NCBI GenBank assembly: GCA_038735125.1 | Contig: JAVYNU010000001.1 | Location: 467,672 to 531,671 of the forward strand | Origin: Ignisphaera sp. | GTDB lineage: Archaea > Thermoproteota > Thermoprotei_A > Sulfolobales > Ignisphaeraceae | Reading direction: 5' to 3' | Length of the DNA: 64,000 nucleotides | Shown here: piece by piece, positions 1 through 64,000 of the stretch | How positions within the stretch are numbered: the stretch's first letter is position 1 | How the letters are laid out: every line of letters starts with the position of its first letter | Notes under the pieces: generated by a model | The model's input: only the letters and a program-made list of their open reading frames with translations | Database searches by the model: none | What the model was told of the DNA's origin: nothing | Position numbers and translations under genes: made by a program

Positions 1-266
1 GCTCACATGCACAAGATAAAACATTTTTCAACTAGAATAAGGCTTAAAGAAATTATACACATCTCTAAATAAAATTAATAGCATTTCTTAGCTAAATAAC
101 GTAATAACATATTCCTAGTTTGTCAAGTCCATATAGCAAAGAAGTGTTGTAATGTTTTGCGTTGATATTGTTAGCATAGCAACACATCATATTTATGCAT
201 GCTATTAACATGAAGATGCCAAGTCCTAAGGTAATCGATTTAGTGGTTGTAAACAGAACTATGGGT
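1..266. other. AT-rich stretch without a recognisable gene
   Basis: No open frame of convincing length or recognisable protein is visible on either strand. The stretch lies downstream of tRNA-Val, which is read leftward, and may hold the end of a gene outside the window or only spacer. Confidence 0.5.
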
Positions 267-343
267 TGGTGGGCCCGCGGGGATTTGAACCCCGGACCTC
301 CGCCTTGTAAGGGCGGCGTCCTGCCAGACTAGACGACGGGCCC
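267..343 (-). tRNA. tRNA-Val (anticodon UAC)
   Basis: On the minus strand a full cloverleaf can be drawn. The 7-bp acceptor stem pairs 337-343 with 271-277. The anticodon stem CCGCC/GGCGG encloses the loop CTTACAA, giving anticodon TAC (valine, GUA codons). The T-arm is CGGGG-TTCAAAT-CCCCG. The discriminator base is A at 270 and CCA is encoded at 267-269. No intron is seen. A TATA-like box lies about 20-25 bp upstream (362-367). The gene stands between the window's left edge and the transcription factor S gene. Confidence 0.95.
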
Positions 344-361
344 TTTTCACTCGTGTTTCCC

Positions 362-367
362 TTTATA
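362..367 (-). promoter_or_regulatory. TATA box of tRNA-Val
   Basis: TATAAA on the minus strand, about 20-25 bp upstream of the mature tRNA 5' end, the usual archaeal spacing. Confidence 0.55.
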
Positions 368-434
368 GCTACTGTCTTGAGGTTGGGTTATTAGCTTTTT
401 AGTTGGTTTGCTTGGATGGGATAAATTAATAATT

Positions 435-767
435 TCAGTACTCTCTCCATGTGTGACCGCATTTTGCGCATTTATAGAATGTTGTTGGGGGCTCGTCTGC
501 GGCTCTTGTTTGCATTTGCCATGCATATACTTCTTCGCTTCCACATTTCGGGCATCGTACATGGCCTTTCACCAATGTTGCCGTTGGTGGTGCTGAAACA
601 GTTGACGAATCGACTACTGTTAGTCTTTCTTTTTCGTTATGCGATATCGATTTTGTCATGATTACTTTGTTACTAAGGTTTCTGGTTTCATAACCGCATT
701 TTGGGCATCTGTAGACTTTTTTCGTTTTATCGAATATAAGCAATGTTCCGCATTTTGGGCAAAACAT
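435..767 (-). CDS. tfs: Transcription elongation factor TFS (TFIIS-like)
   Basis: A 110-residue protein with two zinc ribbons. The N-terminal ribbon has CPKC at residues 3-6 and a second CPKC about 20 residues later. The C-terminal ribbon has CPKCG and CAKCGHTW and carries the acidic hairpin RAADEPPTTF. The DE pair inserts into the RNA polymerase active site and stimulates cleavage of backtracked RNA. The length matches archaeal TFS. A GTG at 806 would add 13 residues, but the family starts directly before the first ribbon, so ATG at 767 is preferred. The upstream neighbour is a Nip7-like protein on the same strand. A TTTAAG-type box near 818-831 could be the promoter. Confidence 0.92.
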   Translation of the reverse strand: MFCPKCGTLLIFDKTKKVYRCPKCGYETRNLSNKVIMTKSISHNEKERLTVVDSSTVSAPPTATLVKGHVRCPKCGSEEVYAWQMQTRAADEPPTTFYKCAKCGHTWREY

Positions 768-833
768 TTTGGTTTCACTACTACTTTGTTTGGAGATTAT
801 ATTCACCTTATTTTGTAGCTAAAAAGCTTAAAT

Positions 834-1406
834 CTAATAAAAGAACTTTTCATTTCGTATGTGGATTCCTAAATCAAAGACGTTTTTAACTATTGGTATA
901 AGCATTTTTCCTTTCTTTTGAAGGGATTCAATTTCTTTTAGATCAAGTGAGGCAATGCCTATACCTATAGCGGTATAATCCTCCCTATCTATGACTGCAA
1001 CTGGTCTACCCTTTAAAACTGGTGGCAAACCTTCTTCGAAGGATGCTAAAAGCAGATCATTTCCATAAAGAAATGCTTTAATACCTTGGGGCTTTGCTAT
1101 AATACCACAGCCCATCTTCTTTGTAAACACTTTTATGAAGTTGTATAAATGTGGTGATGGAATGAATCTACCTCCCCATATCCACCCAGCCAATATGCCT
1201 GCGCCAACAACATTAATACTGCTTATAGATTTAAATACGGCATCATTGAATCTTGCGGGGTATAGCATGACTTTTGTCCAGCCCTTTAATGATGAGAAAA
1301 GAGCTATATGAAAACCATTTTTAATACTACTCATAGCATATTCGTCAAAACATGTTTTTATGAACTCCATCAATTCACTGAATATAGCTGCTTTTTCAAA
1401 AGCCAT
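834..1406 (-). CDS. Nip7-like PUA-domain protein
   Basis: 190 residues. The C-terminal half (about 105-180) looks like a PUA RNA-binding domain, with KAFLYGNDLLLASF followed by PVAVIDREDYTAIGIG, resembling the UPF0113/Nip7 family (ribosome biogenesis). The N-terminal half is a divergent Nip7-like alpha/beta domain. Its start overlaps the end of the upstream 109-residue gene by 11 bp, so the two are probably cotranscribed. A role in rRNA processing is inferred from family resemblance. It could be another PUA protein. Confidence 0.55.
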   Translation of the reverse strand: MAFEKAAIFSELMEFIKTCFDEYAMSSIKNGFHIALFSSLKGWTKVMLYPARFNDAVFKSISSINVVGAGILAGWIWGGRFIPSPHLYNFIKVFTKKMGCGIIAKPQGIKAFLYGNDLLLASFEEGLPPVLKGRPVAVIDREDYTAIGIGIASLDLKEIESLQKKGKMLIPIVKNVFDLGIHIRNEKFFY

Positions 1407-1725
1407 ACATTCTTTCAGCCAATTTTACTATGTATAGGAAATCCATAACAACATTCTTACTAATTTTCCTTTTATCTATCTTTGCGTCCCATATGCTATC
1501 CCACACATCAAGAACTTTACTACTGCCATTCAAATAGTCACATATAAGCTCTACAGCCTCATCCAATGTCTCTATATCCCACTTTTCAACATCTTTGAAT
1601 CTGCTATCTATTTTTGTTGAAACCTCTTTAATAAATTCTACATAGAGATTGTATAGAGCGTCTGCATCAACATCATCTCTATTTGAAAGCATTTCAAGGC
1701 TCTGCCTAATCTCTTCTAAACCCAT
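1396..1725 (-). CDS. Hypothetical acidic helical protein
   Basis: 109 residues, rich in Asp/Glu and predicted mostly helical, without a motif I recognise. It is read divergently from aIF5A and overlaps the Nip7-like gene by 11 bp, which suggests a two-gene operon and perhaps a partner role in RNA or ribosome biogenesis. No function can be assigned from sequence. Confidence 0.6.
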   Translation of the reverse strand: MGLEEIRQSLEMLSNRDDVDADALYNLYVEFIKEVSTKIDSRFKDVEKWDIETLDEAVELICDYLNGSSKVLDVWDSIWDAKIDKRKISKNVVMDFLYIVKLAERMYGF

Positions 1726-1773
1726 TTTGAAGCCACTGTCAGTTTCACAAAATCTTATTAGCTAAGCGAATAG

Positions 1774-1780
1774 TTTATAT
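1774..1780 (+). promoter_or_regulatory. TATA box of aIF5A
   Basis: TTTATAT 33 bp before the aIF5A start. A GGTGA ribosome binding site follows at 1804-1808, five bases before ATG 1813. Confidence 0.6.
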
Positions 1781-1812
1781 CTCTACACAAAAATAAGCTA
1801 TTCGGTGATTTC

Positions 1813-2208
1813 ATGAGTGTAGACTATGCAGAGCTTGGAGATCTGAAAGAGGGAAGCTATGTTGTTATAGATGGAGAGCCGTGTAGGGTAGTTGAGGTAT
1901 CGAGAGCCAAAACAGGGAAGCATGGCAGTGCAAAGGTTCATGTAGTTGCAATAAGCTTGTTTTCCGGTTCTAGAAAAACACTTGTGGGTCCAGCTGATCA
2001 AAGAGTAGAAGTTCCAATAATAGATAAAAGAGTAGGGCAGGTTGTAGCAGTATTGGGAGACAAAATACAGCTTATGGATACCGAAACTTTTGAAACATTT
2101 GAGGTTGATGCACCATCAGATGAAGGTGTTAGGGCTAAGATAGCTCCAGGAGTTGAAGTCGAGTACTGGAGCGCTATGGGTAGAAGATTCATAGTTAGAG
2201 TTAGGTAA
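1813..2208 (+). CDS. eif5a: Translation factor aIF5A
   Basis: 131 residues with the family's two domains: an N-terminal SH3-like domain (about 1-68) and a C-terminal OB fold. The hypusine loop KTGKHGSAK is intact; Lys36 is the residue modified to deoxyhypusine/hypusine. The factor helps ribosomes through stalling peptide bonds such as polyproline. ATG 1813 is preceded by GGTGA. SRP54 follows after 19 bp, so both may share the promoter at 1774. Confidence 0.97.
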
Positions 2209-2227
2209 GCATTGATAGGATTGCGAA

Positions 2228-3583
2228 ATGAGCACAGTCTTAGATTCACTAAAAAAACTTGTAGCAGATTTTTTGCGTGGCAAAGACCCTTATGAGGTAG
2301 CCGTTGAAAACTTTATTAAGGAGCTTCAAAAAACGCTCTTAAAAGCTGATGTAAATGTAAAGCTTGTTCTCCAACTTACAAACTCAATTAGAGAGAGGGC
2401 ACTCAAAGAGAAGCCACCCCCACTTGTTTCAAGAAATGAATGGTTCATAAAAATAGTGTACGATGAGCTATCAAATCTTTTTGGCGGCGATATAAAGCCC
2501 CAGATATTTCCACAGAAAACACCGTATATAATAATGCTTGTGGGGGTTCAAGGATCAGGTAAAACGACTACGGCAGCGAAGATAGCCTATTTCTATAAGC
2601 GGTATGGATACAAACCATGTCTCATATGCGCTGATACATATAGACCAGCAGCCTATGACCAGCTTAACCAGCTTAGCAAGCAAATTGATGTACATTTCTG
2701 TGGAGATCAAAAATTAAACAATGCTGTGGAGATTGCTAAGAAATGTGTTGATTGGTGCATAAAGCAAGGCTCTAATATAGTAATAATAGATACTGCTGGT
2801 AGACATGGATATGGAGAAGAAGAATCGTTGCTGGAAGAGATGCAAGAAATAGCTAAGGCCATTAACCCTGATGAGATAATGATGATCCTCGATGCATCTA
2901 TGGGGCAAAAAGCATATGAGTTGGCACTTAGATTTCACTCAGCAACACCAATAGGCTCCATAGCTATTACAAAACTTGATGGAACTGCGAAAGGTGGGGG
3001 CGCACTCTCAGCTGTTGCAGCAACTAAAGCAACTATAAAGTTTATCGGTACTGGCGAAAAGATACCAGAGATAGAGGTTTTCGAGCCTAGAAGATTTGTT
3101 GGGAGATTGTTGGGTCTGGGAGACATATCCTCGTTGATAGAGAAACTTAAATCGATTGAACATAGCGAGGAAATCGAAAAGAGATTTGCAAAGGCGTTGT
3201 CTACAGGCAAGATTACGCTTGCTGATGTGTACCTCCAGCTACAGACAATGAGAAAGCTTGGCCCCTTAGCTAAAATTATTCAACTAATACCAGGTTTATC
3301 AATGTTGCCAATAGATGATAAACAAATGAAACTTACTGAGGAGAAGATAAAAAAGTGGCTAGCTATAATGGATTCTATGACTCTTGAAGAGCTCAGAAAT
3401 CCTAGCGCCATTGACAAGAATAGAATGCTAAAAATTGCTATAGGATCTGGAACAACAGTTGAAGACGTTAAAGAGCTTCTCAAATACTATGAGCTCATAA
3501 ATACTATGATAAAGAATGTCAAGAGGAGGAAAACATTATTAAGGAAATTTGGGATGGATTTAACAAAAATTGATAAAGAGTAG
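2228..3583 (+). CDS. srp54: Signal recognition particle GTPase SRP54
   Basis: 451 residues in N, G and M domain order. The P-loop GSGKT is at 109-113, DTAGR at 188-192 and TKLDG at 248-252. The methionine-containing M domain follows from about 320 and binds signal peptides and 7S RNA. With the SRP receptor it targets nascent membrane and secreted proteins to the membrane. Length and motifs are typical of archaeal SRP54. It lies 19 bp after aIF5A and 27 bp before Pus10. Confidence 0.97.
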   Translation: MSTVLDSLKKLVADFLRGKDPYEVAVENFIKELQKTLLKADVNVKLVLQLTNSIRERALKEKPPPLVSRNEWFIKIVYDELSNLFGGDIKPQIFPQKTPYIIMLVGVQGSGKTTTAAKIAYFYKRYGYKPCLICADTYRPAAYDQLNQLSKQIDVHFCGDQKLNNAVEIAKKCVDWCIKQGSNIVIIDTAGRHGYGEEESLLEEMQEIAKAINPDEIMMILDASMGQKAYELALRFHSATPIGSIAITKLDGTAKGGGALSAVAATKATIKFIGTGEKIPEIEVFEPRRFVGRLLGLGDISSLIEKLKSIEHSEEIEKRFAKALSTGKITLADVYLQLQTMRKLGPLAKIIQLIPGLSMLPIDDKQMKLTEEKIKKWLAIMDSMTLEELRNPSAIDKNRMLKIAIGSGTTVEDVKELLKYYELINTMIKNVKRRKTLLRKFGMDLTKIDKE

Positions 3584-3610
3584 CAAAAATAGTATTCATT
3601 GGAGAAGGAA

Positions 3611-4906
3611 ATGGAGAACATAATAGACACCACTATAAAACTTCTGGAAAAGTATCCTCTATGTGATAGATGCTTAGGTAGGTTATTTGCTCACTTAGGA
3701 AAAGGTCTTGGAAATGATGAACGTGGAAAGGCTCTGAAAATAGCATCTTTGCTTGAACTACACAAAAGAATCTTAAATGGCGACAATGAGCTAATTAATA
3801 CAGCAAAAAAAGTTGTGTTAAATAGCAAGCTTGGGTCCAAAGAGTTTTTCAAACTTTTTGGTGTTGAGCCTCACACAAATTCACCAAAATGCTACATATG
3901 TGAAGATAGACTTGATAACATTATCAATAGTTTTGCAGAGGTTATTGCGAAGACCATAAATGAAAAGAATATAGAGAGCTTTATTATAGGGGTAAAGGTT
4001 CCAGAAGATTTAATTAGAAAAGAAAACGCCTTAGTAAGAGAGTATCAGTTAGCATACTGGGAGAGCATAAAAAGAGAGATTAAAAGGGAGGTAGGAAAAA
4101 GGGTTCAGATGATCACAAAGGCTAAGGTTGATTTTGAAGATCCTCAGCTAACATTTATAATAGATGTGAATAATAATACTGTGAGGGAAGAGACAAGATC
4201 TTTTCTTGTTTATGGTAAATACAGAAAATTGGGTAGATTGATATCGCAGAATATATGGGTGGGAAAAGATGGGAAAAGAAGATATTCTTTATCGATAGAA
4301 GATGTTGCAAGATATTCACTTGATTACGTTAAAGCCTCTAGCGTTGTTTTGCATATTGGGGGTAGAGAAGATGTTGATGTTAGAATAATTGGGGATGGAA
4401 GACCAGTGGTTCTAGAGTACAAATCTCCAAGTAGAAAAGATATTGATTTGATTCATCTAAATAGAGTGCTTAACTCCTACACCCCGTGGATCCAATTCGA
4501 CATCAAGATGAAGGTTAGGAAAGCATTTGTCTCACGTCTAAAAAGTTTTGCTGGGCAAGCATATAAAATTTATAGAGCTCTGATATTCTCTGAGCAGGAG
4601 ATCTCCATAGAAAAGCTTCAATCACTGGAAAAATTCTTTGAAAACAAGCTGATCTTGCAGAGAACCCCAACACGCGTTCTTAGAAGGAAACGTGACAGAC
4701 TTCGTAAAAAGATGGTGCATCAAGTAAAAACAATTTTTATTTCATCACACGTCTTCCTAGCGCTTATAAAATGTGATGGAGGTTTATACGTGAAAGAGTT
4801 GATAACAGGTGATAATGGTAGGACATCGCCAAGCTTCTCAGAATTTCTAGGAGCATCACTACAATGTTTAATGCTAGACGTGATACACGTTCATGAATAC
4901 ATATAA
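3611..4906 (+). CDS. pus10: tRNA pseudouridine synthase Pus10
   Basis: 431 residues. The N-terminus has the zinc-binding LCDRCLGRLF motif with a second Cys pair (CYICEDRLD) about 80 residues later. A THUMP-like region follows, then the catalytic domain with GGREDVDVRIIGDGRP, whose Asp is the pseudouridylation nucleophile. The C-terminal TPTRVLRRKRD is also typical. Pus10 makes pseudouridine 54/55 in archaeal tRNA. ATG 3611 has GGAGAAGG at 3601-3608. A TTG at 3599 would add four residues but leaves that ribosome binding site inside the gene. Confidence 0.93.
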   Translation: MENIIDTTIKLLEKYPLCDRCLGRLFAHLGKGLGNDERGKALKIASLLELHKRILNGDNELINTAKKVVLNSKLGSKEFFKLFGVEPHTNSPKCYICEDRLDNIINSFAEVIAKTINEKNIESFIIGVKVPEDLIRKENALVREYQLAYWESIKREIKREVGKRVQMITKAKVDFEDPQLTFIIDVNNNTVREETRSFLVYGKYRKLGRLISQNIWVGKDGKRRYSLSIEDVARYSLDYVKASSVVLHIGGREDVDVRIIGDGRPVVLEYKSPSRKDIDLIHLNRVLNSYTPWIQFDIKMKVRKAFVSRLKSFAGQAYKIYRALIFSEQEISIEKLQSLEKFFENKLILQRTPTRVLRRKRDRLRKKMVHQVKTIFISSHVFLALIKCDGGLYVKELITGDNGRTSPSFSEFLGASLQCLMLDVIHVHEYI

Positions 4907-4960
4907 GGGTATTCAAGAGGTTTTTATGTAGTTAACGATTTTTTGTAGGTTGTTTGAATT

Positions 4961-5356
4961 ATGGTTAAAGCACCCCAAGGGCTAAGACACAGAACAAGAA
5001 AACTAATGAGGAAGAGTATTAGGGAGCGGGGAGCTGTCCCTCCGCTTAGTAAGGTGCTAATCGAGTATAGGATAGGTGATAAAGTTTACATAGATGTTAA
5101 CCCAGCAATACATAAAGGGATGCCCCATAGAAGATATATTGGAAAGGTTGGTAAAGTAGTTGGGTTTAGAGGTAGAGCGCTTATAGTAGAGGTGGAGGTT
5201 GGTTCAAAAGTTAAAAAACTTTTCTTGCTTCCGGAACACGTAAAGCCAGCATTTGATGTTAAGGAAAGAATAAATGAATTGCTACAGAAACTAGCTGAAA
5301 TATCAAAAGCTAGGAAAGAGCAAAGAGCAATAGTATTAAAACTTCTAAAGAAGTAG
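4961..5356 (+). CDS. rpl21e: Ribosomal protein eL21 with C-terminal extension
   Basis: 131 residues. The first about 97 match L21e, with the basic N-terminus GLRHRTRKLMRKS, the KVYIDVNPAIHKGMPHRRY motif and a FRGRALIVEVEVG SH3-like core. About 34 extra residues form a charged, probably helical tail ending in lysines, longer than the usual roughly 95-100 residue archaeal protein. It heads a conserved archaeal order eL21-Rpo4-DUF655-KsgA. Confidence 0.95.
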   Translation: MVKAPQGLRHRTRKLMRKSIRERGAVPPLSKVLIEYRIGDKVYIDVNPAIHKGMPHRRYIGKVGKVVGFRGRALIVEVEVGSKVKKLFLLPEHVKPAFDVKERINELLQKLAEISKARKEQRAIVLKLLKK

Positions 5357-5411
5357 CCTTCTGATGCAAATTTGTTATCAAGCTCTATGATATTTTTGGA
5401 GGTGTATAAAC

Positions 5412-5756
5412 ATGTCGTATGAGATTATAGAGTATCATGATATCCCCAATTCGATAGCTAAAAGAATTCTCGAAAAATATATTGCAAATTTGAGGGGAGA
5501 AGCATCAGAAATTGTGAAAGTAACACTTGAGTATTTGAATAAAGTTGAGAAATGTGATTATGAGAATATAGAGAATCTGTATAATGAGTTGAAGAAATTT
5601 GGATTCAAAGAAGTAACACTTGCAATGATTCTAAATATTCTTCCGAGATCAGTCGATGAGCTTAGAACTCTTCTTGTCTTTGAAGAGAGGGTTCCAGATG
5701 AAGATGTACTAAAAAATGTTGTAGAGATTATTTCAAACACCTGTGGAGTGGAGTGA
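5412..5756 (+). CDS. rpo4: RNA polymerase subunit Rpo4 (RpoF)
   Basis: 114 residues. Length, the acidic helical composition, the C-terminal HRDC-like region (LILPRSVDELRTLL-type segment) and the position between eL21 and DUF655 all fit subunit F/Rpo4. It pairs with Rpo7 in the polymerase stalk, which binds emerging RNA. GGAGGTG just before ATG 5412 is a strong ribosome binding site. Confidence 0.9.
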   Translation: MSYEIIEYHDIPNSIAKRILEKYIANLRGEASEIVKVTLEYLNKVEKCDYENIENLYNELKKFGFKEVTLAMILNILPRSVDELRTLLVFEERVPDEDVLKNVVEIISNTCGVE

Positions 5757-5769
5757 ATAAAGATAGTTC

Positions 5770-6441
5770 ATGGACAGGCTTTGGAATATGAGACCACGTT
5801 ACAAGAGATTTCAGGTAGTGCCAGACGAGTTTGCCATTATTTTGGATTACATGCCCATGGGCAATCCATATGATAAACACACACATCATAGAACTATGCC
5901 TATAGCTCAAGGTATCGGTACAAAGTATTTCTCCCTTGTAGAGATTGTACCTGCAAGAGGCCAAGCTCTTATAATTGGTGATAGGGTTCCAATTTCTACA
6001 TCACCTGACAGACCTGGTTTAAGGATTTTTGAAAGGCTTTTGTACGAGGATCTAAGCACAATAGCGAAGGAAAATTTAGGTAAGACTATTACAAAAATTG
6101 TTGAAGAGAAAGAGAAGGTTTTTGTGGAGTTCTTTAACGTTGCAGAACCAATAAACATAAGGTTGCATAGCCTAGAGCTTTTACCAGGTATAGGGAAGAA
6201 AACCTTGAGCATGATACTAGATGAGAGGAGAAAGAGTCCGTTTACCAGCTTCGAAGACGTTAGAAAGAGAGTGAAGATCTCGGATCCCATAAAACTTTTT
6301 GTTGACAGAATCATTACTGAGCTGCAGAGGGTAGAAAGGTACTACCTGTTCGTTGAACCATATCCACCATCACCTGAATACAAATTTCTTAACTATTTAG
6401 AGCTACTATATAGAAGAATTGGATATAATGAACCATGGTAA
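5770..6441 (+). CDS. DUF655 protein with S1-like and helix-hairpin-helix domains
   Basis: 223 residues. An OB/S1-like part (about 15-110) is followed by a helix-hairpin-helix region with ELLPGIGKKTLSMILDERR, typical of nucleic-acid binding. This is the DUF655 family that sits between rpoF and ksgA in most archaea. Biochemical function is unknown; ribosome or RNA binding is inferred from domains and context. Its end overlaps KsgA by 7 bp. ATG 5788 is an alternative start. Confidence 0.85.
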   Translation: MDRLWNMRPRYKRFQVVPDEFAIILDYMPMGNPYDKHTHHRTMPIAQGIGTKYFSLVEIVPARGQALIIGDRVPISTSPDRPGLRIFERLLYEDLSTIAKENLGKTITKIVEEKEKVFVEFFNVAEPINIRLHSLELLPGIGKKTLSMILDERRKSPFTSFEDVRKRVKISDPIKLFVDRIITELQRVERYYLFVEPYPPSPEYKFLNYLELLYRRIGYNEPW

Positions 6442-7289
6442 AAGAGCTCATCAATATTTCATCCAAGCAAGAATTCAAGAACAGGCTAAGGAAAATATTG
6501 GCAGAAAATGCCATAGTCATAAGGAAGAAATTGAGCCAAACCTTTTTAGTTGACCCTGGCGAACTAAGCTTCATCGTTAAAATCGTTAAAAACGAATCTG
6601 TAAATAAGCCATGTATAATGGAGATAGGCTCTGGTATAGGAAATTTAACAGTTTTTCTTGCTCAAGAGAACATAGACAAAACTATAATATCGATTGAATA
6701 TGACCAGCGGTTTGCCAAGATCTTGAAAGAGTTGCAAGAGAATTTCCATAATATTGACATCGTCATAGGGGATGCAAGACAAATTGTTACAAGTATAAGG
6801 CGTTGCAATGTTGTGGTAGGTAATCTGCCTTACCATATAACCTCTCAGCTACTATTATCCATTGCAAAGGGCATTTTCGATACTGCAGTTGTAACTGTGC
6901 AGAAAGAGGTAGCCGAAAGAATAGCTTCTAGTCCTGGTAGCAAAAGCTATGGAAAACTAACAGCTTTTTTGCAACACATGTTCTGGGTTAGCTACATAAA
7001 AACCGTTCCACTAAATAAGTTTTATCCTAAGCCAGAAGTACATTCAGCTATTTTGCTTCTCAAGCGTAAGCATAGCTATGATAATTTTTCAAAAATTTTT
7101 GAAAATATGGTTAAATGCTTATTTTCTTATAGAAGAAAGGTTATTGCCAAAGCATTAGCTAAATGCATAGATATGGAGATAAATGAAAAAGTTGAGGGGC
7201 TCAAAGAGATATGGAGGAAAAGAGTATATCAACTATCGGTAGAGGAGCTGGAGAAGATAGTACATATTTTTGCAGAGCTAAAGAAATAG
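6435..7289 (+). CDS. ksgA: 16S rRNA dimethyladenosine transferase KsgA/Dim1
   Basis: 284 residues. The SAM-binding motif MEIGSGIGNLT, the catalytic motif NLPYHITSQLL and the N-terminal SQTFLVDPG that replaces the bacterial GQNFL are all visible. It dimethylates two adjacent adenines in helix 45 of 16S rRNA during small-subunit maturation. The start overlaps DUF655 by 7 bp, so translation is probably coupled. Confidence 0.96.
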   Translation: MVKELINISSKQEFKNRLRKILAENAIVIRKKLSQTFLVDPGELSFIVKIVKNESVNKPCIMEIGSGIGNLTVFLAQENIDKTIISIEYDQRFAKILKELQENFHNIDIVIGDARQIVTSIRRCNVVVGNLPYHITSQLLLSIAKGIFDTAVVTVQKEVAERIASSPGSKSYGKLTAFLQHMFWVSYIKTVPLNKFYPKPEVHSAILLLKRKHSYDNFSKIFENMVKCLFSYRRKVIAKALAKCIDMEINEKVEGLKEIWRKRVYQLSVEELEKIVHIFAELKK

Positions 7290-7312
7290 AAACAATAAGT
7301 ATTGATAATATT

Positions 7313-7912
7313 ATGATAGAACTCAACGAAGAGGTGTACAAACCCTCTGACGATACATATATTGTTGTTGATGCATTTAATGAGGTGCTTCACAGATCAA
7401 AGAGATTAATCAATTTGCTTATAGAGGTAGGGTCTGGATCGGGCTACATAACCATATCAATACTCAAGACGATGTTGCTAAGAAGCATGCCTCATGCAAT
7501 ACTTATAGACATTTCACCATGTGCTGTGACCAGCTCTTGGAATTCTATTAAACTCAATGATCTAGATATGTATTCTGATGTTATACAATGCGATGGTTTA
7601 TCATGTATCCGTAGCTTTGTAGCAGATATAATTGTTTTTAATCCACCTTATCTTCCAGTAGAAGATAGTGGTTCATGGCTTGCAAGATCGTGGAGTGGTG
7701 GAATTGATGGCCTATCTGTATGGTTAAAGTTCTTTGAGGAGTCCCTGGATAGGTGCAAACACTCTATATGTACTATAATATTTACATTATCAACACTACA
7801 GAACATAGAAAAAGCTTTAGGCTCATTGGGGAAAAACTGCATCGCCGTAGATTTTTATAAATGTAAAAGCTTCTTTTTTGAGACAATATGTGTAGTTGGT
7901 TGCAACAGGTGA
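7313..7912 (+). CDS. HemK-like protein methyltransferase (Mtq2/PrmC family)
   Basis: 199 residues from ATG 7313. VYKPSDDTYIVVDAF, the SAM site LIEVGSGSGYIT and the catalytic FNPPYLPVE are diagnostic of archaeal HemK/Mtq2-type enzymes, which methylate the GGQ glutamine of release factor aRF1, often with a Trm112 partner. A longer frame reaches back to 7211 inside KsgA but lacks family similarity there. The stop overlaps the TrmJ ribosome binding site. Confidence 0.88.
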   Translation: MIELNEEVYKPSDDTYIVVDAFNEVLHRSKRLINLLIEVGSGSGYITISILKTMLLRSMPHAILIDISPCAVTSSWNSIKLNDLDMYSDVIQCDGLSCIRSFVADIIVFNPPYLPVEDSGSWLARSWSGGIDGLSVWLKFFEESLDRCKHSICTIIFTLSTLQNIEKALGSLGKNCIAVDFYKCKSFFFETICVVGCNR

Positions 7913-7917
7913 TTGCA

Positions 7918-8646
7918 TTGCTAAAAGTTGTTGTTGTTGGGGTTGAAGGTGAGGCTAATCTAGGATTTATCATAAGGCTTTGCAGGAATTTTGATGTTGA
8001 TGAACTGGCATTAGTCTCTCCAATAGCCAATGTATGGTCTGATGAGGTTAAAAGATTTGCAGCAAATGGTATCGACTTTCTACATAGTGGCAAAGTGAAG
8101 ATATATCAAAATCTCGAAGATAGTTTAAAAGATGTTGGTGTAGCCGCGTGCACATCATCAGTTGTAGACACTAGAGGTGGCGATGTACTTAGAAAAGCAA
8201 TTGAACTAGAAGACTTTGTCAAAATAGCATCGTCCTATTCAAGTATTGCAGTGGTCTTCGGAAGGGAGAGTGTTGGTTTGACGCGAGAGGAGATATCAAA
8301 ATGCCATATTCTTGTTCATATTGCGTCAAACCCTGAGTATCCTGTGCTAAATCTTAGCCATGCAGTAGCAATTATTCTATATGAGCTTTATAAAGCATTG
8401 AAAAAGCCCTCTCTTATAGAGAAAATTGATAGAGCAGATGAAGAGAGCCTGAAGATAGCAGAGAAGTATATAGATCTACTAGCAAAATCTGTTGCAAGTG
8501 ATGAGAGACAATATGAAATGTTTTCTCTAACGCTCAAAAGATTAATTAGAAAAACTTCACTATCAAAAGCTGAAATAGGTTTTTTAGTAACATTTATAAG
8601 GAGGTTGGCAAACAAAGTACAGAGACAAGAACATTTAGAGGTTTAA
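7918..8646 (+). CDS. trmJ: tRNA 2'-O-methyltransferase TrmJ (SPOUT)
   Basis: 242 residues from TTG 7918, which has GGTGA at 7908-7912, five bases upstream. The N-terminal SPOUT fold shows GVEGEANLGFIIRLCRNF, the middle VVFGRESVGLT and the knot segment YPVLNLSHAVAIILYEL. A helical C-terminal tail follows from about residue 165. The family methylates the ribose of nucleotide 32 in tRNA. An upstream in-frame ATG at 7888 lies inside the HemK gene and is less likely. Confidence 0.88.
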   Translation: MLKVVVVGVEGEANLGFIIRLCRNFDVDELALVSPIANVWSDEVKRFAANGIDFLHSGKVKIYQNLEDSLKDVGVAACTSSVVDTRGGDVLRKAIELEDFVKIASSYSSIAVVFGRESVGLTREEISKCHILVHIASNPEYPVLNLSHAVAIILYELYKALKKPSLIEKIDRADEESLKIAEKYIDLLAKSVASDERQYEMFSLTLKRLIRKTSLSKAEIGFLVTFIRRLANKVQRQEHLEV

Positions 8647-8650
8647 GGAA

Positions 8651-9157
8651 ATGCCTCAGAAGCCAGCTAGATGCTATACCAACCAGAAAAAGCCTCCATA
8701 TACCAGAAAAGAGTATATTCATGGGATTCCACCTCCGAAAATAACAAAGTTTGTAATGGGAAACGCAAAACTCAACGCTGAGGTAATAGCTGTTCTCAAA
8801 ACCATGGAAAGAGGTGTTGTAAGACATAATGCATTAGAGGCAGCAAGAGTCATTGCACACAAATTCCTTAGTAGCGAAATTGGGGAACAAAACTTTGTCT
8901 TAATAATAAGGAAGTATCCTCATCAAGTGCTAAGAGAGCATAAGATGATGGCATTCGCTGGTGCGGACAGACTTCAAGAGGGTATGAGGAGAGCATTTGG
9001 AAAACCAGTTGGTGTCGGAGCTGTGGTAGAACCTTTGGATGAGATAATAGAGATTAGGGGTCTGGCACAACATGCAGAACTATTAAAGGAAGCACTTAGA
9101 AGAGCCTCATCAAAGCTTCCCATTAGGTGCACTATAGAGATAAAGCGGTTGAAGTAG
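8651..9157 (+). CDS. rpl10e: Ribosomal protein uL16 (L10e)
   Basis: 168 residues beginning MPQKPARCYT, with YIHGIPPPKITKFVMGN and the KMMAFAGADRLQEGMRRAFGKP segment that binds near the peptidyl transferase and A-site. The length is typical. It lies 4 bp after TrmJ and 7 bp before Dph2 and is likely part of one long transcript. Confidence 0.97.
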   Translation: MPQKPARCYTNQKKPPYTRKEYIHGIPPPKITKFVMGNAKLNAEVIAVLKTMERGVVRHNALEAARVIAHKFLSSEIGEQNFVLIIRKYPHQVLREHKMMAFAGADRLQEGMRRAFGKPVGVGAVVEPLDEIIEIRGLAQHAELLKEALRRASSKLPIRCTIEIKRLK

Positions 9158-9164
9158 CAAAGCC

Positions 9165-10154
9165 ATGAGTTTTTGTAATGACTATGACTTTGAAATAGAG
9201 GACATAATCAAATTTATTGAGGATAATAAAGCTAAGAAAATTCTTTTGCAGATGCCAGAAGGGCTACAGGTATGCTCATCACTTATTGTAGATTCTTTGA
9301 AAACTAAGCTTGGTAGTTCAGTAGAGATATATCTCTCGCTGAACCCATCATATGGTTCCTGTCTTGTTGATGAATATAGCGCTTCTGAACTCGGAGTTGA
9401 TGCAATAATTCATATTGGACACGTTGAATACCCTTTATACAAGCCTAGAAAGCCTACCCTATTTATACGAGGTGGTTACAAGAAAATTAATAAAGAAAAA
9501 GTTAGAGAAATGTTAATGAACATCTGTTGCAAATATTCGCAACCCATCTGTATTTTAACAACGGCTCAACATGTTAAAGAATTAAACGATATTGTAAGTA
9601 GCGTAGACACCTGCAATTTGTTGTTTAAAGGAGTTATACTAGGTTGTATGCCTATAGAAACAAACGAATGTAGCGTTGATATTATTGTAGCTGGCGGCAA
9701 ATTTCATTGTATTACTCAAGCACTCAATAATTATTCGAAATATGGGCACTCAAAAACTGTTTGCATAGATCCTTATACTAATGCTTTTTGGAAGCCAGAA
9801 AAAGAAGTCGAAAAAATTTTGCGTATTAGACTATGGAAAGTCAGGGAGGCATTTGAAGCGCGGAAGTGGCTCATAATCGATGGTTTTTATGGGCAACATA
9901 GGCAACATATAATTGATCTACTAGTAGATGAAATAAAGAGGCGTGGCGCAGACTATCTAGTTGTTAAGGCATTGAAAATAGATAGGAGTCTTTTGGATAA
10001 CATATATGCAAACGAAAGCTTTGATGCTGTTATAGTTGTTGCATGTCCGCACATAGCATTTGACTTAATGGATTATAGCAAACCTGTGTTAACCGTAGGA
10101 GAGGCGCTAATGGCTCTACACAAGGATATTACCAGGTACAGATATCCATGGTAG
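9165..10154 (+). CDS. dph2: Diphthamide biosynthesis radical enzyme Dph2
   Basis: 329 residues. The three cysteines that hold the noncanonical 4Fe-4S cluster are visible in PSYGSCLVD, LGCMPIE and VACPHIAFD. The protein transfers a 3-amino-3-carboxypropyl group from SAM to the target histidine of elongation factor 2, the first step of diphthamide synthesis. The last enzyme of the pathway, Dph6, is also in this window (21.7-22.4 kb). It overlaps the METTL5-like gene by 7 bp. Confidence 0.94.
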   Translation: MSFCNDYDFEIEDIIKFIEDNKAKKILLQMPEGLQVCSSLIVDSLKTKLGSSVEIYLSLNPSYGSCLVDEYSASELGVDAIIHIGHVEYPLYKPRKPTLFIRGGYKKINKEKVREMLMNICCKYSQPICILTTAQHVKELNDIVSSVDTCNLLFKGVILGCMPIETNECSVDIIVAGGKFHCITQALNNYSKYGHSKTVCIDPYTNAFWKPEKEVEKILRIRLWKVREAFEARKWLIIDGFYGQHRQHIIDLLVDEIKRRGADYLVVKALKIDRSLLDNIYANESFDAVIVVACPHIAFDLMDYSKPVLTVGEALMALHKDITRYRYPW

Positions 10155-10780
10155 TAAGAAACAAGAAAGAGTTAGAGATGCTACTGAGTCAAACTCCTCC
10201 CTTTCCAAAGCCAAAGCAATTCCTAGAGCAGTATCTATGCGATAGTAGAGTTGCTAGTGAAATGCTTTGGGACGCCTATGTGTCTGACGACATAAGGGAT
10301 AAGATTGTTGCCGATCTAGGTTGTGGAACTGGGATGCTTGCATACGGAGCTCTCGTTCTAGGCTCTAGAGAGGTGATATGCGTGGATATCGATTGTGAGG
10401 CCATCTCAATCGCAAAAAACTTTTTGTATAGTAAAAACCTTTTTAATGTTAATTTCATATGCGCTGATGTAGCCTTTCTGGGTCTGAGAGCCATAGATAC
10501 AGTAGTTATGAACCCTCCTTTTGGTGTTCATAGGCGAAAATCAGATATGAAGTTTTTAGAAAGTGCATTGAAATTAAGGCCTAAGGCCATATACACAATA
10601 CATAAATACTCTCAAAAGCTACCTAATATTATAAAAAATAAGTTAAGAATGTGTGAAGATGTTTTCAAGGTGTCACCACTGTTTTTAGACAATATAATGA
10701 TTCACGCCTCCTATAATCATCATAGAAAACGTGTACATAGGTTTCGCATCATTGTACTAAAGATTAAAAAAGAGGTGTAA
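10148..10780 (+). CDS. METTL5-like rRNA N6-adenine methyltransferase
   Basis: 210 residues. The SAM motif VADLGCGTGMLAYGA, an acidic loop CVDID and the catalytic VMNPPFGVHRRKSD are those of archaeal METTL5 relatives; the eukaryotic member methylates 18S rRNA. The N-terminal EMLLSQTPPFPKPKQFLEQY is characteristic. It overlaps Dph2 by 7 bp and is followed by Csl4 after 4 bp. Confidence 0.87.
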   Translation: MVVRNKKELEMLLSQTPPFPKPKQFLEQYLCDSRVASEMLWDAYVSDDIRDKIVADLGCGTGMLAYGALVLGSREVICVDIDCEAISIAKNFLYSKNLFNVNFICADVAFLGLRAIDTVVMNPPFGVHRRKSDMKFLESALKLRPKAIYTIHKYSQKLPNIIKNKLRMCEDVFKVSPLFLDNIMIHASYNHHRKRVHRFRIIVLKIKKEV

Positions 10781-10784
10781 ACAA

Positions 10785-11348
10785 ATGGCTAACAAAATTG
10801 TAGTGCCAGGAGAATTCTTGTGTACAGAAGAGGAGTTCATAGCATATATTGGTACCTATGCAGAAAATGGTGTAGTAAGAGCGATCATTACAGGTCATCC
10901 AGTATTCGACTTAATCAATAGAAGGGTATACATAAAACCTGTAAAGGATGTTAAAATGCCGAAAAGCGGAGATGTGGTAATAGGTCTTGTGGAGCAGATG
11001 AGAGACGAAATTGCTATGATAAGGCTTATAGGATATGACATAAATAAACCGTTTAAACATGAGTTTAGAAGCGTATTACACATTTCACAAGCATCAAGCT
11101 CTAGAATTCAGAGTCTATATGATGTTGTTAGAATTGGTGATATAGTAAGGGTGAGGATACTTAATAGCTATATACCATACGTTGTAACAGCCAAAGATGC
11201 TAAACTAGGTGTTATAGCTGCATATTGCTCTAGATGTGGAGCCCCATTAGTAAAAGAGAAAGATAGGGATATACTAAGATGCAGTTTCTGTGGAAATGTT
11301 GAGACAAGGAAAATAGCGCCAGACTATATGTTTGTCAATAAAAGGTGA
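10785..11348 (+). CDS. csl4: Exosome subunit Csl4
   Basis: 187 residues. The N-terminal part (about 5-60) fits the Csl4 capping domain, a central S1 domain (about 63-140) follows, and the C-terminal zinc ribbon has CSRCG and CSFCG. In archaea Csl4 or Rrp4 caps the Rrp41/Rrp42 ring and recruits RNA. The stop overlaps the ribosome binding site of the next gene. Confidence 0.93.
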   Translation: MANKIVVPGEFLCTEEEFIAYIGTYAENGVVRAIITGHPVFDLINRRVYIKPVKDVKMPKSGDVVIGLVEQMRDEIAMIRLIGYDINKPFKHEFRSVLHISQASSSRIQSLYDVVRIGDIVRVRILNSYIPYVVTAKDAKLGVIAAYCSRCGAPLVKEKDRDILRCSFCGNVETRKIAPDYMFVNKR

Positions 11349-11353
11349 TAGTT

Positions 11354-11968
11354 ATGAGCGGAGTATTCATAGAGAGAACATTTTCATATTCTTGCCCATC
11401 AAGAAGCTTGTGCTTGGAGATTCTAGAAAAAATAGATGAAGAACTATCTCTAGAAGCAGAATTATTTGCAGAGCTGAAGCATGATAAAATTGTTTTTAGG
11501 GTAGTAGGTCTTGAACCATCTGTGGAATCAGCCATAAAAAGAATTAGAGAGTACATATCACAGTTCATAATGATAAAATCAGTTAATCCAAAAAATGGAA
11601 TATCGGCTGAACAACTAGCGAAGCTAGTGCATAGAACAATACCGCTAGATGTTTTGGCAGAGGTTCTACGAAGACAAGGAATACAAAATGTTATCTTAAA
11701 AGGCTCCATAATCTATGCAGACACAGATTTAGAAACTATTGAGATGTATGCACAGCACATAGCAAAAGCTTTTGATAAGGTTTCTAACGCTAAATACTCA
11801 TATAATTTAAAAAAATTAATTGTAGCAGCAATTGCACTATATAATGTCGGCACATCCGAGGTGCTGGATCTATTGAGCGAAACAAACGCCGTCGATGAGA
11901 AGCTAGAGCTAAAAGTCCCATGGCAAGAAGCATTAAAATACATTGAAGAAAAGCTAATGTCGACTTAA
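11354..11968 (+). CDS. DUF2067-family protein
   Basis: 204 residues from ATG 11354, which has AGGTGAT six bases upstream; a GTG at 11345 adds three residues. It looks like the crenarchaeal DUF2067 family, found beside Csl4. The N-terminus (about 1-75) resembles a small alpha/beta RNA-binding module, followed by helices (ISAEQLAKLVHRTIPLDVLAEVLRR is one region) and a helical tail. A role with the exosome is inferred only from gene order. Confidence 0.65.
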   Translation: MSGVFIERTFSYSCPSRSLCLEILEKIDEELSLEAELFAELKHDKIVFRVVGLEPSVESAIKRIREYISQFIMIKSVNPKNGISAEQLAKLVHRTIPLDVLAEVLRRQGIQNVILKGSIIYADTDLETIEMYAQHIAKAFDKVSNAKYSYNLKKLIVAAIALYNVGTSEVLDLLSETNAVDEKLELKVPWQEALKYIEEKLMST

Positions 11969-12016
11969 AAAATATAAGCTTCAATTATGCTATAAAACTA
12001 TATTTAAGCCAGTTGC

Positions 12017-12337
12017 ATGGTGACCCAATTGCCTATACGTTTAGAGCTAAGAAAACTTACTGATAGAGAACTGAGAGTAATCATCTATGATGAAGATAAG
12101 CATTCCTTGCCAAACCTATTATCGAAACTTGCCTTGAGAAAACCTGGAGTGGTTTACGCTGCCTACATACTCGAGCATCCAATAACATCCTACCCCGAGG
12201 TTGTTATACTGACAGATGGGAGCAGGAAACCCCTAGAGGTATTTGAAGAGGTTGTCCAGGACGCTCAGAAACTCGTTGAGGATTTTTCTCTAAAACTTGA
12301 AGAGGCTTTGAAAAATGCAACTAAAGAAAGAAAGTAG
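12017..12337 (+). CDS. rpo11: RNA polymerase subunit Rpo11 (RpoL)
   Basis: 106 residues. RVIIYDEDKHSLPNLLSKL and PGVVYAAYILEHPI are the alphaCTD-like dimerisation motifs of subunit L, which pairs with Rpo3 and nucleates polymerase assembly. A TTG at 12029 with GGTGA five bases upstream is an equally possible start four codons inside. TATA-like sequence lies at 11990-12008. The last 23 bp overlap the next gene. Confidence 0.93.
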   Translation: MVTQLPIRLELRKLTDRELRVIIYDEDKHSLPNLLSKLALRKPGVVYAAYILEHPITSYPEVVILTDGSRKPLEVFEEVVQDAQKLVEDFSLKLEEALKNATKERK

Positions 12338-12667
12338 AATTTTTGTAGTAGACACCCTAGACGATGAAATCGTAGGATTTGTGCTAAGAGGTTTGATAGG
12401 CATAGAAGATGCTGTCATATTCAAGGATTGTGATGCACTAGAAAATTTTTAAAGAGTAAGCGAGGTCTTGCAGGAGAGATAAACTACATAATTGATTTGA
12501 CAGGCAAATGCCACTATAAGTCGATTTCGATTGAAAAAATCATAAAAATCAACGATATTGAAAATATTCAGTTACAAGATATTGTAAACAATGTCATTGA
12601 TGTTATAAAACTTATAAAGGTAAAGCTTTTAGTAATGAAAACAGTTCGTAACTTGGGAGATGATTAA
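12315..12667 (+). CDS. Unknown protein split by a -1 frame change
   Basis: ATG 12315 opens a 45-codon frame that stops at TAA 12450-12452. Reading on in the -1 frame from TTA 12449 gives 72 more codons to TAA 12665-12667, a continuous 117-residue protein (start RIFVVDTLDDEIVGFVLRG, later part GEINYIIDLTGKCHYKS). The junction is A-AAT-TTT immediately before the stop, a textbook -1 slippery heptamer. A one-base deletion in the T run or a sequencing error would look the same. The N-terminus is faintly like the V-ATPase F subunit, too weak to call. Confidence 0.55.
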
Positions 12668-12702
12668 GGTTTTAAGATCTGACAACTGATGAAAAACCCA
12701 CG

Positions 12703-14166
12703 CTATGATCCAGTGCTTCTCATCTTATCAAGCATACTTAATATAATCTCTCTTACGAGTTGGGGATCAGCTCTCCCACTAGTCTTCTTCATAACAAGGC
12801 CAATGAGATAATTTACAGCCTTTGGATTCTCTAAAGCATCTTGAACAGCCTTTGGGCTTTCTCTAAAAACCTCTTCAACAACCTTCTCTAGATACTCCTT
12901 ATCAACCAGTCTTGTATAGCCAGAGGATTTAACATAGTCTTCGACATCGATGCCACCTTTTATTATCTGTGGCAACAATTCTTTGACCATTTTAACTGAA
13001 AGTACCCCTTCATCCCACAACCTCAAAAGTTTGACTATCTGCAACAGGTCTAGCCTCAAGTTTTTATAATCAATATTGAATTCATTTATCCATCTGAGAA
13101 AATCTGTTATGAGTAAATCAGCCAACTTTTTGTATTTGTCGTAGTGCTTGGCGCACATTTCGAATAAGTCGGCAAGCCATTTGTTTAGAACCAGGACAGT
13201 TGCTCTATATTCATCTAGGCTATACTGCTTCATAAATCTATCTATTCTTTCATCTGGCAACTCTGGAAGAGACTTTACTACCTGTTCTATGAATTCCTTA
13301 CTTATCCTTAGAGGAGGCAGATCAGGATCTGGGAAATATCTATAGTCCTCCTCAAACTCTTTAGATCTTAAAGATATAGTCACCCCTTTATTAGAATCCC
13401 AATGCCTAGTCTCTCTTTCTATCTTCCCCCCTCCTGCAATGATTCTTCTCTGCCTAACAATTTCATAGGTTAAAGCCTTTTCAACATCCCTTATAGACCC
13501 AATATTCTTTATCTCAACTCTTCCAAACCCCTCAAAAGAAATATTTGCATCAACTCTAAATGCTCCTTCAAGCCCTGGATCTGTAACCCCTAGGTATTCT
13601 AATATTGCTATGAGCTTTTCTAGGAATATTCTAGCCTCTTTGGGGCTCCCAAGATCTGGCTCTGTAACAATTTCCAAAAGCGTTACACCAGATCTATTAT
13701 AATCTATGAGACTATATGGACTTGTCTCAATACTTCCTATATATACAACTCTCCCCGGATCCTCCTCAATATTGATTCTTCTAATTCTCACAATTTTTGG
13801 CTTTCCATCCACTGTTATCTTTACATAGCCATTTTTAGCAATTGGGGCGAAGCCCGGCCCTATATACTGGGAGATCTGATAGTTCTTAGGGAGATCTGGG
13901 TAGAAATAGTGCTTCCTCACAAACATTAGTCTATCGCTTATTTCGCAGTTCAGCGCTTTGGCAACAGCAATAGCATATTCAACAGCTTTTCTGTTTACTG
14001 TAGGCAGGGTTCCAGGAAGCCCTAGGCAGATAGGGCATACGTGTGTATTCGGTTTCTTCTCTCTATAATCAGCCGAGGTCGCGCAAAACAGCTTTGTCTT
14101 TAACTTTGTTAATTGTACATGGATTTCGAGACCTATAATTGTTTTTAGAGTCTGGTCATTGTTCAT
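12703..14166 (-). CDS. gatB: Asp/Glu-tRNA amidotransferase subunit B
   Basis: 487 residues. It begins with IGLEIHVQLTKLKTKLFC, includes the kinase-like cradle with VCPICLGLPGTLP and SLIDYNRSGVTLLEIVTEPD, and ends in the helical YqeY-like tail (about 340-480) that binds tRNA. GatB activates misacylated Glu-tRNA(Gln) or Asp-tRNA(Asn). The absence of an AspRS-like insertion excludes GatE. It is the last gene of a GatC-GatA-GatB operon on the minus strand. Confidence 0.96.
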   Translation of the reverse strand: MNNDQTLKTIIGLEIHVQLTKLKTKLFCATSADYREKKPNTHVCPICLGLPGTLPTVNRKAVEYAIAVAKALNCEISDRLMFVRKHYFYPDLPKNYQISQYIGPGFAPIAKNGYVKITVDGKPKIVRIRRINIEEDPGRVVYIGSIETSPYSLIDYNRSGVTLLEIVTEPDLGSPKEARIFLEKLIAILEYLGVTDPGLEGAFRVDANISFEGFGRVEIKNIGSIRDVEKALTYEIVRQRRIIAGGGKIERETRHWDSNKGVTISLRSKEFEEDYRYFPDPDLPPLRISKEFIEQVVKSLPELPDERIDRFMKQYSLDEYRATVLVLNKWLADLFEMCAKHYDKYKKLADLLITDFLRWINEFNIDYKNLRLDLLQIVKLLRLWDEGVLSVKMVKELLPQIIKGGIDVEDYVKSSGYTRLVDKEYLEKVVEEVFRESPKAVQDALENPKAVNYLIGLVMKKTSGRADPQLVREIILSMLDKMRSTGS

Positions 14167-14174
14167 AATATCAC

Positions 14175-15647
14175 CTAAAGCTGTGCCAAAATGTCTCTAA
14201 AGCCAGTTCTATCCTCTAGTTGTTTAGCTATGTACAATAGCAATGGTTCAGAAAACTGTTTCGCCATTGCCTGAAGCCCTATTGGAAGACCATTGTAGAA
14301 GTCCACCGGAATGCTAATCGCAGGTATGCCAACAAGATTCGCTGCCACGGTATTTACATCTGCTAGGTAGATTCTCAATGGATCCTCAAAAAATTCGCCT
14401 AGTCTAGGTGGTAAAATCGGCATTGTAGGGCTTACAACAATGTCGTAGCCCTTGAATATTTGGTCGAATCTCTCCTTAAGGACTCTCCTCAATTTGAGAG
14501 CTCTAATATAGTACATGTCTCGGTAACCAGCACTAAGTATATATGCTCCAATCGCAATTCTTTTTCTAACTTCGTAACCAAAACCCTTTGTCCTAACCTC
14601 TGTAAAAGCTTCGTCCCAGCTCCTATTGGTAAAATCTATCTTCATACCATATCTAACTCCATCAAATCTTGCAAGATTCGAGCTGGCCTCAGCCATTGCA
14701 ATAATGTAGTATGCAGCGATTATTTGTTTTGAGAATGGTAATGAAATTTCTTGGCATTCGTGGTACGAACATAGTAAATCCACGGCTTTAGCAGTCGCTT
14801 TTTTAACAGGTTCTTCAGATCCCTCGAAAAATTCCTTTATGACACCTATTCTAAGTTTAGGCTCTTTGTGATGAAGTTTATACAGCTCTTGAACATAATC
14901 AACGCTTTGTACAAAGGGCACAGAAGTTGAATCACGAGGATCGTGACCTGCTATAACACTTAGCAAAATCGCTAAATCGACTACGTTTCTGGCCATCGGA
15001 CCTATCTGATCCATGCTACTGGCATAAGCTATTAATCCATATCTGCTAACCAGACCATATGTCGGCTTCAAACCATAAACTCCGCAAAAGGATGCAGGAT
15101 TTCTTATAGAACCCCCAGTATCGGATCCTAATGCAAGAGGAGCTTCTCCAGATGCTAACGCGGTAGCACTACCCCCAGAGGATCCACCGGGAACTCTTGT
15201 CGTATCCCAAGGATTTTTAGTAGGATAAAAAGCACTTGTCTCTGTAGTAGAGCCCATGGCAAATTCATCCATGTTTGTCTTGCCTATTATTATACCACCT
15301 TCTCTCAATATCTTCTCAACAACCGTGGCATTATATGGAGGAACATAGTTTTCAAGCATCTTCGAGGCGCAAGTTGTTCTAATACCTTTGGTTGAGATGT
15401 TATCCTTAACAGCTATCGGTATTCCAAAAAGCTTTAGGTTGTCAATCCTATGCTTGTTTTCCTTGATCAAATTCTCTACATATCTATCTAAAGTCTCTTG
15501 TGGTATGATGGTAATAAAGGACCGGATTTTGTTTTCAACTCTTTTTATATTATCGTATAAAGAATCAAGATAGTCAAAAGTCTTTGAGGGATCTGTCTTA
15601 AACTCCTCAATCAGTTTGTGGATAGGCATCGACAGATATTTACTCAT
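14175..15647 (-). CDS. gatA: Asp/Glu-tRNA amidotransferase subunit A
   Basis: 490 residues of the amidase signature family. The catalytic triad is visible as Lys in IPIAVKDNIS and the two serines in VPGGSSGGSATAL and LGSDTGGSIRNP. It releases ammonia from glutamine and channels it to GatB. It lies 2 bp after GatC and 8 bp before GatB, consistent with one transcript. Confidence 0.97.
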   Translation of the reverse strand: MSKYLSMPIHKLIEEFKTDPSKTFDYLDSLYDNIKRVENKIRSFITIIPQETLDRYVENLIKENKHRIDNLKLFGIPIAVKDNISTKGIRTTCASKMLENYVPPYNATVVEKILREGGIIIGKTNMDEFAMGSTTETSAFYPTKNPWDTTRVPGGSSGGSATALASGEAPLALGSDTGGSIRNPASFCGVYGLKPTYGLVSRYGLIAYASSMDQIGPMARNVVDLAILLSVIAGHDPRDSTSVPFVQSVDYVQELYKLHHKEPKLRIGVIKEFFEGSEEPVKKATAKAVDLLCSYHECQEISLPFSKQIIAAYYIIAMAEASSNLARFDGVRYGMKIDFTNRSWDEAFTEVRTKGFGYEVRKRIAIGAYILSAGYRDMYYIRALKLRRVLKERFDQIFKGYDIVVSPTMPILPPRLGEFFEDPLRIYLADVNTVAANLVGIPAISIPVDFYNGLPIGLQAMAKQFSEPLLLYIAKQLEDRTGFRDILAQL

Positions 15648-15649
15648 TT

Positions 15650-15952
15650 TTATGCACCAACAGTTTTAGGAGCTTTAACATAGTCGTTCTCTAGAATGGC
15701 ATTATCCTTGAGTAGCTCATGATTCTCGTCAATGGCATCCAATACCTCATCTTCTCTCAGAGGCAGCTCTATCTCAACAACATGATATAGTGGCTCAACA
15801 TTGTCAAGACCTTCAACCTTCATAACCTCATTGAATAATTCTATCACTTTTTTAATCTCTTCATAAACCCTCTTTTTCTCTTCCTCATTAAACTTAATAA
15901 GCGTTAATCGCTCCAAATACTCTAAAATATTGCTATCGCTTGAGCTCAACAA
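15650..15952 (-). CDS. gatC: Asp/Glu-tRNA amidotransferase subunit C
   Basis: 100 residues. The acidic helical N-terminus is followed by VEGLDNVEPLYHVVEIELPLREDEV, the belt that wraps the GatA-GatB interface in this family. The start is TTG at 15952. The 70 bp between it and the divergent gene at 16024 must hold both promoters. Confidence 0.92.
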   Translation of the reverse strand: MLSSSDSNILEYLERLTLIKFNEEEKKRVYEEIKKVIELFNEVMKVEGLDNVEPLYHVVEIELPLREDEVLDAIDENHELLKDNAILENDYVKAPKTVGA

Positions 15953-16023
15953 ATATACACCCTTAGTCTAGGTTAGATATAACACTATTTTAGCCTAAAA
16001 ATCTATTTAAGAACCTTAAAAAT

Positions 16024-16480
16024 ATGGTGTAAGTCTACGAAGCCTGAAGAAGTTATAGAGTCTCTGAATAACTTCTTAGAGAATGATACGATCGTATTTA
16101 CTGCAGTTGAAGAAGCAAATACTCTAGGCTATAACATAATCCAATTTTTGATTAGTCTAGACATAGATGGTGTATCCAGTTATGTGGTATTTCAATATAC
16201 TCCTTTAGCTGATGAGCTAATTCCAATAGCTCTCATAGTAGAGTTCAGCGATGCCCTTTCAAAAGAAATCAATTTTAACTCTATAGCAGGTCTTGTAATG
16301 GATTCTGGTGGATTTATGTTTGGCTCAGGAGAGGCGACAGGGATTCTATTTCCACTATCAAGTATAGATGACGTTAAAAAGGCTTTGAATAGTGTTCTGC
16401 CCACACTTATATCAAAGCTTTTTAACAAGGTTATTAGGGTTGTTATTAATGGGTACAAACTAGATTACATTCAGGTATAA
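16024..16480 (+). CDS. Unknown protein with a one-base frame disruption near its start
   Basis: The frame from 16031 to 16480 is open and protein-like (KPEEVIESLNNFLENDTIVF onward), but its first standard start is TTG 16148. ATG GTG at 16024-16029 lies in another frame; removing the single T at 16030 joins it to AAG TCT ACG and gives an intact 151-residue protein. An insertion or sequencing error is the simplest reading. The protein ends with an alpha/beta segment (VVINGYKLDYIQV). The family is not recognised. It is divergent from GatCAB. Confidence 0.5.
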
Positions 16481-16565
16481 CTCTGCTTATGACCGCAGAT
16501 TACTGTTTTTATAACTCATTAAAAAATTTAATCTTCTGCATAAACCAGGTTATAAGTGATATAAG

Positions 16566-17555
16566 ATGGTTGACATATTATTTTTGAATGCTAACGAAAT
16601 TGAGAAAATTATCGATATGAAGAGGGTTATAGAGTTAGTTGAGGTAGCGTTTAAGGAAAAGGGTTTGAAGAGAGTTCAGATGCCTCCCAAAACCTACCTG
16701 TTTTTCACAAAGTACGATGGAGATTTAAGAACGATGCCAGCTTATTTAGAGTCCCTAGATATAGCAGCCGTGAAGGTGGTTAATTCCCATCCGAAGAACC
16801 CTCAAAGATATGGACTGCCTACTGTAATGGCTGTGATAATATTGGTTGACCCATCTTCAGGGAAACCACTTTCTATAATGGATGGAACTGTTATAACTAG
16901 GTATAGGACAGGGGCAGCAGCTGCTGTAGCAACAAAGTATTTGTGGGGGGCGAAGGAGGCTCATGTAGGGCTTGTTGGAGCAGGTTCTGTGGCAGCATAT
17001 TCTGTTGAGGCATTGAGACATGTGATTAAAATACGCTTTATAGCAATATATGATATTGATCATGAAAAGGCTACTAGGCTGGCGCAAAACATTCAGAATA
17101 GGTATGGTATAGAGTCAAGAGCAGTTGAATCTCCGTATGAAGTTGTAAAAGAAGCTGAAGTCATTGTAACTGCAACACCTTCTAGAAGCCCTATTATAAA
17201 GAACGAGTGGATAGGAGAGGACGTTCATATAAATGCTATGGGCGCTGACGCACCAGGCAAAGAAGAGTTAGACCCACTCATATTAAAGAGGGCTAAAATA
17301 GTCGTTGACGACTACGACCAAGCTATACACAGTGGAGAAATCAACGTACCTATATCATCAGGTCTTCTAAAACCAAGCGATATATATGCTGAACTCGGTG
17401 AAATAGTTGCTGGATTAAAGAAGGGCAGGGAATCAGATAAGGAGATAACAGTGTTCACTTCAACTGGGCTAGCCGTGCAAGACGCTATAACAGCTTGGTA
17501 TATATACAATGAGGCCATCAGAAAAGGTGTTGGAACAAGCCTAAAACTTTTGTGA
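16566..17555 (+). CDS. Alanine dehydrogenase / ornithine cyclodeaminase family enzyme
   Basis: 329 residues of the mu-crystallin family. MPAYLESLDIAAVKVVNSHP carries the substrate lysine, TRYRTGAAAAVATKYLW the helix before the Rossmann fold, and VGLVGAGSVAAYSVEAL binds the NAD(P) dinucleotide. NAMGADAPGKEELDP completes the active site. Archaeal relatives include an NAD-dependent alanine dehydrogenase (Archaeoglobus), but ornithine cyclodeaminase or imine reductase activity cannot be excluded. It is a single gene, followed by a convergent glycerophosphodiesterase. Confidence 0.85.
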   Translation: MVDILFLNANEIEKIIDMKRVIELVEVAFKEKGLKRVQMPPKTYLFFTKYDGDLRTMPAYLESLDIAAVKVVNSHPKNPQRYGLPTVMAVIILVDPSSGKPLSIMDGTVITRYRTGAAAAVATKYLWGAKEAHVGLVGAGSVAAYSVEALRHVIKIRFIAIYDIDHEKATRLAQNIQNRYGIESRAVESPYEVVKEAEVIVTATPSRSPIIKNEWIGEDVHINAMGADAPGKEELDPLILKRAKIVVDDYDQAIHSGEINVPISSGLLKPSDIYAELGEIVAGLKKGRESDKEITVFTSTGLAVQDAITAWYIYNEAIRKGVGTSLKLL

Positions 17556-17609
17556 ATGTATCAGATAAAGGAATTCCAATCATATATTTTCATGAGGGGT
17601 GGAGTATCA

Positions 17610-18332
17610 TCATCTACCGAAAAACTTTTGAAGCGTTGTCTGTTTTGATATGAAGGTCTTTATTTGTGGATCATCAGTTGCAATACCATCCACACCATAT
17701 CCAATCATCTTTAATGCTATAGCAACATCATTAATAGTCCATGTATATACCCTTAATTTTTTTGAGCGAATTTCCTTAACCACCCTTGGGGAAAGAGTAT
17801 TAAACCTTGGTAGTATAGCAAATGCCTTGATTTTCAAGGCAAATTCTATTGGCATTAAATGAGAATACGTTAATAGGCCGACTTCAAGCTTTTCATCTAG
17901 GTTCTTTAGTTTTGCTAAAACACCATAATTAAATGATATTAGTAGGCAGTTTTCATAAACGTTGTACTGTTTTATTAAAGATGCGACAACAGTTTCTATC
18001 CCTTCATCCTTTAGCTCAATGAACATTGGGATCTTATTGCTAAACTCTTGTAAAACCTCCTCAAAGGTGGGTATGGTTTCCTCTCCAAAAATCTTGATGT
18101 TTTTCAGCTCATCTATTCGTAGCTCAGAAATCTTCTTAGGCATGCCAGCAACTCTCTTCAAATCCTCGTCATGTATAACCACAGGTACTCCATCAAGAGT
18201 TCTGCGAAGATCAAATTCAATAGCATCTGCATTCATCTCCATGGCTTTTCTAAAAGATTTTATTGTATTCTCTGGCGTGTGTGCAGAGGCCCCTCTATGA
18301 GCAATGATTAAAAATCTTTCCCTCCAGCTCAT
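17610..18332 (-). CDS. Glycerophosphodiester phosphodiesterase
   Basis: 240 residues of the GDPD/UgpQ TIM-barrel family. The two catalytic histidines lie in IIAHRGASAHTPENT and PVVIHDEDLKR, with metal-binding Glu/Asp in AIEFDLRRTLDG. MFIELKDEG supplies a further acidic ligand. No signal peptide is present, so it acts in the cytoplasm, releasing glycerol phosphate from deacylated or archaeal lipid-derived diesters. It lies 5 bp after the unknown 275-residue gene on the same strand. Confidence 0.92.
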   Translation of the reverse strand: MSWRERFLIIAHRGASAHTPENTIKSFRKAMEMNADAIEFDLRRTLDGVPVVIHDEDLKRVAGMPKKISELRIDELKNIKIFGEETIPTFEEVLQEFSNKIPMFIELKDEGIETVVASLIKQYNVYENCLLISFNYGVLAKLKNLDEKLEVGLLTYSHLMPIEFALKIKAFAILPRFNTLSPRVVKEIRSKKLRVYTWTINDVAIALKMIGYGVDGIATDDPQIKTFISKQTTLQKFFGR

Positions 18333-18337
18333 GTTCT

Positions 18338-19165
18338 TTACCCCTTTGTAATACTCCTTGAGACTATTTCCTGGTAGAGGTAATATAGTTCTGATTTTGA
18401 TGGATCTGCGTTTGCCAAAATCAAATCGTTATACATTTTTCTGGCTAGGGTTTCAACATCTATTCCAGGCTCAATACATATCTGAGCATCTTTATGATGA
18501 CGCATAATTGTTATAAGAGTTAATGAAAATGCTGCTAGGTCGTCACTATTTATCTTCGATCCTTCAATTTTTCTCTTCATCAAATCTATGAGCTGTGTAA
18601 AATACGGATCTTCTCCAAGTTCTTTCACAGTCTCTAAATCTTTTAAAATAATTTTTGTGACGACTCCGGCGAAGGCGTTTAGTGGTGGAAGCATATCATC
18701 ACTATTTATACATGGAATCTTAACCCGCTTTTGCTCAACAGTTGTTTGATGCGAGGCAACGGAGATTAATGAAAGAACCTCTTTAAGTATATTCATCAAT
18801 TTAATAATATCGGCAACTTTCTGATATTCTATTAAGCATCTTCTTGAAATAGACTGCACATCAAAACCAAATTTGGATGGTGCTAATCCCACAAGTCTCT
18901 CTAGAAAAGCTATCTCACTTTTTTCGGCTTTAAGTAGAAACTGTGCCAGCCTTCTTTGTAATGAGATTGCATCACTATAGCTAATACCATGTATTCTAGC
19001 AATATTGATACTATGCAAAGCTATGGCTATCGCTAGAGCTGCATATGGTTTGGTAAGGAAATCGACCTTGCTTATCATTTCACCGCTTAGAACTCCCTGA
19101 ACCCTATAACACTTATGTAGCTTTAGTATTGTGTCAATAACATCATTGTATCTGGTTAGACTCAT
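18338..19165 (-). CDS. Hypothetical helical protein
   Basis: 275 residues, almost entirely predicted helical, with no transmembrane span or motif I recognise. It has a cysteine-containing segment RVKIPCINSDDMLPPLNAF in the middle. It is probably cotranscribed with the glycerophosphodiesterase 5 bp downstream. Function unknown. Confidence 0.65.
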   Translation of the reverse strand: MSLTRYNDVIDTILKLHKCYRVQGVLSGEMISKVDFLTKPYAALAIAIALHSINIARIHGISYSDAISLQRRLAQFLLKAEKSEIAFLERLVGLAPSKFGFDVQSISRRCLIEYQKVADIIKLMNILKEVLSLISVASHQTTVEQKRVKIPCINSDDMLPPLNAFAGVVTKIILKDLETVKELGEDPYFTQLIDLMKRKIEGSKINSDDLAAFSLTLITIMRHHKDAQICIEPGIDVETLARKMYNDLILANADPSKSELYYLYQEIVSRSITKG

Positions 19166-19278
19166 TATATATCACTGGGCTGTCAATAGACCAGCAAATA
19201 CATTGTATCCAAAGAAGAGAGTAAAAAATTTATGGTAACGCTGGTGCTTGTAGTCGAGAACCATACTTAAAACTGTCA

Positions 19279-19524
19279 CTACTTCTCAACAACAATAAGG
19301 GTTGTTGTTGCTTTGATATGGGGTAACCTTCTGATCCTCGATATAACTGCGTTTCTCAATTTATCAAAGTTTTCAGCTTCGACTATGGCCACCACATCGT
19401 ATATCCCGTAAACTATGTGGACCTCCTTAACCTCTGGAATTTGTGATAAAAGTTTTACAACTTCTTCCTCCATGCCAACATCAGTATTGAGTAATACTAT
19501 GGCTTTAGCCAATCTAATCCCCAA
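19279..19524 (-). CDS. Stand-alone Lrp/AsnC ligand-binding (RAM) domain protein
   Basis: 81 residues consisting only of the RAM/AsnC effector-binding fold; VGMEEEVVKLLSQIPEVKEV and VYGIYDVVAIVEAEN are the hallmark segments. No helix-turn-helix is present. Such proteins bind amino acids and can heteromerise with full-length Lrp regulators. The gene stands alone, just upstream of an unknown gene and downstream of YjbQ, all on the minus strand. Confidence 0.87.
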   Translation of the reverse strand: MGIRLAKAIVLLNTDVGMEEEVVKLLSQIPEVKEVHIVYGIYDVVAIVEAENFDKLRNAVISRIRRLPHIKATTTLIVVEK

Positions 19525-19570
19525 ATATAGTTAGGGAGAAGCAGTATAAAAAGCTTAATCAATATAATGC

Positions 19571-19987
19571 TTAACCTCCAATAACAACAATTAGAATATT
19601 TCTAACAGATCTAGGTCCATCCATTTCAACTAAGAATATGTTTTGCCAAGTACCTCTAACAAGCTTGCCATTTATCACTGGAAAAACTTTTTCAGCTCCT
19701 ATTATAGCTGAACCTATGTGTGCATGAGCATTGGTATCAATGATGTTATGCTTCCACTCTCTCTCAGGTTTTACAAGCTCTTTAATAAATGTTGTTATAT
19801 CATCAATAAGACCATGTTCTTTCTCATTAGCAATTATAGCAGCTGTTGCGTGAGGTGCAAAGACAAGGCAAAGACCATTCTTGATACCGCTCTTTTTCAC
19901 TACATTTTCAACATACTCTGTTATATCGATTAATTCGAATTGTTTCGTAGTCGAGATTCTTATAACCTCGTGAAAAACCTTGCACAA
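19571..19987 (-). CDS. YjbQ/UPF0047 family protein
   Basis: 138 residues. CLVFAPHATAAIIANE, a histidine-rich NAHAHIGSAIIG and the terminal GTWQNIFLVEMDGPR are the conserved family segments, whose histidines line a putative metal site. Bacterial YjbQ shows weak thiamine phosphate synthase activity, but the physiological role is unknown. A true thiamine synthase domain (ThiN) is encoded elsewhere in the window, so that function is not needed here. Confidence 0.88.
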   Translation of the reverse strand: MCKVFHEVIRISTTKQFELIDITEYVENVVKKSGIKNGLCLVFAPHATAAIIANEKEHGLIDDITTFIKELVKPEREWKHNIIDTNAHAHIGSAIIGAEKVFPVINGKLVRGTWQNIFLVEMDGPRSVRNILIVVIGG

Positions 19988-20056
19988 TATGTTTACACCA
20001 TAGATAAAGAATAAAACAACGTTAAAAACTGTTATGTTTAGTTGATTTTATGGCAT

Positions 20057-20458
20057 TCAGAATGCTTCTGTTGGCTGTAGCTCTTGTTGTGGAAGAGGCT
20101 TCAACATCTTATATACAGCATCCTTAATTCCTGCTCTAATCAATAATCTTTCTAGTCTGTATAGCTGTTCATGGGCAACATCAATTGTTTTAGCCATTTG
20201 GGCTATTGGAATGCCATTGGCTCTCGCGTAGAGGAGGTATATTAGAGTTCTTATGCTATGTGGGTGTCTAAGCGATGATGCAATAGCTGAATCGAATATG
20301 AGCCAGTCCAGTAACTCTATGTGCATCTTTGCCCATTCTACAACTGCTGGAGGCAATTCAAATGAATGTTCAACTCTTTTTCTAAATACAACCCTATTAT
20401 CAAGTATCATAAGTTTTCTTTTCTTTCTCCTTCTTTTCTCAATCATAATCTCTGACAT
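20057..20458 (-). CDS. Small basic protein with a possible helix-turn-helix
   Basis: 133 residues. A very basic N-terminus (EKRRRKKRKL) precedes helices; IPIAQMAKTIDVAHEQLYRL near residues 90-110 reads like a helix-turn-helix. The gene is divergent from the UPF0216 gene, so it might be a DNA-binding protein acting on the shared 140-bp intergenic region. This is an inference; I do not recognise the family. Confidence 0.55.
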   Translation of the reverse strand: MSEIMIEKRRRKKRKLMILDNRVVFRKRVEHSFELPPAVVEWAKMHIELLDWLIFDSAIASSLRHPHSIRTLIYLLYARANGIPIAQMAKTIDVAHEQLYRLERLLIRAGIKDAVYKMLKPLPQQELQPTEAF

Positions 20459-20598
20459 AATTAGTCACCTTCAACTCTTACTCCAATAAAAATATGTAAT
20501 TCTAGTTAATAAATTTTATTGTTTCTAGTTCTATAAACCAAATTTTAGAAACGCAAAACATTTTAGCTAACTTAAGATATATAGCAACAAGAGCAAAC

Positions 20599-21048
20599 AT
20601 GAATGAAGATAGTTCCAAAATCGATAAACTGCTAGAGCTTGAGCTCAGAGTTGCAAATAAACACCTGCCAATTCAGAGACTAACAATTGAAGAACTTATA
20701 AACATGTCGTACCCCTATGTAAGACTTCGTGACGGATCAATACACACATTTAAAAAATCTGAGCTCAAAAAGCTTAGATCTTATCTCAACGCTGAAGAAG
20801 CAAAAAAATTGCTTCTCCCCATAATAGTTATACTAAGACCAGATTTAGGTGAAGGAACTGCAGTCATAGAGGATCCAATTGCGGCAAGTATAGTAGCAAA
20901 AATTCTTGGCATCAGATATAGTGGAGGTGATAAACTTACTCTCTATAAGCCCCATATTGCTTTCCTCAGAAGATCCTACGACACTTTGTTTCAATTCGCA
21001 CTTTCTATAGATTTTTCATCGGAGAGAGAAAGTCAAATCAGCCCTTAG
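20599..21048 (+). CDS. UPF0216 (DUF61) protein
   Basis: 149 residues. HLPIQRLTIEELINM, VRLRDGSIHTFKKSELKKL and LLLPIIVILRPDLGEGTAVI match the archaeal UPF0216 pattern. Function is unknown. ATG 20599 is preceded by a TAAGATATA promoter-like element about 25 bp upstream, suggesting a short or absent leader. Confidence 0.82.
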   Translation: MNEDSSKIDKLLELELRVANKHLPIQRLTIEELINMSYPYVRLRDGSIHTFKKSELKKLRSYLNAEEAKKLLLPIIVILRPDLGEGTAVIEDPIAASIVAKILGIRYSGGDKLTLYKPHIAFLRRSYDTLFQFALSIDFSSERESQISP

Positions 21049-21105
21049 AAATGGTCACTAATACTTTTATATATCATAACTGTGAATAAATTGCTGGAGA
21101 TTTTC

Positions 21106-21435
21106 ATGTCTAAAAATGTTCCAGAAGTTGAGGGTGCAGGATTCAGAACAGAGTTGGTAACTGATAACAGTGTATTCAATGTTTATTGCGATCCTGATGA
21201 AATTTTAGAGTGTAGTGATAATGTTTGTGCATTGGACATTTACAATACTTGCCTAGCCGATGTCACAAACGTTGGAATAGAACAGGTTCGTGTTGATGCA
21301 ATAAAATTTGTCAAAGGAGGTAAAATAATAATATATGATGCTAACAACAAGAAGTACTGTCTATGTGTTCACAGATATGAAATTAGCGGAATAGAGTTGT
21401 GTAAAGAGGGCATGAACATGGATTCTGCTTCCTGA
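21106..21435 (+). CDS. Hypothetical cysteine-containing protein
   Basis: 109 residues from ATG 21106, which has GGAG eight bases upstream and TTTATATA at 21064-21072. Seven cysteines are spread through the chain, including CDPDEILECSDNVC and a C-terminal KKYCLCVHRYE, so disulfides or metal binding are possible. The protein is predicted mostly beta. No family recognised. Confidence 0.55.
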   Translation: MSKNVPEVEGAGFRTELVTDNSVFNVYCDPDEILECSDNVCALDIYNTCLADVTNVGIEQVRVDAIKFVKGGKIIIYDANNKKYCLCVHRYEISGIELCKEGMNMDSAS

Positions 21436-21457
21436 ACATAACCTTCCTCAAGTTTCG

Positions 21458-21595
21458 TTGTATGGTATTCGAATCCCAATTGAGAATGCTATGAGGAATT
21501 GCCCTCCAGGATTCAAGATAACAGCTGAGATAAGGGTTTATATAAATAAAATGTTTTCCAGGTTCTCAATGTTAAGAGTTTCTATTAAACACTAG
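21458..21595 (+). CDS. Possible small ORF or frameshifted tail
   Basis: A frame open from 21416 to TAG 21593 encodes protein-like sequence (including IRIPIENAMRNCPPGFKITA), but its only starts are TTG 21458 and internal ATGs, without a ribosome binding site. It overlaps the end of the preceding gene in another frame and could be a frameshifted continuation of it. Low confidence. Confidence 0.25.
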   Translation: MYGIRIPIENAMRNCPPGFKITAEIRVYINKMFSRFSMLRVSIKH

Positions 21596-21660
21596 GAACC
21601 GCTATGCCTACAGAATTACAATGTGATGGAAGCTTCTCAAGAGAGCATCAGATTTCACGA

Positions 21661-22368
21661 CTAAAATTGAGGGAGCTGGCATATAGAAACTTTTTTTGGA
21701 TTAACATATCCCTCATATTCGCTTACCACTTCGATATCATATTCTATACAAATTTTATAGGCTCCAAATAGTGGTGTGTATATTACGAATGTTTCTGCTT
21801 CGCCACCTTCAAAAGATGGATTAAAACCATATTTTTTTGAAAGTGCTACAATCTTTAAGGCGAGTTCATAGTCTATGACACGGCCTAGAAAAACTCTCGG
21901 CAGTCCCCATGTATTTATAGATGTTATTATAAATTTGATATCACTTGAGATAATATCGAGTAGATGTTTATAGGGGTCTTTGCCCCAGAATGGGGTATAC
22001 AATTTGACTCCCAGATCTTCGCAAATATCTGCAAAAAGCATTCGCTGTGCATCGCTTGCAATAATCCCGAGAACTATATAGTCAAAATCGATTTTTTTGG
22101 TTATGTCCTTTAAAGCCCTTCTAATCTCTGCTTGTTCTCTAAACCTATCACTACTGTTTATATCAATGATGATGTGCCTATCTTCCATATGTAATAGCCT
22201 GGCCTGAATCCATGTATAATCTACGAATGGACTATGGACATACCATGGATGTGTAGAAGAAGGTTTAAAGGTGATTAGCGCAGCTATTTCGAAACCCTGC
22301 AAAAGTGCTGTATGCAAGGCAAATACACTGTCCTTGCCGCCACTAAATATTACAATGGCTTTGGCTAT
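21661..22368 (-). CDS. dph6: Diphthine-ammonia ligase Dph6, apparent AUA start
   Basis: The PP-loop ATPase motif FSGGKDS lies at residues 8-14 only if translation begins at ATA 22366-22368, 7 bases after a GGTGA ribosome binding site. There is no ATG, GTG or TTG between the upstream in-frame stop and this motif. The first TTG, at 22317, would delete the ATP site. The C-terminal FEGGEAETFVIYTPLF is typical of Dph6, which amidates diphthine on elongation factor 2. Length is 236 residues, normal for the family. The upstream gene ends 15 bp before it. Confidence 0.85.
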   Translation of the reverse strand: MAKAIVIFSGGKDSVFALHTALLQGFEIAALITFKPSSTHPWYVHSPFVDYTWIQARLLHMEDRHIIIDINSSDRFREQAEIRRALKDITKKIDFDYIVLGIIASDAQRMLFADICEDLGVKLYTPFWGKDPYKHLLDIISSDIKFIITSINTWGLPRVFLGRVIDYELALKIVALSKKYGFNPSFEGGEAETFVIYTPLFGAYKICIEYDIEVVSEYEGYVNPKKVSICQLPQF

Positions 22369-22383
22369 AGTGTTGTCACCTAG

Positions 22384-22839
22384 TCACATATAATACTTCA
22401 TTTTTGCATAGAAAACTCTTTTTACTAAATATTCATCAAAATTATCGAGAGATGTAAAACTTTGTGAGAGCAACTCAAATCCCATAGTCCTGATGGTATC
22501 GGAAAACTTCTTTGAGAATGTTGCTACAGAGTTGTCATCAAGTGTATGAAATGTGGTGTCAGCAATAATTACATCTATGCTATTATCGCTACCGAATTTC
22601 AGCCATAGCACATCGGGATCAGGTCCAAGATTTTCTGCATTTCTTAGGAATTCTTTCTGAATAGCATATCCCTTGCTTTTTAGTGTTTCAATAATGGCCC
22701 TCCTAAAAGCTTTTATAATGGAGTTTTCTATTTTTCTCAATTTATCGCTATCAATATATTCGCGATTTATATACAATCTTCTATGTTTCTCTCTATTAAT
22801 TTTTCGAGGCAGATATTTGATTATCTCCTCTAAAACCAT
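22384..22839 (-). CDS. Hypothetical protein upstream of Dph6
   Basis: 151 residues with a basic N-terminal third (PRKINREKHRRLYINREY) and an alpha/beta C-terminal part. No motif recognised. It is followed after 15 bp by Dph6 on the same strand and is probably cotranscribed with it. Confidence 0.6.
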   Translation of the reverse strand: MVLEEIIKYLPRKINREKHRRLYINREYIDSDKLRKIENSIIKAFRRAIIETLKSKGYAIQKEFLRNAENLGPDPDVLWLKFGSDNSIDVIIADTTFHTLDDNSVATFSKKFSDTIRTMGFELLSQSFTSLDNFDEYLVKRVFYAKMKYYM

Positions 22840-22872
22840 TTCACAATATCCTTGTATAACACTATTCGGCGT

Positions 22873-23271
22873 CTAGTAAAGAACTTGTCTAACATACTTA
22901 ATACTTTTGTGTAAATCCTCTGCTGAAATAGCTATGTGGACAATCATTAGAACTAGTGGAACATTAGAATAGGTGAATATATATAGTATTGCAAGAAGTA
23001 AGCTAATTGCTTGTGGAGCTAATGCAATAGCAATGAAATCTTCGACACCCTCGACACTAACATTAAACCCGACGTAGAGGCCCCTTAACATGAATTTGTA
23101 TTGTGCTCTAACAACATTAATCATCATTAAATGTATTAATTCATGTAACAGTCCTATAAGTGGTAGAGAAACCATGGCAATGACTGTCTGCTCCATATTC
23201 ATCATTTTTGATGTGACCAGCGACGTTGCAAAACCCATACATAGATATGCAAATATTTTTAGTTTCGCCAT
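22873..23271 (-). CDS. Small membrane metalloprotease-like protein (HExxH)
   Basis: 132 residues from ATG 23271 (GGTGTGAGG just upstream). It has about three to four hydrophobic segments. LIGLLHELIHLMMI contains HELIH, the zinc-binding and catalytic HExxH, placed at a membrane span as in M50/DUF3267 intramembrane proteases. An acidic residue near the C-terminus (AEDLHKS) could be a third ligand. Substrate unknown. It lies 33 bp upstream of the gene preceding Dph6. Confidence 0.55.
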   Translation of the reverse strand: MAKLKIFAYLCMGFATSLVTSKMMNMEQTVIAMVSLPLIGLLHELIHLMMINVVRAQYKFMLRGLYVGFNVSVEGVEDFIAIALAPQAISLLLAILYIFTYSNVPLVLMIVHIAISAEDLHKSIKYVRQVLY

Positions 23272-23381
23272 CCTCACACCCTAGCATAACTACGTAAAAC
23301 TAACCTATGATGATATATATGCTCAACTATAAGACCAAGTAGGTGACAAAAACAATCGCTCTACCTGTTTCACCGAAACTT

Positions 23382-23912
23382 TTACCAAGGAACATTCTTT
23401 AGCTTCAAAAGATATGCAATATAATTTGTTAGAATATGCAACAACAATGTTAATAACAATGCATATAACCACATTTCATAGGTTATCACAATAAGTTTGC
23501 ATGCTATGCCAAGGAATAGTGCCACAACCAAAAATAGTAGCTGATCAACTAATGGCAAAGGCTCGCCTGGTCTCAGACCCAACCTTCTTTTAATGAATGC
23601 ACCGATTAGATCTCCCATCATAGCTCCAAGGCCCAAAACAAAACCCGTTAATATGCCCTTCACAATCAAGTTATTCGTTAAAGAGCTTTGAACAAAACCT
23701 GTCAAAACACCTCCAATTATACCAGCAACTAATCCCTCCCAGCTCTTGCTATCACCAAATATCCTCTTACCATCTAGAAAATTCTTGCCAAAGTCTATTG
23801 GATGTCTTCTTAGACCAAGCTTCAATAGAAGCTTTGCCGCTACGACAGGTGCCCCATTTGCTACATATGCCGGTAAAACAATCCAAATAACATCAGCTAG
23901 CTCTTTGAGCAA
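23382..23912 (-). CDS. carS: CDP-archaeol synthase CarS
   Basis: 176 residues with about five membrane segments. LPAYVANGAPVVAAKLL near the N-terminus, the cytoplasmic PIDFGKNFLDGKRIFGDSKS loop and GAMMGDLIGAFIKRRLGL with the metal-binding acidic residue are diagnostic. It condenses unsaturated archaetidic acid with CTP to CDP-archaeol for polar ether lipid head groups. The start is TTG 23912 with AGGT upstream. Confidence 0.93.
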   Translation of the reverse strand: MLKELADVIWIVLPAYVANGAPVVAAKLLLKLGLRRHPIDFGKNFLDGKRIFGDSKSWEGLVAGIIGGVLTGFVQSSLTNNLIVKGILTGFVLGLGAMMGDLIGAFIKRRLGLRPGEPLPLVDQLLFLVVALFLGIACKLIVITYEMWLYALLLTLLLHILTNYIAYLLKLKNVPW

Positions 23913-24027
23913 CTTTAAAACCTCAGCTTCTCAGCTTATTTTTGATTAAGAAGACCTGGAATTAAAATCATTAACACTTTTATTTTTCACTAACAAAATC
24001 TTTAAGCACTGTAATTAGGTGGGTCAA

Positions 24028-24588
24028 TTGAATTTAAAGCGTGTTGAAATCAGATGGCATGGTCGTGGAGGGCAGGGAGCTGTAACAGCCTCCATGATAC
24101 TTGCTGAAGCTGCTATATACCAAGGAAAGTATGCACAAGCATTTCCAGAGTTTGGCGCAGAGAGAAGAGGAGCTCCTGTGAGAGCATATACCAGGGTATC
24201 GGAAGAACCTATTCTCTCAAGAGCGCCAATCATAGAACCAGATGTTGTAGTTGTTCTCGATCCATCTCTAGATAAATCGCTTTACATCGGCGGTCTAAAA
24301 AGCAATGGTGTTTTGGTTATAAATACTAGGAAGAGTATAGGTGATATTGTGAAGGATATTGGTAGAAGCGATATTAAGATTGCTCGTGTAGATGCAACAA
24401 AAATAGCTTTAGAGGTTTTGAAGGCACCTTTCGTCAATATGGCCATGTTAGGCGCAGTAGCTAAGGCAGTTCCAATTGTTGATACAGCTCATATCGAAGA
24501 AGCGATAAAAGAGAACTTTAGACCCAAGATAGCAGAGGCAAATATACAAGCAATGAGAAGAGCATTCAACGAGGTGGAGATTTCGTGA
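24028..24588 (+). CDS. porG: Pyruvate:ferredoxin oxidoreductase gamma subunit
   Basis: 186 residues from TTG 24028, which has AGGTGG five to six bases upstream; GTG 24019 would add three residues. [16 protein letters not shown] and [20 protein letters not shown] are hallmark segments of the gamma domain. It heads a gamma-delta-alpha-beta operon in which consecutive genes overlap or nearly touch. A branched-chain 2-oxoacid variant is possible. Confidence 0.93.
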
Positions 24589-24914
24589 GCGCAAGCACAA
24601 AAAGATTAGCTAGCTGGAGAGAGATCCCAATTGGAGGAGCAATTACAGAGCCTGGTAACAGCGTTAAAAGACCTACCGGCGATTGGAGGGTTTTCAAACC
24701 TGTGATAAACCAGGAAAGGTGTGTTAGATGCTACCTCTGCTGGGTCTTCTGCCCAGAACCAGCTATAAAAATACTTGACAAACCATATAAGACGGCAAGT
24801 GGTAGAGAGTGGAAGATAACTTTTGAGGTAGACTATGATTTCTGTAAGGGATGTGGAATATGCGTAGAGGAGTGCCCAGTCAAAGCAATAGACTTTATTG
24901 AAGAGGTGAAGTAG
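24585..24914 (+). CDS. porD: Pyruvate:ferredoxin oxidoreductase delta subunit
   Basis: 109 residues with two 4Fe-4S ferredoxin motifs, [14 protein letters not shown] and [14 protein letters not shown], which pass electrons from the thiamine centre to ferredoxin. GTG 24585 overlaps the gamma-subunit stop by 4 bp. Confidence 0.95.
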
Positions 24915-24918
24915 GGCA

Positions 24919-26121
24919 ATGGAAAAAGATTTATGGATTAGAATACCCCTAAGCTCAAACTATGCTGCTGCTCACGCTGTTAAAGATGTTGATGTGGATG
25001 TGGTGGCAGCATATCCTATAACACCACAAACGACGGTTGTTGAGAAAATTGCAGAGTTTATAGCTAATGGAGAGTTAAATGCTGAGATGATTCATGTTGA
25101 AAGTGAGCACTCAGCTCTTAGTGCATGCATTGGAGCTTCGGCTGCTGGGGCAAGAGTATTTACAGCTACATCAGCTCAGGGGCTAGAGCTCATGCATGAG
25201 ATGTTGCATATAGCATCTGGACTAAGACTGCCAATAGTCATGTCGATAGCTGCTAGAGCTCTTTCAGCCCCTCTAAGCATTTGGGGAGACTACAGCGATG
25301 TTATGAACACCAGAGACTCTTCGTGGATAACAATAATTGCTTCAACAGCTCAAGAGGTTTACGACAGCATCATACAAGCATACAAAGTTGCTGAAAATCC
25401 AGATGTTTTGCTGCCTGTAATGGTAGCATACGATGGTTTTACAATGAGCCACACCTATGAGCCTGTTTATGTAGCCAAGGACAGGTCGATAATACTAGAC
25501 TATGTGCCTAAGAAGAGACCCTCTTGGAATGTACTAGACGTTGAGAAGCCTATCACTATGGGGGTTGTTGCTAACCCTGATTGGTATTACGAGTTTAAAT
25601 ATCAGCAAGTTGTTGCAATGGAAAAATCTCCTGAAGTACTAAAGGAAGCATTTCAAGAGTTTGAGAAGAGGTTTGGCAGAAGGTATGGGTTTATTGAGAC
25701 TTACAATCTAGAGAATAGTAAAATCGGGATACTAACCTACGGCGGATTGTACGGCACTGTGATAGAGGCCATAGATTATATGAAGAAGATGGGAATGAAT
25801 GTAGCTGCCATTAGGCTTAGGGTTTTCAGACCATTCCCCTACGAAGAGCTTCTAAAGGCTATTAAAAACCTAGAAGCCCTTATCGTTATCGATAGAGCAA
25901 TAAGTTTCGGGGCAACATTAGAAGGCCCTGTAGCCATGGAGCTGGCTACTATGGCCTATAAGAAAGGATTGGATATAGCATTGCATAGCTATATAGCATC
26001 AATTGGTCAAAGAGCTGTGACAGAAGAGGATGTTATTGCCATTGTCAAGAACACTGTTGCCTTACTCGAGAAAGGTGTGAAGGTGACAGAAAAATCCATT
26101 TATTGGGGTGTTAGACTATGA
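24919..26121 (+). CDS. porA: Pyruvate:ferredoxin oxidoreductase alpha subunit
   Basis: 400 residues. AAYPITPQTTVVEKIAE and HVESEHSALSACIGASAAG are the pyrimidine-binding domain signatures. FTATSAQGLELMHEML and the C-terminal transketolase-like IDRAISFGATLEG complete the family pattern. With beta it forms the thiamine diphosphate active site that decarboxylates pyruvate to acetyl-CoA and CO2. It overlaps beta by 4 bp. Confidence 0.95.
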   Translation: MEKDLWIRIPLSSNYAAAHAVKDVDVDVVAAYPITPQTTVVEKIAEFIANGELNAEMIHVESEHSALSACIGASAAGARVFTATSAQGLELMHEMLHIASGLRLPIVMSIAARALSAPLSIWGDYSDVMNTRDSSWITIIASTAQEVYDSIIQAYKVAENPDVLLPVMVAYDGFTMSHTYEPVYVAKDRSIILDYVPKKRPSWNVLDVEKPITMGVVANPDWYYEFKYQQVVAMEKSPEVLKEAFQEFEKRFGRRYGFIETYNLENSKIGILTYGGLYGTVIEAIDYMKKMGMNVAAIRLRVFRPFPYEELLKAIKNLEALIVIDRAISFGATLEGPVAMELATMAYKKGLDIALHSYIASIGQRAVTEEDVIAIVKNTVALLEKGVKVTEKSIYWGVRL

Positions 26122-27077
26122 GCTCCTCCACAAAGCAAGGCTATAAAACTGTGTTTGACATACCTAGAGAAGAGTATCAGGCGCCAGGCCACGGATTGTG
26201 TGCAGGCTGTACAGCAGGAACGATAGTAAGGCTCTTGCTAAAGGTTGCAGGACCTAACACCATTGTGGTCAATGCTACTGGCTGTGTAGAGGTATCGACA
26301 ACAACATTCCCATATACATCGTGGAAAGTGTCCTACATCCATGTAGCCTTTGAAAACACTGCAGCCGTGGCAAGCGGTATAGAAGCCGCCATAAAGATTC
26401 TGAAACAAAAAGGTGTTATAGACCCCAACAAGCAGATGAATATAATTGCGCTTGCAGGCGATGGCGGTACAGCAGACATTGGTATACAAGCACTTAGTGG
26501 AATGCTTGAAAGAGGGCACAAGGTAATGTATGTAATGTACGACAATGAGGCTTACATGAACACAGGCATTCAAAGAAGTGGTGCAACACCAAAACTAGCA
26601 TGGACCACTACAACACCTGTCGGAAAGGTGTTGAAAGGCAAACTACAAATTAAAAAGCCTATGGCCGAGATAGTAGCAGCCCACAGGATACCATACGTAG
26701 CTACGGCGAATCCGGCTTATTTCCTCGATATGATGAACAAGTTTAGGAGAGGTCTTGAGGTCGAGGGTCCATCATTTATCCACGTGATACAGCCTTGCAC
26801 AACTGGCTGGAGATTTGATCCAAGGTTGGGCATAAAGATTGCTAGGCTAGCCACAGAAACGGCTATGTGGATAAACTGGGAGCTTGACCACGATGAGTTT
26901 AGGGTAACGGTGCCTGTGCCCAAGAGAAAGCATGTAAAGCATTATATAAGGCTTCAAGGCAGATTCAATCACCTAACTGATGCTGATATAGAAGAGATCC
27001 AGAAAATGGTGGATAAGGAGGTCGAGAGAATAAATAAGATGGTTGGTAAAGAGATTATAGGACCTGTTGTAGAGTAG
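26118..27077 (+). CDS. porB: Pyruvate:ferredoxin oxidoreductase beta subunit
   Basis: 319 residues. PGHGLCAGCTAGT carries the iron-sulfur cysteines, GDGGTADIGIQALSG the thiamine diphosphate and magnesium motif, with a further conserved Cys in NATGCVEVSTT and YDNEAYMNTGIQRSG. It is the last gene of the por operon. The convergent Rad50 gene ends 2 bp downstream. Confidence 0.95.
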   Translation: MSSSTKQGYKTVFDIPREEYQAPGHGLCAGCTAGTIVRLLLKVAGPNTIVVNATGCVEVSTTTFPYTSWKVSYIHVAFENTAAVASGIEAAIKILKQKGVIDPNKQMNIIALAGDGGTADIGIQALSGMLERGHKVMYVMYDNEAYMNTGIQRSGATPKLAWTTTTPVGKVLKGKLQIKKPMAEIVAAHRIPYVATANPAYFLDMMNKFRRGLEVEGPSFIHVIQPCTTGWRFDPRLGIKIARLATETAMWINWELDHDEFRVTVPVPKRKHVKHYIRLQGRFNHLTDADIEEIQKMVDKEVERINKMVGKEIIGPVVE

Positions 27078-27078
27078 A

Positions 27079-29394
27079 TTATGGTACAATCTCTTCAAAA
27101 ACAGCGCTTTTTTCTCTAACAACAGATCTGTTACCTTCTTTAAACACATAAAACACGTGGTCTGCTATATCGATAACGTCTCTATCATGTGTAACAACAA
27201 TTACTTGTGGCATTCTCTGTGAAAGCCTCTTTATAATCTCGAATACTATCCTTCTCCTCTCCTCATCAAGAAACTGTGTTGGCTCATCTAATATGAAGAA
27301 ACCTGGCAGTTTTCCAAATATGGTGTATGCTATGGCTATCCGAATAGCAATTGCAAGTGCTATGCTCTCGCCACCACTCAACCCCCTCAGATCAATTCTT
27401 CCTAAAGGACTATAGACATCTATGTTGAAGTCCTCATCGATTCTTATTTGAAAGTCCATTCCCAATTCATTTAGAATAGAATTTGTATATAGCTCCATTA
27501 GTCTCCTAGCCTCTTTTGTGAGAGTCTTTGCTATTAGCCCATCTCTACCCATTATACTGTTAGCTATAATGTCCAAAGCCTCGATGATCTCAACATCTTT
27601 TCTAAGCCTCTTAATATCGCTTTCTAAAGACTCTATCTTTTTTAACAGACCGTCTTTAGTACTTTCAAGTTCTTTTAACCTTCCCTCAATAAAATTGGCT
27701 TCACTTCTAATCTTCTGTAAATTCATGTTGAGTTGCTTGTACTTCAATTCAATATCTTCATATCTTGTCTTTTCAATGTCTATGCCTAGCTCGACAAGAG
27801 TTTTTTGAAGTGATTGCAAATCGCTGGAAAGGTTTTCTAGACTTATTTTAAGATCGTTCAACATCTTTTCAAGCTTTTCTCTTCTATCCTTTAATATTTT
27901 CAGGCTTTCTATGGCTTTTCTCTGTAGACATTGCATAGTTTTAATAATACCAAAATCGTTTAGTTCTATGCATTCGCTAAACTCATCATATAGCTTAGCA
28001 TCTTCAATTATCTTCGTACCCCGTTGCTTATATTTGGAGTATTCCTCTAAGGCTTTTTCTATTTGTTCGTTTAGCATATCCAAGTTTGTGCGAAGCTTTG
28101 CTAATGTCTCTTTTGATGATTTCAAAGAATTCAGATAATTCTTTAGGGTAGCCTCAATATTGTCAAGCTCATTTAGAATCTTCTTGCTTTCCCTAATTCT
28201 GCCTCCAATATTTGTAAGAATTGATCTCTTAAGATGCTCCTCAAGAGGTCTTTCACAAACAGGACATGTAGAAGAAGTTGCTATAACATTGGCTGATTTT
28301 TCGCTTATCTCAATCTCAACTTTTTTCAACTGTTTCTTTTCTCTAATCTCATCAATTTTGTTTTCTATAATTTTAATATACGACTCTATGTCGTTTGTGG
28401 GCGGCGTTTGCTCTAGGTGTAGAAACTCTCTAATGTTATTTAGAAGCGTTTGAAGGTTTGCTTCTTCATCTTTCAATTGCCTCGCTATCTCATCTGCTCT
28501 TCTCTTAGCATTTTTGTAAATCTCCAGTTTTGAGGCCATTGAACTTAGATCGAAGTTTGCTATCTCTTTGCATACACTCTCCAATCTCTCATATCTTGAA
28601 ATTTCATCAAGAATTTCTTTCGCTTGTTTAAGCTTTTCAAACTTGTATAACGCGCTTTTCGCCTTCTCTAGTGCTGATACCTCGTTTTCTAGTGGGATCA
28701 TATCTTTTTCGAGTTGCTCCTTTCTTTTCTTAAGATTCTCCAGCTCTTTTTCAATGTGTTCTAACTCTTTTTTGGTTTCATTTAACTGCCTATTTCTCTC
28801 ATCATACAAAGTCTTTGCTTTGCTTATCTCACTTAAAATGTCTTTCAAAATCTCCTTTGCTTTTTCAAGCTCGTCTAGACCTAAGAGCTTAAGAATAATC
28901 TCCTTCCTCTTTGTTTCACTCTCATCAATGAACTTAGTCAATTCATTTTGCCTGGAAATCACAGAGAATCTTATGGCGTCTGACGATGGAATAGAAAGAA
29001 GCTTTTCTATGGTGCTTATAACATTTTGCACACCTGTAGCCAAGGTTCTTTTTGTGCTGTCCGGCCCAATCTCTATGAGGTAGGCCATGTCAGTCTTTTG
29101 GTTACTAACAAATCTTTGTACAATGTAGTTTCTTCCACCTATATTCATCTCCACTTCTATAAAACCATCAGACGCACCCACCCTCAGAATGCCTCTTTTA
29201 CCCTCTCCTCTAATGCCTTTAGCTGCAGAGGGTGTTGCAAAAAGTGCATAAAATATAGAGTCGATAATAGAGCTTTTTCCAGCTCCATTAGGGCCTACAA
29301 ACGCTATTAAGCCGTTTGGCAGGGTTATCTCGGTGTTTTCATGGGATAGAATATTTTTTATCTTAATTCTCTTAATGAGTATAGTCTCACTCAT
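27079..29394 (-). CDS. rad50: DNA repair ATPase Rad50
   Basis: 771 residues from ATG 29394; GTG 29409 overlaps the Mre11 stop and adds five. Walker A is GPNGAGKSS at about 34-42. Two long heptad-rich coiled coils flank the zinc hook CPVC near residue 380. The C-terminal LRGLSGGESIALAIA signature and FFILDEPTQFLDEE Walker B close the ATPase head. It forms the tethering and end-processing complex with Mre11. Confidence 0.96.
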   Translation of the reverse strand: MSETILIKRIKIKNILSHENTEITLPNGLIAFVGPNGAGKSSIIDSIFYALFATPSAAKGIRGEGKRGILRVGASDGFIEVEMNIGGRNYIVQRFVSNQKTDMAYLIEIGPDSTKRTLATGVQNVISTIEKLLSIPSSDAIRFSVISRQNELTKFIDESETKRKEIILKLLGLDELEKAKEILKDILSEISKAKTLYDERNRQLNETKKELEHIEKELENLKKRKEQLEKDMIPLENEVSALEKAKSALYKFEKLKQAKEILDEISRYERLESVCKEIANFDLSSMASKLEIYKNAKRRADEIARQLKDEEANLQTLLNNIREFLHLEQTPPTNDIESYIKIIENKIDEIREKKQLKKVEIEISEKSANVIATSSTCPVCERPLEEHLKRSILTNIGGRIRESKKILNELDNIEATLKNYLNSLKSSKETLAKLRTNLDMLNEQIEKALEEYSKYKQRGTKIIEDAKLYDEFSECIELNDFGIIKTMQCLQRKAIESLKILKDRREKLEKMLNDLKISLENLSSDLQSLQKTLVELGIDIEKTRYEDIELKYKQLNMNLQKIRSEANFIEGRLKELESTKDGLLKKIESLESDIKRLRKDVEIIEALDIIANSIMGRDGLIAKTLTKEARRLMELYTNSILNELGMDFQIRIDEDFNIDVYSPLGRIDLRGLSGGESIALAIAIRIAIAYTIFGKLPGFFILDEPTQFLDEERRRIVFEIIKRLSQRMPQVIVVTHDRDVIDIADHVFYVFKEGNRSVVREKSAVFEEIVP

Positions 29395-29405
29395 ACTGTT
29401 TGCAA

Positions 29406-30602
29406 TCACCTCAACTGCTTTGCCTTGTTCTTCATAAACATTGTTAAACTATTGGTGTTGAACTCCATTTCTATCTTTTTTGCTATTTCAGGTCTTTCTT
29501 TCAGATAATCGATAATCTTGGTTGCTATAGCCTTTGAAGGCTCTCTAGCTAGGTTGGTAAGAAGGGTTGCAAGTTCATGGTCTTTAACTATAGACTCCAT
29601 AATTTTCTGCAAATCTAGATACTCAAGATCTTCAGTAACTGGTTTCTGCGTTGTAGTCTCCTTCGATTTCTCATCTGATGACACTATTCTAAAGAACTCT
29701 ATCTCACCATTACTTCGTAGAGATAGCAAATATTTTTCGAGAACCTCTATGTTAGAGCCAAGCATCTCTACAATAACCATTGGCTGTTTAGAGCTCTGCT
29801 TTCTAATCTCAGAGAGTATAGCACTAAGCTCGTTTTGGAACTTTTGAAAATCTCTATAGGTAATCCTGATCCAGGGTCTTGTACTAGACAGTTTTATGTA
29901 TTGTGGCGATGGATAATCAAGATCTAAATCGATCAATGCTACATATTTTTCGCAACACTCATTCACTCTAAAGACCTCTGTAGCACCAGGATAAACAACG
30001 TAGCAGGATCCGTGTCTGAAATCAGTTTTTATATGGTAATCCCCTAAAGCTATGTAATTGGCCCAGTTCGGGAATTGGCTAAGCGAGATATCAGCATATT
30101 CGCTTGGAATTCCAAGCTCCTTTAACAGTAGATGGGCTACTATAACAGTCTTTGTATTGTTTGCCAAGGGTTTCACCAATTTTGATATAGAGTGCCTTTG
30201 GGGGTAGGGCACCAGCACCAGATGTATCTTTTTGTTCTGACCAGCATCAATATCTCTTTGAACGATTTCGCTTATGGCGAGTGCATCAACAGTGTTGAGG
30301 TCTTGTAGCATGTGGAGAGGTGAGGTTGAGTATCTCTTTGGAATATCATGTTGACCTGCTATCACAACTACCTTGATGTTCTTCTCTTTTAATTTTTTCA
30401 AGCCTTTGTATGCAACAATATATGCTTCGGGCGGTGGGTTTGGAGAATCAAAGAAGTCTCCAGCATGTATATAAAGGTCCACCCTCTCCCTCAAAGCTAT
30501 TTCTATAGTCTCTCCAAACGCTGAGTAAACATCCTTAGCTCTGGATAGAAGCCCGTATTGTATTGCTCCCAAATGCGTGTCGCTAACATGTAGAGCAAGC
30601 AT
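29406..30602 (-). CDS. mre11: DNA double-strand break nuclease Mre11
   Basis: 398 residues. The metallophosphoesterase motifs are in order: HVSDTHLG, IHAGDFFDS, VIAGQHDIP, VIVAHLL, IALGDYHIK. A capping domain and a C-terminal helical Rad50-binding region (about 330-398) follow. It makes the first nicks and resects ends together with HerA and Rad50. The stop overlaps the Rad50 GTG by 4 bp. Confidence 0.96.
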   Translation of the reverse strand: MLALHVSDTHLGAIQYGLLSRAKDVYSAFGETIEIALRERVDLYIHAGDFFDSPNPPPEAYIVAYKGLKKLKEKNIKVVVIAGQHDIPKRYSTSPLHMLQDLNTVDALAISEIVQRDIDAGQNKKIHLVLVPYPQRHSISKLVKPLANNTKTVIVAHLLLKELGIPSEYADISLSQFPNWANYIALGDYHIKTDFRHGSCYVVYPGATEVFRVNECCEKYVALIDLDLDYPSPQYIKLSSTRPWIRITYRDFQKFQNELSAILSEIRKQSSKQPMVIVEMLGSNIEVLEKYLLSLRSNGEIEFFRIVSSDEKSKETTTQKPVTEDLEYLDLQKIMESIVKDHELATLLTNLAREPSKAIATKIIDYLKERPEIAKKIEMEFNTNSLTMFMKNKAKQLR

Positions 30603-30668
30603 TATCAGCGGCCTTGTACACAGTTAATCATTTATATAGATACTGCTTGCAATGTTATAAACTAGTTG

Positions 30669-32414
30669 CTATATCAGATTAGATATATCCCTATACGCAT
30701 CCTCACTCTCTTTTGCAAGCCTATTATACAAGTCTTTTCTGGTCTTCAAAGCACTCCAAATACTTGCTATATCAAGTGTAGCACCAGCCCGCTTACCACT
30801 ATGCTTATCTATCTTCACATAGGCTGGGAACCTGCCAATCCACTCGCCAAGGACTATCGCCTCCCCAACACCAAGAGATGCAAGTGATGCCGCAATATCC
30901 TCTGTCAACATATCCGATATGTTCATTATAGCCTGCTGATCAGCCTCTTGAACAAGCTTCATAAACACAAAGTTCTGAACCTGGCTCACAGTATTCGGAT
31001 CTATATTTCTAGGCCTCTGAGACACTATTGCCAGTGCCAACCCAAATTTTCTCCCCTCCCTCGCCACCCTCTCTATGGAGCTCCTAGATATCGTATACCT
31101 TGATGATGATAGAAATAGATGAGCCTCTTCAATGAATACTAGAATCGGATGAGGAGAGTTTCTAGCCAACATTTGTTTTGCATACGATAAGAGCTCATCC
31201 ATAACACTCTTTAAACTATAATCTTTTTGCTCATCGGTGAGATCAGAAACATTCAAAACAGTTATAGAGGCTGGCTTCAAAAACTCTACTATGCTCGGCA
31301 TCGAAAAACTCACTGAGATGCTATCAAAAAACTCTTCTATTTTCGACAATGCCTTTAATGCGGATTCTTTTTCGCTACTTGGGTTCTTTTGCGACCCCCT
31401 TCTTTGGTTTGATTCTGATATTTTATTAGTTAAGAAACATGAGACAACCTTCTTAAATAATTCAAGTAGAACATCATCAGCACTGGTCATATCCTCATCT
31501 ATGTCATTAAATATTTTTTGTTCTTCAAAACATTGCTTATAATTGGAATATATGGGTAGCTCACTTATTTTATTACTTTTCACAGCCTCGATGAGCTCAT
31601 TACCTGTTCCAAAGTTTTTAATAGCTTCTTCTACGAACTTTTTAGCAGCATCAATTGCTTTTGCAGCCAAAGCTCTTTGTCTTGTTGCACCCGCCTCTGG
31701 TATCATCATTCTTACCAGCATTCTGGTGGGTATTTTCAGAGGATTGAATCTATAATCAACTCTCTGTATATCGACATCGGGTGTTTGTGGTACAAGATTC
31801 CCGTATTCGCCATGGACATCGAATATAAGAACTGTTCCACCAATGGATGCAATTCTGTCTGCTATTATGGCAACAGTATTGCTTTTTCCAGAGCCTGTGG
31901 TTCCTGTGATGAATAGATGTTTTGAAAGTGCATTTATATCAACATTTATTTCAACATCACTTCTTCCTATCAGATGGCCAAGTTTGATAGAGCTTGTTTT
32001 CCCGGATCCAAATATCTTTGAAAGGATATGGGATGGTGCAAGATATATTTCTGTATCTGGTGGGGGTGGAACAGTTGGTGTTTCAACATTTCCGTTGATT
32101 ATATCTGCAAAGATTCTTGCTCTCGAGGGTGCGTACCTCAGATTCTCGTCGTCAATACCGATATTTGTTGATGTAGATGCTATGAATGTGGGTGTGACAG
32201 GAACTATTTTCCTGTAAGACGTTACGCTGATGACACCGACGACACAGTGGCTTTTCTTATCGCCTGTCGAAATATCGTAGGCATCGAAAGGTATGGAGAC
32301 ATATGTTCCTAGAGGTATTGGGAGTTTCGAGATTATCTGAACCATGTTAGGGTACGATTCTTCCCCAACCCTGCCAATGACTATGTCAGATCTACAAAGC
32401 GAATTATCCATCAT
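30669..32414 (-). CDS. herA: HerA helicase/translocase
   Basis: 581 residues from ATG 32414 (TTG 32417 adds one). The N-terminal HAS barrel (DIVIGRVGEESYP, about 8-150) is followed by the RecA-like core with GTTGSGKSN, HVHGEYG-type residues in FDVHGEYGNLVP, Walker B ILVFIEEAHLFLS and the arginine segment SRSSIERVAREGRKFG. HerA hexamers with NurA resect breaks. NurA, normally adjacent, is not in this cluster. Confidence 0.94.
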   Translation of the reverse strand: MMDNSLCRSDIVIGRVGEESYPNMVQIISKLPIPLGTYVSIPFDAYDISTGDKKSHCVVGVISVTSYRKIVPVTPTFIASTSTNIGIDDENLRYAPSRARIFADIINGNVETPTVPPPPDTEIYLAPSHILSKIFGSGKTSSIKLGHLIGRSDVEINVDINALSKHLFITGTTGSGKSNTVAIIADRIASIGGTVLIFDVHGEYGNLVPQTPDVDIQRVDYRFNPLKIPTRMLVRMMIPEAGATRQRALAAKAIDAAKKFVEEAIKNFGTGNELIEAVKSNKISELPIYSNYKQCFEEQKIFNDIDEDMTSADDVLLELFKKVVSCFLTNKISESNQRRGSQKNPSSEKESALKALSKIEEFFDSISVSFSMPSIVEFLKPASITVLNVSDLTDEQKDYSLKSVMDELLSYAKQMLARNSPHPILVFIEEAHLFLSSSRYTISRSSIERVAREGRKFGLALAIVSQRPRNIDPNTVSQVQNFVFMKLVQEADQQAIMNISDMLTEDIAASLASLGVGEAIVLGEWIGRFPAYVKIDKHSGKRAGATLDIASIWSALKTRKDLYNRLAKESEDAYRDISNLI

Positions 32415-32462
32415 CAAAACCTAACTGCCTTACCTATAGCTTAATGTAGTATCTGTAGATGA

Positions 32463-34142
32463 TTAATAAGTCTCACTCAGTGTTATGAGATCCTCGAACA
32501 ACATCTTCAAAGCCTCTCTTCTCTTCCTCGATTCAGCTTCCTCAAACGTATTCTTAACTATGACTTCATATAGTCTAGCTTCCTTTCCAGGAGCGGGCCT
32601 AAGAATTCTACCCAATCTTTGTATAAACTGTCTTCTAGACCCTGTTCCAGCCGCTATTATGCCAACATTTGCATCTGGTATATCTATGCCCTCATCTCCA
32701 ACTGTGGTTAGGACAAGCACTCTGTTAAGCCCTGATTTAAACAGTTCCAATCTGCGCTTTCTAGTGTTTTCGTCGAGCTCGCCAACTATGTAGTGTGTTG
32801 CTAGCTGATCGGCTATGTTCTTGGCTTGGTCAACATACTGTGTAAAGATGAGTATTTTGCTTCCCTTCGCTAGCTCTTCTTCAACAATCTTTTTGATTGC
32901 ATCGATCTTTTGCTTTGCATTGGCTACCAACGATCTTATCTCGCTCCTTATTTTAAGCGCCTCCATAGCCTCTGCATCACCTCTTTTTGCATCCTCTAAA
33001 AGCTGGTTGAACTCCCTTCCTCTAGCAAGCTTTCTATACCTATCCAGCAACTCTCTATACCTCTTTTTCTCTTCCTCGGTAAGAGAAACCTTGACTGTTG
33101 TAACCTTAAATGGTGCTACATAGCCCCTGTCGGCAAGCTCTTGAAGGGTTTTTGCATAGACAACCCCTCCCATAAGCGGAAACAATTCAATATGTTTACC
33201 ATCTTCTCGTACAACTGTTGCCGATAACCCCATTCTCATTGGGGCAAAGGTATTCTCAGCTATGGCCCTAAACTTTTCGGCAGGAAGATGATGAACCTCG
33301 TCAACAACAAGCAAAGAAAATTGGTGGGCGAGGCTATCTATGTACCTATATGCTGATTGATATGTTGATATTGTTATTGGTGCAACCTTCTTTTCACTAC
33401 TGTAGAAAAATCCTATGAAGCTCTTTGGGGTGTCTGTGAACTCAACTATTTTGTCTCCCCATTGAAACATCTGCTCCTTAGTATATGTAACAATCAGTGT
33501 TTTTACGCTAAGCTCTGCAATAGCTGCAATGGCTATGATGGTTTTGCCTGTACCTGTTGGAAGAGCTATAATTCCTTTGAATCCATTCTTTCTCCAAGCA
33601 TCTAAAGCCTCTATTTGATAGTCTCTTAGATCCCCTTTGAAAGATATTTTTATTGGCAACTTCAGCTCTTTCTCGATATTAACCTTATTAACAACTTCTA
33701 TACCTCTTCTCTTTAAATGTTCTAAAACATCAAAGAAATACATTGGCTTAGCTATCTTAAATGCCTTCTTATCTTTGTTATAGATTATAATGTTTTTTTC
33801 TCGGAAATCCTTGACTAGATCCCCTATATAGAAATTGGGTTTAAGATATATACTATCCATATCCTTATCAACAATAACCACAGGAACGTAATTAGCAACA
33901 AGTCTCTTGACATCCTCAATAGAACCTCTCTCAAACTCGACATCATACCCGGCTAGCAGATCCAGGACATCTGCGGGGCTAATTTCTTTGTTGCGTAGAG
34001 AGTCTGCGAGCTTGTTGATGTCGATAGCGAATTTGGCTCCGTGATAATCCTTTCCAAGATATCTTGCAAACTTTAAAAATGTTTTAAAATCTGTGTCATC
34101 TATCCACTCTCTAACATAGAAAACTATAGCATCTCTGCTCAC
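32463..34142 (-). CDS. xpb: XPB-family DNA helicase
   Basis: 559 residues, superfamily 2. An N-terminal damage-recognition-like part (about 1-160) precedes IALPTGTGKTIIA (motif I), VVDEVHH (II), GLSATVVRED (III), ILIFTQYVDQ (IV) and TTVGDEGIDIPDANV with QRLGRILRP (V, VI). Crenarchaeal XPB usually teams with the Bax1 nuclease, which is not next to it here. GTG 34142 has GGTGATT upstream. It heads the XPB-HerA-Mre11-Rad50 transcript. Confidence 0.93.
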   Translation of the reverse strand: MSRDAIVFYVREWIDDTDFKTFLKFARYLGKDYHGAKFAIDINKLADSLRNKEISPADVLDLLAGYDVEFERGSIEDVKRLVANYVPVVIVDKDMDSIYLKPNFYIGDLVKDFREKNIIIYNKDKKAFKIAKPMYFFDVLEHLKRRGIEVVNKVNIEKELKLPIKISFKGDLRDYQIEALDAWRKNGFKGIIALPTGTGKTIIAIAAIAELSVKTLIVTYTKEQMFQWGDKIVEFTDTPKSFIGFFYSSEKKVAPITISTYQSAYRYIDSLAHQFSLLVVDEVHHLPAEKFRAIAENTFAPMRMGLSATVVREDGKHIELFPLMGGVVYAKTLQELADRGYVAPFKVTTVKVSLTEEEKKRYRELLDRYRKLARGREFNQLLEDAKRGDAEAMEALKIRSEIRSLVANAKQKIDAIKKIVEEELAKGSKILIFTQYVDQAKNIADQLATHYIVGELDENTRKRRLELFKSGLNRVLVLTTVGDEGIDIPDANVGIIAAGTGSRRQFIQRLGRILRPAPGKEARLYEVIVKNTFEEAESRKRREALKMLFEDLITLSETY

Positions 34143-34250
34143 AAACTAATCACCCTACATTAAATTGCTGAAACTTCTTGTTCGCATCTACCACAATAGC
34201 TATTTTTATCATAGCCTAGCAGACTATATATGCTAGACACCTGCTCGCAA

Positions 34251-35174
34251 CTATTGTATTCCGAGGATATGTAGCTCCCCGGATTCAGTTATGAAGCCCC
34301 ACGGCATTGCATGTGTGTTGTATAGTCCAGCCACCATACCAAATCTATCCAATGCTATGAATCCTGCTACACCAGATCCATAAACACTATCTATAACCTT
34401 CAATATGCTGGCTACCGCCTCTTCCACGTCTTTGCCTCTGCATATATCCTCAACAATTCTGAAAGTCGCGTTGGTCAGCATAATGTATTCACCAACACCA
34501 GTCGCTGCAGCAGCTCCACACTCATTTGCATAGAAGCCTGCTCCAGGTATGGGAGAGTCACCAACCCTTCCAGGCATCTTCAGAAACACCCCACCAGTAC
34601 TCACAGCAGCAGCTAGATCCCCATTCTTATCTAGCGCCACAGCTCCAACGGTGTCTCCTAGTGAAAGCCATGTGGCCAGGCTTCTTGGATATGGAACGCT
34701 CTTTGCTTCTCCCTTCACAATCCTATTTAGATAGTCTTTATACAACTTCAGCACTTTTTCAGAAGGGCCTGGGTGAGGCTCTAAGCCTATCTTTTTAGCT
34801 ATTTTATCAGCAGCATCACCAACGATAATTACGTGATCTGTTTTCTCGAGAACAAATCTAGCTAATTTTATGGGGTTCCTGGGATATTTAACATATGCCA
34901 CTGCCCCAGCCTTCCCACGATACATTACACCAGCATCCATAGAAACAGAGCCACTTAAGTCAACAACACTCCCAACACCAGCGTTGAATACTCCTGAGCT
35001 CTCCAAAACCTCGACTGCAGATACCACCATGTCTAAACTTGATCCGCTGTGGTATGCCTTGAACCCCTCTTCCAAAGCCTGTTTAATCACCCTCCTTACC
35101 ATTTCTAATGTGGCCATGTCAACCCTCCAACTACCAGCACCACCATGAACAGCTAGCACAACCCTCATTTTCAT
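34251..35174 (-). CDS. Isoaspartyl peptidase/L-asparaginase (Ntn hydrolase)
   Basis: 307 residues. The proenzyme N-terminus VHGGAGSWRVD, the segment VFNAGVGSVVDLSGSVSMDAG and the autocleavage site SLGDTVGAVALDKNGD are visible; Thr becomes the new N-terminal nucleophile after processing. AAVSTGGVFLKMPGRVGDSP and GAGFYANECGAAAATGVGE line the substrate site. It hydrolyses isoaspartyl dipeptides and asparagine, useful for damaged protein turnover in thermophiles. Confidence 0.93.
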   Translation of the reverse strand: MKMRVVLAVHGGAGSWRVDMATLEMVRRVIKQALEEGFKAYHSGSSLDMVVSAVEVLESSGVFNAGVGSVVDLSGSVSMDAGVMYRGKAGAVAYVKYPRNPIKLARFVLEKTDHVIIVGDAADKIAKKIGLEPHPGPSEKVLKLYKDYLNRIVKGEAKSVPYPRSLATWLSLGDTVGAVALDKNGDLAAAVSTGGVFLKMPGRVGDSPIPGAGFYANECGAAAATGVGEYIMLTNATFRIVEDICRGKDVEEAVASILKVIDSVYGSGVAGFIALDRFGMVAGLYNTHAMPWGFITESGELHILGIQ

Positions 35175-35193
35175 AGCCTTCGCGTAATGTTTA

Positions 35194-35643
35194 TTATTTG
35201 TATATCACAATTCTGACTAGGCCATGCTTCTTTGATACCTTAATCTTATCGGGATCTATTTTCGTGGGCAGCTCAATAATTTCCCTGTACTCGTGAAACC
35301 TTGTCTCTCCTCCTTTACCACTCCAATGATTAAATCTAATCTCTTCCTTAAGTCTAGCCTTAATGTATATGGTGTTGTCACGAAATCTCACATCTATTGA
35401 TCCCTCATCAGATTTTGGCAAATCTATCAAAATCTCATAGTAGCTTCCCCTATCATAGACTGTGTACAGAGGTCTCAGATACCCCTCGTGATGCCACATC
35501 GGAGACATCATTTCCTTAAAGTGGGTCACATCCTCTCTGAAATCGTCTAGGATTCTCCTGAATTCACTTTCTATCAAATCTCTAACACTTTTCTCGATTT
35601 CTCTAATTCTCTTGAACAACCTATCAAATTCTTCGTCGATCAT
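35194..35643 (-). CDS. Small heat shock protein Hsp20
   Basis: 149 residues. A charged helical N-terminus (about 1-55) is followed by the alpha-crystallin domain, with YYEILIDLPKSDEG, IKARLKEE and IELPTKIDPDKIKVSKKHG-type segments. It prevents aggregation of unfolded proteins. The C-terminal IXI tail is reduced to VRIVIYK. It lies 13 bp downstream of the PAC2 gene on the same strand. Confidence 0.9.
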   Translation of the reverse strand: MIDEEFDRLFKRIREIEKSVRDLIESEFRRILDDFREDVTHFKEMMSPMWHHEGYLRPLYTVYDRGSYYEILIDLPKSDEGSIDVRFRDNTIYIKARLKEEIRFNHWSGKGGETRFHEYREIIELPTKIDPDKIKVSKKHGLVRIVIYK

Positions 35644-35655
35644 ATCTACACCTAA

Positions 35656-36432
35656 TTATGTGTATAGTGGTGGAGTATACTCAAGATCTTTCCTCATCTG
35701 GGCCAACCCCCTAACAACATTTTTCATGGCATCTCTAGCCCTGATTCTAATAGCCTCGGCTTCGTCAAGAAGTTCTTTGACATCTATGGTCTTTCCTATT
35801 ACCCTCGATATTATGTCAACATTTTTTGCTGAAGCCTCTGGATCTGGGAACTCGAGAAAGGATTCTGTCAAGAGCAAGATTGTGTTCAGCTTTGCTCTGA
35901 CAAACTCTTTCAGTAGTATTGCGTATGGGCCTGCGAAGAAGCCGTTTTCAAATGGTATCAAATCAAGGTTTTTAACGAGTTCAAGAGCTTTTTGCGATGA
36001 GGCTAGGTAGAATGTTCTCAGTTTCTCTACCTCGAACCTGTTTTGTATAGGCATTCCCGTAGCTAGGAATATGTAGTCTATACCTTTTCTTTCTAGATAA
36101 TTTGTCAAAAGCTTTGATAGTTTAATCATGCCTGGTTGAGAGGGCATAAACTCACTATAAATAATGAATAGGTTATTGCCTGCAAAAACCCTGATAGGCG
36201 TTCTAAGGGTTTTATTGCTTATCACAGCAACTGGAGGAAGATGAATATAGGAGTCAATGCCTCCGACCTCGGGTAGTTGAAGGGTTTTTATTATGTGCCA
36301 AGCACCTATAACACTTACAAGACCGGTATCAGGAAGTGATATCAATGCGAAACTGGGTTTTTCAATCTCTATATGCCTATACTCAACAATTATGAAATCT
36401 TCAAATAGCTCCTCCTTAAAGACCTCAAGCAA
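35656..36432 (-). CDS. PAC2-family proteasome-assembly-chaperone-like protein
   Basis: 258 residues. ALISLPDTGLVSVIGAWHII and the phosphorylase-like fold of the PAC2 domain are apparent, with a helical C-terminal tail from about 200. Archaeal members (PbaA/PbaB type) bind proteasome or related ring ATPase parts. Position next to Hsp20 suggests protein quality control. Exact partner unknown. Confidence 0.82.
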   Translation of the reverse strand: MLEVFKEELFEDFIIVEYRHIEIEKPSFALISLPDTGLVSVIGAWHIIKTLQLPEVGGIDSYIHLPPVAVISNKTLRTPIRVFAGNNLFIIYSEFMPSQPGMIKLSKLLTNYLERKGIDYIFLATGMPIQNRFEVEKLRTFYLASSQKALELVKNLDLIPFENGFFAGPYAILLKEFVRAKLNTILLLTESFLEFPDPEASAKNVDIISRVIGKTIDVKELLDEAEAIRIRARDAMKNVVRGLAQMRKDLEYTPPLYT

Positions 36433-36473
36433 TTCTAACCCCGATAGCTATACTGTTGCAGAAAATATAAAGT

Positions 36474-37835
36474 TTATTTCTTGCTATATAGCTTTGCAAT
36501 TCTAATTATCTTCTCCGCTACATCTGTAGCTGTAAAGCCGAAAATGTTTATCATCGGCTCCTTCCCCCAATCACCTCTGTGATAAACTATGTCAGGCACA
36601 AACCCCACTCTTTTAATAGCTTGCTCAATGCCCCATGGTATTGTGGCCCCCTCCAAATTCTTTATCTCTGGAGGCTCTTGAGACCTGTCGTAAAATGATG
36701 TTGTGAATCCAAGTAGCTTAGCTATCTCCAGAATCCTTTCATCGAATCTTATATTTGCCGCGGCTCTGATCCTCTCATCGAATTCCATAGCCTTTAAAAC
36801 AGCTTTTGCCACATGCCTCGAAGCCCCAAAAGCTATGTTTCCAGCAACTTTTATCTTCTTTCCAAATCTCACTATTCTGCCCATAATACCAGCAACATCA
36901 TCTATACTTTGTGCATATGGCTTTGGGATAGCCATTACGATATTCATCCCAACCTCTGGTACAAGAGGGGCCACCAGCTCGCCATTCTCCTCTAAAATAT
37001 CTACGGCTCTAACAACATTCTCTACAACTCTATATTTCTCAGCTGGTATCATGACCCATGCAACAGGGTTTACAGGTCCATGCCCTCTCCCAATATTTAA
37101 ACCATATCTTATAGCTGTGGTTATGAACTCCTTAGCAGTCTTTACAGCGTCCTCAATTGTTTTTCCCTTTGCTAGTTCTGCTGCTATAGCAGCTGAAAAG
37201 CTACATCCAGTTCCATGGGTAGCCTTCGTGTTTATTCTGTCAGCCTCAAACTCCTTGAATCTACCGTTGTAGTATAGAATGTCTATAGATTTATCACCAT
37301 CTATGTGACCACCTTTGACTATAGCGGCTTTTGCTCCAAGCTCTTCAACAATGTATTTCGCAGCTTTCTTAGAATCTTCAACAGATTTTATCTCCATACC
37401 CACTATCCTCTCAGCCTCAAATCTATTGGGTGTAACAACTGTTGCCACAGGTATGAGATACCTTATCACAGCATCTACAGCATCGCTTCTCAGCAAGGGA
37501 GCGCCACTTTTGGCAATCATAACGGGGTCGACAACTGTTGGTATATCATAGCTCTTCAGAAGTGATGAAACGAGCTTGACTATATCGGCATTGCTTAGCA
37601 TGCCAGTTTTTGCAGCATCAACACCAATATCCTCTACAACAGCTCTGAACTGCGCCTCAATAATGTGTAGAGGCAAGTCGAAAACAGCTCTAACCTCGTA
37701 CGTGTTCTGAGCTGTTATAGAGGTTATAACGCTCATTCCATGGACTCCTAAAGAAGCAAATGTCTTTAGATCGGCCTGGATACCAGCTCCGCCACCAGAA
37801 TCGCTACCAGCTATAGTAAGGGCTTTTCTAATCAT
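36474..37835 (-). CDS. thiDN: Bifunctional HMP-phosphate kinase/thiamine phosphate synthase ThiDN
   Basis: 453 residues. The ThiD ribokinase domain (about 1-260) has [32 protein letters not shown] and the anion hole [16 protein letters not shown]. The C-terminal ThiN domain (about 270-450) contains [19 protein letters not shown] and [16 protein letters not shown]. It phosphorylates the pyrimidine moiety and joins it to the thiazole. No TPP riboswitch-like element was seen upstream. Confidence 0.95.
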
Positions 37836-37962
37836 TATTTACACCACTGCTGAGTAAATATGCACAGTTTTTAATCTTGATTGCTGTGAATAGTGCTATT
37901 GTGACGAAGCTTAAGTAAAGCTTTTAAGTTTTGATATTGAACTAGTTGTTGTATAGTCTAGG

Positions 37963-38640
37963 GTGTTCAGCTCTTTGTCTACAGCACAAAAGTTTAGACT
38001 AACTGGAAGAGAGAGATGGAGACTCAAAAAGTGGTATACAGTCATAGCTCCAGAGTATTTTGGATCAGTAGCCATAGCTACAACACCTGCTGACGAGTCT
38101 TGGAAGTTGCTTGGCAGGAGATTATCTGTCACGCTCTATGATTTGACTGGAGATATAACACAAGTCCACGTGAACATACTTTTCCAGATATGGAAGATTG
38201 AGGGAGAGAATGCATACACAATGTTCAAGGGTCATGAACTTGCAAGAGACTATCTAAGGAGCTTGACAAGGAGAAAGAGTAGCAAGATATCGGCAATACT
38301 CAATGTCACCACAAAAGACGGCTACGTTCTAAGACTGAATGTCATGGCTTGGACAACATACCGCTGTGGCACTAGCCAGAGACATGCAATAAGAAAGATT
38401 TTAATGGATCTCGCATCAAGGATAGCGTCTGAGAAAACATTTGGAGAGTTCGTTGTTGGCATGGTCTTCGGAGACTATAATCAAACGCTGTTTAACGAAG
38501 CAAAGAAGATATATCCTCTAAGAAAAGTCGAGTTTGCAAAGTCAAAGCTAATAGCAGTGCCAACGCCAGAGGGGCTAAAGAAAGCGGTTATAATTCCCAA
38601 GCCAGGTGTTCTAGAGGCTCCATATGGCACATCTCTATAG
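37963..38640 (+). CDS. rps3ae: Ribosomal protein eS1 (S3Ae)
   Basis: 225 residues. WYTVIAPEYFGSVAIATTPA, SVTLYDLTGDITQVHVN, GHELARDYLRSLTRRKSSK and MDLASRIASEKTFGEFV are the conserved segments of archaeal eS1. The start is GTG 37963; CTTTTAAG at 37921-37928 is a likely promoter element. Confidence 0.96.
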   Translation: MFSSLSTAQKFRLTGRERWRLKKWYTVIAPEYFGSVAIATTPADESWKLLGRRLSVTLYDLTGDITQVHVNILFQIWKIEGENAYTMFKGHELARDYLRSLTRRKSSKISAILNVTTKDGYVLRLNVMAWTTYRCGTSQRHAIRKILMDLASRIASEKTFGEFVVGMVFGDYNQTLFNEAKKIYPLRKVEFAKSKLIAVPTPEGLKKAVIIPKPGVLEAPYGTSL

Positions 38641-38672
38641 AGCTAAACTAGATACTTACCATCCAATTTATT

Positions 38673-39935
38673 TTGGTGCGTATTTTGATTGGTATTGTTT
38701 TAGCAGCTGGCGAAGGTAGGAGACTAAGGCCATTAACGGAAACTAGACCCAAGGCTCTGATACCTGTTGCTGGCAAGCCTGTAATATACTACCCTCTTGA
38801 TTTGCTTGCTAGGCTAGGAATTAAAGAGGTTTATGTAGTTGTTTCGTATATGAAGGAGTTGGTTGTTAAGAGTGTTAAGAGCATTGCCAATGAACTCTCA
38901 ATTGATGTTAAATTTGTTGATCAGGAGAATACGCTGGGCACTGGGCATGCCGTTAAAAAGGTTGCTGACAAGGTTTTGGATGATGCTGTCATCATCTATG
39001 GAGATCTATATATAAACCCTGTCAGTGTATCTAATTCTATGAAATTATCTATAGAGAAGAAAGTGAATACCTTAGTTGGTGTGAGAGTATCCAACATTTC
39101 TAAATATGGAAAACTTGTTGTTGAAGGTGATAAAGTTCTTGGAATAGCTGAGAAGCCTGCTGAGGGTGGTGAGGGTCTTGCCAACGCTGGTATATACTTT
39201 GTTAGATCGAATATCCTTGAACTTGTCAACGACTTGAAGACTTCTCCTAGGGGCGAATATGAGCTAACAGATATTGTATCCATTGCTAGGGATAGAGGTG
39301 AGGAGTTCAAATACATCATGATAGACTCTAGTGATTGGCAGGATATTGGATATCCATGGGATTTGCTAAAAGCCAACAGGCTAGCTCTTGAAAAGCTATC
39401 AGAAAAAAAGGTTCTCGGCGACGTATCTGCTCACTCAACAATAAAGGGGTATGTATACATAGGAGAGGGCGCAACAATAAAGGGTTGTACATACATAGAG
39501 GGCCCAGCTTACATAGGAGATGAAGCAACAATAGGACCAAACGCATATATAAGACCATATACAACAATACTCAACAAATCACACATAGGATTCTCGACAG
39601 AGGTCAAAGAAAGTATAGTGATGGAGGGAACACATGCAGCGCATCTAACATACATTGGGGATAGCATAATAGCTGAAAACGTCAATTTAGGAGCAGGAAC
39701 AAAACTAGCTAATTTAAGATTTGATGAAAAAACAGTGAAAATGATTATAGAAGGTACAGCAATAGATAGTGAAAGGAGAAAGCTAGGAGCAGTAATAGGA
39801 GGACATGTAAAAACAGGTATAAATGTATCTATAATGCCAGGCGTGAAAATAGGATCTTATTCAATAATATACCCAGGGGTAACAGTATACAGAGATGTTC
39901 CACCAAAAACAGTAGTAAGAAAAGATTGGATATAA
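38673..39935 (+). CDS. Bifunctional sugar-1-phosphate nucleotidylyltransferase/acetyltransferase (GlmU-like)
   Basis: 420 residues. The Rossmann-like NTP transferase has GIVLAAGEGRRLRPLTETRP and the catalytic lysine in PKALIPVAGKP; GDLYINP binds metal. From about 250 a left-handed beta helix of hexapeptide repeats follows, with the Sulfolobus ST0452-like segments HLTYIGDSIIAENVNLGAGT and GAVIGGHVKTG. It makes UDP-GlcNAc or dTDP-sugars for cell-surface glycans. TTG 38685 with GGTG five to six bases upstream is an alternative start. Confidence 0.9.
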   Translation: MVRILIGIVLAAGEGRRLRPLTETRPKALIPVAGKPVIYYPLDLLARLGIKEVYVVVSYMKELVVKSVKSIANELSIDVKFVDQENTLGTGHAVKKVADKVLDDAVIIYGDLYINPVSVSNSMKLSIEKKVNTLVGVRVSNISKYGKLVVEGDKVLGIAEKPAEGGEGLANAGIYFVRSNILELVNDLKTSPRGEYELTDIVSIARDRGEEFKYIMIDSSDWQDIGYPWDLLKANRLALEKLSEKKVLGDVSAHSTIKGYVYIGEGATIKGCTYIEGPAYIGDEATIGPNAYIRPYTTILNKSHIGFSTEVKESIVMEGTHAAHLTYIGDSIIAENVNLGAGTKLANLRFDEKTVKMIIEGTAIDSERRKLGAVIGGHVKTGINVSIMPGVKIGSYSIIYPGVTVYRDVPPKTVVRKDWI

Positions 39936-39981
39936 ACCAAAACAGCTTTTAACCACAACCACAAAAATTGTTTACTATAGA

Positions 39982-40060
39982 GCGGCGGTCGTCTAGCCTG
40001 GTCTAGGACGCCGGCCTGCCAAGCCGGAGATCCCGGGTTCAAATCCCGGCCGCCGCACCA
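39982..40060 (+). tRNA. tRNA-Gly (anticodon GCC)
   Basis: The acceptor stem GCGGCGG pairs with CCGCCGC. The anticodon stem CCGGC/GCCGG encloses CTGCCAA, anticodon GCC. The T-arm is CCGGG-TTCAAAT-CCCGG. Discriminator A at 40057 and encoded CCA at 40058-40060. The 3' part, from about 40022, is repeated in degenerate form at 42721-42754, marking it as the attachment site of an integrated element. Confidence 0.96.
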
Positions 40061-40120
40061 AAGAATTGACTCTCCCACCATAAAAGAATTTATTAGTCTG
40101 CTTGGGTTCACACTTAACTT

Positions 40121-40309
40121 GTGTGGTGTGAACTATTGAGTGAACTACCAATATCTCTATCGCTTCATGGTAGATGGTTTGAGAAAATCAATGTTTCTGC
40201 TTTAGGTAATGATGTTCGTAGAACCATTCTTGAGAGGGTTAAGAACAGGTTTGGCCATAACAAGACTGTTGAGGTTCTTGGGATATCTAAGGGTTCTCTG
40301 CACAACTAA
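40121..40309 (+). pseudogene. Truncated helix-turn-helix ORF, possible integrase N-terminus
   Basis: 62 codons beginning 61 bp after the tRNA. The segment LGNDVRRTILERVKNRFG followed by KTVEVLGISKGSLHN reads like a helix-turn-helix that is cut off at its recognition helix. Crenarchaeal tyrosine recombinases often start with such a domain, and the position next to the attachment site fits, but no catalytic domain follows in any frame. Could also be a truncated regulator. Confidence 0.4.
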
Positions 40310-40379
40310 TACCCCTAGTGTTGATATTTCTATCGTCTGTGTTAATAGTCTTTACCCAGCAGTCATATCACTTTCCAGT

Positions 40380-41436
40380 TTATCCAACAAGAGAATATAT
40401 GAGACCCTTAAGAGGGGGGTTACAAATACAGATAACTAATGGAACTTAATCTGTGATCTGCACTCTCGGATACTTTGTACGCCACGACACTAGCTATGGT
40501 TTTGTGACAGTGGGTCATTGTATTAGTTATCTCTGGCCTAGCGGAAATCCGGTGTGGATCTCGGTATACCAACCAAATTATACAAGGTCTGATTACCTTG
40601 TGGGACCCAATAAATACTACCTCATATCTGGTGATATTGATGAAGCATTTATACCCTTAAATACAAGGGTGAACTGGGAGCATGGATAATAAACATAACA
40701 GGAGAAAACTCGTATACTATCGTAGCTATAGATACCTCGAGTTCTTGAACTCTTTTATACTTGTAGTAGCATATAGTAGCTCCTTACTCGTTCTCAAATG
40801 CAGCTAAATACTTGTTTAAGATGCGCTCTACTCTAATAGCGGTAGCCACGTCTTTCACGGTTTTGGACACGTAGAAAAAGTTATTGAGATAGAATAGAGT
40901 TATGGAAACTTTAAAGTCTTGAATAGCACATCGATGAACATAGACTACGGTCTTCCCACCTGAAACAGTCAATACCTATATGTCATAAACTACGTGACAG
41001 TTGTGTCACTCTACGTGAGTACTATTACCTTCTAGGCAAAAGTGTACATCTGAGGTGTTAGCTATTTACGGATATAAAGATTGGGATAGTGTAAGAGTGG
41101 GAGACTATGTGTGTAAGACTGGTAGAACTACTGGAACTATGTGCGGATATGTCATAGATAAGAGAAATCCCTACAACAATCTACTCGATGCTATAATAAC
41201 TAATATTACGGCTACTAGTGGTGATAGTGGCTCACCGTTGTACTATCATGTAAAACCTGGTGGTAGATCTAGTTGCTACATATATCCTAGGTCATTTATC
41301 AAGAGGTGAAAGCTGCAGGCACGCGATAGTTAATGGTGAACTTGCATATTTATGTCCAAGAACTATTTTTGTCTTTGCTCGGGCCATACGCAATGTATTC
41401 GGAGCTACAATATGTAACGTTATAACTGGGCGTTGA
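40380..41436 (+). pseudogene. Chymotrypsin-like serine protease, disrupted
   Basis: The catalytic triad regions are present but in different frames. TLGYFVRHDTSYGFVTVGHC holds the histidine (codon 40516-40518). SGDIDEAFIPL holds the aspartate. TATSGDSGSPLYY holds the serine (codon 41226-41228). A further piece, GHLSRGESCRHAIVNGELAY, is read only after another frame change at about 41287, ending at TGA 41434-41436. About 280 bp between 40765 and 41045 do not fit the fold and may be an insertion. The family is S1, alpha-lytic-like. It overlaps the next gene by 3-4 bp. Confidence 0.65.
40784..40972 (-). other. Small antisense ORF inside the protease remnant
   Basis: 62 codons (TTG start) on the minus strand, coinciding with the part of the protease remnant that does not fit the fold. 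The product is mixed alpha/beta with ATAIRVERILNKYLAAF at its end and no recognised family. It might be cargo of a small insertion; it may equally be noise. A GAGTTCTTGAACTC hairpin followed by TTTT lies at 40739-40756. Confidence 0.2.
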
Positions 41437-41438
41437 CT

Positions 41439-42587
41439 ATGATGAGGGCTGGAACGTTAATAACAATAGTGCTTACGTTAGTCATGGTGTCTAGCATTCC
41501 CATGGCGTCGACTGATGATAATATACAAATAGTACAAATATATACTATACGTAACTATGGTAACCTCGTGGTAGCTGCTATAAATAGATCTGCGCTCACA
41601 TATTTAGATAATGGTTATTGGCTCTTAGTGTTACCAAACATAGATGCGGTAACGTTCTCGTCAGAACTTGTTAAGGAAATAATTGGTAAATTCATAGGCT
41701 CTAGAACACTCTATTCAAGACTACACATAACCATGGCTGATGATGGTTATAGAACTGCAAAGACTATTAACACTTTGAATGCTTCAGATGCGTCAGACGA
41801 TGAGATTATGAATGCGATCATGCAGGCACTCAATGCGTCGAGAGCTCGCGAAGCGCTGGTCTCGTTCCTCGAAGGAAAAGTGATTAGAATTGATGTTGTA
41901 GCAGAGAACGGTCTAGATATTGAGAAGATAGCCAAGAAGCTCTCAGATATTGCTAAGAATCATAAGGTTGTTGTTATCGAGACTATGGGTATCGGAGTAC
42001 CCTCATACTTTGACGCCCGAGATCTCTATGAGAATCTGAAAAAGATCTCTTGCTTCGTTAGAGTGGGAGAATCGCTCTATGGAGTCGATATATGGTTTGA
42101 CATTTCATGTATTAAGAAGTTAGCTATTGCAACTAATAGAAGCCTCAATGAAGTAGTAGAGGATGCTATCAACTCCGTAAAGGCTCTAGACCCATTAATA
42201 AGGAAGTATCTACCTTACCAAGATATCGTAATACTGGTTGCACAGCCTCCGCCACCAGCCATACCTCTACCTGGTGAACTTAAACCTGTTGAGAAGATAG
42301 AGCATACAGAGACCGTAGAAATATCGCAGACACCATCTGTATACACTACTACTGTGGCCGCCGCTGAGACAGCAACGGTTACCGAGTCATCCACTTGGGT
42401 GCCGACCACAACACTGCCAACCACCTCTATAGTGGCAAGCCCCTACACAAACACCTTCACGACCACGGAGAAGCTTGTTTACACTACATACCCCACAGCA
42501 TACAGCTACACCCCATGTATCACAGCAAGTGGCATTCTAGCGCTAATAGCTGTGAGCCTCTTAATCGCCTTGCTCAAGAGAAAATAG
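41439..42587 (+). CDS. Surface protein with signal peptide, Ser/Thr-rich stalk and C-terminal anchor
   Basis: 382 residues from ATG 41439. The signal peptide is MMRAGTLITIVLTLVMVSS. An ectodomain of about 270 residues follows, mostly alpha/beta, with EKIAKKLSDIAKNHKVVVI and two cysteines (ISCFVRVG, FDISCIKKL). A proline- and threonine-rich stalk (about 285-355) and a membrane span GILALIAVSLLIALLKRK end the protein. The protease frame upstream ends at TGA 41434-41436 overlapping a TTG for this gene, which suggests the pair were translated together. The function is likely linked to the secreted protease, perhaps as prodomain or anchor; family not recognised. Confidence 0.7.
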   Translation: MMRAGTLITIVLTLVMVSSIPMASTDDNIQIVQIYTIRNYGNLVVAAINRSALTYLDNGYWLLVLPNIDAVTFSSELVKEIIGKFIGSRTLYSRLHITMADDGYRTAKTINTLNASDASDDEIMNAIMQALNASRAREALVSFLEGKVIRIDVVAENGLDIEKIAKKLSDIAKNHKVVVIETMGIGVPSYFDARDLYENLKKISCFVRVGESLYGVDIWFDISCIKKLAIATNRSLNEVVEDAINSVKALDPLIRKYLPYQDIVILVAQPPPPAIPLPGELKPVEKIEHTETVEISQTPSVYTTTVAAAETATVTESSTWVPTTTLPTTSIVASPYTNTFTTTEKLVYTTYPTAYSYTPCITASGILALIAVSLLIALLKRK

Positions 42588-42720
42588 AGAACAAAACAAA
42601 ACCTTTTCCGACCCCACATATTCCACTAGACACAAGCATTTTTCAGAAAATATAGCACCCTCCAACAAAATGATTCAATTTGATATTAACCACTGAAACA
42701 CAAGTCTATGAACACTCCAG

Positions 42721-42754
42721 AGCCGGAGATCCCATTCAAATCCCGGCCACCGCA
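42721..42754 (+). repeat. Degenerate copy of the tRNA-Gly 3' end (att site)
   Basis: Matches tRNA-Gly positions 40022-40057 except for a 2-bp deletion, one change in the T-arm and one in the acceptor strand. It lacks a 5' half and cannot be a working tRNA, so it is read as the distal attachment site. Confidence 0.75.
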
Positions 42755-42810
42755 TTGCCTATTATTATTCAATTTATTTAAAATAGCTGACTTTATGTTA
42801 ATTCAATCTG

Positions 42811-42855
42811 GCATCTCAAGAAGTTATGTCATTAAAAGGAAAGCCTTTTAGATGC
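42811..42855. repeat. Nested inverted repeat
   Basis: GCATCT at 42811-42816 pairs with AGATGC at 42850-42855. Inside, TAAAAGG at 42833-42839 pairs with CCTTTTA at 42844-42850 around a 4-base loop. The two pairings share base 42850. It could be a terminator-like or operator structure; no function shown. Confidence 0.35.
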
Positions 42856-43002
42856 ACATGAAATTATACTTGGGAATGTTGAAGAGGTAAGGTAGTTAAA
42901 ATTTGACTAATTTGGCTAGACACTAGTTATTGTTAATTATATTGTAACCTGATATAAAAATATTTAAACTGTGTTATGTGGTTTTTGTTTAGGTGAAATA
43001 TT

Positions 43003-44457
43003 GTGAAGAAGAGAACTATTTTAGTTATAGCAATAGTTATTATATTAGCAGTAATAGTTACGCCATTACTATATAATTATTGGCTGAAGCCCGGAAAGGT
43101 AGAGCAGGCACAAACCTCTGCACTTAAACCTGTTGCTCTAAAAATTATGACCACATGGAGTCAGTGGACCATTGATGATTTCAAGAGATATTTCTTTGCC
43201 GAAAGCGGTATGCCTAGAGCAGGTGTAGTATTACCTTCTGCTGCCATGGTGTTGAATATAACAAATATAACCTTTATATATGTTGAAGATCCTAAGATAT
43301 GGAAAAAGGCAGGTTTTAATGGGAGTATTGATGGTTTTGTAGGGCAAAACAGGTATAATATAACCACCTTGTGTTATGAAGGTGCCTTGCACCCAATAGA
43401 AAACCCTGAGATAATTAAGCTTGCTAAAAATGTTCCTGATGTATTCAAAGGTTATACAAAGGATGGTAAGCTGTGTTGGGTGGCGATGTATTTTGTTCCT
43501 TATACATGGCTTGTTAATTTAGATTATGCTAATAAAATGGGAATTGGGGTACCTAGCACATGGTCTGATTTGCTAAAACCGGAATATCTTTCTGTAATCA
43601 CCCGTGGAGGTTATCTTATGGCAGTCTATCCTGTCCCCAATAGGGCTCCCATGGTAAATAGTGTAAACACTATTCTTGCTAGATATGGCTGGGAGAAGGG
43701 CTGGGCTATAATAGCTGTTGTAATGGGTGCAGCATCAAGGTTTGAGACAAGTAGTAAAGCTGCAAGCGACTCTGTGTCCTTTGGAAGAGCTTTACTAACA
43801 ACTTTAGAGTTTAGCACAGCATATACAGCCTACTCTATGTTTCCAGATAAACTCAGTATAGAATTTCCTAAGAATGAAACAGGCTTCTGGTTCACACCAA
43901 TAGCCATAGCAGCTAATGTCAGTAAAGATGGTTTAGATGGCATGTATAGACTAATCAAATGGGTTTTAACAGATATGCAAGATAAGATGCTTCTTAATAG
44001 AACTGGTTGGAGCTTCAACATGCCTGTTCTAGGCTTCAATAATACAAATCCTAGAATTATATACAAGGAAAAAGCTGTACAAAACCTCTTTACACCCCCA
44101 ATAGACTTAGAGTTTGCATTAGGAGAGGCCTCTCCAGCTATAACACTTTATGCAGACATACTAGTATCTGATAGAGATGTTAGAAATATTCTCAAAGATA
44201 TTGTAACTCGTTTAATTGAAAAATATACATCAAATCAAATAAGTACTGAAGAATATTACCAGTATATTTGGATGATAGGGCAACCACCAAAATTTAAAGA
44301 CCCAGCAACAGGGGAAATAAAAGCATTCTCATTAGACGAAGCTCGCCAAATCAGTAATGCTATACGCAATGGTATAGTAAAGGAAGACAATTTGAGAACC
44401 GAATTGAAAAACGCTATAATTAGTAACCTTAATACAATCTTACAAGAATTAGGCTAA
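43003..44457 (+). CDS. ABC-type substrate-binding protein, family 1-like
   Basis: 484 residues from GTG 43003 (AGGTGA upstream). An N-terminal membrane helix ILVIAIVIILAVIVTPLLY is probably uncleaved and anchors the protein outside. The rest resembles type-I extracellular solute-binding proteins: two alpha/beta lobes with ANKMGIGVPSTWSDLLKPEY and a late helical region. No matching MalF/MalG-type permease is adjacent, so it is an orphan in this window. Ligand unknown; a sugar is plausible from context. It is followed by an independent promoter for the next binding protein. Confidence 0.75.
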   Translation: MKKRTILVIAIVIILAVIVTPLLYNYWLKPGKVEQAQTSALKPVALKIMTTWSQWTIDDFKRYFFAESGMPRAGVVLPSAAMVLNITNITFIYVEDPKIWKKAGFNGSIDGFVGQNRYNITTLCYEGALHPIENPEIIKLAKNVPDVFKGYTKDGKLCWVAMYFVPYTWLVNLDYANKMGIGVPSTWSDLLKPEYLSVITRGGYLMAVYPVPNRAPMVNSVNTILARYGWEKGWAIIAVVMGAASRFETSSKAASDSVSFGRALLTTLEFSTAYTAYSMFPDKLSIEFPKNETGFWFTPIAIAANVSKDGLDGMYRLIKWVLTDMQDKMLLNRTGWSFNMPVLGFNNTNPRIIYKEKAVQNLFTPPIDLEFALGEASPAITLYADILVSDRDVRNILKDIVTRLIEKYTSNQISTEEYYQYIWMIGQPPKFKDPATGEIKAFSLDEARQISNAIRNGIVKEDNLRTELKNAIISNLNTILQELG

Positions 44458-44493
44458 GAAGAAATAAAACTACATTTACAGTTTTAACGAAAA

Positions 44494-44504
44494 GATAAAT
44501 TTTT
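44494..44504 (+). promoter_or_regulatory. Promoter of the anchored binding protein
   Basis: ATAAATTTTTA about 55 bp before the TTG start at 44552, with GGAGGT (44533-44538) and AGGTGA (44540-44545) ribosome binding sites between. Confidence 0.45.
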
Positions 44505-44551
44505 AACGGCCGAATCTTTACTATCATTGTTAGGAGGTTAGGTGAAACAAC

Positions 44552-46777
44552 TTGGATATAAAACCAAAGGTAGTATATGCATTTGTTATCCTGATGATTT
44601 TAAGCACATTCTATATGATAATAGCTCAAACAGCATATGCCCAGCAATTGAGACGAAGCGAAACATTTATTGAAGGGGGTATCGGGGCACCAACATTAAA
44701 CTGGAATCCCTTTGCACCTGGAGGAACTGGAGGTATGGAGTGGGGCACATGGCACCTCCTATACCCACCATCAGCTCTTCAAAATACCTTAACACAAGAC
44801 TGGCTTCTCTTTCTCATAGATAGAATAGAATTTAATGGAAGTGACATTACCATAACTATTCATATAAGAGACGAGGCTAAATGGAGTGATGGAACCCCTA
44901 TAACAAGTAATGATTTAATAGAAGGATACAGATTGAGTAGGCAGATAGGTGCCGGTCTATGGGGTGATTGGTGTATATATAATTACGAGATAATCGATGA
45001 TAAAACACTAAAATACTATATAGCTAGGTCACCAGGTCAAGAACCCCCACCAAGAGAAGAGATCAGCCTTGACTGGCTTGGAGGGCCCATAGGATGTGTT
45101 CTATTTGTGAGGCCGGTGCCAGTGCATGTATTCAGACCTATTGTTGATCAGATGGGCGAGGGTATGAGGGTCAATTGGAGAAATGACGATCCTGCAAAAC
45201 AGGTTGTGGCAGGCCCATTCAAACTCTATTACGCGGATGCCACAACGGTTATATATGAGAGGATAGACAATTGGTGGGGTAAGGACATTTTCGGTCTTCC
45301 AAAATTCAAGTACCTCCAGTTTGTCTACTTCAAAGATGTGAACCTAGCCATATCAGCACTAGTTAATGGTGATGTTGATGGTTTCACAATACTTGGAGGC
45401 TTGTTTGTACCAAATGTCGAAGAGCTTAAAGCTAAGTATGGTATAAAGACATGGTCTGAAACCAAGCCATATTTCATACCATCATCCATCTACTGGTTGT
45501 ATCTAAACCTGAACAACCGTGTATTCAGCAAGGTTGAAGTAAGAAAAGCTATTGCATGGGCTATACCATGGAAAGATATTACCGAATATGGCTTACTTGG
45601 ATTGGTTGAACAAGCACCTGTTGTAGGTTTCGTAGCTGAAGGTGTTTACAAGGATTATGTTAATCATGATGCTTGTATGAAGTATTGGGGTAACCCAGAC
45701 TGTTTGCTACGACAAAACATTACAAAAGCAAAACAGTTGCTTGAGAAGGTGGGTGCAAAAGATATAGATAAAGATGGTATTTTAGAGCTCCCAGATGGAA
45801 CAAAAATGAAGTTCACAATATTAACGGTTGCAGGCGATGCTTTGCAAAACAATATAGCTTCTCTAATAGCAGATGCTCTAAAGGACATCGGCATTCAGGT
45901 TACTGTTCAAGCTGTTGACTATAGAGTATGGTGGCAGAACTTCCAAAATGGACAATTCGATGCGACATTGTGTTGGAGCGCAGGTGCATATGAGGTAGGA
46001 CACGTCAGAAACTCCTATGGAAATGCACTATACGCCTCATGGGGCAATATGGCAAAGTGGATTGGATACTCAAATGATAGACTCAATGCTCTATTTGAAG
46101 AGATGATGAGATCACTTATAGATCCAGAGAGAGAAAAAGAGTTAGCATATGCAATTCAGGAGATATTATTCGAAGATCTACCATCAATACCATTATATTA
46201 CACTCCAATGTTCTGGGTATACAACACTAAATACTGGGATGGGTGGCCAAACGCAGGGAGACCATGGTGGATCCCATCATGGTGGGGATCACTCCCATTA
46301 CTATTCTTCATAACGCCAGCCGGACAACCAATAGAAAAACCATGGTGGCTAAAGCCATATAATGAAGGAGGAGCCATAATATCTATGAGCATGTACAACG
46401 AATATCTCAGAAAATCGATATATTCAGGGGAAAACTTTGTTGTAAAATCAGGTAAGCCATCTGCCACAACAACATCTCCTGTCACAACTGCGACAACCAC
46501 TACTCCCCCAACAACATCCCCAGCCACAACAACACCTCCTGCAACATCTCCAAAACCAACACAAACACAGACCGTTGCCACACCAATACCAACACCAACA
46601 GTAACAATATCAAAAACAATTACAGCAACAATAACATCACTATCAACAATAATATCTGCCACAACATCAATATCGCCAACAACAGTAATAGTAACAGATT
46701 GGACAACAACAACAATACTAGCAGTAGTACTACTCATAGTCGGAATAGCCATCGGATGGATAATAAAAAGAAAATAA
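44552..46777 (+). CDS. Oligosaccharide/peptide-type substrate-binding protein with anchored stalk
   Basis: 741 residues from TTG 44552. A signal peptide (VVYAFVILMILSTFYMII) precedes a family 5 (DppA/OppA-type) binding domain; IHIRDEAKWSDGTPITSNDL and VRKAIAWAIPWKDI are its typical segments. A Thr/Pro-rich stalk (about 650-705) leads to a C-terminal span LAVVLLIVGIAIGWIIKRK, so the protein is tethered to the outer face. Many family 5 proteins of hyperthermophilic archaea bind cello- or xylo-oligosaccharides. Dpp-type permease genes follow after 190 bp. The last 107 bp are identical to the end of the GH12 gene. Confidence 0.9.
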   Translation: MDIKPKVVYAFVILMILSTFYMIIAQTAYAQQLRRSETFIEGGIGAPTLNWNPFAPGGTGGMEWGTWHLLYPPSALQNTLTQDWLLFLIDRIEFNGSDITITIHIRDEAKWSDGTPITSNDLIEGYRLSRQIGAGLWGDWCIYNYEIIDDKTLKYYIARSPGQEPPPREEISLDWLGGPIGCVLFVRPVPVHVFRPIVDQMGEGMRVNWRNDDPAKQVVAGPFKLYYADATTVIYERIDNWWGKDIFGLPKFKYLQFVYFKDVNLAISALVNGDVDGFTILGGLFVPNVEELKAKYGIKTWSETKPYFIPSSIYWLYLNLNNRVFSKVEVRKAIAWAIPWKDITEYGLLGLVEQAPVVGFVAEGVYKDYVNHDACMKYWGNPDCLLRQNITKAKQLLEKVGAKDIDKDGILELPDGTKMKFTILTVAGDALQNNIASLIADALKDIGIQVTVQAVDYRVWWQNFQNGQFDATLCWSAGAYEVGHVRNSYGNALYASWGNMAKWIGYSNDRLNALFEEMMRSLIDPEREKELAYAIQEILFEDLPSIPLYYTPMFWVYNTKYWDGWPNAGRPWWIPSWWGSLPLLFFITPAGQPIEKPWWLKPYNEGGAIISMSMYNEYLRKSIYSGENFVVKSGKPSATTTSPVTTATTTTPPTTSPATTTPPATSPKPTQTQTVATPIPTPTVTISKTITATITSLSTIISATTSISPTTVIVTDWTTTTILAVVLLIVGIAIGWIIKRK

Positions 46778-46806
46778 ATTATTAATTTATTTTTAAAACA
46801 AAATTC
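46671..46806 (+). repeat. 136-bp perfect direct repeat, copy 1
   Basis: Identical base for base to 50117-50252. It covers the coding sequence for the last 35 residues and stop of the binding protein (46671-46777) and 29 bp beyond, including a T-rich possible terminator. Confidence 0.95.
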
Positions 46807-46869
46807 TATTAGATTACCATATCATGCAACATATTCATATACTTATTTTTATTGATTGTATTTAACCAT

Positions 46870-46891
46870 TTATACATAAGCTTATGTATAA
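46870..46891. repeat. 22-bp perfect palindrome
   Basis: Centre TATACATAAG/CTTATGTATA, extended by one pair at each end. It lies between the binding protein and its permeases. It could be an operator or, in RNA, a hairpin that limits read-through into the permease genes. Confidence 0.75.
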
Positions 46892-46897
46892 GCTCAA

Positions 46898-46927
46898 TAG
46901 TTAAACTTATTATAGTTAAATTTATTA
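46898..46927. repeat. Two 15-bp tandem repeats
   Basis: TAGTTAAACTTATTA at 46898-46912 is followed directly by TAGTTAAATTTATTA, one base different. The TTAAA/TTTATTA content may serve as promoter for the permease at 46968. Confidence 0.6.
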
Positions 46928-46967
46928 GTTACTACAAAACTACTTTATCTTAACAAGGAGAGATTTG

Positions 46968-47996
46968 ATGGTTAGACTAGGCATAGATAAATCTTTAGTT
47001 ATATATTTAGCTAGAAGGATTGCTGTGCTTATTATTACATATTTCATAGCAGTAACAATAGTTTTTGTATTGCCTAGGTCAATTCCTGGTAATCCATTGG
47101 CTCTTAAAATGCAGCAAATTATTCAGCAGTGGATTGCAAATCCAACGTTGATTCCACAAGTCTATAAAGAGCTTCTTAATATATTTCAGTTTGATAAGCC
47201 TTGGTATATACAGTATGTAACTTTTTTGAGTAGGGCTTTTAGGGGAGATTTTGGTATATCTGTAGATATGTATCCGATGAAGGTTAATGATGTTATAGCT
47301 ATGGCCTTACCCTGGACTTTGGCTCTTGTAGTTCCTGCTGTTTTGGTGTCATGGTTTGTAGGAAATATTGTGGGTGCATATGTGGGGTATAAGAGGGGTG
47401 GGCTGTTAGAGAAGATTGTTGTTGGCTATTCACTCGTTGTATCAAGAATTCCATATTACTGGCTGGCCATGTTGTTGTTATTTGCTTTTGCATTTCAGTT
47501 GCGTTTATTCCCGACAGGAGGAATGTTCTCTGCTGGGATGAGACCTTCACTATCTATTCAGTTTATTACCGACTATCTATGGCATTATACGTTACCATTT
47601 TTATCAATATTCATTGTGGAGTCAGCGGGTTGGATGAGCTCTATGAGAATTTTAACGGCGGGCGAGCTGGGCTCAGATTATATAGCTTATGTGGATTCGC
47701 TCGGGGTTAAGGATAAGATTGTATTTAGATATGCTTACAGAAATTCGTTATTACCTCAAGTAACAGGGCTTGCACTAAGTCTTGGCTTTTCAATAACCGG
47801 AATACTAATAGTAGAGACAGTATTTAACTACCCAGGGCTGGGATACTTCCTATCAAGAGCTATAGGATCGCTCGACTATCCATTAATCCAAGGAATATTC
47901 TTAATAGTTATAGCAACAGTGTTTCTAGCGAATTTCATAGTAGACTTCATCTATGCTTTAATAGACCCTAGAATTAGACTGGGTGGAGGGGTATAA
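46968..47996 (+). CDS. Dpp/Opp-type ABC permease (DppB-like)
   Basis: 342 residues from ATG 46968 (AAGGAG seven bases upstream; TTG 46965 is in frame). The N-terminal span is followed by VFVLPRSIPGNPLALKMQQ, typical of DppB, and about six membrane helices. The coupling-helix region carries AGELGSDYIAYVDSLGVKDK and ends ETVFNYPGLGYFLSRAIGSLDYP. Translocates substrate delivered by the binding protein upstream. No ATPase gene is adjacent. Confidence 0.93.
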   Translation: MVRLGIDKSLVIYLARRIAVLIITYFIAVTIVFVLPRSIPGNPLALKMQQIIQQWIANPTLIPQVYKELLNIFQFDKPWYIQYVTFLSRAFRGDFGISVDMYPMKVNDVIAMALPWTLALVVPAVLVSWFVGNIVGAYVGYKRGGLLEKIVVGYSLVVSRIPYYWLAMLLLFAFAFQLRLFPTGGMFSAGMRPSLSIQFITDYLWHYTLPFLSIFIVESAGWMSSMRILTAGELGSDYIAYVDSLGVKDKIVFRYAYRNSLLPQVTGLALSLGFSITGILIVETVFNYPGLGYFLSRAIGSLDYPLIQGIFLIVIATVFLANFIVDFIYALIDPRIRLGGGV

Positions 47997-48000
47997 TGCA

Positions 48001-48852
48001 ATGAAAATCCCAGTAATAGCATACGCTGTTTTAACAAATAAGAGATTTGTAATAGGGATTACGGTGTTTACAATAATAGTGTTACTTGGTCTTGTAGGAC
48101 CCTTGGTTTATACTAGAGACCCATTCAAAAGAGGGCCTAGAAACATGCCACCATCTCTAGAATATCCTCTAGGCACAGATGGATTTGGAAGAGACGTATT
48201 TGCACAATTTTTATATGGCATAAGAACATCTCTCTTTGTAGGGCTTTTAGCAGCTCTAATAGCAACGCCAACAGGGCTAGTAATAGGCTCTGTTGCTGGA
48301 ATAAAAGGTGGTATAATAGATGAAATCCTCATGTCATTTACAAATATATTTTTGGCCATTCCGAATTGGTTGGTAGCCGTTCTTATAGCGTCTTACCTAC
48401 CGCCAGAGCAGCGAGGACCCCATGTAATAGCAACATTAATAGGCTTGTTTAGCTGGCCCTGGTTTGCAAGAGCTATTAGAGCACAGTTTATGAGCTTAAG
48501 GGAAAGGGAATTTATTTATCTATCTAGAATGGCTGGTTTTGGAGATATGAGAATAGTTTTTGAGGATCTTTTACCAAATATAGGACCATATATAGTGGGG
48601 GCATTTGCAGCATTCATGGCTGGTGGTATAGCAGGTGAGGCTGCCTTAGCATTGCTACTATCAACAGAAATGGCAAAGTATATCTCGCTTGGTATGATGC
48701 TTTACTGGGCAAGCTATTTTATAGCATATGTTACAGGCTCTTGGTGGCTATTTTTACCACCTGGTATAACAATAGTGGCGTTAACAACTTCTCTAACACT
48801 TATAGCAATAGGATTGGAAAATGTGTTTAATCCTAGGCTAAGAGAAACATAA
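48001..48852 (+). CDS. Dpp/Opp-type ABC permease (DppC-like)
   Basis: 283 residues from ATG 48001, with GGAGGGG nine bases upstream; GTG 47983 would overlap the previous gene. YPLGTDGFGRDVFAQFLYG and WPWFARAIRAQFMSLREREF are diagnostic of DppC, the latter being the ATPase-contacting loop. Six membrane helices. It pairs with the 46968 permease. Confidence 0.93.
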   Translation: MKIPVIAYAVLTNKRFVIGITVFTIIVLLGLVGPLVYTRDPFKRGPRNMPPSLEYPLGTDGFGRDVFAQFLYGIRTSLFVGLLAALIATPTGLVIGSVAGIKGGIIDEILMSFTNIFLAIPNWLVAVLIASYLPPEQRGPHVIATLIGLFSWPWFARAIRAQFMSLREREFIYLSRMAGFGDMRIVFEDLLPNIGPYIVGAFAAFMAGGIAGEAALALLLSTEMAKYISLGMMLYWASYFIAYVTGSWWLFLPPGITIVALTTSLTLIAIGLENVFNPRLRET

Positions 48853-48910
48853 ACTTTTAGAAATTTACAAAAATTACTTCTTATTCTTCGATATATTAAG
48901 ATAATAAAGA

Positions 48911-48918
48911 TTTATATA
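48911..48918 (+). promoter_or_regulatory. Promoter of the GH12 gene
   Basis: TTTATATA about 43 bp before ATG 48961, with AGGGTGG (48945-48951) as ribosome binding site. The gene therefore has its own promoter. Confidence 0.55.
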
Positions 48919-48960
48919 CTTCCACATAACTATGATTTTAACTTAGGGTGGTTAGACTAT

Positions 48961-50223
48961 ATGATAAAAACCAAGTCTGTTATCATAATGTTAGTTGCTA
49001 TAACACAACTAATCCTGCTATCTATGTGGGCAGCCAGCACATATGCTCAAGCAGGTGTCGCCACACTATTTCCACCTCCAACACCATTCAAGGGTGTGAG
49101 AACAGCTGGACCTGATGCACGGTGGACTAGCGTAGACTTTGATAACGTTCAATTCATGGCAAATCTATGGAATCTTGCATCCGGTGCTCAAGGTACTATG
49201 ACAATGAATTTCACGGGTCCATATGTAGAGGTGTTTGGAAACTTCACAAATCTTCCAAATCAAGTAACTGTACAGGGTGGTCCTGGTATTAGGTATGGTC
49301 AAGGTATATGGGGTGGTTTACCACCTGCTCATCCCCTATACAACATACCCAAGAAGGTAACCGCGCTTCCATATGTAATATTCTTTGCAAATTACACCAT
49401 ATATGAGAAAGAGTCTACACTTCCGCTAACAGCATCACTATACTTGTGGACAGTAAAGGCTCTTCGTAGCAGTGGCACCCAAGCTGGAGATGTTTTGGTC
49501 ATTGTTAGGGTCTATAGACATCCAGGCTGGCCCTTAACAGGAACTCCCCAGGCTAATGTAACAGCACCACTCATAATAAACAACACACTTGTATATGGAG
49601 ACTTCAAGGTGTTTACTGGAAATCTTGATAGATCGTCAAATACTCATACAACTGTGGTATTCGAGCTTACAGCTCCTGTAAATATAAGAAATGGCAGAGT
49701 TGGCATACCAATACAAGACTATATAGCTCTTGCTGCAAATATTCTAGAATCTCTAGCACCAAAAGTTTGGAGCAGAGGAATGGTCTTAAATAATACGTTC
49801 CAAATGATAGACTTTACAATTGAGTGGGCTTCTAATACTCAAGGAAAGGGAGTATTTAAATGGAGACTATACGAAATCTCATTCCTTGTTGGAACAAAAG
49901 CTGTAGAAAAGACAATTACAACTACAACAACAAAAACAATTACACAAGCCCAGACAACAACTACCACTAGTGTATCCACAGCTCTAGTAACTACTACCAC
50001 TACCAAAGAAGTGACAACAACATCAACATTAACAGTACCAACAACAATTACAGCAACAATACTATCAACAAAAACAGCTACAACAATATCTACAGTATTG
50101 TCAACAACGGTATCAGTATCGCCAACAACAGTAATAGTAACAGATTGGACAACAACAACAATACTAGCAGTAGTACTACTCATAGTCGGAATAGCCATCG
50201 GATGGATAATAAAAAGAAAATAA
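48961..50223 (+). CDS. GH12-family glucanase homologue, surface-anchored
   Basis: 420 residues: signal peptide (about 1-30), a jelly-roll domain (about 55-310), a Thr-rich stalk (about 315-385) and a C-terminal span. The domain aligns by eye with GH12 endoglucanases of hyperthermophilic archaea such as Pyrococcus EglA: QFMANLWNLASGAQGTMTM, GPGIRYGQGIWGG, TAPLIINNTLVYGDFKV and IPIQDYIALAANI correspond to family segments. The acid/base Glu appears as Glu288 in TIEWAS. The nucleophile position is Asp177 in GDVLVIV rather than Glu. It follows the permeases and shares the anchor of the binding protein. Substrate could be beta-glucan or xyloglucan; altered or lost activity is possible. Confidence 0.7.
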   Translation: MIKTKSVIIMLVAITQLILLSMWAASTYAQAGVATLFPPPTPFKGVRTAGPDARWTSVDFDNVQFMANLWNLASGAQGTMTMNFTGPYVEVFGNFTNLPNQVTVQGGPGIRYGQGIWGGLPPAHPLYNIPKKVTALPYVIFFANYTIYEKESTLPLTASLYLWTVKALRSSGTQAGDVLVIVRVYRHPGWPLTGTPQANVTAPLIINNTLVYGDFKVFTGNLDRSSNTHTTVVFELTAPVNIRNGRVGIPIQDYIALAANILESLAPKVWSRGMVLNNTFQMIDFTIEWASNTQGKGVFKWRLYEISFLVGTKAVEKTITTTTTKTITQAQTTTTTSVSTALVTTTTTKEVTTTSTLTVPTTITATILSTKTATTISTVLSTTVSVSPTTVIVTDWTTTTILAVVLLIVGIAIGWIIKRK

Positions 50224-50252
50224 ATTATTAATTTATTTTTAAAACAAAATTC
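50117..50252 (+). repeat. 136-bp perfect direct repeat, copy 2
   Basis: Identical to 46671-46806; covers the last 35 residues and stop of the GH12 homologue and 29 bp of its 3' flank. Outside the repeat the two genes differ at the nucleotide level. Confidence 0.95.
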
Positions 50253-50390
50253 AAAATAAAACCTTTTCTATACAATATATCTACTAATTTTCTAAGCCAC
50301 CTCCTTCCTCCACTACCTAAACCAAATGTTTTTGAGGTAAATTTAATTTTATATAGGTGAGCAAATAACACAGAATTTAGGTGGATGTAG

Positions 50391-51212
50391 ATGAAATTGG
50401 CTATAGTATCTGATGAAATAACACAAGATTTTGAGCATGCTCTTAAGGTCATAAAGGAGTTAGGTGTGGAGCTGGTTGAGATTAGATCGTTGTGGAATAA
50501 GAATATTATTGAGTTGACTGATACTGAATTAGATAATGTAAAGAGTTTGTTGAAGAAATATGGCTTGATGGTATCCCATGTAGCTTCCCCTGCCTTCAAG
50601 ATGTATATCGATGATGAGAAGAGCTTTGAGCAACATTTAATGTTTATACGTAGAGCTATTGAATTGACTAAGCTGTTTGATTTAAACTACACAAGGATCT
50701 TTACTTTTTGGTGGCAAGGAAGTCTAGAGCTATATCTAGATCTACTCATTGATAGAATCCAGCATGCCCTCGACATAGCTAAAGACGAGGGGGTCCACCT
50801 CATAATAGAGAACGAGTATTCATGTTTCGTTGGGACAGGCTTCGAAACCAAGATAGTACTGGAAAAAATTAAATCACCTTGGTTAAAGGTGTTGTGGGAT
50901 CCTGGCAATGCCTTTTTCGCAAGAGAAACACCCTACCCTATAGGATACAATTACGTTAAAGACCATATCATGTATATGCACCTAAAGGATGCTATTGTTG
51001 ATGAAAGGGGGAGATTTGTTTGGAGACCTATAGGCAAAGGCGCTATAGACTATTATGGGCAACTGAAGGAGATTGCTAAAAAAGATATAATTGTATCTCT
51101 TGAGACTCACTATACCCCACAAGGCGGAACAAAAGAGGAAGGCACAAGGGAATCGTTTAAAGGGCTTATGGATATAGTGAATAAGATAAAAATGGAGATG
51201 GATTTGACCTAG
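50391..51212 (+). CDS. Xylose-isomerase-like TIM barrel protein (sugar phosphate isomerase/epimerase family)
   Basis: 273 residues. Metal ligands of the AP endonuclease family 2 fold are visible: Glu in LIIENEYSC, Asp in VLWDPGNAF, His in MYMHLKDA and Glu in VSLETHYTP. Probable sugar isomerase, epimerase or keto-sugar enzyme in the cytoplasm acting on imported uronates or rhamnose; the substrate is not evident. The promoter TTTTATATA is at 50347-50355 and AGGTGGA precedes the ATG. It converges with the FG-GAP gene, 4 bp overlapping. Confidence 0.85.
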   Translation: MKLAIVSDEITQDFEHALKVIKELGVELVEIRSLWNKNIIELTDTELDNVKSLLKKYGLMVSHVASPAFKMYIDDEKSFEQHLMFIRRAIELTKLFDLNYTRIFTFWWQGSLELYLDLLIDRIQHALDIAKDEGVHLIIENEYSCFVGTGFETKIVLEKIKSPWLKVLWDPGNAFFARETPYPIGYNYVKDHIMYMHLKDAIVDERGRFVWRPIGKGAIDYYGQLKEIAKKDIIVSLETHYTPQGGTKEEGTRESFKGLMDIVNKIKMEMDLT

Positions 51213-53140
51213 CTTTGGCTTGGCAACGAGATTATGTTGCCATAAAGTGATTGGTTGTAGTATCTTCTCACAACCTTAACAACTTTTTCTTTTGGATTGC
51301 CATTCTGAGTGTATATCACTAAGGAGTGCTCGTTCCACACTATAACCTCATCTCTGGGGTCTCCTACCACATCCCACACATAGACCTTTGGCCCCCATTC
51401 ACTACCCTCCCACATATCATATTCAAATGCAACTAGTAGGTTTCCATAAGCATCGTATAAACCATTATGAGATGCTAGTAACTGGTACCTGTTTCCAAGC
51501 CAGTTGACAGGTATCCACCCAAACACTTTGTTGAATGCGGCAAACACTAGTTCGCCATTTAAATCAAATAGAAACTGGTTAACACCACCCCAAAATGTTT
51601 GGGCAACTATTAAAGGTCTTGGTATTGAGGGGTCGAAATATGCTAGGGATAGAACTTGGGCATGGCCTAGGTGCCATTCTTTGATTATTTCACCCTTTTC
51701 AGCGTCTACAAAGTAGAAACCCCCATCTTGGTTAGCTAGAGCTATATATTTCTTATTGTTGTAAGTATATGCTACAGCGCTATCACAGTGATCGTAGAGA
51801 TCCAGCCTCCAGAGCACTTTACCATTATCATCTATCAGGGCATCTCCCACAAATATCTCGTCCCTCCCATCGTCATCTATATCAACAACTAGCGGGGTAT
51901 GTATTAGCTTACCTGTATAGCTCCACAGCTCTTCGAGAGTATCTGTGTAAACCCACAAGTTATTGTAGCGATCCTTAAAAACTATATCTCTTGGTCTTCC
52001 CAAACCTCTCACATCTGCAAAGACTATTTGATCCCCTAAAACTCTTTCAAAGAATGTTTCTGGGCCCTCCATATATCCTTGGCCCTCCTTAGCCATGGGC
52101 GTGCTCGTACTTGCTATAATGTTGCCTGTAGCCCCATCAAGCACCATTAACCTAAAGTTTCTGGCAACAACCACTTCATCTTTACCATCGTCATTGATGT
52201 CTATAACACCTATAGGTAACTCGGATTCAGCCGAGAAATTCCTGATATCCGGTCTGCCCATCTGCCAAAGAATATTCCCATTAATGTCTATCGCTGTTAT
52301 ACATGTGATATGCCTGTATATATTATGATGGTATTTCTCCCCCGTTACAACATTGTCGTTTTGAGCAAAAACAAATTCTGGAACTCCATCGCCGTTCAAA
52401 TCGCCTATCCTCATAATCCTCGCTGCGTATTCTCCAAGCTTAATACGTTTGTATACCTGTGCATCTGGAATCTGAAAGCCATTAAATGGTGATTTGCTAT
52501 GCTCTAGAATCACGCCTTTGGGTGCCTCCCTCAATATTTTAACATGCCTTATAGTAAGTTCTCCTTCTCCTTGCCCAACTACGTAGATTCTTAGATATTT
52601 AGTACCCTTAGGCGTTTTAAAGAAGCTAAACGTCTTTTTCCAGTTGCTGCTACATCCAGCTAAAGCTATATCGCCGCATCTAAATCTGCCAAGGTTTATA
52701 CATGGTTTGTAACCACATCTCCAGTCAGTTCTAAAAAAGGTTTCACCGTTATCTCCCCAAACCCATTTGTCTATGTTTATCTCAATGCTCTCTAGATTTT
52801 CATCTAAGGGCTCTACTCTTACCGCAAAACCATCTACCTCTCCTCTCTTAGAGTTAAACCTGTGACCATAGAAACAGTATCTAACCAAAACCTCTAATAC
52901 ATAGTAATCTTCTTCTACAGCTTTAATCAAAGGCTTGTATATTAATACCCAGCGAGAATCTTTAACACTCTTAACTTTGATACCTACGTTACCGATGTAG
53001 CTAACCGTTGGCTGAGTCTCTGTACCTTTAATGAAAGTCCAATACGTTAAACCATCAGAGAAATCAAGGTTATATGCATTTTCTGGATCAAATATAGGAG
53101 GCTCTACCTTGTGCAGGTATAGTATATTCTTGTAACTCAT
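51209..53140 (-). CDS. Intracellular FG-GAP beta-propeller protein, distant PL11 relative
   Basis: 643 residues without signal peptide. The N-terminal part (about 1-215) is a beta-sandwich-like region with several cysteines (GYKPCINLGRFRCGDIALAGC). From about 235, FG-GAP/VCBS repeats appear, with calcium-loop motifs IGDLNGDGVPEFV, DINDDGKDEVVV and DIDDDGRDEIFVG. The ending WDVVGDPRDEVIVW resembles the YGDIIGDWREEFIVV of the PL11 lyase in this window. A cytoplasmic lyase or hydrolase acting on imported rhamnogalacturonan fragments is inferred; it may also only bind sugar. Confidence 0.6.
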   Translation of the reverse strand: MSYKNILYLHKVEPPIFDPENAYNLDFSDGLTYWTFIKGTETQPTVSYIGNVGIKVKSVKDSRWVLIYKPLIKAVEEDYYVLEVLVRYCFYGHRFNSKRGEVDGFAVRVEPLDENLESIEINIDKWVWGDNGETFFRTDWRCGYKPCINLGRFRCGDIALAGCSSNWKKTFSFFKTPKGTKYLRIYVVGQGEGELTIRHVKILREAPKGVILEHSKSPFNGFQIPDAQVYKRIKLGEYAARIMRIGDLNGDGVPEFVFAQNDNVVTGEKYHHNIYRHITCITAIDINGNILWQMGRPDIRNFSAESELPIGVIDINDDGKDEVVVARNFRLMVLDGATGNIIASTSTPMAKEGQGYMEGPETFFERVLGDQIVFADVRGLGRPRDIVFKDRYNNLWVYTDTLEELWSYTGKLIHTPLVVDIDDDGRDEIFVGDALIDDNGKVLWRLDLYDHCDSAVAYTYNNKKYIALANQDGGFYFVDAEKGEIIKEWHLGHAQVLSLAYFDPSIPRPLIVAQTFWGGVNQFLFDLNGELVFAAFNKVFGWIPVNWLGNRYQLLASHNGLYDAYGNLLVAFEYDMWEGSEWGPKVYVWDVVGDPRDEVIVWNEHSLVIYTQNGNPKEKVVKVVRRYYNQSLYGNIISLPSQS

Positions 53141-53202
53141 CCTTTAACTCCTTACATATTAGTTATAAAATCAGATTGGAAGGTATTTCTCAATAAAGGA
53201 GA

Positions 53203-54594
53203 TCATTGCTGGTGTTTTTCTGCTGTGCAATCCTCCATCGAGATGTTCCTAACATTTTCTAATATCATTGGTTGTCCTTCAGATGATATTACCCTTACTT
53301 TTGCTAGCTTCAAATTCATAGCATTCGATATATATGCCCCTTTTGCAGCATTTAATCTGGCGTTCTCTATGATCACATCGCTTATGGGCATCTCGGGAAG
53401 GCCTGCAAGTCTCATTGCTTGTCCAGCACCATAACAAGTGATATTCTGTATATGTATATTCCTTATTATTGGTGTTCTCTCAGATACCGGTTCAGGTGGT
53501 ACAGACTCGTAAAACATGTCTATTACTATTGCCTCATATATTATGTCCTTCATAGTTATGTTTCTCGCTATAACGTTTTCAACAATTCCTCCTCTACCCC
53601 TAGCAGTCTTAATTCTTATACCTCTTTCCGTTCCCTCAAAGAAGCTGTTCTCTATGGAGACATTTCTAACGCTTCCTGACATCTCACTACCTATAACAAA
53701 TCCCCCGTGTCCTCTCTTCATTATGCAATTATTGACAAATACATTTGTTGTTGGTATCCCTATTTTTCTTCCTTCTTCATTCTTGCCTGACTTTAGTACA
53801 ACACAATCGTCTCCCACATCGATTAGGCACCCACGTATATATACATCGCTTGAAGAGTCAACTGCTATTCCATCTGTATTCGGAGAGTAATCAGGTGCTA
53901 ATATAGTGACATTCTCTATTGTTATATGTTTTGAGTAGAGTATGTGGATGTTCCACATGGGGGAATTTCTAAAGGTAACGCCATATATGTAGACATTTTC
54001 CGCATTGCGTAACTGAAGAAACTGTGGTCTAAAGAATTCGCGGAATTGTTCACATATATCCTTAGTGGGTTTGAGCCCTTTTGAAGTTAGCTCCTTATAT
54101 ACTCTACTTCCCTCGAAAGCGTTTTTCGTTGGCCACCAAGTTTTTGTTTGCTCATCTATGTATCCTTCCCCAGATTCTATGATTTTCTTCCATACATCCT
54201 CTGGCACTCGCGATTTTTTTAAGTACCACCAGCGCTGGCCCTGCCCATCTACTACACCTTCCCCTACTATGGCTACATTTTTAACATCTTTACCTAGTAT
54301 AAGGGGCGATACCTGGCATTGGTGCACCCCCTCTCTGCGAGTTTCTATCACAGGATAACTACTATAATTAGCAACAAACTCTATCAGAGCATCTTTTTCA
54401 ACTAGTATTACAGTATTGCTTCTCAGCACTATAGGAGAAGACAAGACATATTTCCCTGGGGGTATATAAACCAAAGCTCTTTTTTCTGAAGCCTCTTCTA
54501 ACGCCATATTAAATGCTTTTGAGCTGTCCTCACCTCCCCTAGGATTTGCTCCATAATCAAGCACATTAATTCTTTGAGTTACGAACTGAAACAT
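53203..54594 (-). CDS. GH28 polygalacturonase family enzyme
   Basis: 463 residues with the right-handed beta-helix of GH28. The four catalytic signatures are visible: NTDG at 239-242, DD at 262-263, GHG at 295-297 and RIK at 327-329. The N-terminus has the pectate-lyase-like INVLDYGANPRGGEDSSKAF. No signal peptide is seen, so it should act in the cytoplasm, possibly as an exo-enzyme releasing galacturonate from imported oligomers. It is encoded upstream of the FG-GAP gene on the same strand, 62 bp apart. Confidence 0.93.
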   Translation of the reverse strand: MFQFVTQRINVLDYGANPRGGEDSSKAFNMALEEASEKRALVYIPPGKYVLSSPIVLRSNTVILVEKDALIEFVANYSSYPVIETRREGVHQCQVSPLILGKDVKNVAIVGEGVVDGQGQRWWYLKKSRVPEDVWKKIIESGEGYIDEQTKTWWPTKNAFEGSRVYKELTSKGLKPTKDICEQFREFFRPQFLQLRNAENVYIYGVTFRNSPMWNIHILYSKHITIENVTILAPDYSPNTDGIAVDSSSDVYIRGCLIDVGDDCVVLKSGKNEEGRKIGIPTTNVFVNNCIMKRGHGGFVIGSEMSGSVRNVSIENSFFEGTERGIRIKTARGRGGIVENVIARNITMKDIIYEAIVIDMFYESVPPEPVSERTPIIRNIHIQNITCYGAGQAMRLAGLPEMPISDVIIENARLNAAKGAYISNAMNLKLAKVRVISSEGQPMILENVRNISMEDCTAEKHQQ

Positions 54595-55082
54595 CGTATC
54601 TGCCTCCCAAAGGCTAATACCAACAACACAAATATATAAATGTTAAGCTCCCAGCCAACACTACTATTTTACAAGAACTATTGGAAACTACAACGCCAAA
54701 AGAAAGCTAGTAATTACATAATTAAATCAGCTATAATGGGTTGAGGCTGCATCGAGGAAGGAGTTAAAATAGTAATTACAATAATATAATTATAGATAGA
54801 GCGCCCATATAAAGAGAGTCCATCGCATCATAAGCTCACATAGAAGACCATAAGGTTGAATTACATGGTCTTCAGAAAACCAATAAATCTAAGCAAATCA
54901 AAATCAGAAATAAACAGCAGTTCCTGTGAACACAAGGATATTACTGCTCAAATTAATTAGGAAGGGAGATAGAGTCCGATGTTTTATATCATTATTGAAT
55001 AACATTACAGCGTTGAAAGCTCTCAATTTTTACATCGCAATACTAATGATAAAAAGTAATTGATTACGTAAAATAATTTAAT
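54595..55082. other. Intergenic region upstream of the GH28 gene
   Basis: 488 bp with no gene. A TATA-like element on the minus strand at 54631-54640 overlaps an imperfect inverted repeat AACACAAA...TAAATGTT (54625-54644). A perfect 9-bp inverted repeat lies at 54843-54873. TAGTAATTACA occurs twice (54708-54718 and 54770-54780). Confidence 0.5.
54843..54873. repeat. 9-bp inverted repeat
   Basis: GAAGACCAT at 54843-54851 and ATGGTCTTC at 54865-54873, separated by 13 bases. Could be an operator or an RNA hairpin; about 250 bp upstream of the GH28 start. Confidence 0.55.
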
Positions 55083-57608
55083 CTACTTTTTTCTTAGGAG
55101 CAGCGACCCTACCCCCAAACCCGCACCAAGTAGTACTATTCCTATAACTGCTGTTGTTGTCCACTCTACTTCCCTTATTGTTGTTAGGCTGGCAATTGTT
55201 GATGTAATTGTTTTCTCGCTAACAATTGTAGTTGGGCTTGCCACAGTCGCTAACACTGTTGTTTGTTTTGGTGTAGTGGTTGTAACTGTTTTTTCGCTAG
55301 TGATTGTGGTGCTAATGGTTGTAGAGACTGTTATAGTTGCTGGAGAAACAATGCTAGTTCTATAAGTTGTTGCTATTGTTGTTGGCACTATCGCTGTAGT
55401 TACAACAGTTTTTGGTGAAAGACTGGTAGTCAAAGTCGAGACAACAGTCACCGGCGACACCACAGTCATAGTAACAGTCGTTATTATTGATGGAAGTAAT
55501 GGGAACATGGGAAGGGTATATGTAACAGCAGGAATGGTATATGTAGTAGGTTTGAACTCAGGATATTTAATGTTAGGTTTTGGTATTGGAAACTTTGTTT
55601 CCGTGCCTAGGTAGAAGGACAATTGGGTTGACTGCATATAGCCATGGGTCTCTAGTGCTACGCTTAATCTGTATTGCGGATCCTGCATTAATGTATATAT
55701 TCTGTAGTTTGTGGGCTCTGTTGATATATATATTCTCATCTCTTTTTTATTTGCTGTAACTACTATGAATTCTTCCCTCCAATCACCAATTATATCGCCA
55801 TAGGCTAGAGGAGCGTTTCTAGAACCTGGAATAACATTGGTTACATTAAATATGTGTCTCCATACCCTGTTATTCCAATCGTATTTGCTGACACTAAAGC
55901 TATTTGGTGTTACAACGTCTAGGTGTTCTCTAAGCAGATCTCCATCCCACCAAATGTTGAAGTTTGTTAGGTTCATTCTCGGCCCTACTATATAACCTGA
56001 TGCATTAAATAGATTACCTGGGGCAGCTGGTCTTGTAGCCCAGCATTCCATACCTGGATACCTTGGATCTATATCTCCACAGCTTCCTCTACCAATGTCT
56101 TGATCACTTATTCCAGGACCTGAATAAGCCCATATAAGTCTGCCTGTAGCAGCTTCTACAAGAGCTACACCAGGTCTCCAATACAATGTGACTTCTCCGC
56201 TAACAGGCTTGCATACAACCTGATTGCTCACAACGGTGCAATTCTTACCATTTTCTACAAATGTGTATTTGCATCCGGCAGAACATTGTCCTGGTCTTTC
56301 CTGGACATAGAATATCTCTAGCCCTGGTCTTGAAGGATCTATATCTGCCACATGGAACCTATCACCGTGAAGCAGTCCCGAGTCCCAAAGCAGCTTACCA
56401 TCATCGTCAATTGCTATCGCCCCATATACTATCTCATCCTTTCCATCCCCATCGATATCAGCAACCCTCATTTGCTGGAAGCCTTTGCTTAGACCCTGAT
56501 ATGGGTAATAGAAAGTCCACAGCTTCTCCAGTTTTCCATTTCTCCAGTTCCACGCCTCTACATAGATGTGTGTGTAGATACCCCTAGCAATAATTAACGA
56601 TGGATGTTCTCCATCAAGGTAGGCGACACCAATCATATTTCTACTAGCTCTATTGCCATAGTTGTCACCCCAATAGGTCCAGTTGTACATGTACAACCAT
56701 TCGCCAAATGCTAGAGGATAACCTGTTGCACCATCAATTATAGCAAAGTATAGTGGGTCTTTAGTTTGTCTGCCAAGATAGTCAGCATATTTCATAGTAC
56801 CATCGTTATTTATATCTCCAACGACTATCACTTTACCATCGCGTGTATAGAATGTTGCATTCTCGCCTATCATGGCGGCTACTTCGGCCCTTCCATCGCC
56901 ATCGAGATCGTATACAACAAATGGTGAATAGTATATACCTGGTCTTATGTTTGGCCCTAGGTCAACTCTCCATAGAAATGTTCCATCAAGTTTGTATGCC
57001 TCAAGCTTATATGTTTCTGTAGGTACAGTGGTTTGCGATGGATCTATATCTTGGTCACCTCTTTTAACAACTACTTCGTACTCGCCATCACCGTCTAAAT
57101 CGCCTATGCCTGCAAGTCTAGCTCCTTGAACAGTGTCATTAAAGTTCAAGGCATCTTGTCTTAAAGGAATAGATATATAGTTGCCTATGGGGGTATTGGG
57201 GCGCAGAACATAGGGTTTCGAAAACCCTACCTCAACACCATCCACAACACTTGCTACATAATATGTTACAGGCTGTGAGAAATCGAAGTTCGTTAGATTA
57301 TCAATGAACCATGTCAGATATAGAGGCTTACTATTAACTTTAACCAGAGGCCCATTCCCTATACGCCTATATACATTAAACATTATGTTGTCAGGATCTG
57401 TAGCAAGAAGTCTCCAACTCAACCAAACAGAGTTATTAGAGATTCTAAGCGCTACAAGACCCCTGCCAAGCTTCTCCATAACCCTACCTTTGAGACCACC
57501 TTGACCAGCAACAGCTCTATTAGGTGCATATAATGCTTGTAGCAAGGATAGTACCAGTAACAGTGTTATGGATGATACCATCAATATTCTATATATTGTT
57601 CTATTCAT
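55083..57608 (-). CDS. PL11 rhamnogalacturonan lyase, surface-anchored
   Basis: 841 residues from ATG 57608 (GGGGTG upstream). A signal peptide (MNRTIYRILMVSSITLLLVL) precedes the PL11 N-terminal beta domain (VWLSWRLLATDPDNIMFNVY) and an eight-bladed-type propeller with FG-GAP calcium loops such as GIGDLDGDGEYEVV, VYDLDGDGRAEVA and VADIDGDGKDEIV. GDIIGDWREEFIV closes the catalytic domain at about residue 650. A Thr/Ser-rich stalk of about 130 residues and the span AVIGIVLLGAGLGVGSLLL follow. It cleaves the rhamnogalacturonan I backbone outside the cell. ATG 57632 would add eight residues ahead of the signal peptide. Confidence 0.92.
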   Translation of the reverse strand: MNRTIYRILMVSSITLLLVLSLLQALYAPNRAVAGQGGLKGRVMEKLGRGLVALRISNNSVWLSWRLLATDPDNIMFNVYRRIGNGPLVKVNSKPLYLTWFIDNLTNFDFSQPVTYYVASVVDGVEVGFSKPYVLRPNTPIGNYISIPLRQDALNFNDTVQGARLAGIGDLDGDGEYEVVVKRGDQDIDPSQTTVPTETYKLEAYKLDGTFLWRVDLGPNIRPGIYYSPFVVYDLDGDGRAEVAAMIGENATFYTRDGKVIVVGDINNDGTMKYADYLGRQTKDPLYFAIIDGATGYPLAFGEWLYMYNWTYWGDNYGNRASRNMIGVAYLDGEHPSLIIARGIYTHIYVEAWNWRNGKLEKLWTFYYPYQGLSKGFQQMRVADIDGDGKDEIVYGAIAIDDDGKLLWDSGLLHGDRFHVADIDPSRPGLEIFYVQERPGQCSAGCKYTFVENGKNCTVVSNQVVCKPVSGEVTLYWRPGVALVEAATGRLIWAYSGPGISDQDIGRGSCGDIDPRYPGMECWATRPAAPGNLFNASGYIVGPRMNLTNFNIWWDGDLLREHLDVVTPNSFSVSKYDWNNRVWRHIFNVTNVIPGSRNAPLAYGDIIGDWREEFIVVTANKKEMRIYISTEPTNYRIYTLMQDPQYRLSVALETHGYMQSTQLSFYLGTETKFPIPKPNIKYPEFKPTTYTIPAVTYTLPMFPLLPSIITTVTMTVVSPVTVVSTLTTSLSPKTVVTTAIVPTTIATTYRTSIVSPATITVSTTISTTITSEKTVTTTTPKQTTVLATVASPTTIVSEKTITSTIASLTTIREVEWTTTAVIGIVLLGAGLGVGSLLLRKK

Positions 57609-58208
57609 ATCTTGCACCCCGCAGATAACCATTAATTAAAGTTTAAAAATATTCTTGAAGAAAAGGCTTGCAGTTCTCATAATTAAATATTAAATAAAGA
57701 AGTGTTTAATTCAATCAAATTTAAGCATCATCTATACAATTAATATACCTAGTAGAGCGTGGAACTATATTCAAAGTCTGTAGTTAAGTTACTGATGTAG
57801 TGACAAAGAACTCATAACTATACAGACTATAAACAGCAGGAATGTATAGGTTATTAACTGGCTCATTGAGAAACCTATAGCCTACTCCTAAGCACATAAC
57901 GTCAATGTAAACTATTATTGTTATCATTTTAATTGCCGTAGATCAAACTCATAATTATCGTAGCTTTTTAGGTTTGTATCTCAAACACAAAGTTACCAAG
58001 TCGATTCATCTAATAGTTATCATCTTATCAGGAACTATAGGTAGTCCTGACAGCAAAGCCCTTATAATGAAAATCTCAATGTCCTGAAGAAATGTCCTAA
58101 TCCTATTACATCAAAGTTAACAAAAAGTGACTCTTATCCTCCTAAAGTCTGTTGTTTTCAAATAAAAACACAAAAATTTATTTTGTGTTCCACGATCCCA
58201 GATGATCT
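57609..58208. other. Divergent intergenic region PL11/phosphodiesterase
   Basis: About 600 bp, AT-rich, without a convincing ORF. It must contain the leftward PL11 promoter, probably the TTTAAACTTTAATTAA-type stretch near 57632-57650, and the rightward promoter overlapped by the palindrome at 58167-58189. Confidence 0.5.
58167..58189 (+). promoter_or_regulatory. Palindrome over a promoter
   Basis: AACACAAAA and TTTTGTGTT, perfect 9-bp arms around ATTTA. The AT-rich centre is the best TATA candidate for the gene starting at 58209, about 30 bp away, so a protein bound here should block transcription. The AACACAAA half-site recurs at the GH28 promoter. Confidence 0.55.
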
Positions 58209-60077
58209 GTGGTGTGTTGGTTGAATAGGAAGCTTATTTTAATCGGAATAGACTCTATGATTCTGGATTTTGTAGAAAAATTTGCTAAAGAAGGTCTTAT
58301 GCCCAACATTCAGAGACTGATGATGGAGGGTTCCTACGGTTACGCTCTACCATCCATGCCAACCTATACCCCTACAAATTGGACCACGATTGCAACTGGA
58401 ACTGATTCAACTATTCATAGAGTTTTCGAATGGGTTTTCACATCTAATGCGAGAAATGCTGAAAGTATTTGGGAAACTGCTTCAAGATATGGAAAAAAGG
58501 TTGTTCTAATTAGATTCCCCAGTTCTTTCCCTCCTAATAATACTAATGTGGTTGCTATAGGCGATGGCGCTCCCCATAATGGTTTGGGAGTTCTTGAAGA
58601 AAGCAGGCTCTATTCATCTAAGAAAATATATCGTTATTCAGGTGGTCTGCATGGCTCCTTTGAGTCGGTATTGATTAGGTGGAGTGTATTGGATTCTTGG
58701 GAATTGTTCCAGGGAACCACATGTAATGATTTGAAGCCTCTTGAGACCTCTTTAACTATTTCTTTAAAAAATAAAAAACCTGCCACAATTTATTTACTGT
58801 TATATTCAAGTAACTGTAGATCATACGATACTCTTTCAATGGCTTTCGATAAAGACTTCTCTAAAAGTATAGCAACTCTACACGAAGGGGAATGGAGTGA
58901 TTTCATAGTAATACCGTTTGAGGATCTGGATGGTGGTGTCACTAAGGGGGTTTGCAGGTTTAAACTGTTGAATAGTGACCCCGAGAACTTTCTCCTTTAT
59001 AGAACGCAGATCCATGCTGTGGAGGGCTTCATTTATCCTAGCGATGTCGAGAAAAAGCTTATTAATGAGGTGGGCTATTTCCTTGATAATCCATCAAGGT
59101 TATGTTTAGCGCATAAATGCTTCGATACTTTCTTTGAGGAGCTTGAGCACCATTTGGATTGGATGTATAGAGCTGCAGAGTATTTAAAAAAAGAGTTGGA
59201 CTGGGATATGCTTTTTGTTCAAGTTCATGCGATAGACTATGTCCAGCATGAGTTATGGTATTGCATAGATCCTGTTGCCCATGGATACATAGATGATTCA
59301 CATTGTAGAGAAGTTTTCAAGAAAGCATATTCAAAGATAGACAATTTTGTTGGTAAAATTCTAACTCTAGCAGATGATGATACTCTGGTGGTGTTAGTAT
59401 CGGATCACGGGCATATAGCAAGGGTGAAGGTAGTTTTTCTAGTTGATTATCTAGTTGATAAAGGTTTCATCACCATAAAAGATGAGGGCTCCATTGATAC
59501 ATCAAAAAGTATTGTTAGAGAAATAAAATATGATGGACTTATACTCAATACTATATGGAGGTATAGTGATGGCATTATAAGAAGTGAAGATGAGTATAGA
59601 GAAATAGTTGAAGAGTTGATAGACGTGTTACTTTCGCTTAAGGACAGAGAAAAACATGTGTTCTATCTTGTTATACCTGGATGGGAGGCACAAGTGCTAG
59701 GCTATAGAGAGAAAGACCTAGATATCCTGTATTCTCCGCGACCGGGATATGCAATTGTTAGGGGTCTTTCTAAAAGATATCAATTAAAGAAAGAGGGCTA
59801 CATCGGCTTACCTGATCCAGAGCATGGTATATGGGGAGGGGCCTCAAGCATTCACGAGGGGCTTCCATCAGCTAAACTTTCCATTGGAACCAACAAAGCT
59901 ATGTTTGTGATAAAAGGTCCTAGGGTTAAGAAAGGCCTTAAAGTTGATTACGGTGTATGGTTGAGGGATATAGCACCAACGATTTGCGCACTTCTTGGCC
60001 TCCCGATACCTAGGCAATCAACTGGTAGAGTTCTATACGAGATTATAGATGGGGTGATACATATTAGTATCATGTGA
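58209..60077 (+). CDS. Alkaline-phosphatase-superfamily phosphodiesterase with inserted domain
   Basis: 622 residues from GTG 58209. Metal and nucleophile sites of the type I phosphodiesterase/nucleotide pyrophosphatase group are visible: Asp15 in IGIDSM, Thr54 in YTPTNWTTIATG, the D-x3-H of HAIDYVQHELW and the DH of LVSDHGH; a late His lies in IHEGLP. Residues about 155-275 form an unrelated beta-rich insertion. No signal peptide. Substrate unknown; sulfate or phosphate ester hydrolysis on sugars is possible. The next gene follows after 45 bp. Confidence 0.82.
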   Translation: MVCWLNRKLILIGIDSMILDFVEKFAKEGLMPNIQRLMMEGSYGYALPSMPTYTPTNWTTIATGTDSTIHRVFEWVFTSNARNAESIWETASRYGKKVVLIRFPSSFPPNNTNVVAIGDGAPHNGLGVLEESRLYSSKKIYRYSGGLHGSFESVLIRWSVLDSWELFQGTTCNDLKPLETSLTISLKNKKPATIYLLLYSSNCRSYDTLSMAFDKDFSKSIATLHEGEWSDFIVIPFEDLDGGVTKGVCRFKLLNSDPENFLLYRTQIHAVEGFIYPSDVEKKLINEVGYFLDNPSRLCLAHKCFDTFFEELEHHLDWMYRAAEYLKKELDWDMLFVQVHAIDYVQHELWYCIDPVAHGYIDDSHCREVFKKAYSKIDNFVGKILTLADDDTLVVLVSDHGHIARVKVVFLVDYLVDKGFITIKDEGSIDTSKSIVREIKYDGLILNTIWRYSDGIIRSEDEYREIVEELIDVLLSLKDREKHVFYLVIPGWEAQVLGYREKDLDILYSPRPGYAIVRGLSKRYQLKKEGYIGLPDPEHGIWGGASSIHEGLPSAKLSIGTNKAMFVIKGPRVKKGLKVDYGVWLRDIAPTICALLGLPIPRQSTGRVLYEIIDGVIHISIM

Positions 60078-60122
60078 ATATTAAGGTTATGTGCTAGATA
60101 ATGTTACTAGAGGTGTTCATTC

Positions 60123-61328
60123 ATGGCGAAAATAACACCCTTACTCATTCCCTACGAAGTTGAAGTGGTTGAGGATATAAGGGGAGGTGTAGGAACCCCA
60201 AATCTAATACATGACGTCAAGAAAAATGTTTACTGGCTTCTATTTACTGGCTGGAGGGATCCTAGAGGAAGGTTGAGAGAAGTATTCGTAGTTGAAGTAG
60301 ATAAGAACCTAATTCCGCAGTGGAATACATTAAAGAAAATATTGAGATATGATTTCCCTATTGATGCTTCCTATACACATAATACCGTAAGAGGATTCTA
60401 CAACGCTACCAAAGAAGAATTTATTGTAACGACATCCCATGGTTCAAAAATATTCCTCTATACCTTTGATAGCGAGTGGAATCTGAAAAAATACAAAGAG
60501 ATACTAGACTTTGGAGCAGTAAGGGATTACGGCTTCCCCATAAAACCAATAGGTGTGTATACAAAGCATCGTGATGCTATTGCTGTTACAAGGAATAGCG
60601 AGAGAAAAGAGGAGCTGGAGGTTTACATGGTAAAAAGCATTGATAACGTAGATGAGGCAAAAGCTGAAAACCTTGGGGTCGTAGCTAGGTGGGGCTCTAA
60701 CGATGTATTAGACTTCACCTTGCTCCCAAGATTCCAAATATTTGCAGAACAAAACAGCTGCTCTAAATGGACTCTTCATACCTTCATAGGGCCAACACTA
60801 GATGAAATACCATCAGATGTGTTCTTTGGGAACTTCATCACTATGCAAACATCTATGACGCACTTGCTTGAAATCGATGACAATATGGTTCAGCTAGGAC
60901 ACCCACACTACACGACACTACCAGATGGTGCTCCCAAGCTTCTTGTTGCTGCTTTCAGGGATACCTGGAGCTTAAGACATGATACAGGTAGATGGGGGTA
61001 CACACACGAAATATGGTGTATACTTCTAGATAAGAACCTATTTGATCCTAAAGCATACTACTCTTTTAAACTTAAGCTCTTCTCTAAGGACATGAATAAG
61101 TACATATATGTTCCCCCCGCTGAGAAACTCACCATATACAGTAAGATACCCCTAGATAAAATCAAAGTCTACGAATCCCCAATACCAGGAGAAGACTTAG
61201 TTGCAGATCCGTTAAGAAGGAATGGCAAGTTGATACTTGAAGATCCACCACAATGGATTAAACTAGAGATATCAACTGCTTCTAACAATGTAGCAGAAGA
61301 ACCGCTATACCTACTCGCTACCATATAG
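60123..61328 (+). CDS. Unknown protein, probable beta-propeller
   Basis: 401 residues, cytoplasmic, mostly beta strands in repeating blocks (KKNVYWLLFTGWRDPRGRLR, KEEFIVTTSHGSKIFLYTF, KLLVAAFRDTW). The layout recalls the five-bladed propellers of GH43/GH130-type enzymes, but I cannot assign a family or catalytic acids. It lies in a plus-strand run phosphodiesterase-this-DppB-DppC-DppD, so it is likely part of the sugar catabolic set. Confidence 0.6.
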   Translation: MAKITPLLIPYEVEVVEDIRGGVGTPNLIHDVKKNVYWLLFTGWRDPRGRLREVFVVEVDKNLIPQWNTLKKILRYDFPIDASYTHNTVRGFYNATKEEFIVTTSHGSKIFLYTFDSEWNLKKYKEILDFGAVRDYGFPIKPIGVYTKHRDAIAVTRNSERKEELEVYMVKSIDNVDEAKAENLGVVARWGSNDVLDFTLLPRFQIFAEQNSCSKWTLHTFIGPTLDEIPSDVFFGNFITMQTSMTHLLEIDDNMVQLGHPHYTTLPDGAPKLLVAAFRDTWSLRHDTGRWGYTHEIWCILLDKNLFDPKAYYSFKLKLFSKDMNKYIYVPPAEKLTIYSKIPLDKIKVYESPIPGEDLVADPLRRNGKLILEDPPQWIKLEISTASNNVAEEPLYLLATI

Positions 61329-61335
61329 AATCATT

Positions 61336-61351
61336 AAACTTTATTAAGTTT
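61336..61351. repeat. Short inverted repeat before the second ABC operon
   Basis: AAACTT-TATT-AAGTTT, directly after the stop of the unknown gene and about 60 bp before the permease start. May be a hairpin or operator; CTTTATTAA inside could be a promoter. Confidence 0.4.
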
Positions 61352-61408
61352 CGCAACAATTAGAAATTACGGCAATGTAATAATCACTCCCTATGGTGTT
61401 GCCAGCCT

Positions 61409-62413
61409 ATGAGTACGTGGGGTTGGATTGCAAAGAATGTTTTGATGGCTATTGCTATGTGGTTTACAGCTATCGTCTTGATATCTTTTGTGGTTTTCGC
61501 TACACCTGGAAACCCGCTAGAGATAATGATTACACAGTTAGTGAGCCAAGGGTATCCATACTTTGAGGCTCTAACCATAGTTAGATCGTATTTTGGTGTA
61601 GACATTGAGCAGCCTATTCATGTTAAAGTAGCGAACTATTTGATGAACTTGATAAAAGGTGATTTAGGAAAATCTATATCGTATGGGGTCTCTGTTTCTG
61701 CTTTAATAGCTAATACCTTACCTTGGTCAGTATTCTTTGTATCATATGCTCTCTTAATAACTATGGCTATCGGTATAACTCTCGGGTTAATCTTAGCATA
61801 TTATAGAGGGAGAGCAGTTATTTCCAAGCTTATGACATTTATACTCAGCATTCTAAATGCTGTACCTAACTGGGTTATGGGCGTAATACTGTTTGTGTAT
61901 ATAGGGTATATGTGGAAGCTTCTACCTTATATGGGACCCTATGACGCTGCACATGTAAAACCGGGACCTAGCATAGAATTCATAGCAAGTGTACTTTACT
62001 ATTACCTCTTACCAGTTATAGCATTAGTCCTAACCTCTCTACCCAGATGGGCCTGGAGTGTAAGCTCTATAGCTATAATGACGCTGAAAGATGATTACAT
62101 TACCTATGCGAAAGCTAGAGGTTTAACAACACGAAGAATACTGTTTAACTATGTTGCAAGAAATTCGCTTTTGCCAACGTATGCAACAATAAGTGTGACC
62201 TTTGCTCAGTTGCTGATAGGAACAGTATGGTTAGAGAATCTATATTCAAAACCAGGTATTGGGACTCTACTTTCTGTTGCGATTGGCAACAGAGATTACC
62301 CAGTAATCTTAGGTGTATATGCAACATTTGTAGGGATACTGGTGTTAGCAAATCTCTTAACTGATATGACCTATGGCTTCATAGATCCTAGAGCAAGAAT
62401 TAGAACAGATTAA
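61409..62413 (+). CDS. Dpp/Opp-type ABC permease (DppB-like), second set
   Basis: 334 residues with about six membrane helices. VVFATPGNPLEIMITQLVSQG near the first span, YITYAKARGLTTRRILFNYV as ATPase-contact loop and ENLYSKPGIGTLLSVAIGNRDYP mark DppB. The binding protein for this set is not in the window unless it is the 44552 protein. Confidence 0.92.
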   Translation: MSTWGWIAKNVLMAIAMWFTAIVLISFVVFATPGNPLEIMITQLVSQGYPYFEALTIVRSYFGVDIEQPIHVKVANYLMNLIKGDLGKSISYGVSVSALIANTLPWSVFFVSYALLITMAIGITLGLILAYYRGRAVISKLMTFILSILNAVPNWVMGVILFVYIGYMWKLLPYMGPYDAAHVKPGPSIEFIASVLYYYLLPVIALVLTSLPRWAWSVSSIAIMTLKDDYITYAKARGLTTRRILFNYVARNSLLPTYATISVTFAQLLIGTVWLENLYSKPGIGTLLSVAIGNRDYPVILGVYATFVGILVLANLLTDMTYGFIDPRARIRTD

Positions 62414-62423
62414 GGGCGATAAT

Positions 62424-63356
62424 ATGAAGCTGAATAACTTGGTTAACCCAAAGGCATCGAGATCGCTAAAGTTTGTGTTAAAAATATTCTTCAAAGACTT
62501 CACTACGGGGTTTAGCTTTATCGTGTTATTCCTTTACATACTAGCAACTATTCTAGTATACCTTAATGTTATTCCCCCATTACCACCACCAAGAGGATAC
62601 CTCTACATGTATAAGTCGCCATCATTAGAGAACTTTCCATGGTATATCCTAGGAACAGAGGGTACTGGGAGACCTTTATTTCTATGCCTAGTAAGAGCAG
62701 CTGCGCCAACGCTTACAGTAGCATTCCTATCAGCTCTGATCACTACTATCGTGGGAATGTTGATGGGTCTTATAGCGGGGTACCTTGGAGGTAAAATCGA
62801 TGGGGCTTTGAATTTCTTGATAACACTAGCTCTAACCATACCCTCGACATTTCTAGCTTTAATAATTTCAGCACTATTACCTGCGAACCTTAGAGGTAAC
62901 CTACTCGTTGGAGCTGGCGTTCTAAGTATAACAGCTTGGGGTACTATAGCTAGAGGTGTAAGAGCACAAGTTGTATCGCTGAAACGTAGGGAGTTCATAG
63001 AGGTGGCAAAAGCATTGGGCTTTGGAGCAAGATACATAATATTCAAAGAAATTATGCGATACATACTGCCCTATATTACAATGCAGTTCGTGTTAGCGAT
63101 GGTTAACGGAATATATGGATACACTTCGTTATCATTCCTCGGTATAATCCCTGTTAGTGCCGATAACTGGGGTTATCAGATAAACTTAGCTACATCGGTT
63201 GGAGGTCTATATGCCCAGAAACTTTCAGTACAACTAGGTCTTTGGGGACCTATTATCGCTATCGTTTTGATTCAGTTTAGTTTAGCTAATGTAGCTCGAG
63301 CTTTTGAAGAAGTATTCAACCCAGCCCTAAGAACCAAGATAGAAGAAGGTGAATAA
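62424..63356 (+). CDS. Dpp/Opp-type ABC permease (DppC-like), second set
   Basis: 310 residues. WYILGTEGTGRPLFLCLVRA and the contact loop TIARGVRAQVVSLKRREFIE match DppC; about six membrane helices. It starts 10 bp after DppB and stops 1 bp before the DppD start, so the three are cotranscribed. Confidence 0.93.
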   Translation: MKLNNLVNPKASRSLKFVLKIFFKDFTTGFSFIVLFLYILATILVYLNVIPPLPPPRGYLYMYKSPSLENFPWYILGTEGTGRPLFLCLVRAAAPTLTVAFLSALITTIVGMLMGLIAGYLGGKIDGALNFLITLALTIPSTFLALIISALLPANLRGNLLVGAGVLSITAWGTIARGVRAQVVSLKRREFIEVAKALGFGARYIIFKEIMRYILPYITMQFVLAMVNGIYGYTSLSFLGIIPVSADNWGYQINLATSVGGLYAQKLSVQLGLWGPIIAIVLIQFSLANVARAFEEVFNPALRTKIEEGE

Positions 63357-63357
63357 A

Positions 63358-64000
63358 TTGAGTTACCTAATGAGGGTACAGAATCTATCTGTCTATTACT
63401 CGAAAATTAGAGTACTCAACAACATCAACCTAGATGTAATACAAGGAGAGACTATAGCCTTAGTTGGTGAAAGTGGTTGTGGTAAAACAACCCTAGCTAA
63501 TGTTATCCTAAGAACATTACCAGAGATAGCGTATGTAGATAATAACTCGAAGGTGCTGTACAAGCTTGGAAATAACTATGTAGAAATACTACATCTTCCA
63601 CACATGCTGTTTAGAACACAAATCCGATGGAAGGAGATTTCTATGGTTCCTCAAAGTGCTTTGAACGCTCTTAATCCTACTATAAAGATAAGGGATCATT
63701 TTATAGAGACTGCGAAGGCTCATGGTTTTAGTGATAAGGGTGAGGTTTTGGAGAGGGCTAGGTTTTTGTTGGAGTCTGTCAAGCTTGATGCTGATAGGGT
63801 TCTTAATATGTATCCTATTGAGCTTTCTGGCGGCATGAAGCAGAGAACTTTAATTGCTTTAGCATTATTTTTAAATCCTAAATTTGTTATTCTTGATGAG
63901 CCTACAACAGCTTTGGATGTGTTGACGCAAAGAGAAATAATATTGTTGCTGAAGGATCTAAAGAATAAAATGGGTTTGACCTATATGCTTATAACCCACG
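63358..64000 (+). CDS. Dpp/Opp-type ABC ATPase (DppD-like), partial
   Basis: TTG 63358 opens a frame that runs off the window after 214 codons. Walker A GESGCGKTT is at 37-45, the Q-loop in VPQSALNALNP, the signature LSGGMKQR and Walker B FVILDEPT follow, and the H-loop ITH is the last visible residue group. It powers the permease pair upstream and could also serve the pair at 46968-48852, which lacks an ATPase. Confidence 0.93.
   Translation, partial: MSYLMRVQNLSVYYSKIRVLNNINLDVIQGETIALVGESGCGKTTLANVILRTLPEIAYVDNNSKVLYKLGNNYVEILHLPHMLFRTQIRWKEISMVPQSALNALNPTIKIRDHFIETAKAHGFSDKGEVLERARFLLESVKLDADRVLNMYPIELSGGMKQRTLIALALFLNPKFVILDEPTTALDVLTQREIILLLKDLKNKMGLTYMLITH

Follow-up and report, generated by a model that had tools for sequence, protein, structure and literature searches.

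A putative two-locus pectin utilization system in one Ignisphaera species

Among the members of its class that were searched, one Ignisphaera species probably carries a utilization system for homogalacturonan and rhamnogalacturonan I (RG-I) that is divided between two loci, and its predicted gene content makes pectin use by this archaeon likely. The first locus lies in the window, which is the whole 64,000-nucleotide stretch analyzed here (C1:467672-531671), and the second on another contig of the same 1.81-Mb genome of 12 contigs (C2:212503-246628). The identity of the genes, their location signals and catalytic motifs, their rarity, and the linkage between the loci are established. An earlier note on this DNA had proposed a pectin/glucan utilization island in a crenarchaeon, and our analysis favors the pectin part of that proposal, for RG-I and polygalacturonate. 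The genome encodes an anchored lyase and cytosolic exo-enzymes, and the gene set is exceptional in the class: PL11 and PL1 were each over cut-off in 1/229 genomes, in both cases this one (G000), and GH28 in 2/229, namely this genome and G016, from another genus of the same family.

Pectin genes in the window and on a second contig

The pectin block opens with a cytosolic AP_endonuc_2/xylose-isomerase-like TIM barrel (50391..51212, + strand; Pfam E 2.9e-30). It is followed on the minus strand by an FG-GAP beta-propeller protein with neither signal nor anchor (51209..53140; RGL11_C E 1.6e-16), which matched YesX and YesW by phmmer (E 7e-08) and, judged from these matches, is a diverged PL11 relative. 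A modest AlphaFold2 model of this protein (pLDDT 53) also gave YesW/YesX as the top Foldseek hits, but PL11 rows were present in the folding alignment, which makes this support weak. The GH28 (53203..54594, - strand; Pfam E 1.2e-46) is exo-polygalacturonase-like and, having neither signal nor anchor, is predicted to be cytosolic. Its closest solved relative is the exo-polygalacturonase PDB 3jur (E 3e-65), and it belongs to the family by its domain and by its NTD, DD, GHG, and RIK motifs, all of which are kept. The PL11 rhamnogalacturonan lyase (55083..57632, - strand; RGL11_C E 5e-128) carries RGI_lyase and RGL11_C domains above the Pfam cut-off over its full length and matches YesW in the PDB at E 6e-123. 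Its N terminus bears a hydrophobic signal and its C terminus a transmembrane (TM) anchor preceded by a Thr-rich stalk, so it is predicted to be secreted and C-terminally anchored.

The remaining genes of the block lie on the plus strand. They encode a phosphodiesterase/phosphatase-fold protein (58209..60077; Pfam Phosphodiest E 7.5e-29), a 401-aa protein without an assigned family (60123..61328; no Pfam match), and a second transporter, with DppB-like (61409..62413) and DppC-like (62424..63356) permeases recognized by their similarity to the first Dpp permease pair and a DppD-like ATPase (63349..64000) that continues past the window end. The locus extends about 8 kb further. Genes for DppF, for another SBP_bac_5 binding protein (the third), and for a kinase of the PfkB family come first, and its last member encodes a GH42/GH5-like protein whose N terminus carries a TM segment; a MoxR operon follows. 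Relatives of the 401-aa protein are 43-45% identical and belong to another family of the order; full-length relatives were seen only in five genomes of that family, in unrelated contexts where these were read.

Every gene that the earlier note had listed at 43003-64000 is an intact ORF close to where it had been placed, with families mostly named correctly. The probable downstream enzymes it had mentioned are likewise present, as the TIM barrel, the phosphodiesterase-fold protein, and the 401-aa protein, and signal and anchor predictions agree with its view that surface and cytoplasmic members complement each other, with an anchored PL11 lyase and a cytosolic exo-enzyme. All pectin genes are intact ORFs with a single terminal stop. 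Their GC content (0.37-0.42, compared with 0.39 in the surroundings) matches the host and is no evidence on transfer of the block. The block is not a contaminant, because the assembly is 0.53% contaminated (and 99.9% complete) and the genes sit on a 587-kb contig, beside others that share as much as 94% identity with their counterparts in congeners. Absences reported below for this genome and its relatives rest on searches of the genome collection.

The active site of the window PL11 deviates from that of its bacterial relatives. The substrate-binding residues of reference are R467/K549/Y610 of Bo3128, which we take to correspond to R452/K535/Y595 of YesW. At these columns, bacterial PL11s have Arg in 78/80, Lys in 73/80, and Tyr in 76/80; the window copy has Arg, Arg, and Tyr, and a second, cytosolic copy encoded on C2 has Gln, an alignment-dependent column, and Tyr. 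The carboxylate-binding Lys is Arg both in the window PL11 and in G050, a genome of Thermoproteota outside the class. All four Thermoproteota PL11s have Arg at or beside this position (alignment-dependent in the cytosolic copy), unlike most bacterial PL11s. Of the calcium ligands His, His, Asp, and Glu, the first is replaced by Gln in the window copy, the other three being retained there, and the cytosolic copy keeps 4/4.

The second locus combines a paralogous SBP-SBP-DppBC cassette and a full Dpp system with two lyases, the cytosolic PL11 and an anchored PL1. It also encodes a GH106, a PaeX-like esterase, an alpha/beta hydrolase, a DHDPS-family aldolase, and a pair of Gfo/Idh dehydrogenases; two of its enzymes are esterases. 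The closest NCBIfam model to the GH106 is the BT4145 alpha-L-rhamnosidase, with a score far below cut-off. The PL1 falls within its family by Pfam (Pectate_lyase_4, E 1.3e-21) and by its HxK and RxPRxR motifs, which are kept. In the PDB it matches VexL better than the pectate lyases (3zsc, 5e-22). The substrate of VexL is the Vi antigen. Between the binding-protein cassette and the lyase genes of this locus are three glycosyltransferase-like genes (L015 6448-10125), named by sequence alone.

We tie the two loci together because their PL11s are sisters (SH-aLRT 99), one anchored and the other cytosolic, because the window PL11 and the PL1 of the second locus have a common type of C-terminal anchor (the binding proteins carry another type), and because the GH28 orthologue in G016 (71% identical to that of the window) adjoins an orthologue of a Gfo/Idh gene of the second locus (75%). 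In haloarchaea, PL11 likewise has a Dpp transporter or a Gfo/Idh gene as its neighbor, in line with the proposed system. A search for a regulatory motif common to the upstream regions of both loci gave top shared 11-mers that reached no more regions than shuffles, and two G+C-richer candidates looked chance-like on inspection. Elsewhere, contig C4 (L186 9868-13192) carries a KduI/IolB-family protein beside TIM-barrel-like and glycerate-kinase-like genes, a group with a possible role in uronate or inositol metabolism; the KduI/IolB-family protein is not clearly part of the system.

A neighboring cassette conserved in the genus

Upstream of the pectin block, on the plus strand, lies a cassette of five genes (43003-50223). 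It encodes a membrane-tethered SBP_bac_6/8 binding protein (43003..44457; Pfam E 9e-07), an anchored Dpp-type SBP_bac_5 binding protein (44552..46777; Pfam E 8.6e-46), DppB-like (46965..47996; Pfam E 8.7e-35) and DppC-like (47983..48852; Pfam E 6.6e-19) permeases, both also assigned by synteny, and an anchored GH12-like protein (48961..50223). The same five genes occur in the same order in the congener G005 (70-85% identity) and in I. aggregans (G009; 56-73%), and in part in the congener G003. The SBP_bac_6/8 protein, for example, is 76% identical in G005 and 57% in I. aggregans, and the SBP_bac_5 protein has orthologues in both. Genome searches found none of PL11, PL1, and GH28 in G005, G003, or I. 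aggregans. The cassette is a genus-conserved Ignisphaera module, and since it occurs in Ignisphaera without PL11, GH28, or PL1, its two binding proteins and permease pair are not pectin-specific. In G005, only 3.5 kb separate the cassette from a GH42-like gene; in our genome the distance between the two is 19.4 kb, with the pectin genes in between. A GH3 gene is near the cassette in I. aggregans. The cassette is probably an older neighboring module for gluco- or manno-oligosaccharides, outside the pectin system.

The GH12-like protein gave no Pfam match and was recognized by phmmer through Pyrococcus furiosus EglA (E 1e-11). Two catalytic Glu residues are described for an archaeal GH12 enzyme (PMC12265866). 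In the alignment, the acid/base Glu is kept and the nucleophile column holds Leu in 4/4 Ignisphaera orthologues, with Glu in the other aligned homologues. Because Leu replaces the catalytic nucleophile, this protein most likely serves in binding rather than catalysis, as a conserved pseudo-enzyme beside a Dpp transporter. A 227-nt direct repeat, 84% identical (window 46580-46806 and 50026-50252), covers the stalk and TM anchor at the C terminus of both the SBP_bac_5 and the GH12-like protein, and an anchor module seems to have been exchanged between these neighboring genes.

Proposed pathway and its alternatives

We infer the substrate, the transport specificity, and the cytosolic digestion and sugar-feeding steps of the following scheme. 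Outside the cell, two anchored lyases would act by beta-elimination, PL1 of the second locus on polygalacturonate and PL11 of the window on the backbone of RG-I. The oligosaccharides would then be taken up through Dpp ABC transporters (from 61409 onward in the window, and two sets in the second locus) and their anchored binding proteins of Dpp type. In the cytosol, the second PL11 could shorten RG oligomers, with GH28 taking galacturonate off chain ends, GH106 removing rhamnose, and the esterases removing acyl groups. In the last step, the sugars may be channeled into pyruvate and triose by the TIM barrel together with the PfkB kinase, the DHDPS-family aldolase, and both Gfo/Idh dehydrogenases.

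The scheme is weakest where the unsaturated uronyl residue expected from both lyases has to be removed, because no GH88/GH105 was found: PF07470 was absent genome-wide in a search in which positive controls were detected. Possible candidates for this step are the second PL11, GH28, GH106, and the Gfo/Idh proteins acting with the TIM barrel. A specific version of the last option, in which an archaeal PL11 subclade with Arg for Lys feeds a redox elimination of unsaturated ends by a Gfo/Idh 3-dehydrogenase and the AP_endonuc_2 TIM barrel, is quite unlikely. Hints in its direction are the missing GH88/GH105, the GH28-Gfo/Idh pair of G016, both members of which have orthologues in our genome, a PL11 that adjoins Gfo/Idh in Halocatena, and weak matches of Gfo/Idh proteins, far below cut-off, to the glycoside/disaccharide 3-dehydrogenase models BT_2158/BT_2159. 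Both the lack of a GH88/GH105 step and the changed PL11 active site lead to specific predictions that can be checked.

Several observations speak against a pectin system, namely the lack of GH88/GH105, the deviations in the PL11 active site, a PL1 nearest to VexL, and the failure of haloarchaea with PL1, PL11, GH28, and further such genes to grow on pectin, polygalacturonate, or RG (PMC9726719). The latter three might instead indicate that the lyases and exo-enzymes target another acidic polysaccharide, such as an archaeal or microbial exopolysaccharide or an S-layer glycan, rather than plant pectin; glycosyltransferase-like genes within the second locus would suit such a substrate. We nevertheless regard this reading as unlikely: PL11, GH28, GH106, and a PaeX-like esterase together fit the make-up of RG-I, the PL1 retains its pectate-lyase motifs, and the Lys replaced in the window PL11, common as it is in bacteria, gives way to Arg, which preserves charge. 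The same substitutions invite the suggestion that the genes were recently acquired and are decaying or unused; loss of function would then explain the missing GH88/GH105 and the two changes to Gln, one at a calcium-binding His of the window PL11 and one at the substrate-binding Arg of its cytosolic sister. The intact ORFs, the host-like composition, and the duplication of PL11 into anchored and cytosolic forms, which suggests use, make this the least probable explanation of those considered.

The earlier note had also read the whole 21 kb as one island for pectin and glucan; on this reading the island would be co-regulated, and GH12 would cut beta-glucan outside the cell. The cassette does adjoin the pectin genes and the GH12 fold is real, yet the nucleophile is missing in every orthologue, the cassette stands without pectin genes in three relatives and close to a GH42-like gene in G005, and no common upstream motif was found. 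A single island is therefore very unlikely, and the glucan part of the claim has to be given up. We retain the two-locus pectin system, with the cassette outside it.

Distribution and comparison with known systems

In addition to its absence from most of the class, GH28 was found in 0/10 Ignisphaera congeners in a protein search. Among 398 genomes of the phylum, convincing PL11s occurred only in our genome and G050. A weak match in G397 turned out to be protease-like, with a domain of fibronectin type, and one in G206, with the same weak pattern, is likely false. In a quick tree the four Thermoproteota PL11s formed one clade (100%) and haloarchaeal PL11s sat among Bacillota; the best fit is that PL11 entered archaea independently two or more times. 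No PL11 relatives were found in viral contigs, and a virus-borne origin was dropped. The two PL11 lyases of G050 are secreted and have C-terminal TM segments (L026 8911-10908, L027 8208-10373); no other pectin genes were recognized near them.

The literature we searched held no description of such a pectin system in Ignisphaera, most subscription papers lying outside that search, and it agrees with the earlier note that pectin backbone degradation is little described in hyperthermophiles. Archaea have been described as almost devoid of known polysaccharide lyases, and efforts at enriching users of pectin were unsuccessful (PMC9726719). Reports of pectin enzymes in haloarchaeal genomes, PL11 among them, go back to 2011 (PMC3102087). 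The notion that the locus is unusual for archaea stands for its class and needs limiting more widely, as PL11 beside Dpp-type ABC genes is already known from haloarchaea (PMC3102087). The novelty lies in the host group, in the arrangement over two loci, in a PL11 clade of its own, and in the lack of GH88/GH105; annotated PL11-Dpp loci in haloarchaea are not new. Archaeal growth on pectin is hardly documented, and Ignisphaera, if it uses pectin, offers a testable case. I. aggregans grows at 85-98 C (PMC3035270), which suggests that, if our reading is true, plant litter would feed archaea in near-boiling springs. The organism would also be a source of heat-stable PL11, PL1, and GH28 enzymes.

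Among characterized bacteria, the RG-I system of Bacillus subtilis (yes/yte; YesW, YesX, YteR) likewise has two PL11 enzymes, which are the closest solved ones, but its GH105, YteR, lacks an Ignisphaera counterpart. We presume that the transporter differs too, being Dpp-type in Ignisphaera and of another type in B. subtilis. The RG-I polysaccharide utilization locus (PUL) of Bacteroides thetaiotaomicron (BT4145-BT4183) has GH28, GH106, and PL11 relatives in common with Ignisphaera, which would import by ABC transporters and has no SusC/SusD among its annotated genes. A Pfam scan of both loci found neither SusC nor SusD, so they are not PULs of the Bacteroidota type. Thermotoga maritima is, like Ignisphaera, a hyperthermophile with PL1 and an exo-acting GH28, and we take it to be the source of the pectate trisaccharide-lyase PDB 3zsc and the exo-poly-alpha-D-galacturonosidase PDB 3jur. 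In contrast to T. maritima, the Ignisphaera PL1 is C-terminally anchored, and PL1 and GH28 are in separate loci along with PL11.

The nearest archaeal parallels are plasmid pectin/RG loci of Haloterrigena turkmenica (pHTUR01, Htur_3890/3891) and Halomontanus rarus TS33, in which PL11 similarly has a Dpp-type ABC transporter as its neighbor, along with two binding proteins and further glycoside hydrolases; in H. turkmenica a PL11 pair adjoins the transporter. A haloarchaeal pectin island also includes a diverged PL11 relative resembling the FG-GAP protein of the window. Haloarchaeal PL11s differ in being nested in Bacillota and keeping the Lys, whereas those of Ignisphaera form a separate clade, and H. 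turkmenica has a GH105 (PMC3102087) that our genome lacks. The pectin island on the Halomontanus rarus plasmid (L187) includes two oligogalacturonate-lyase genes, PL11, GH78, GH43, GH95, and an RG acetylesterase, and beside this acetylesterase we noted an unannotated PL11-like protein.
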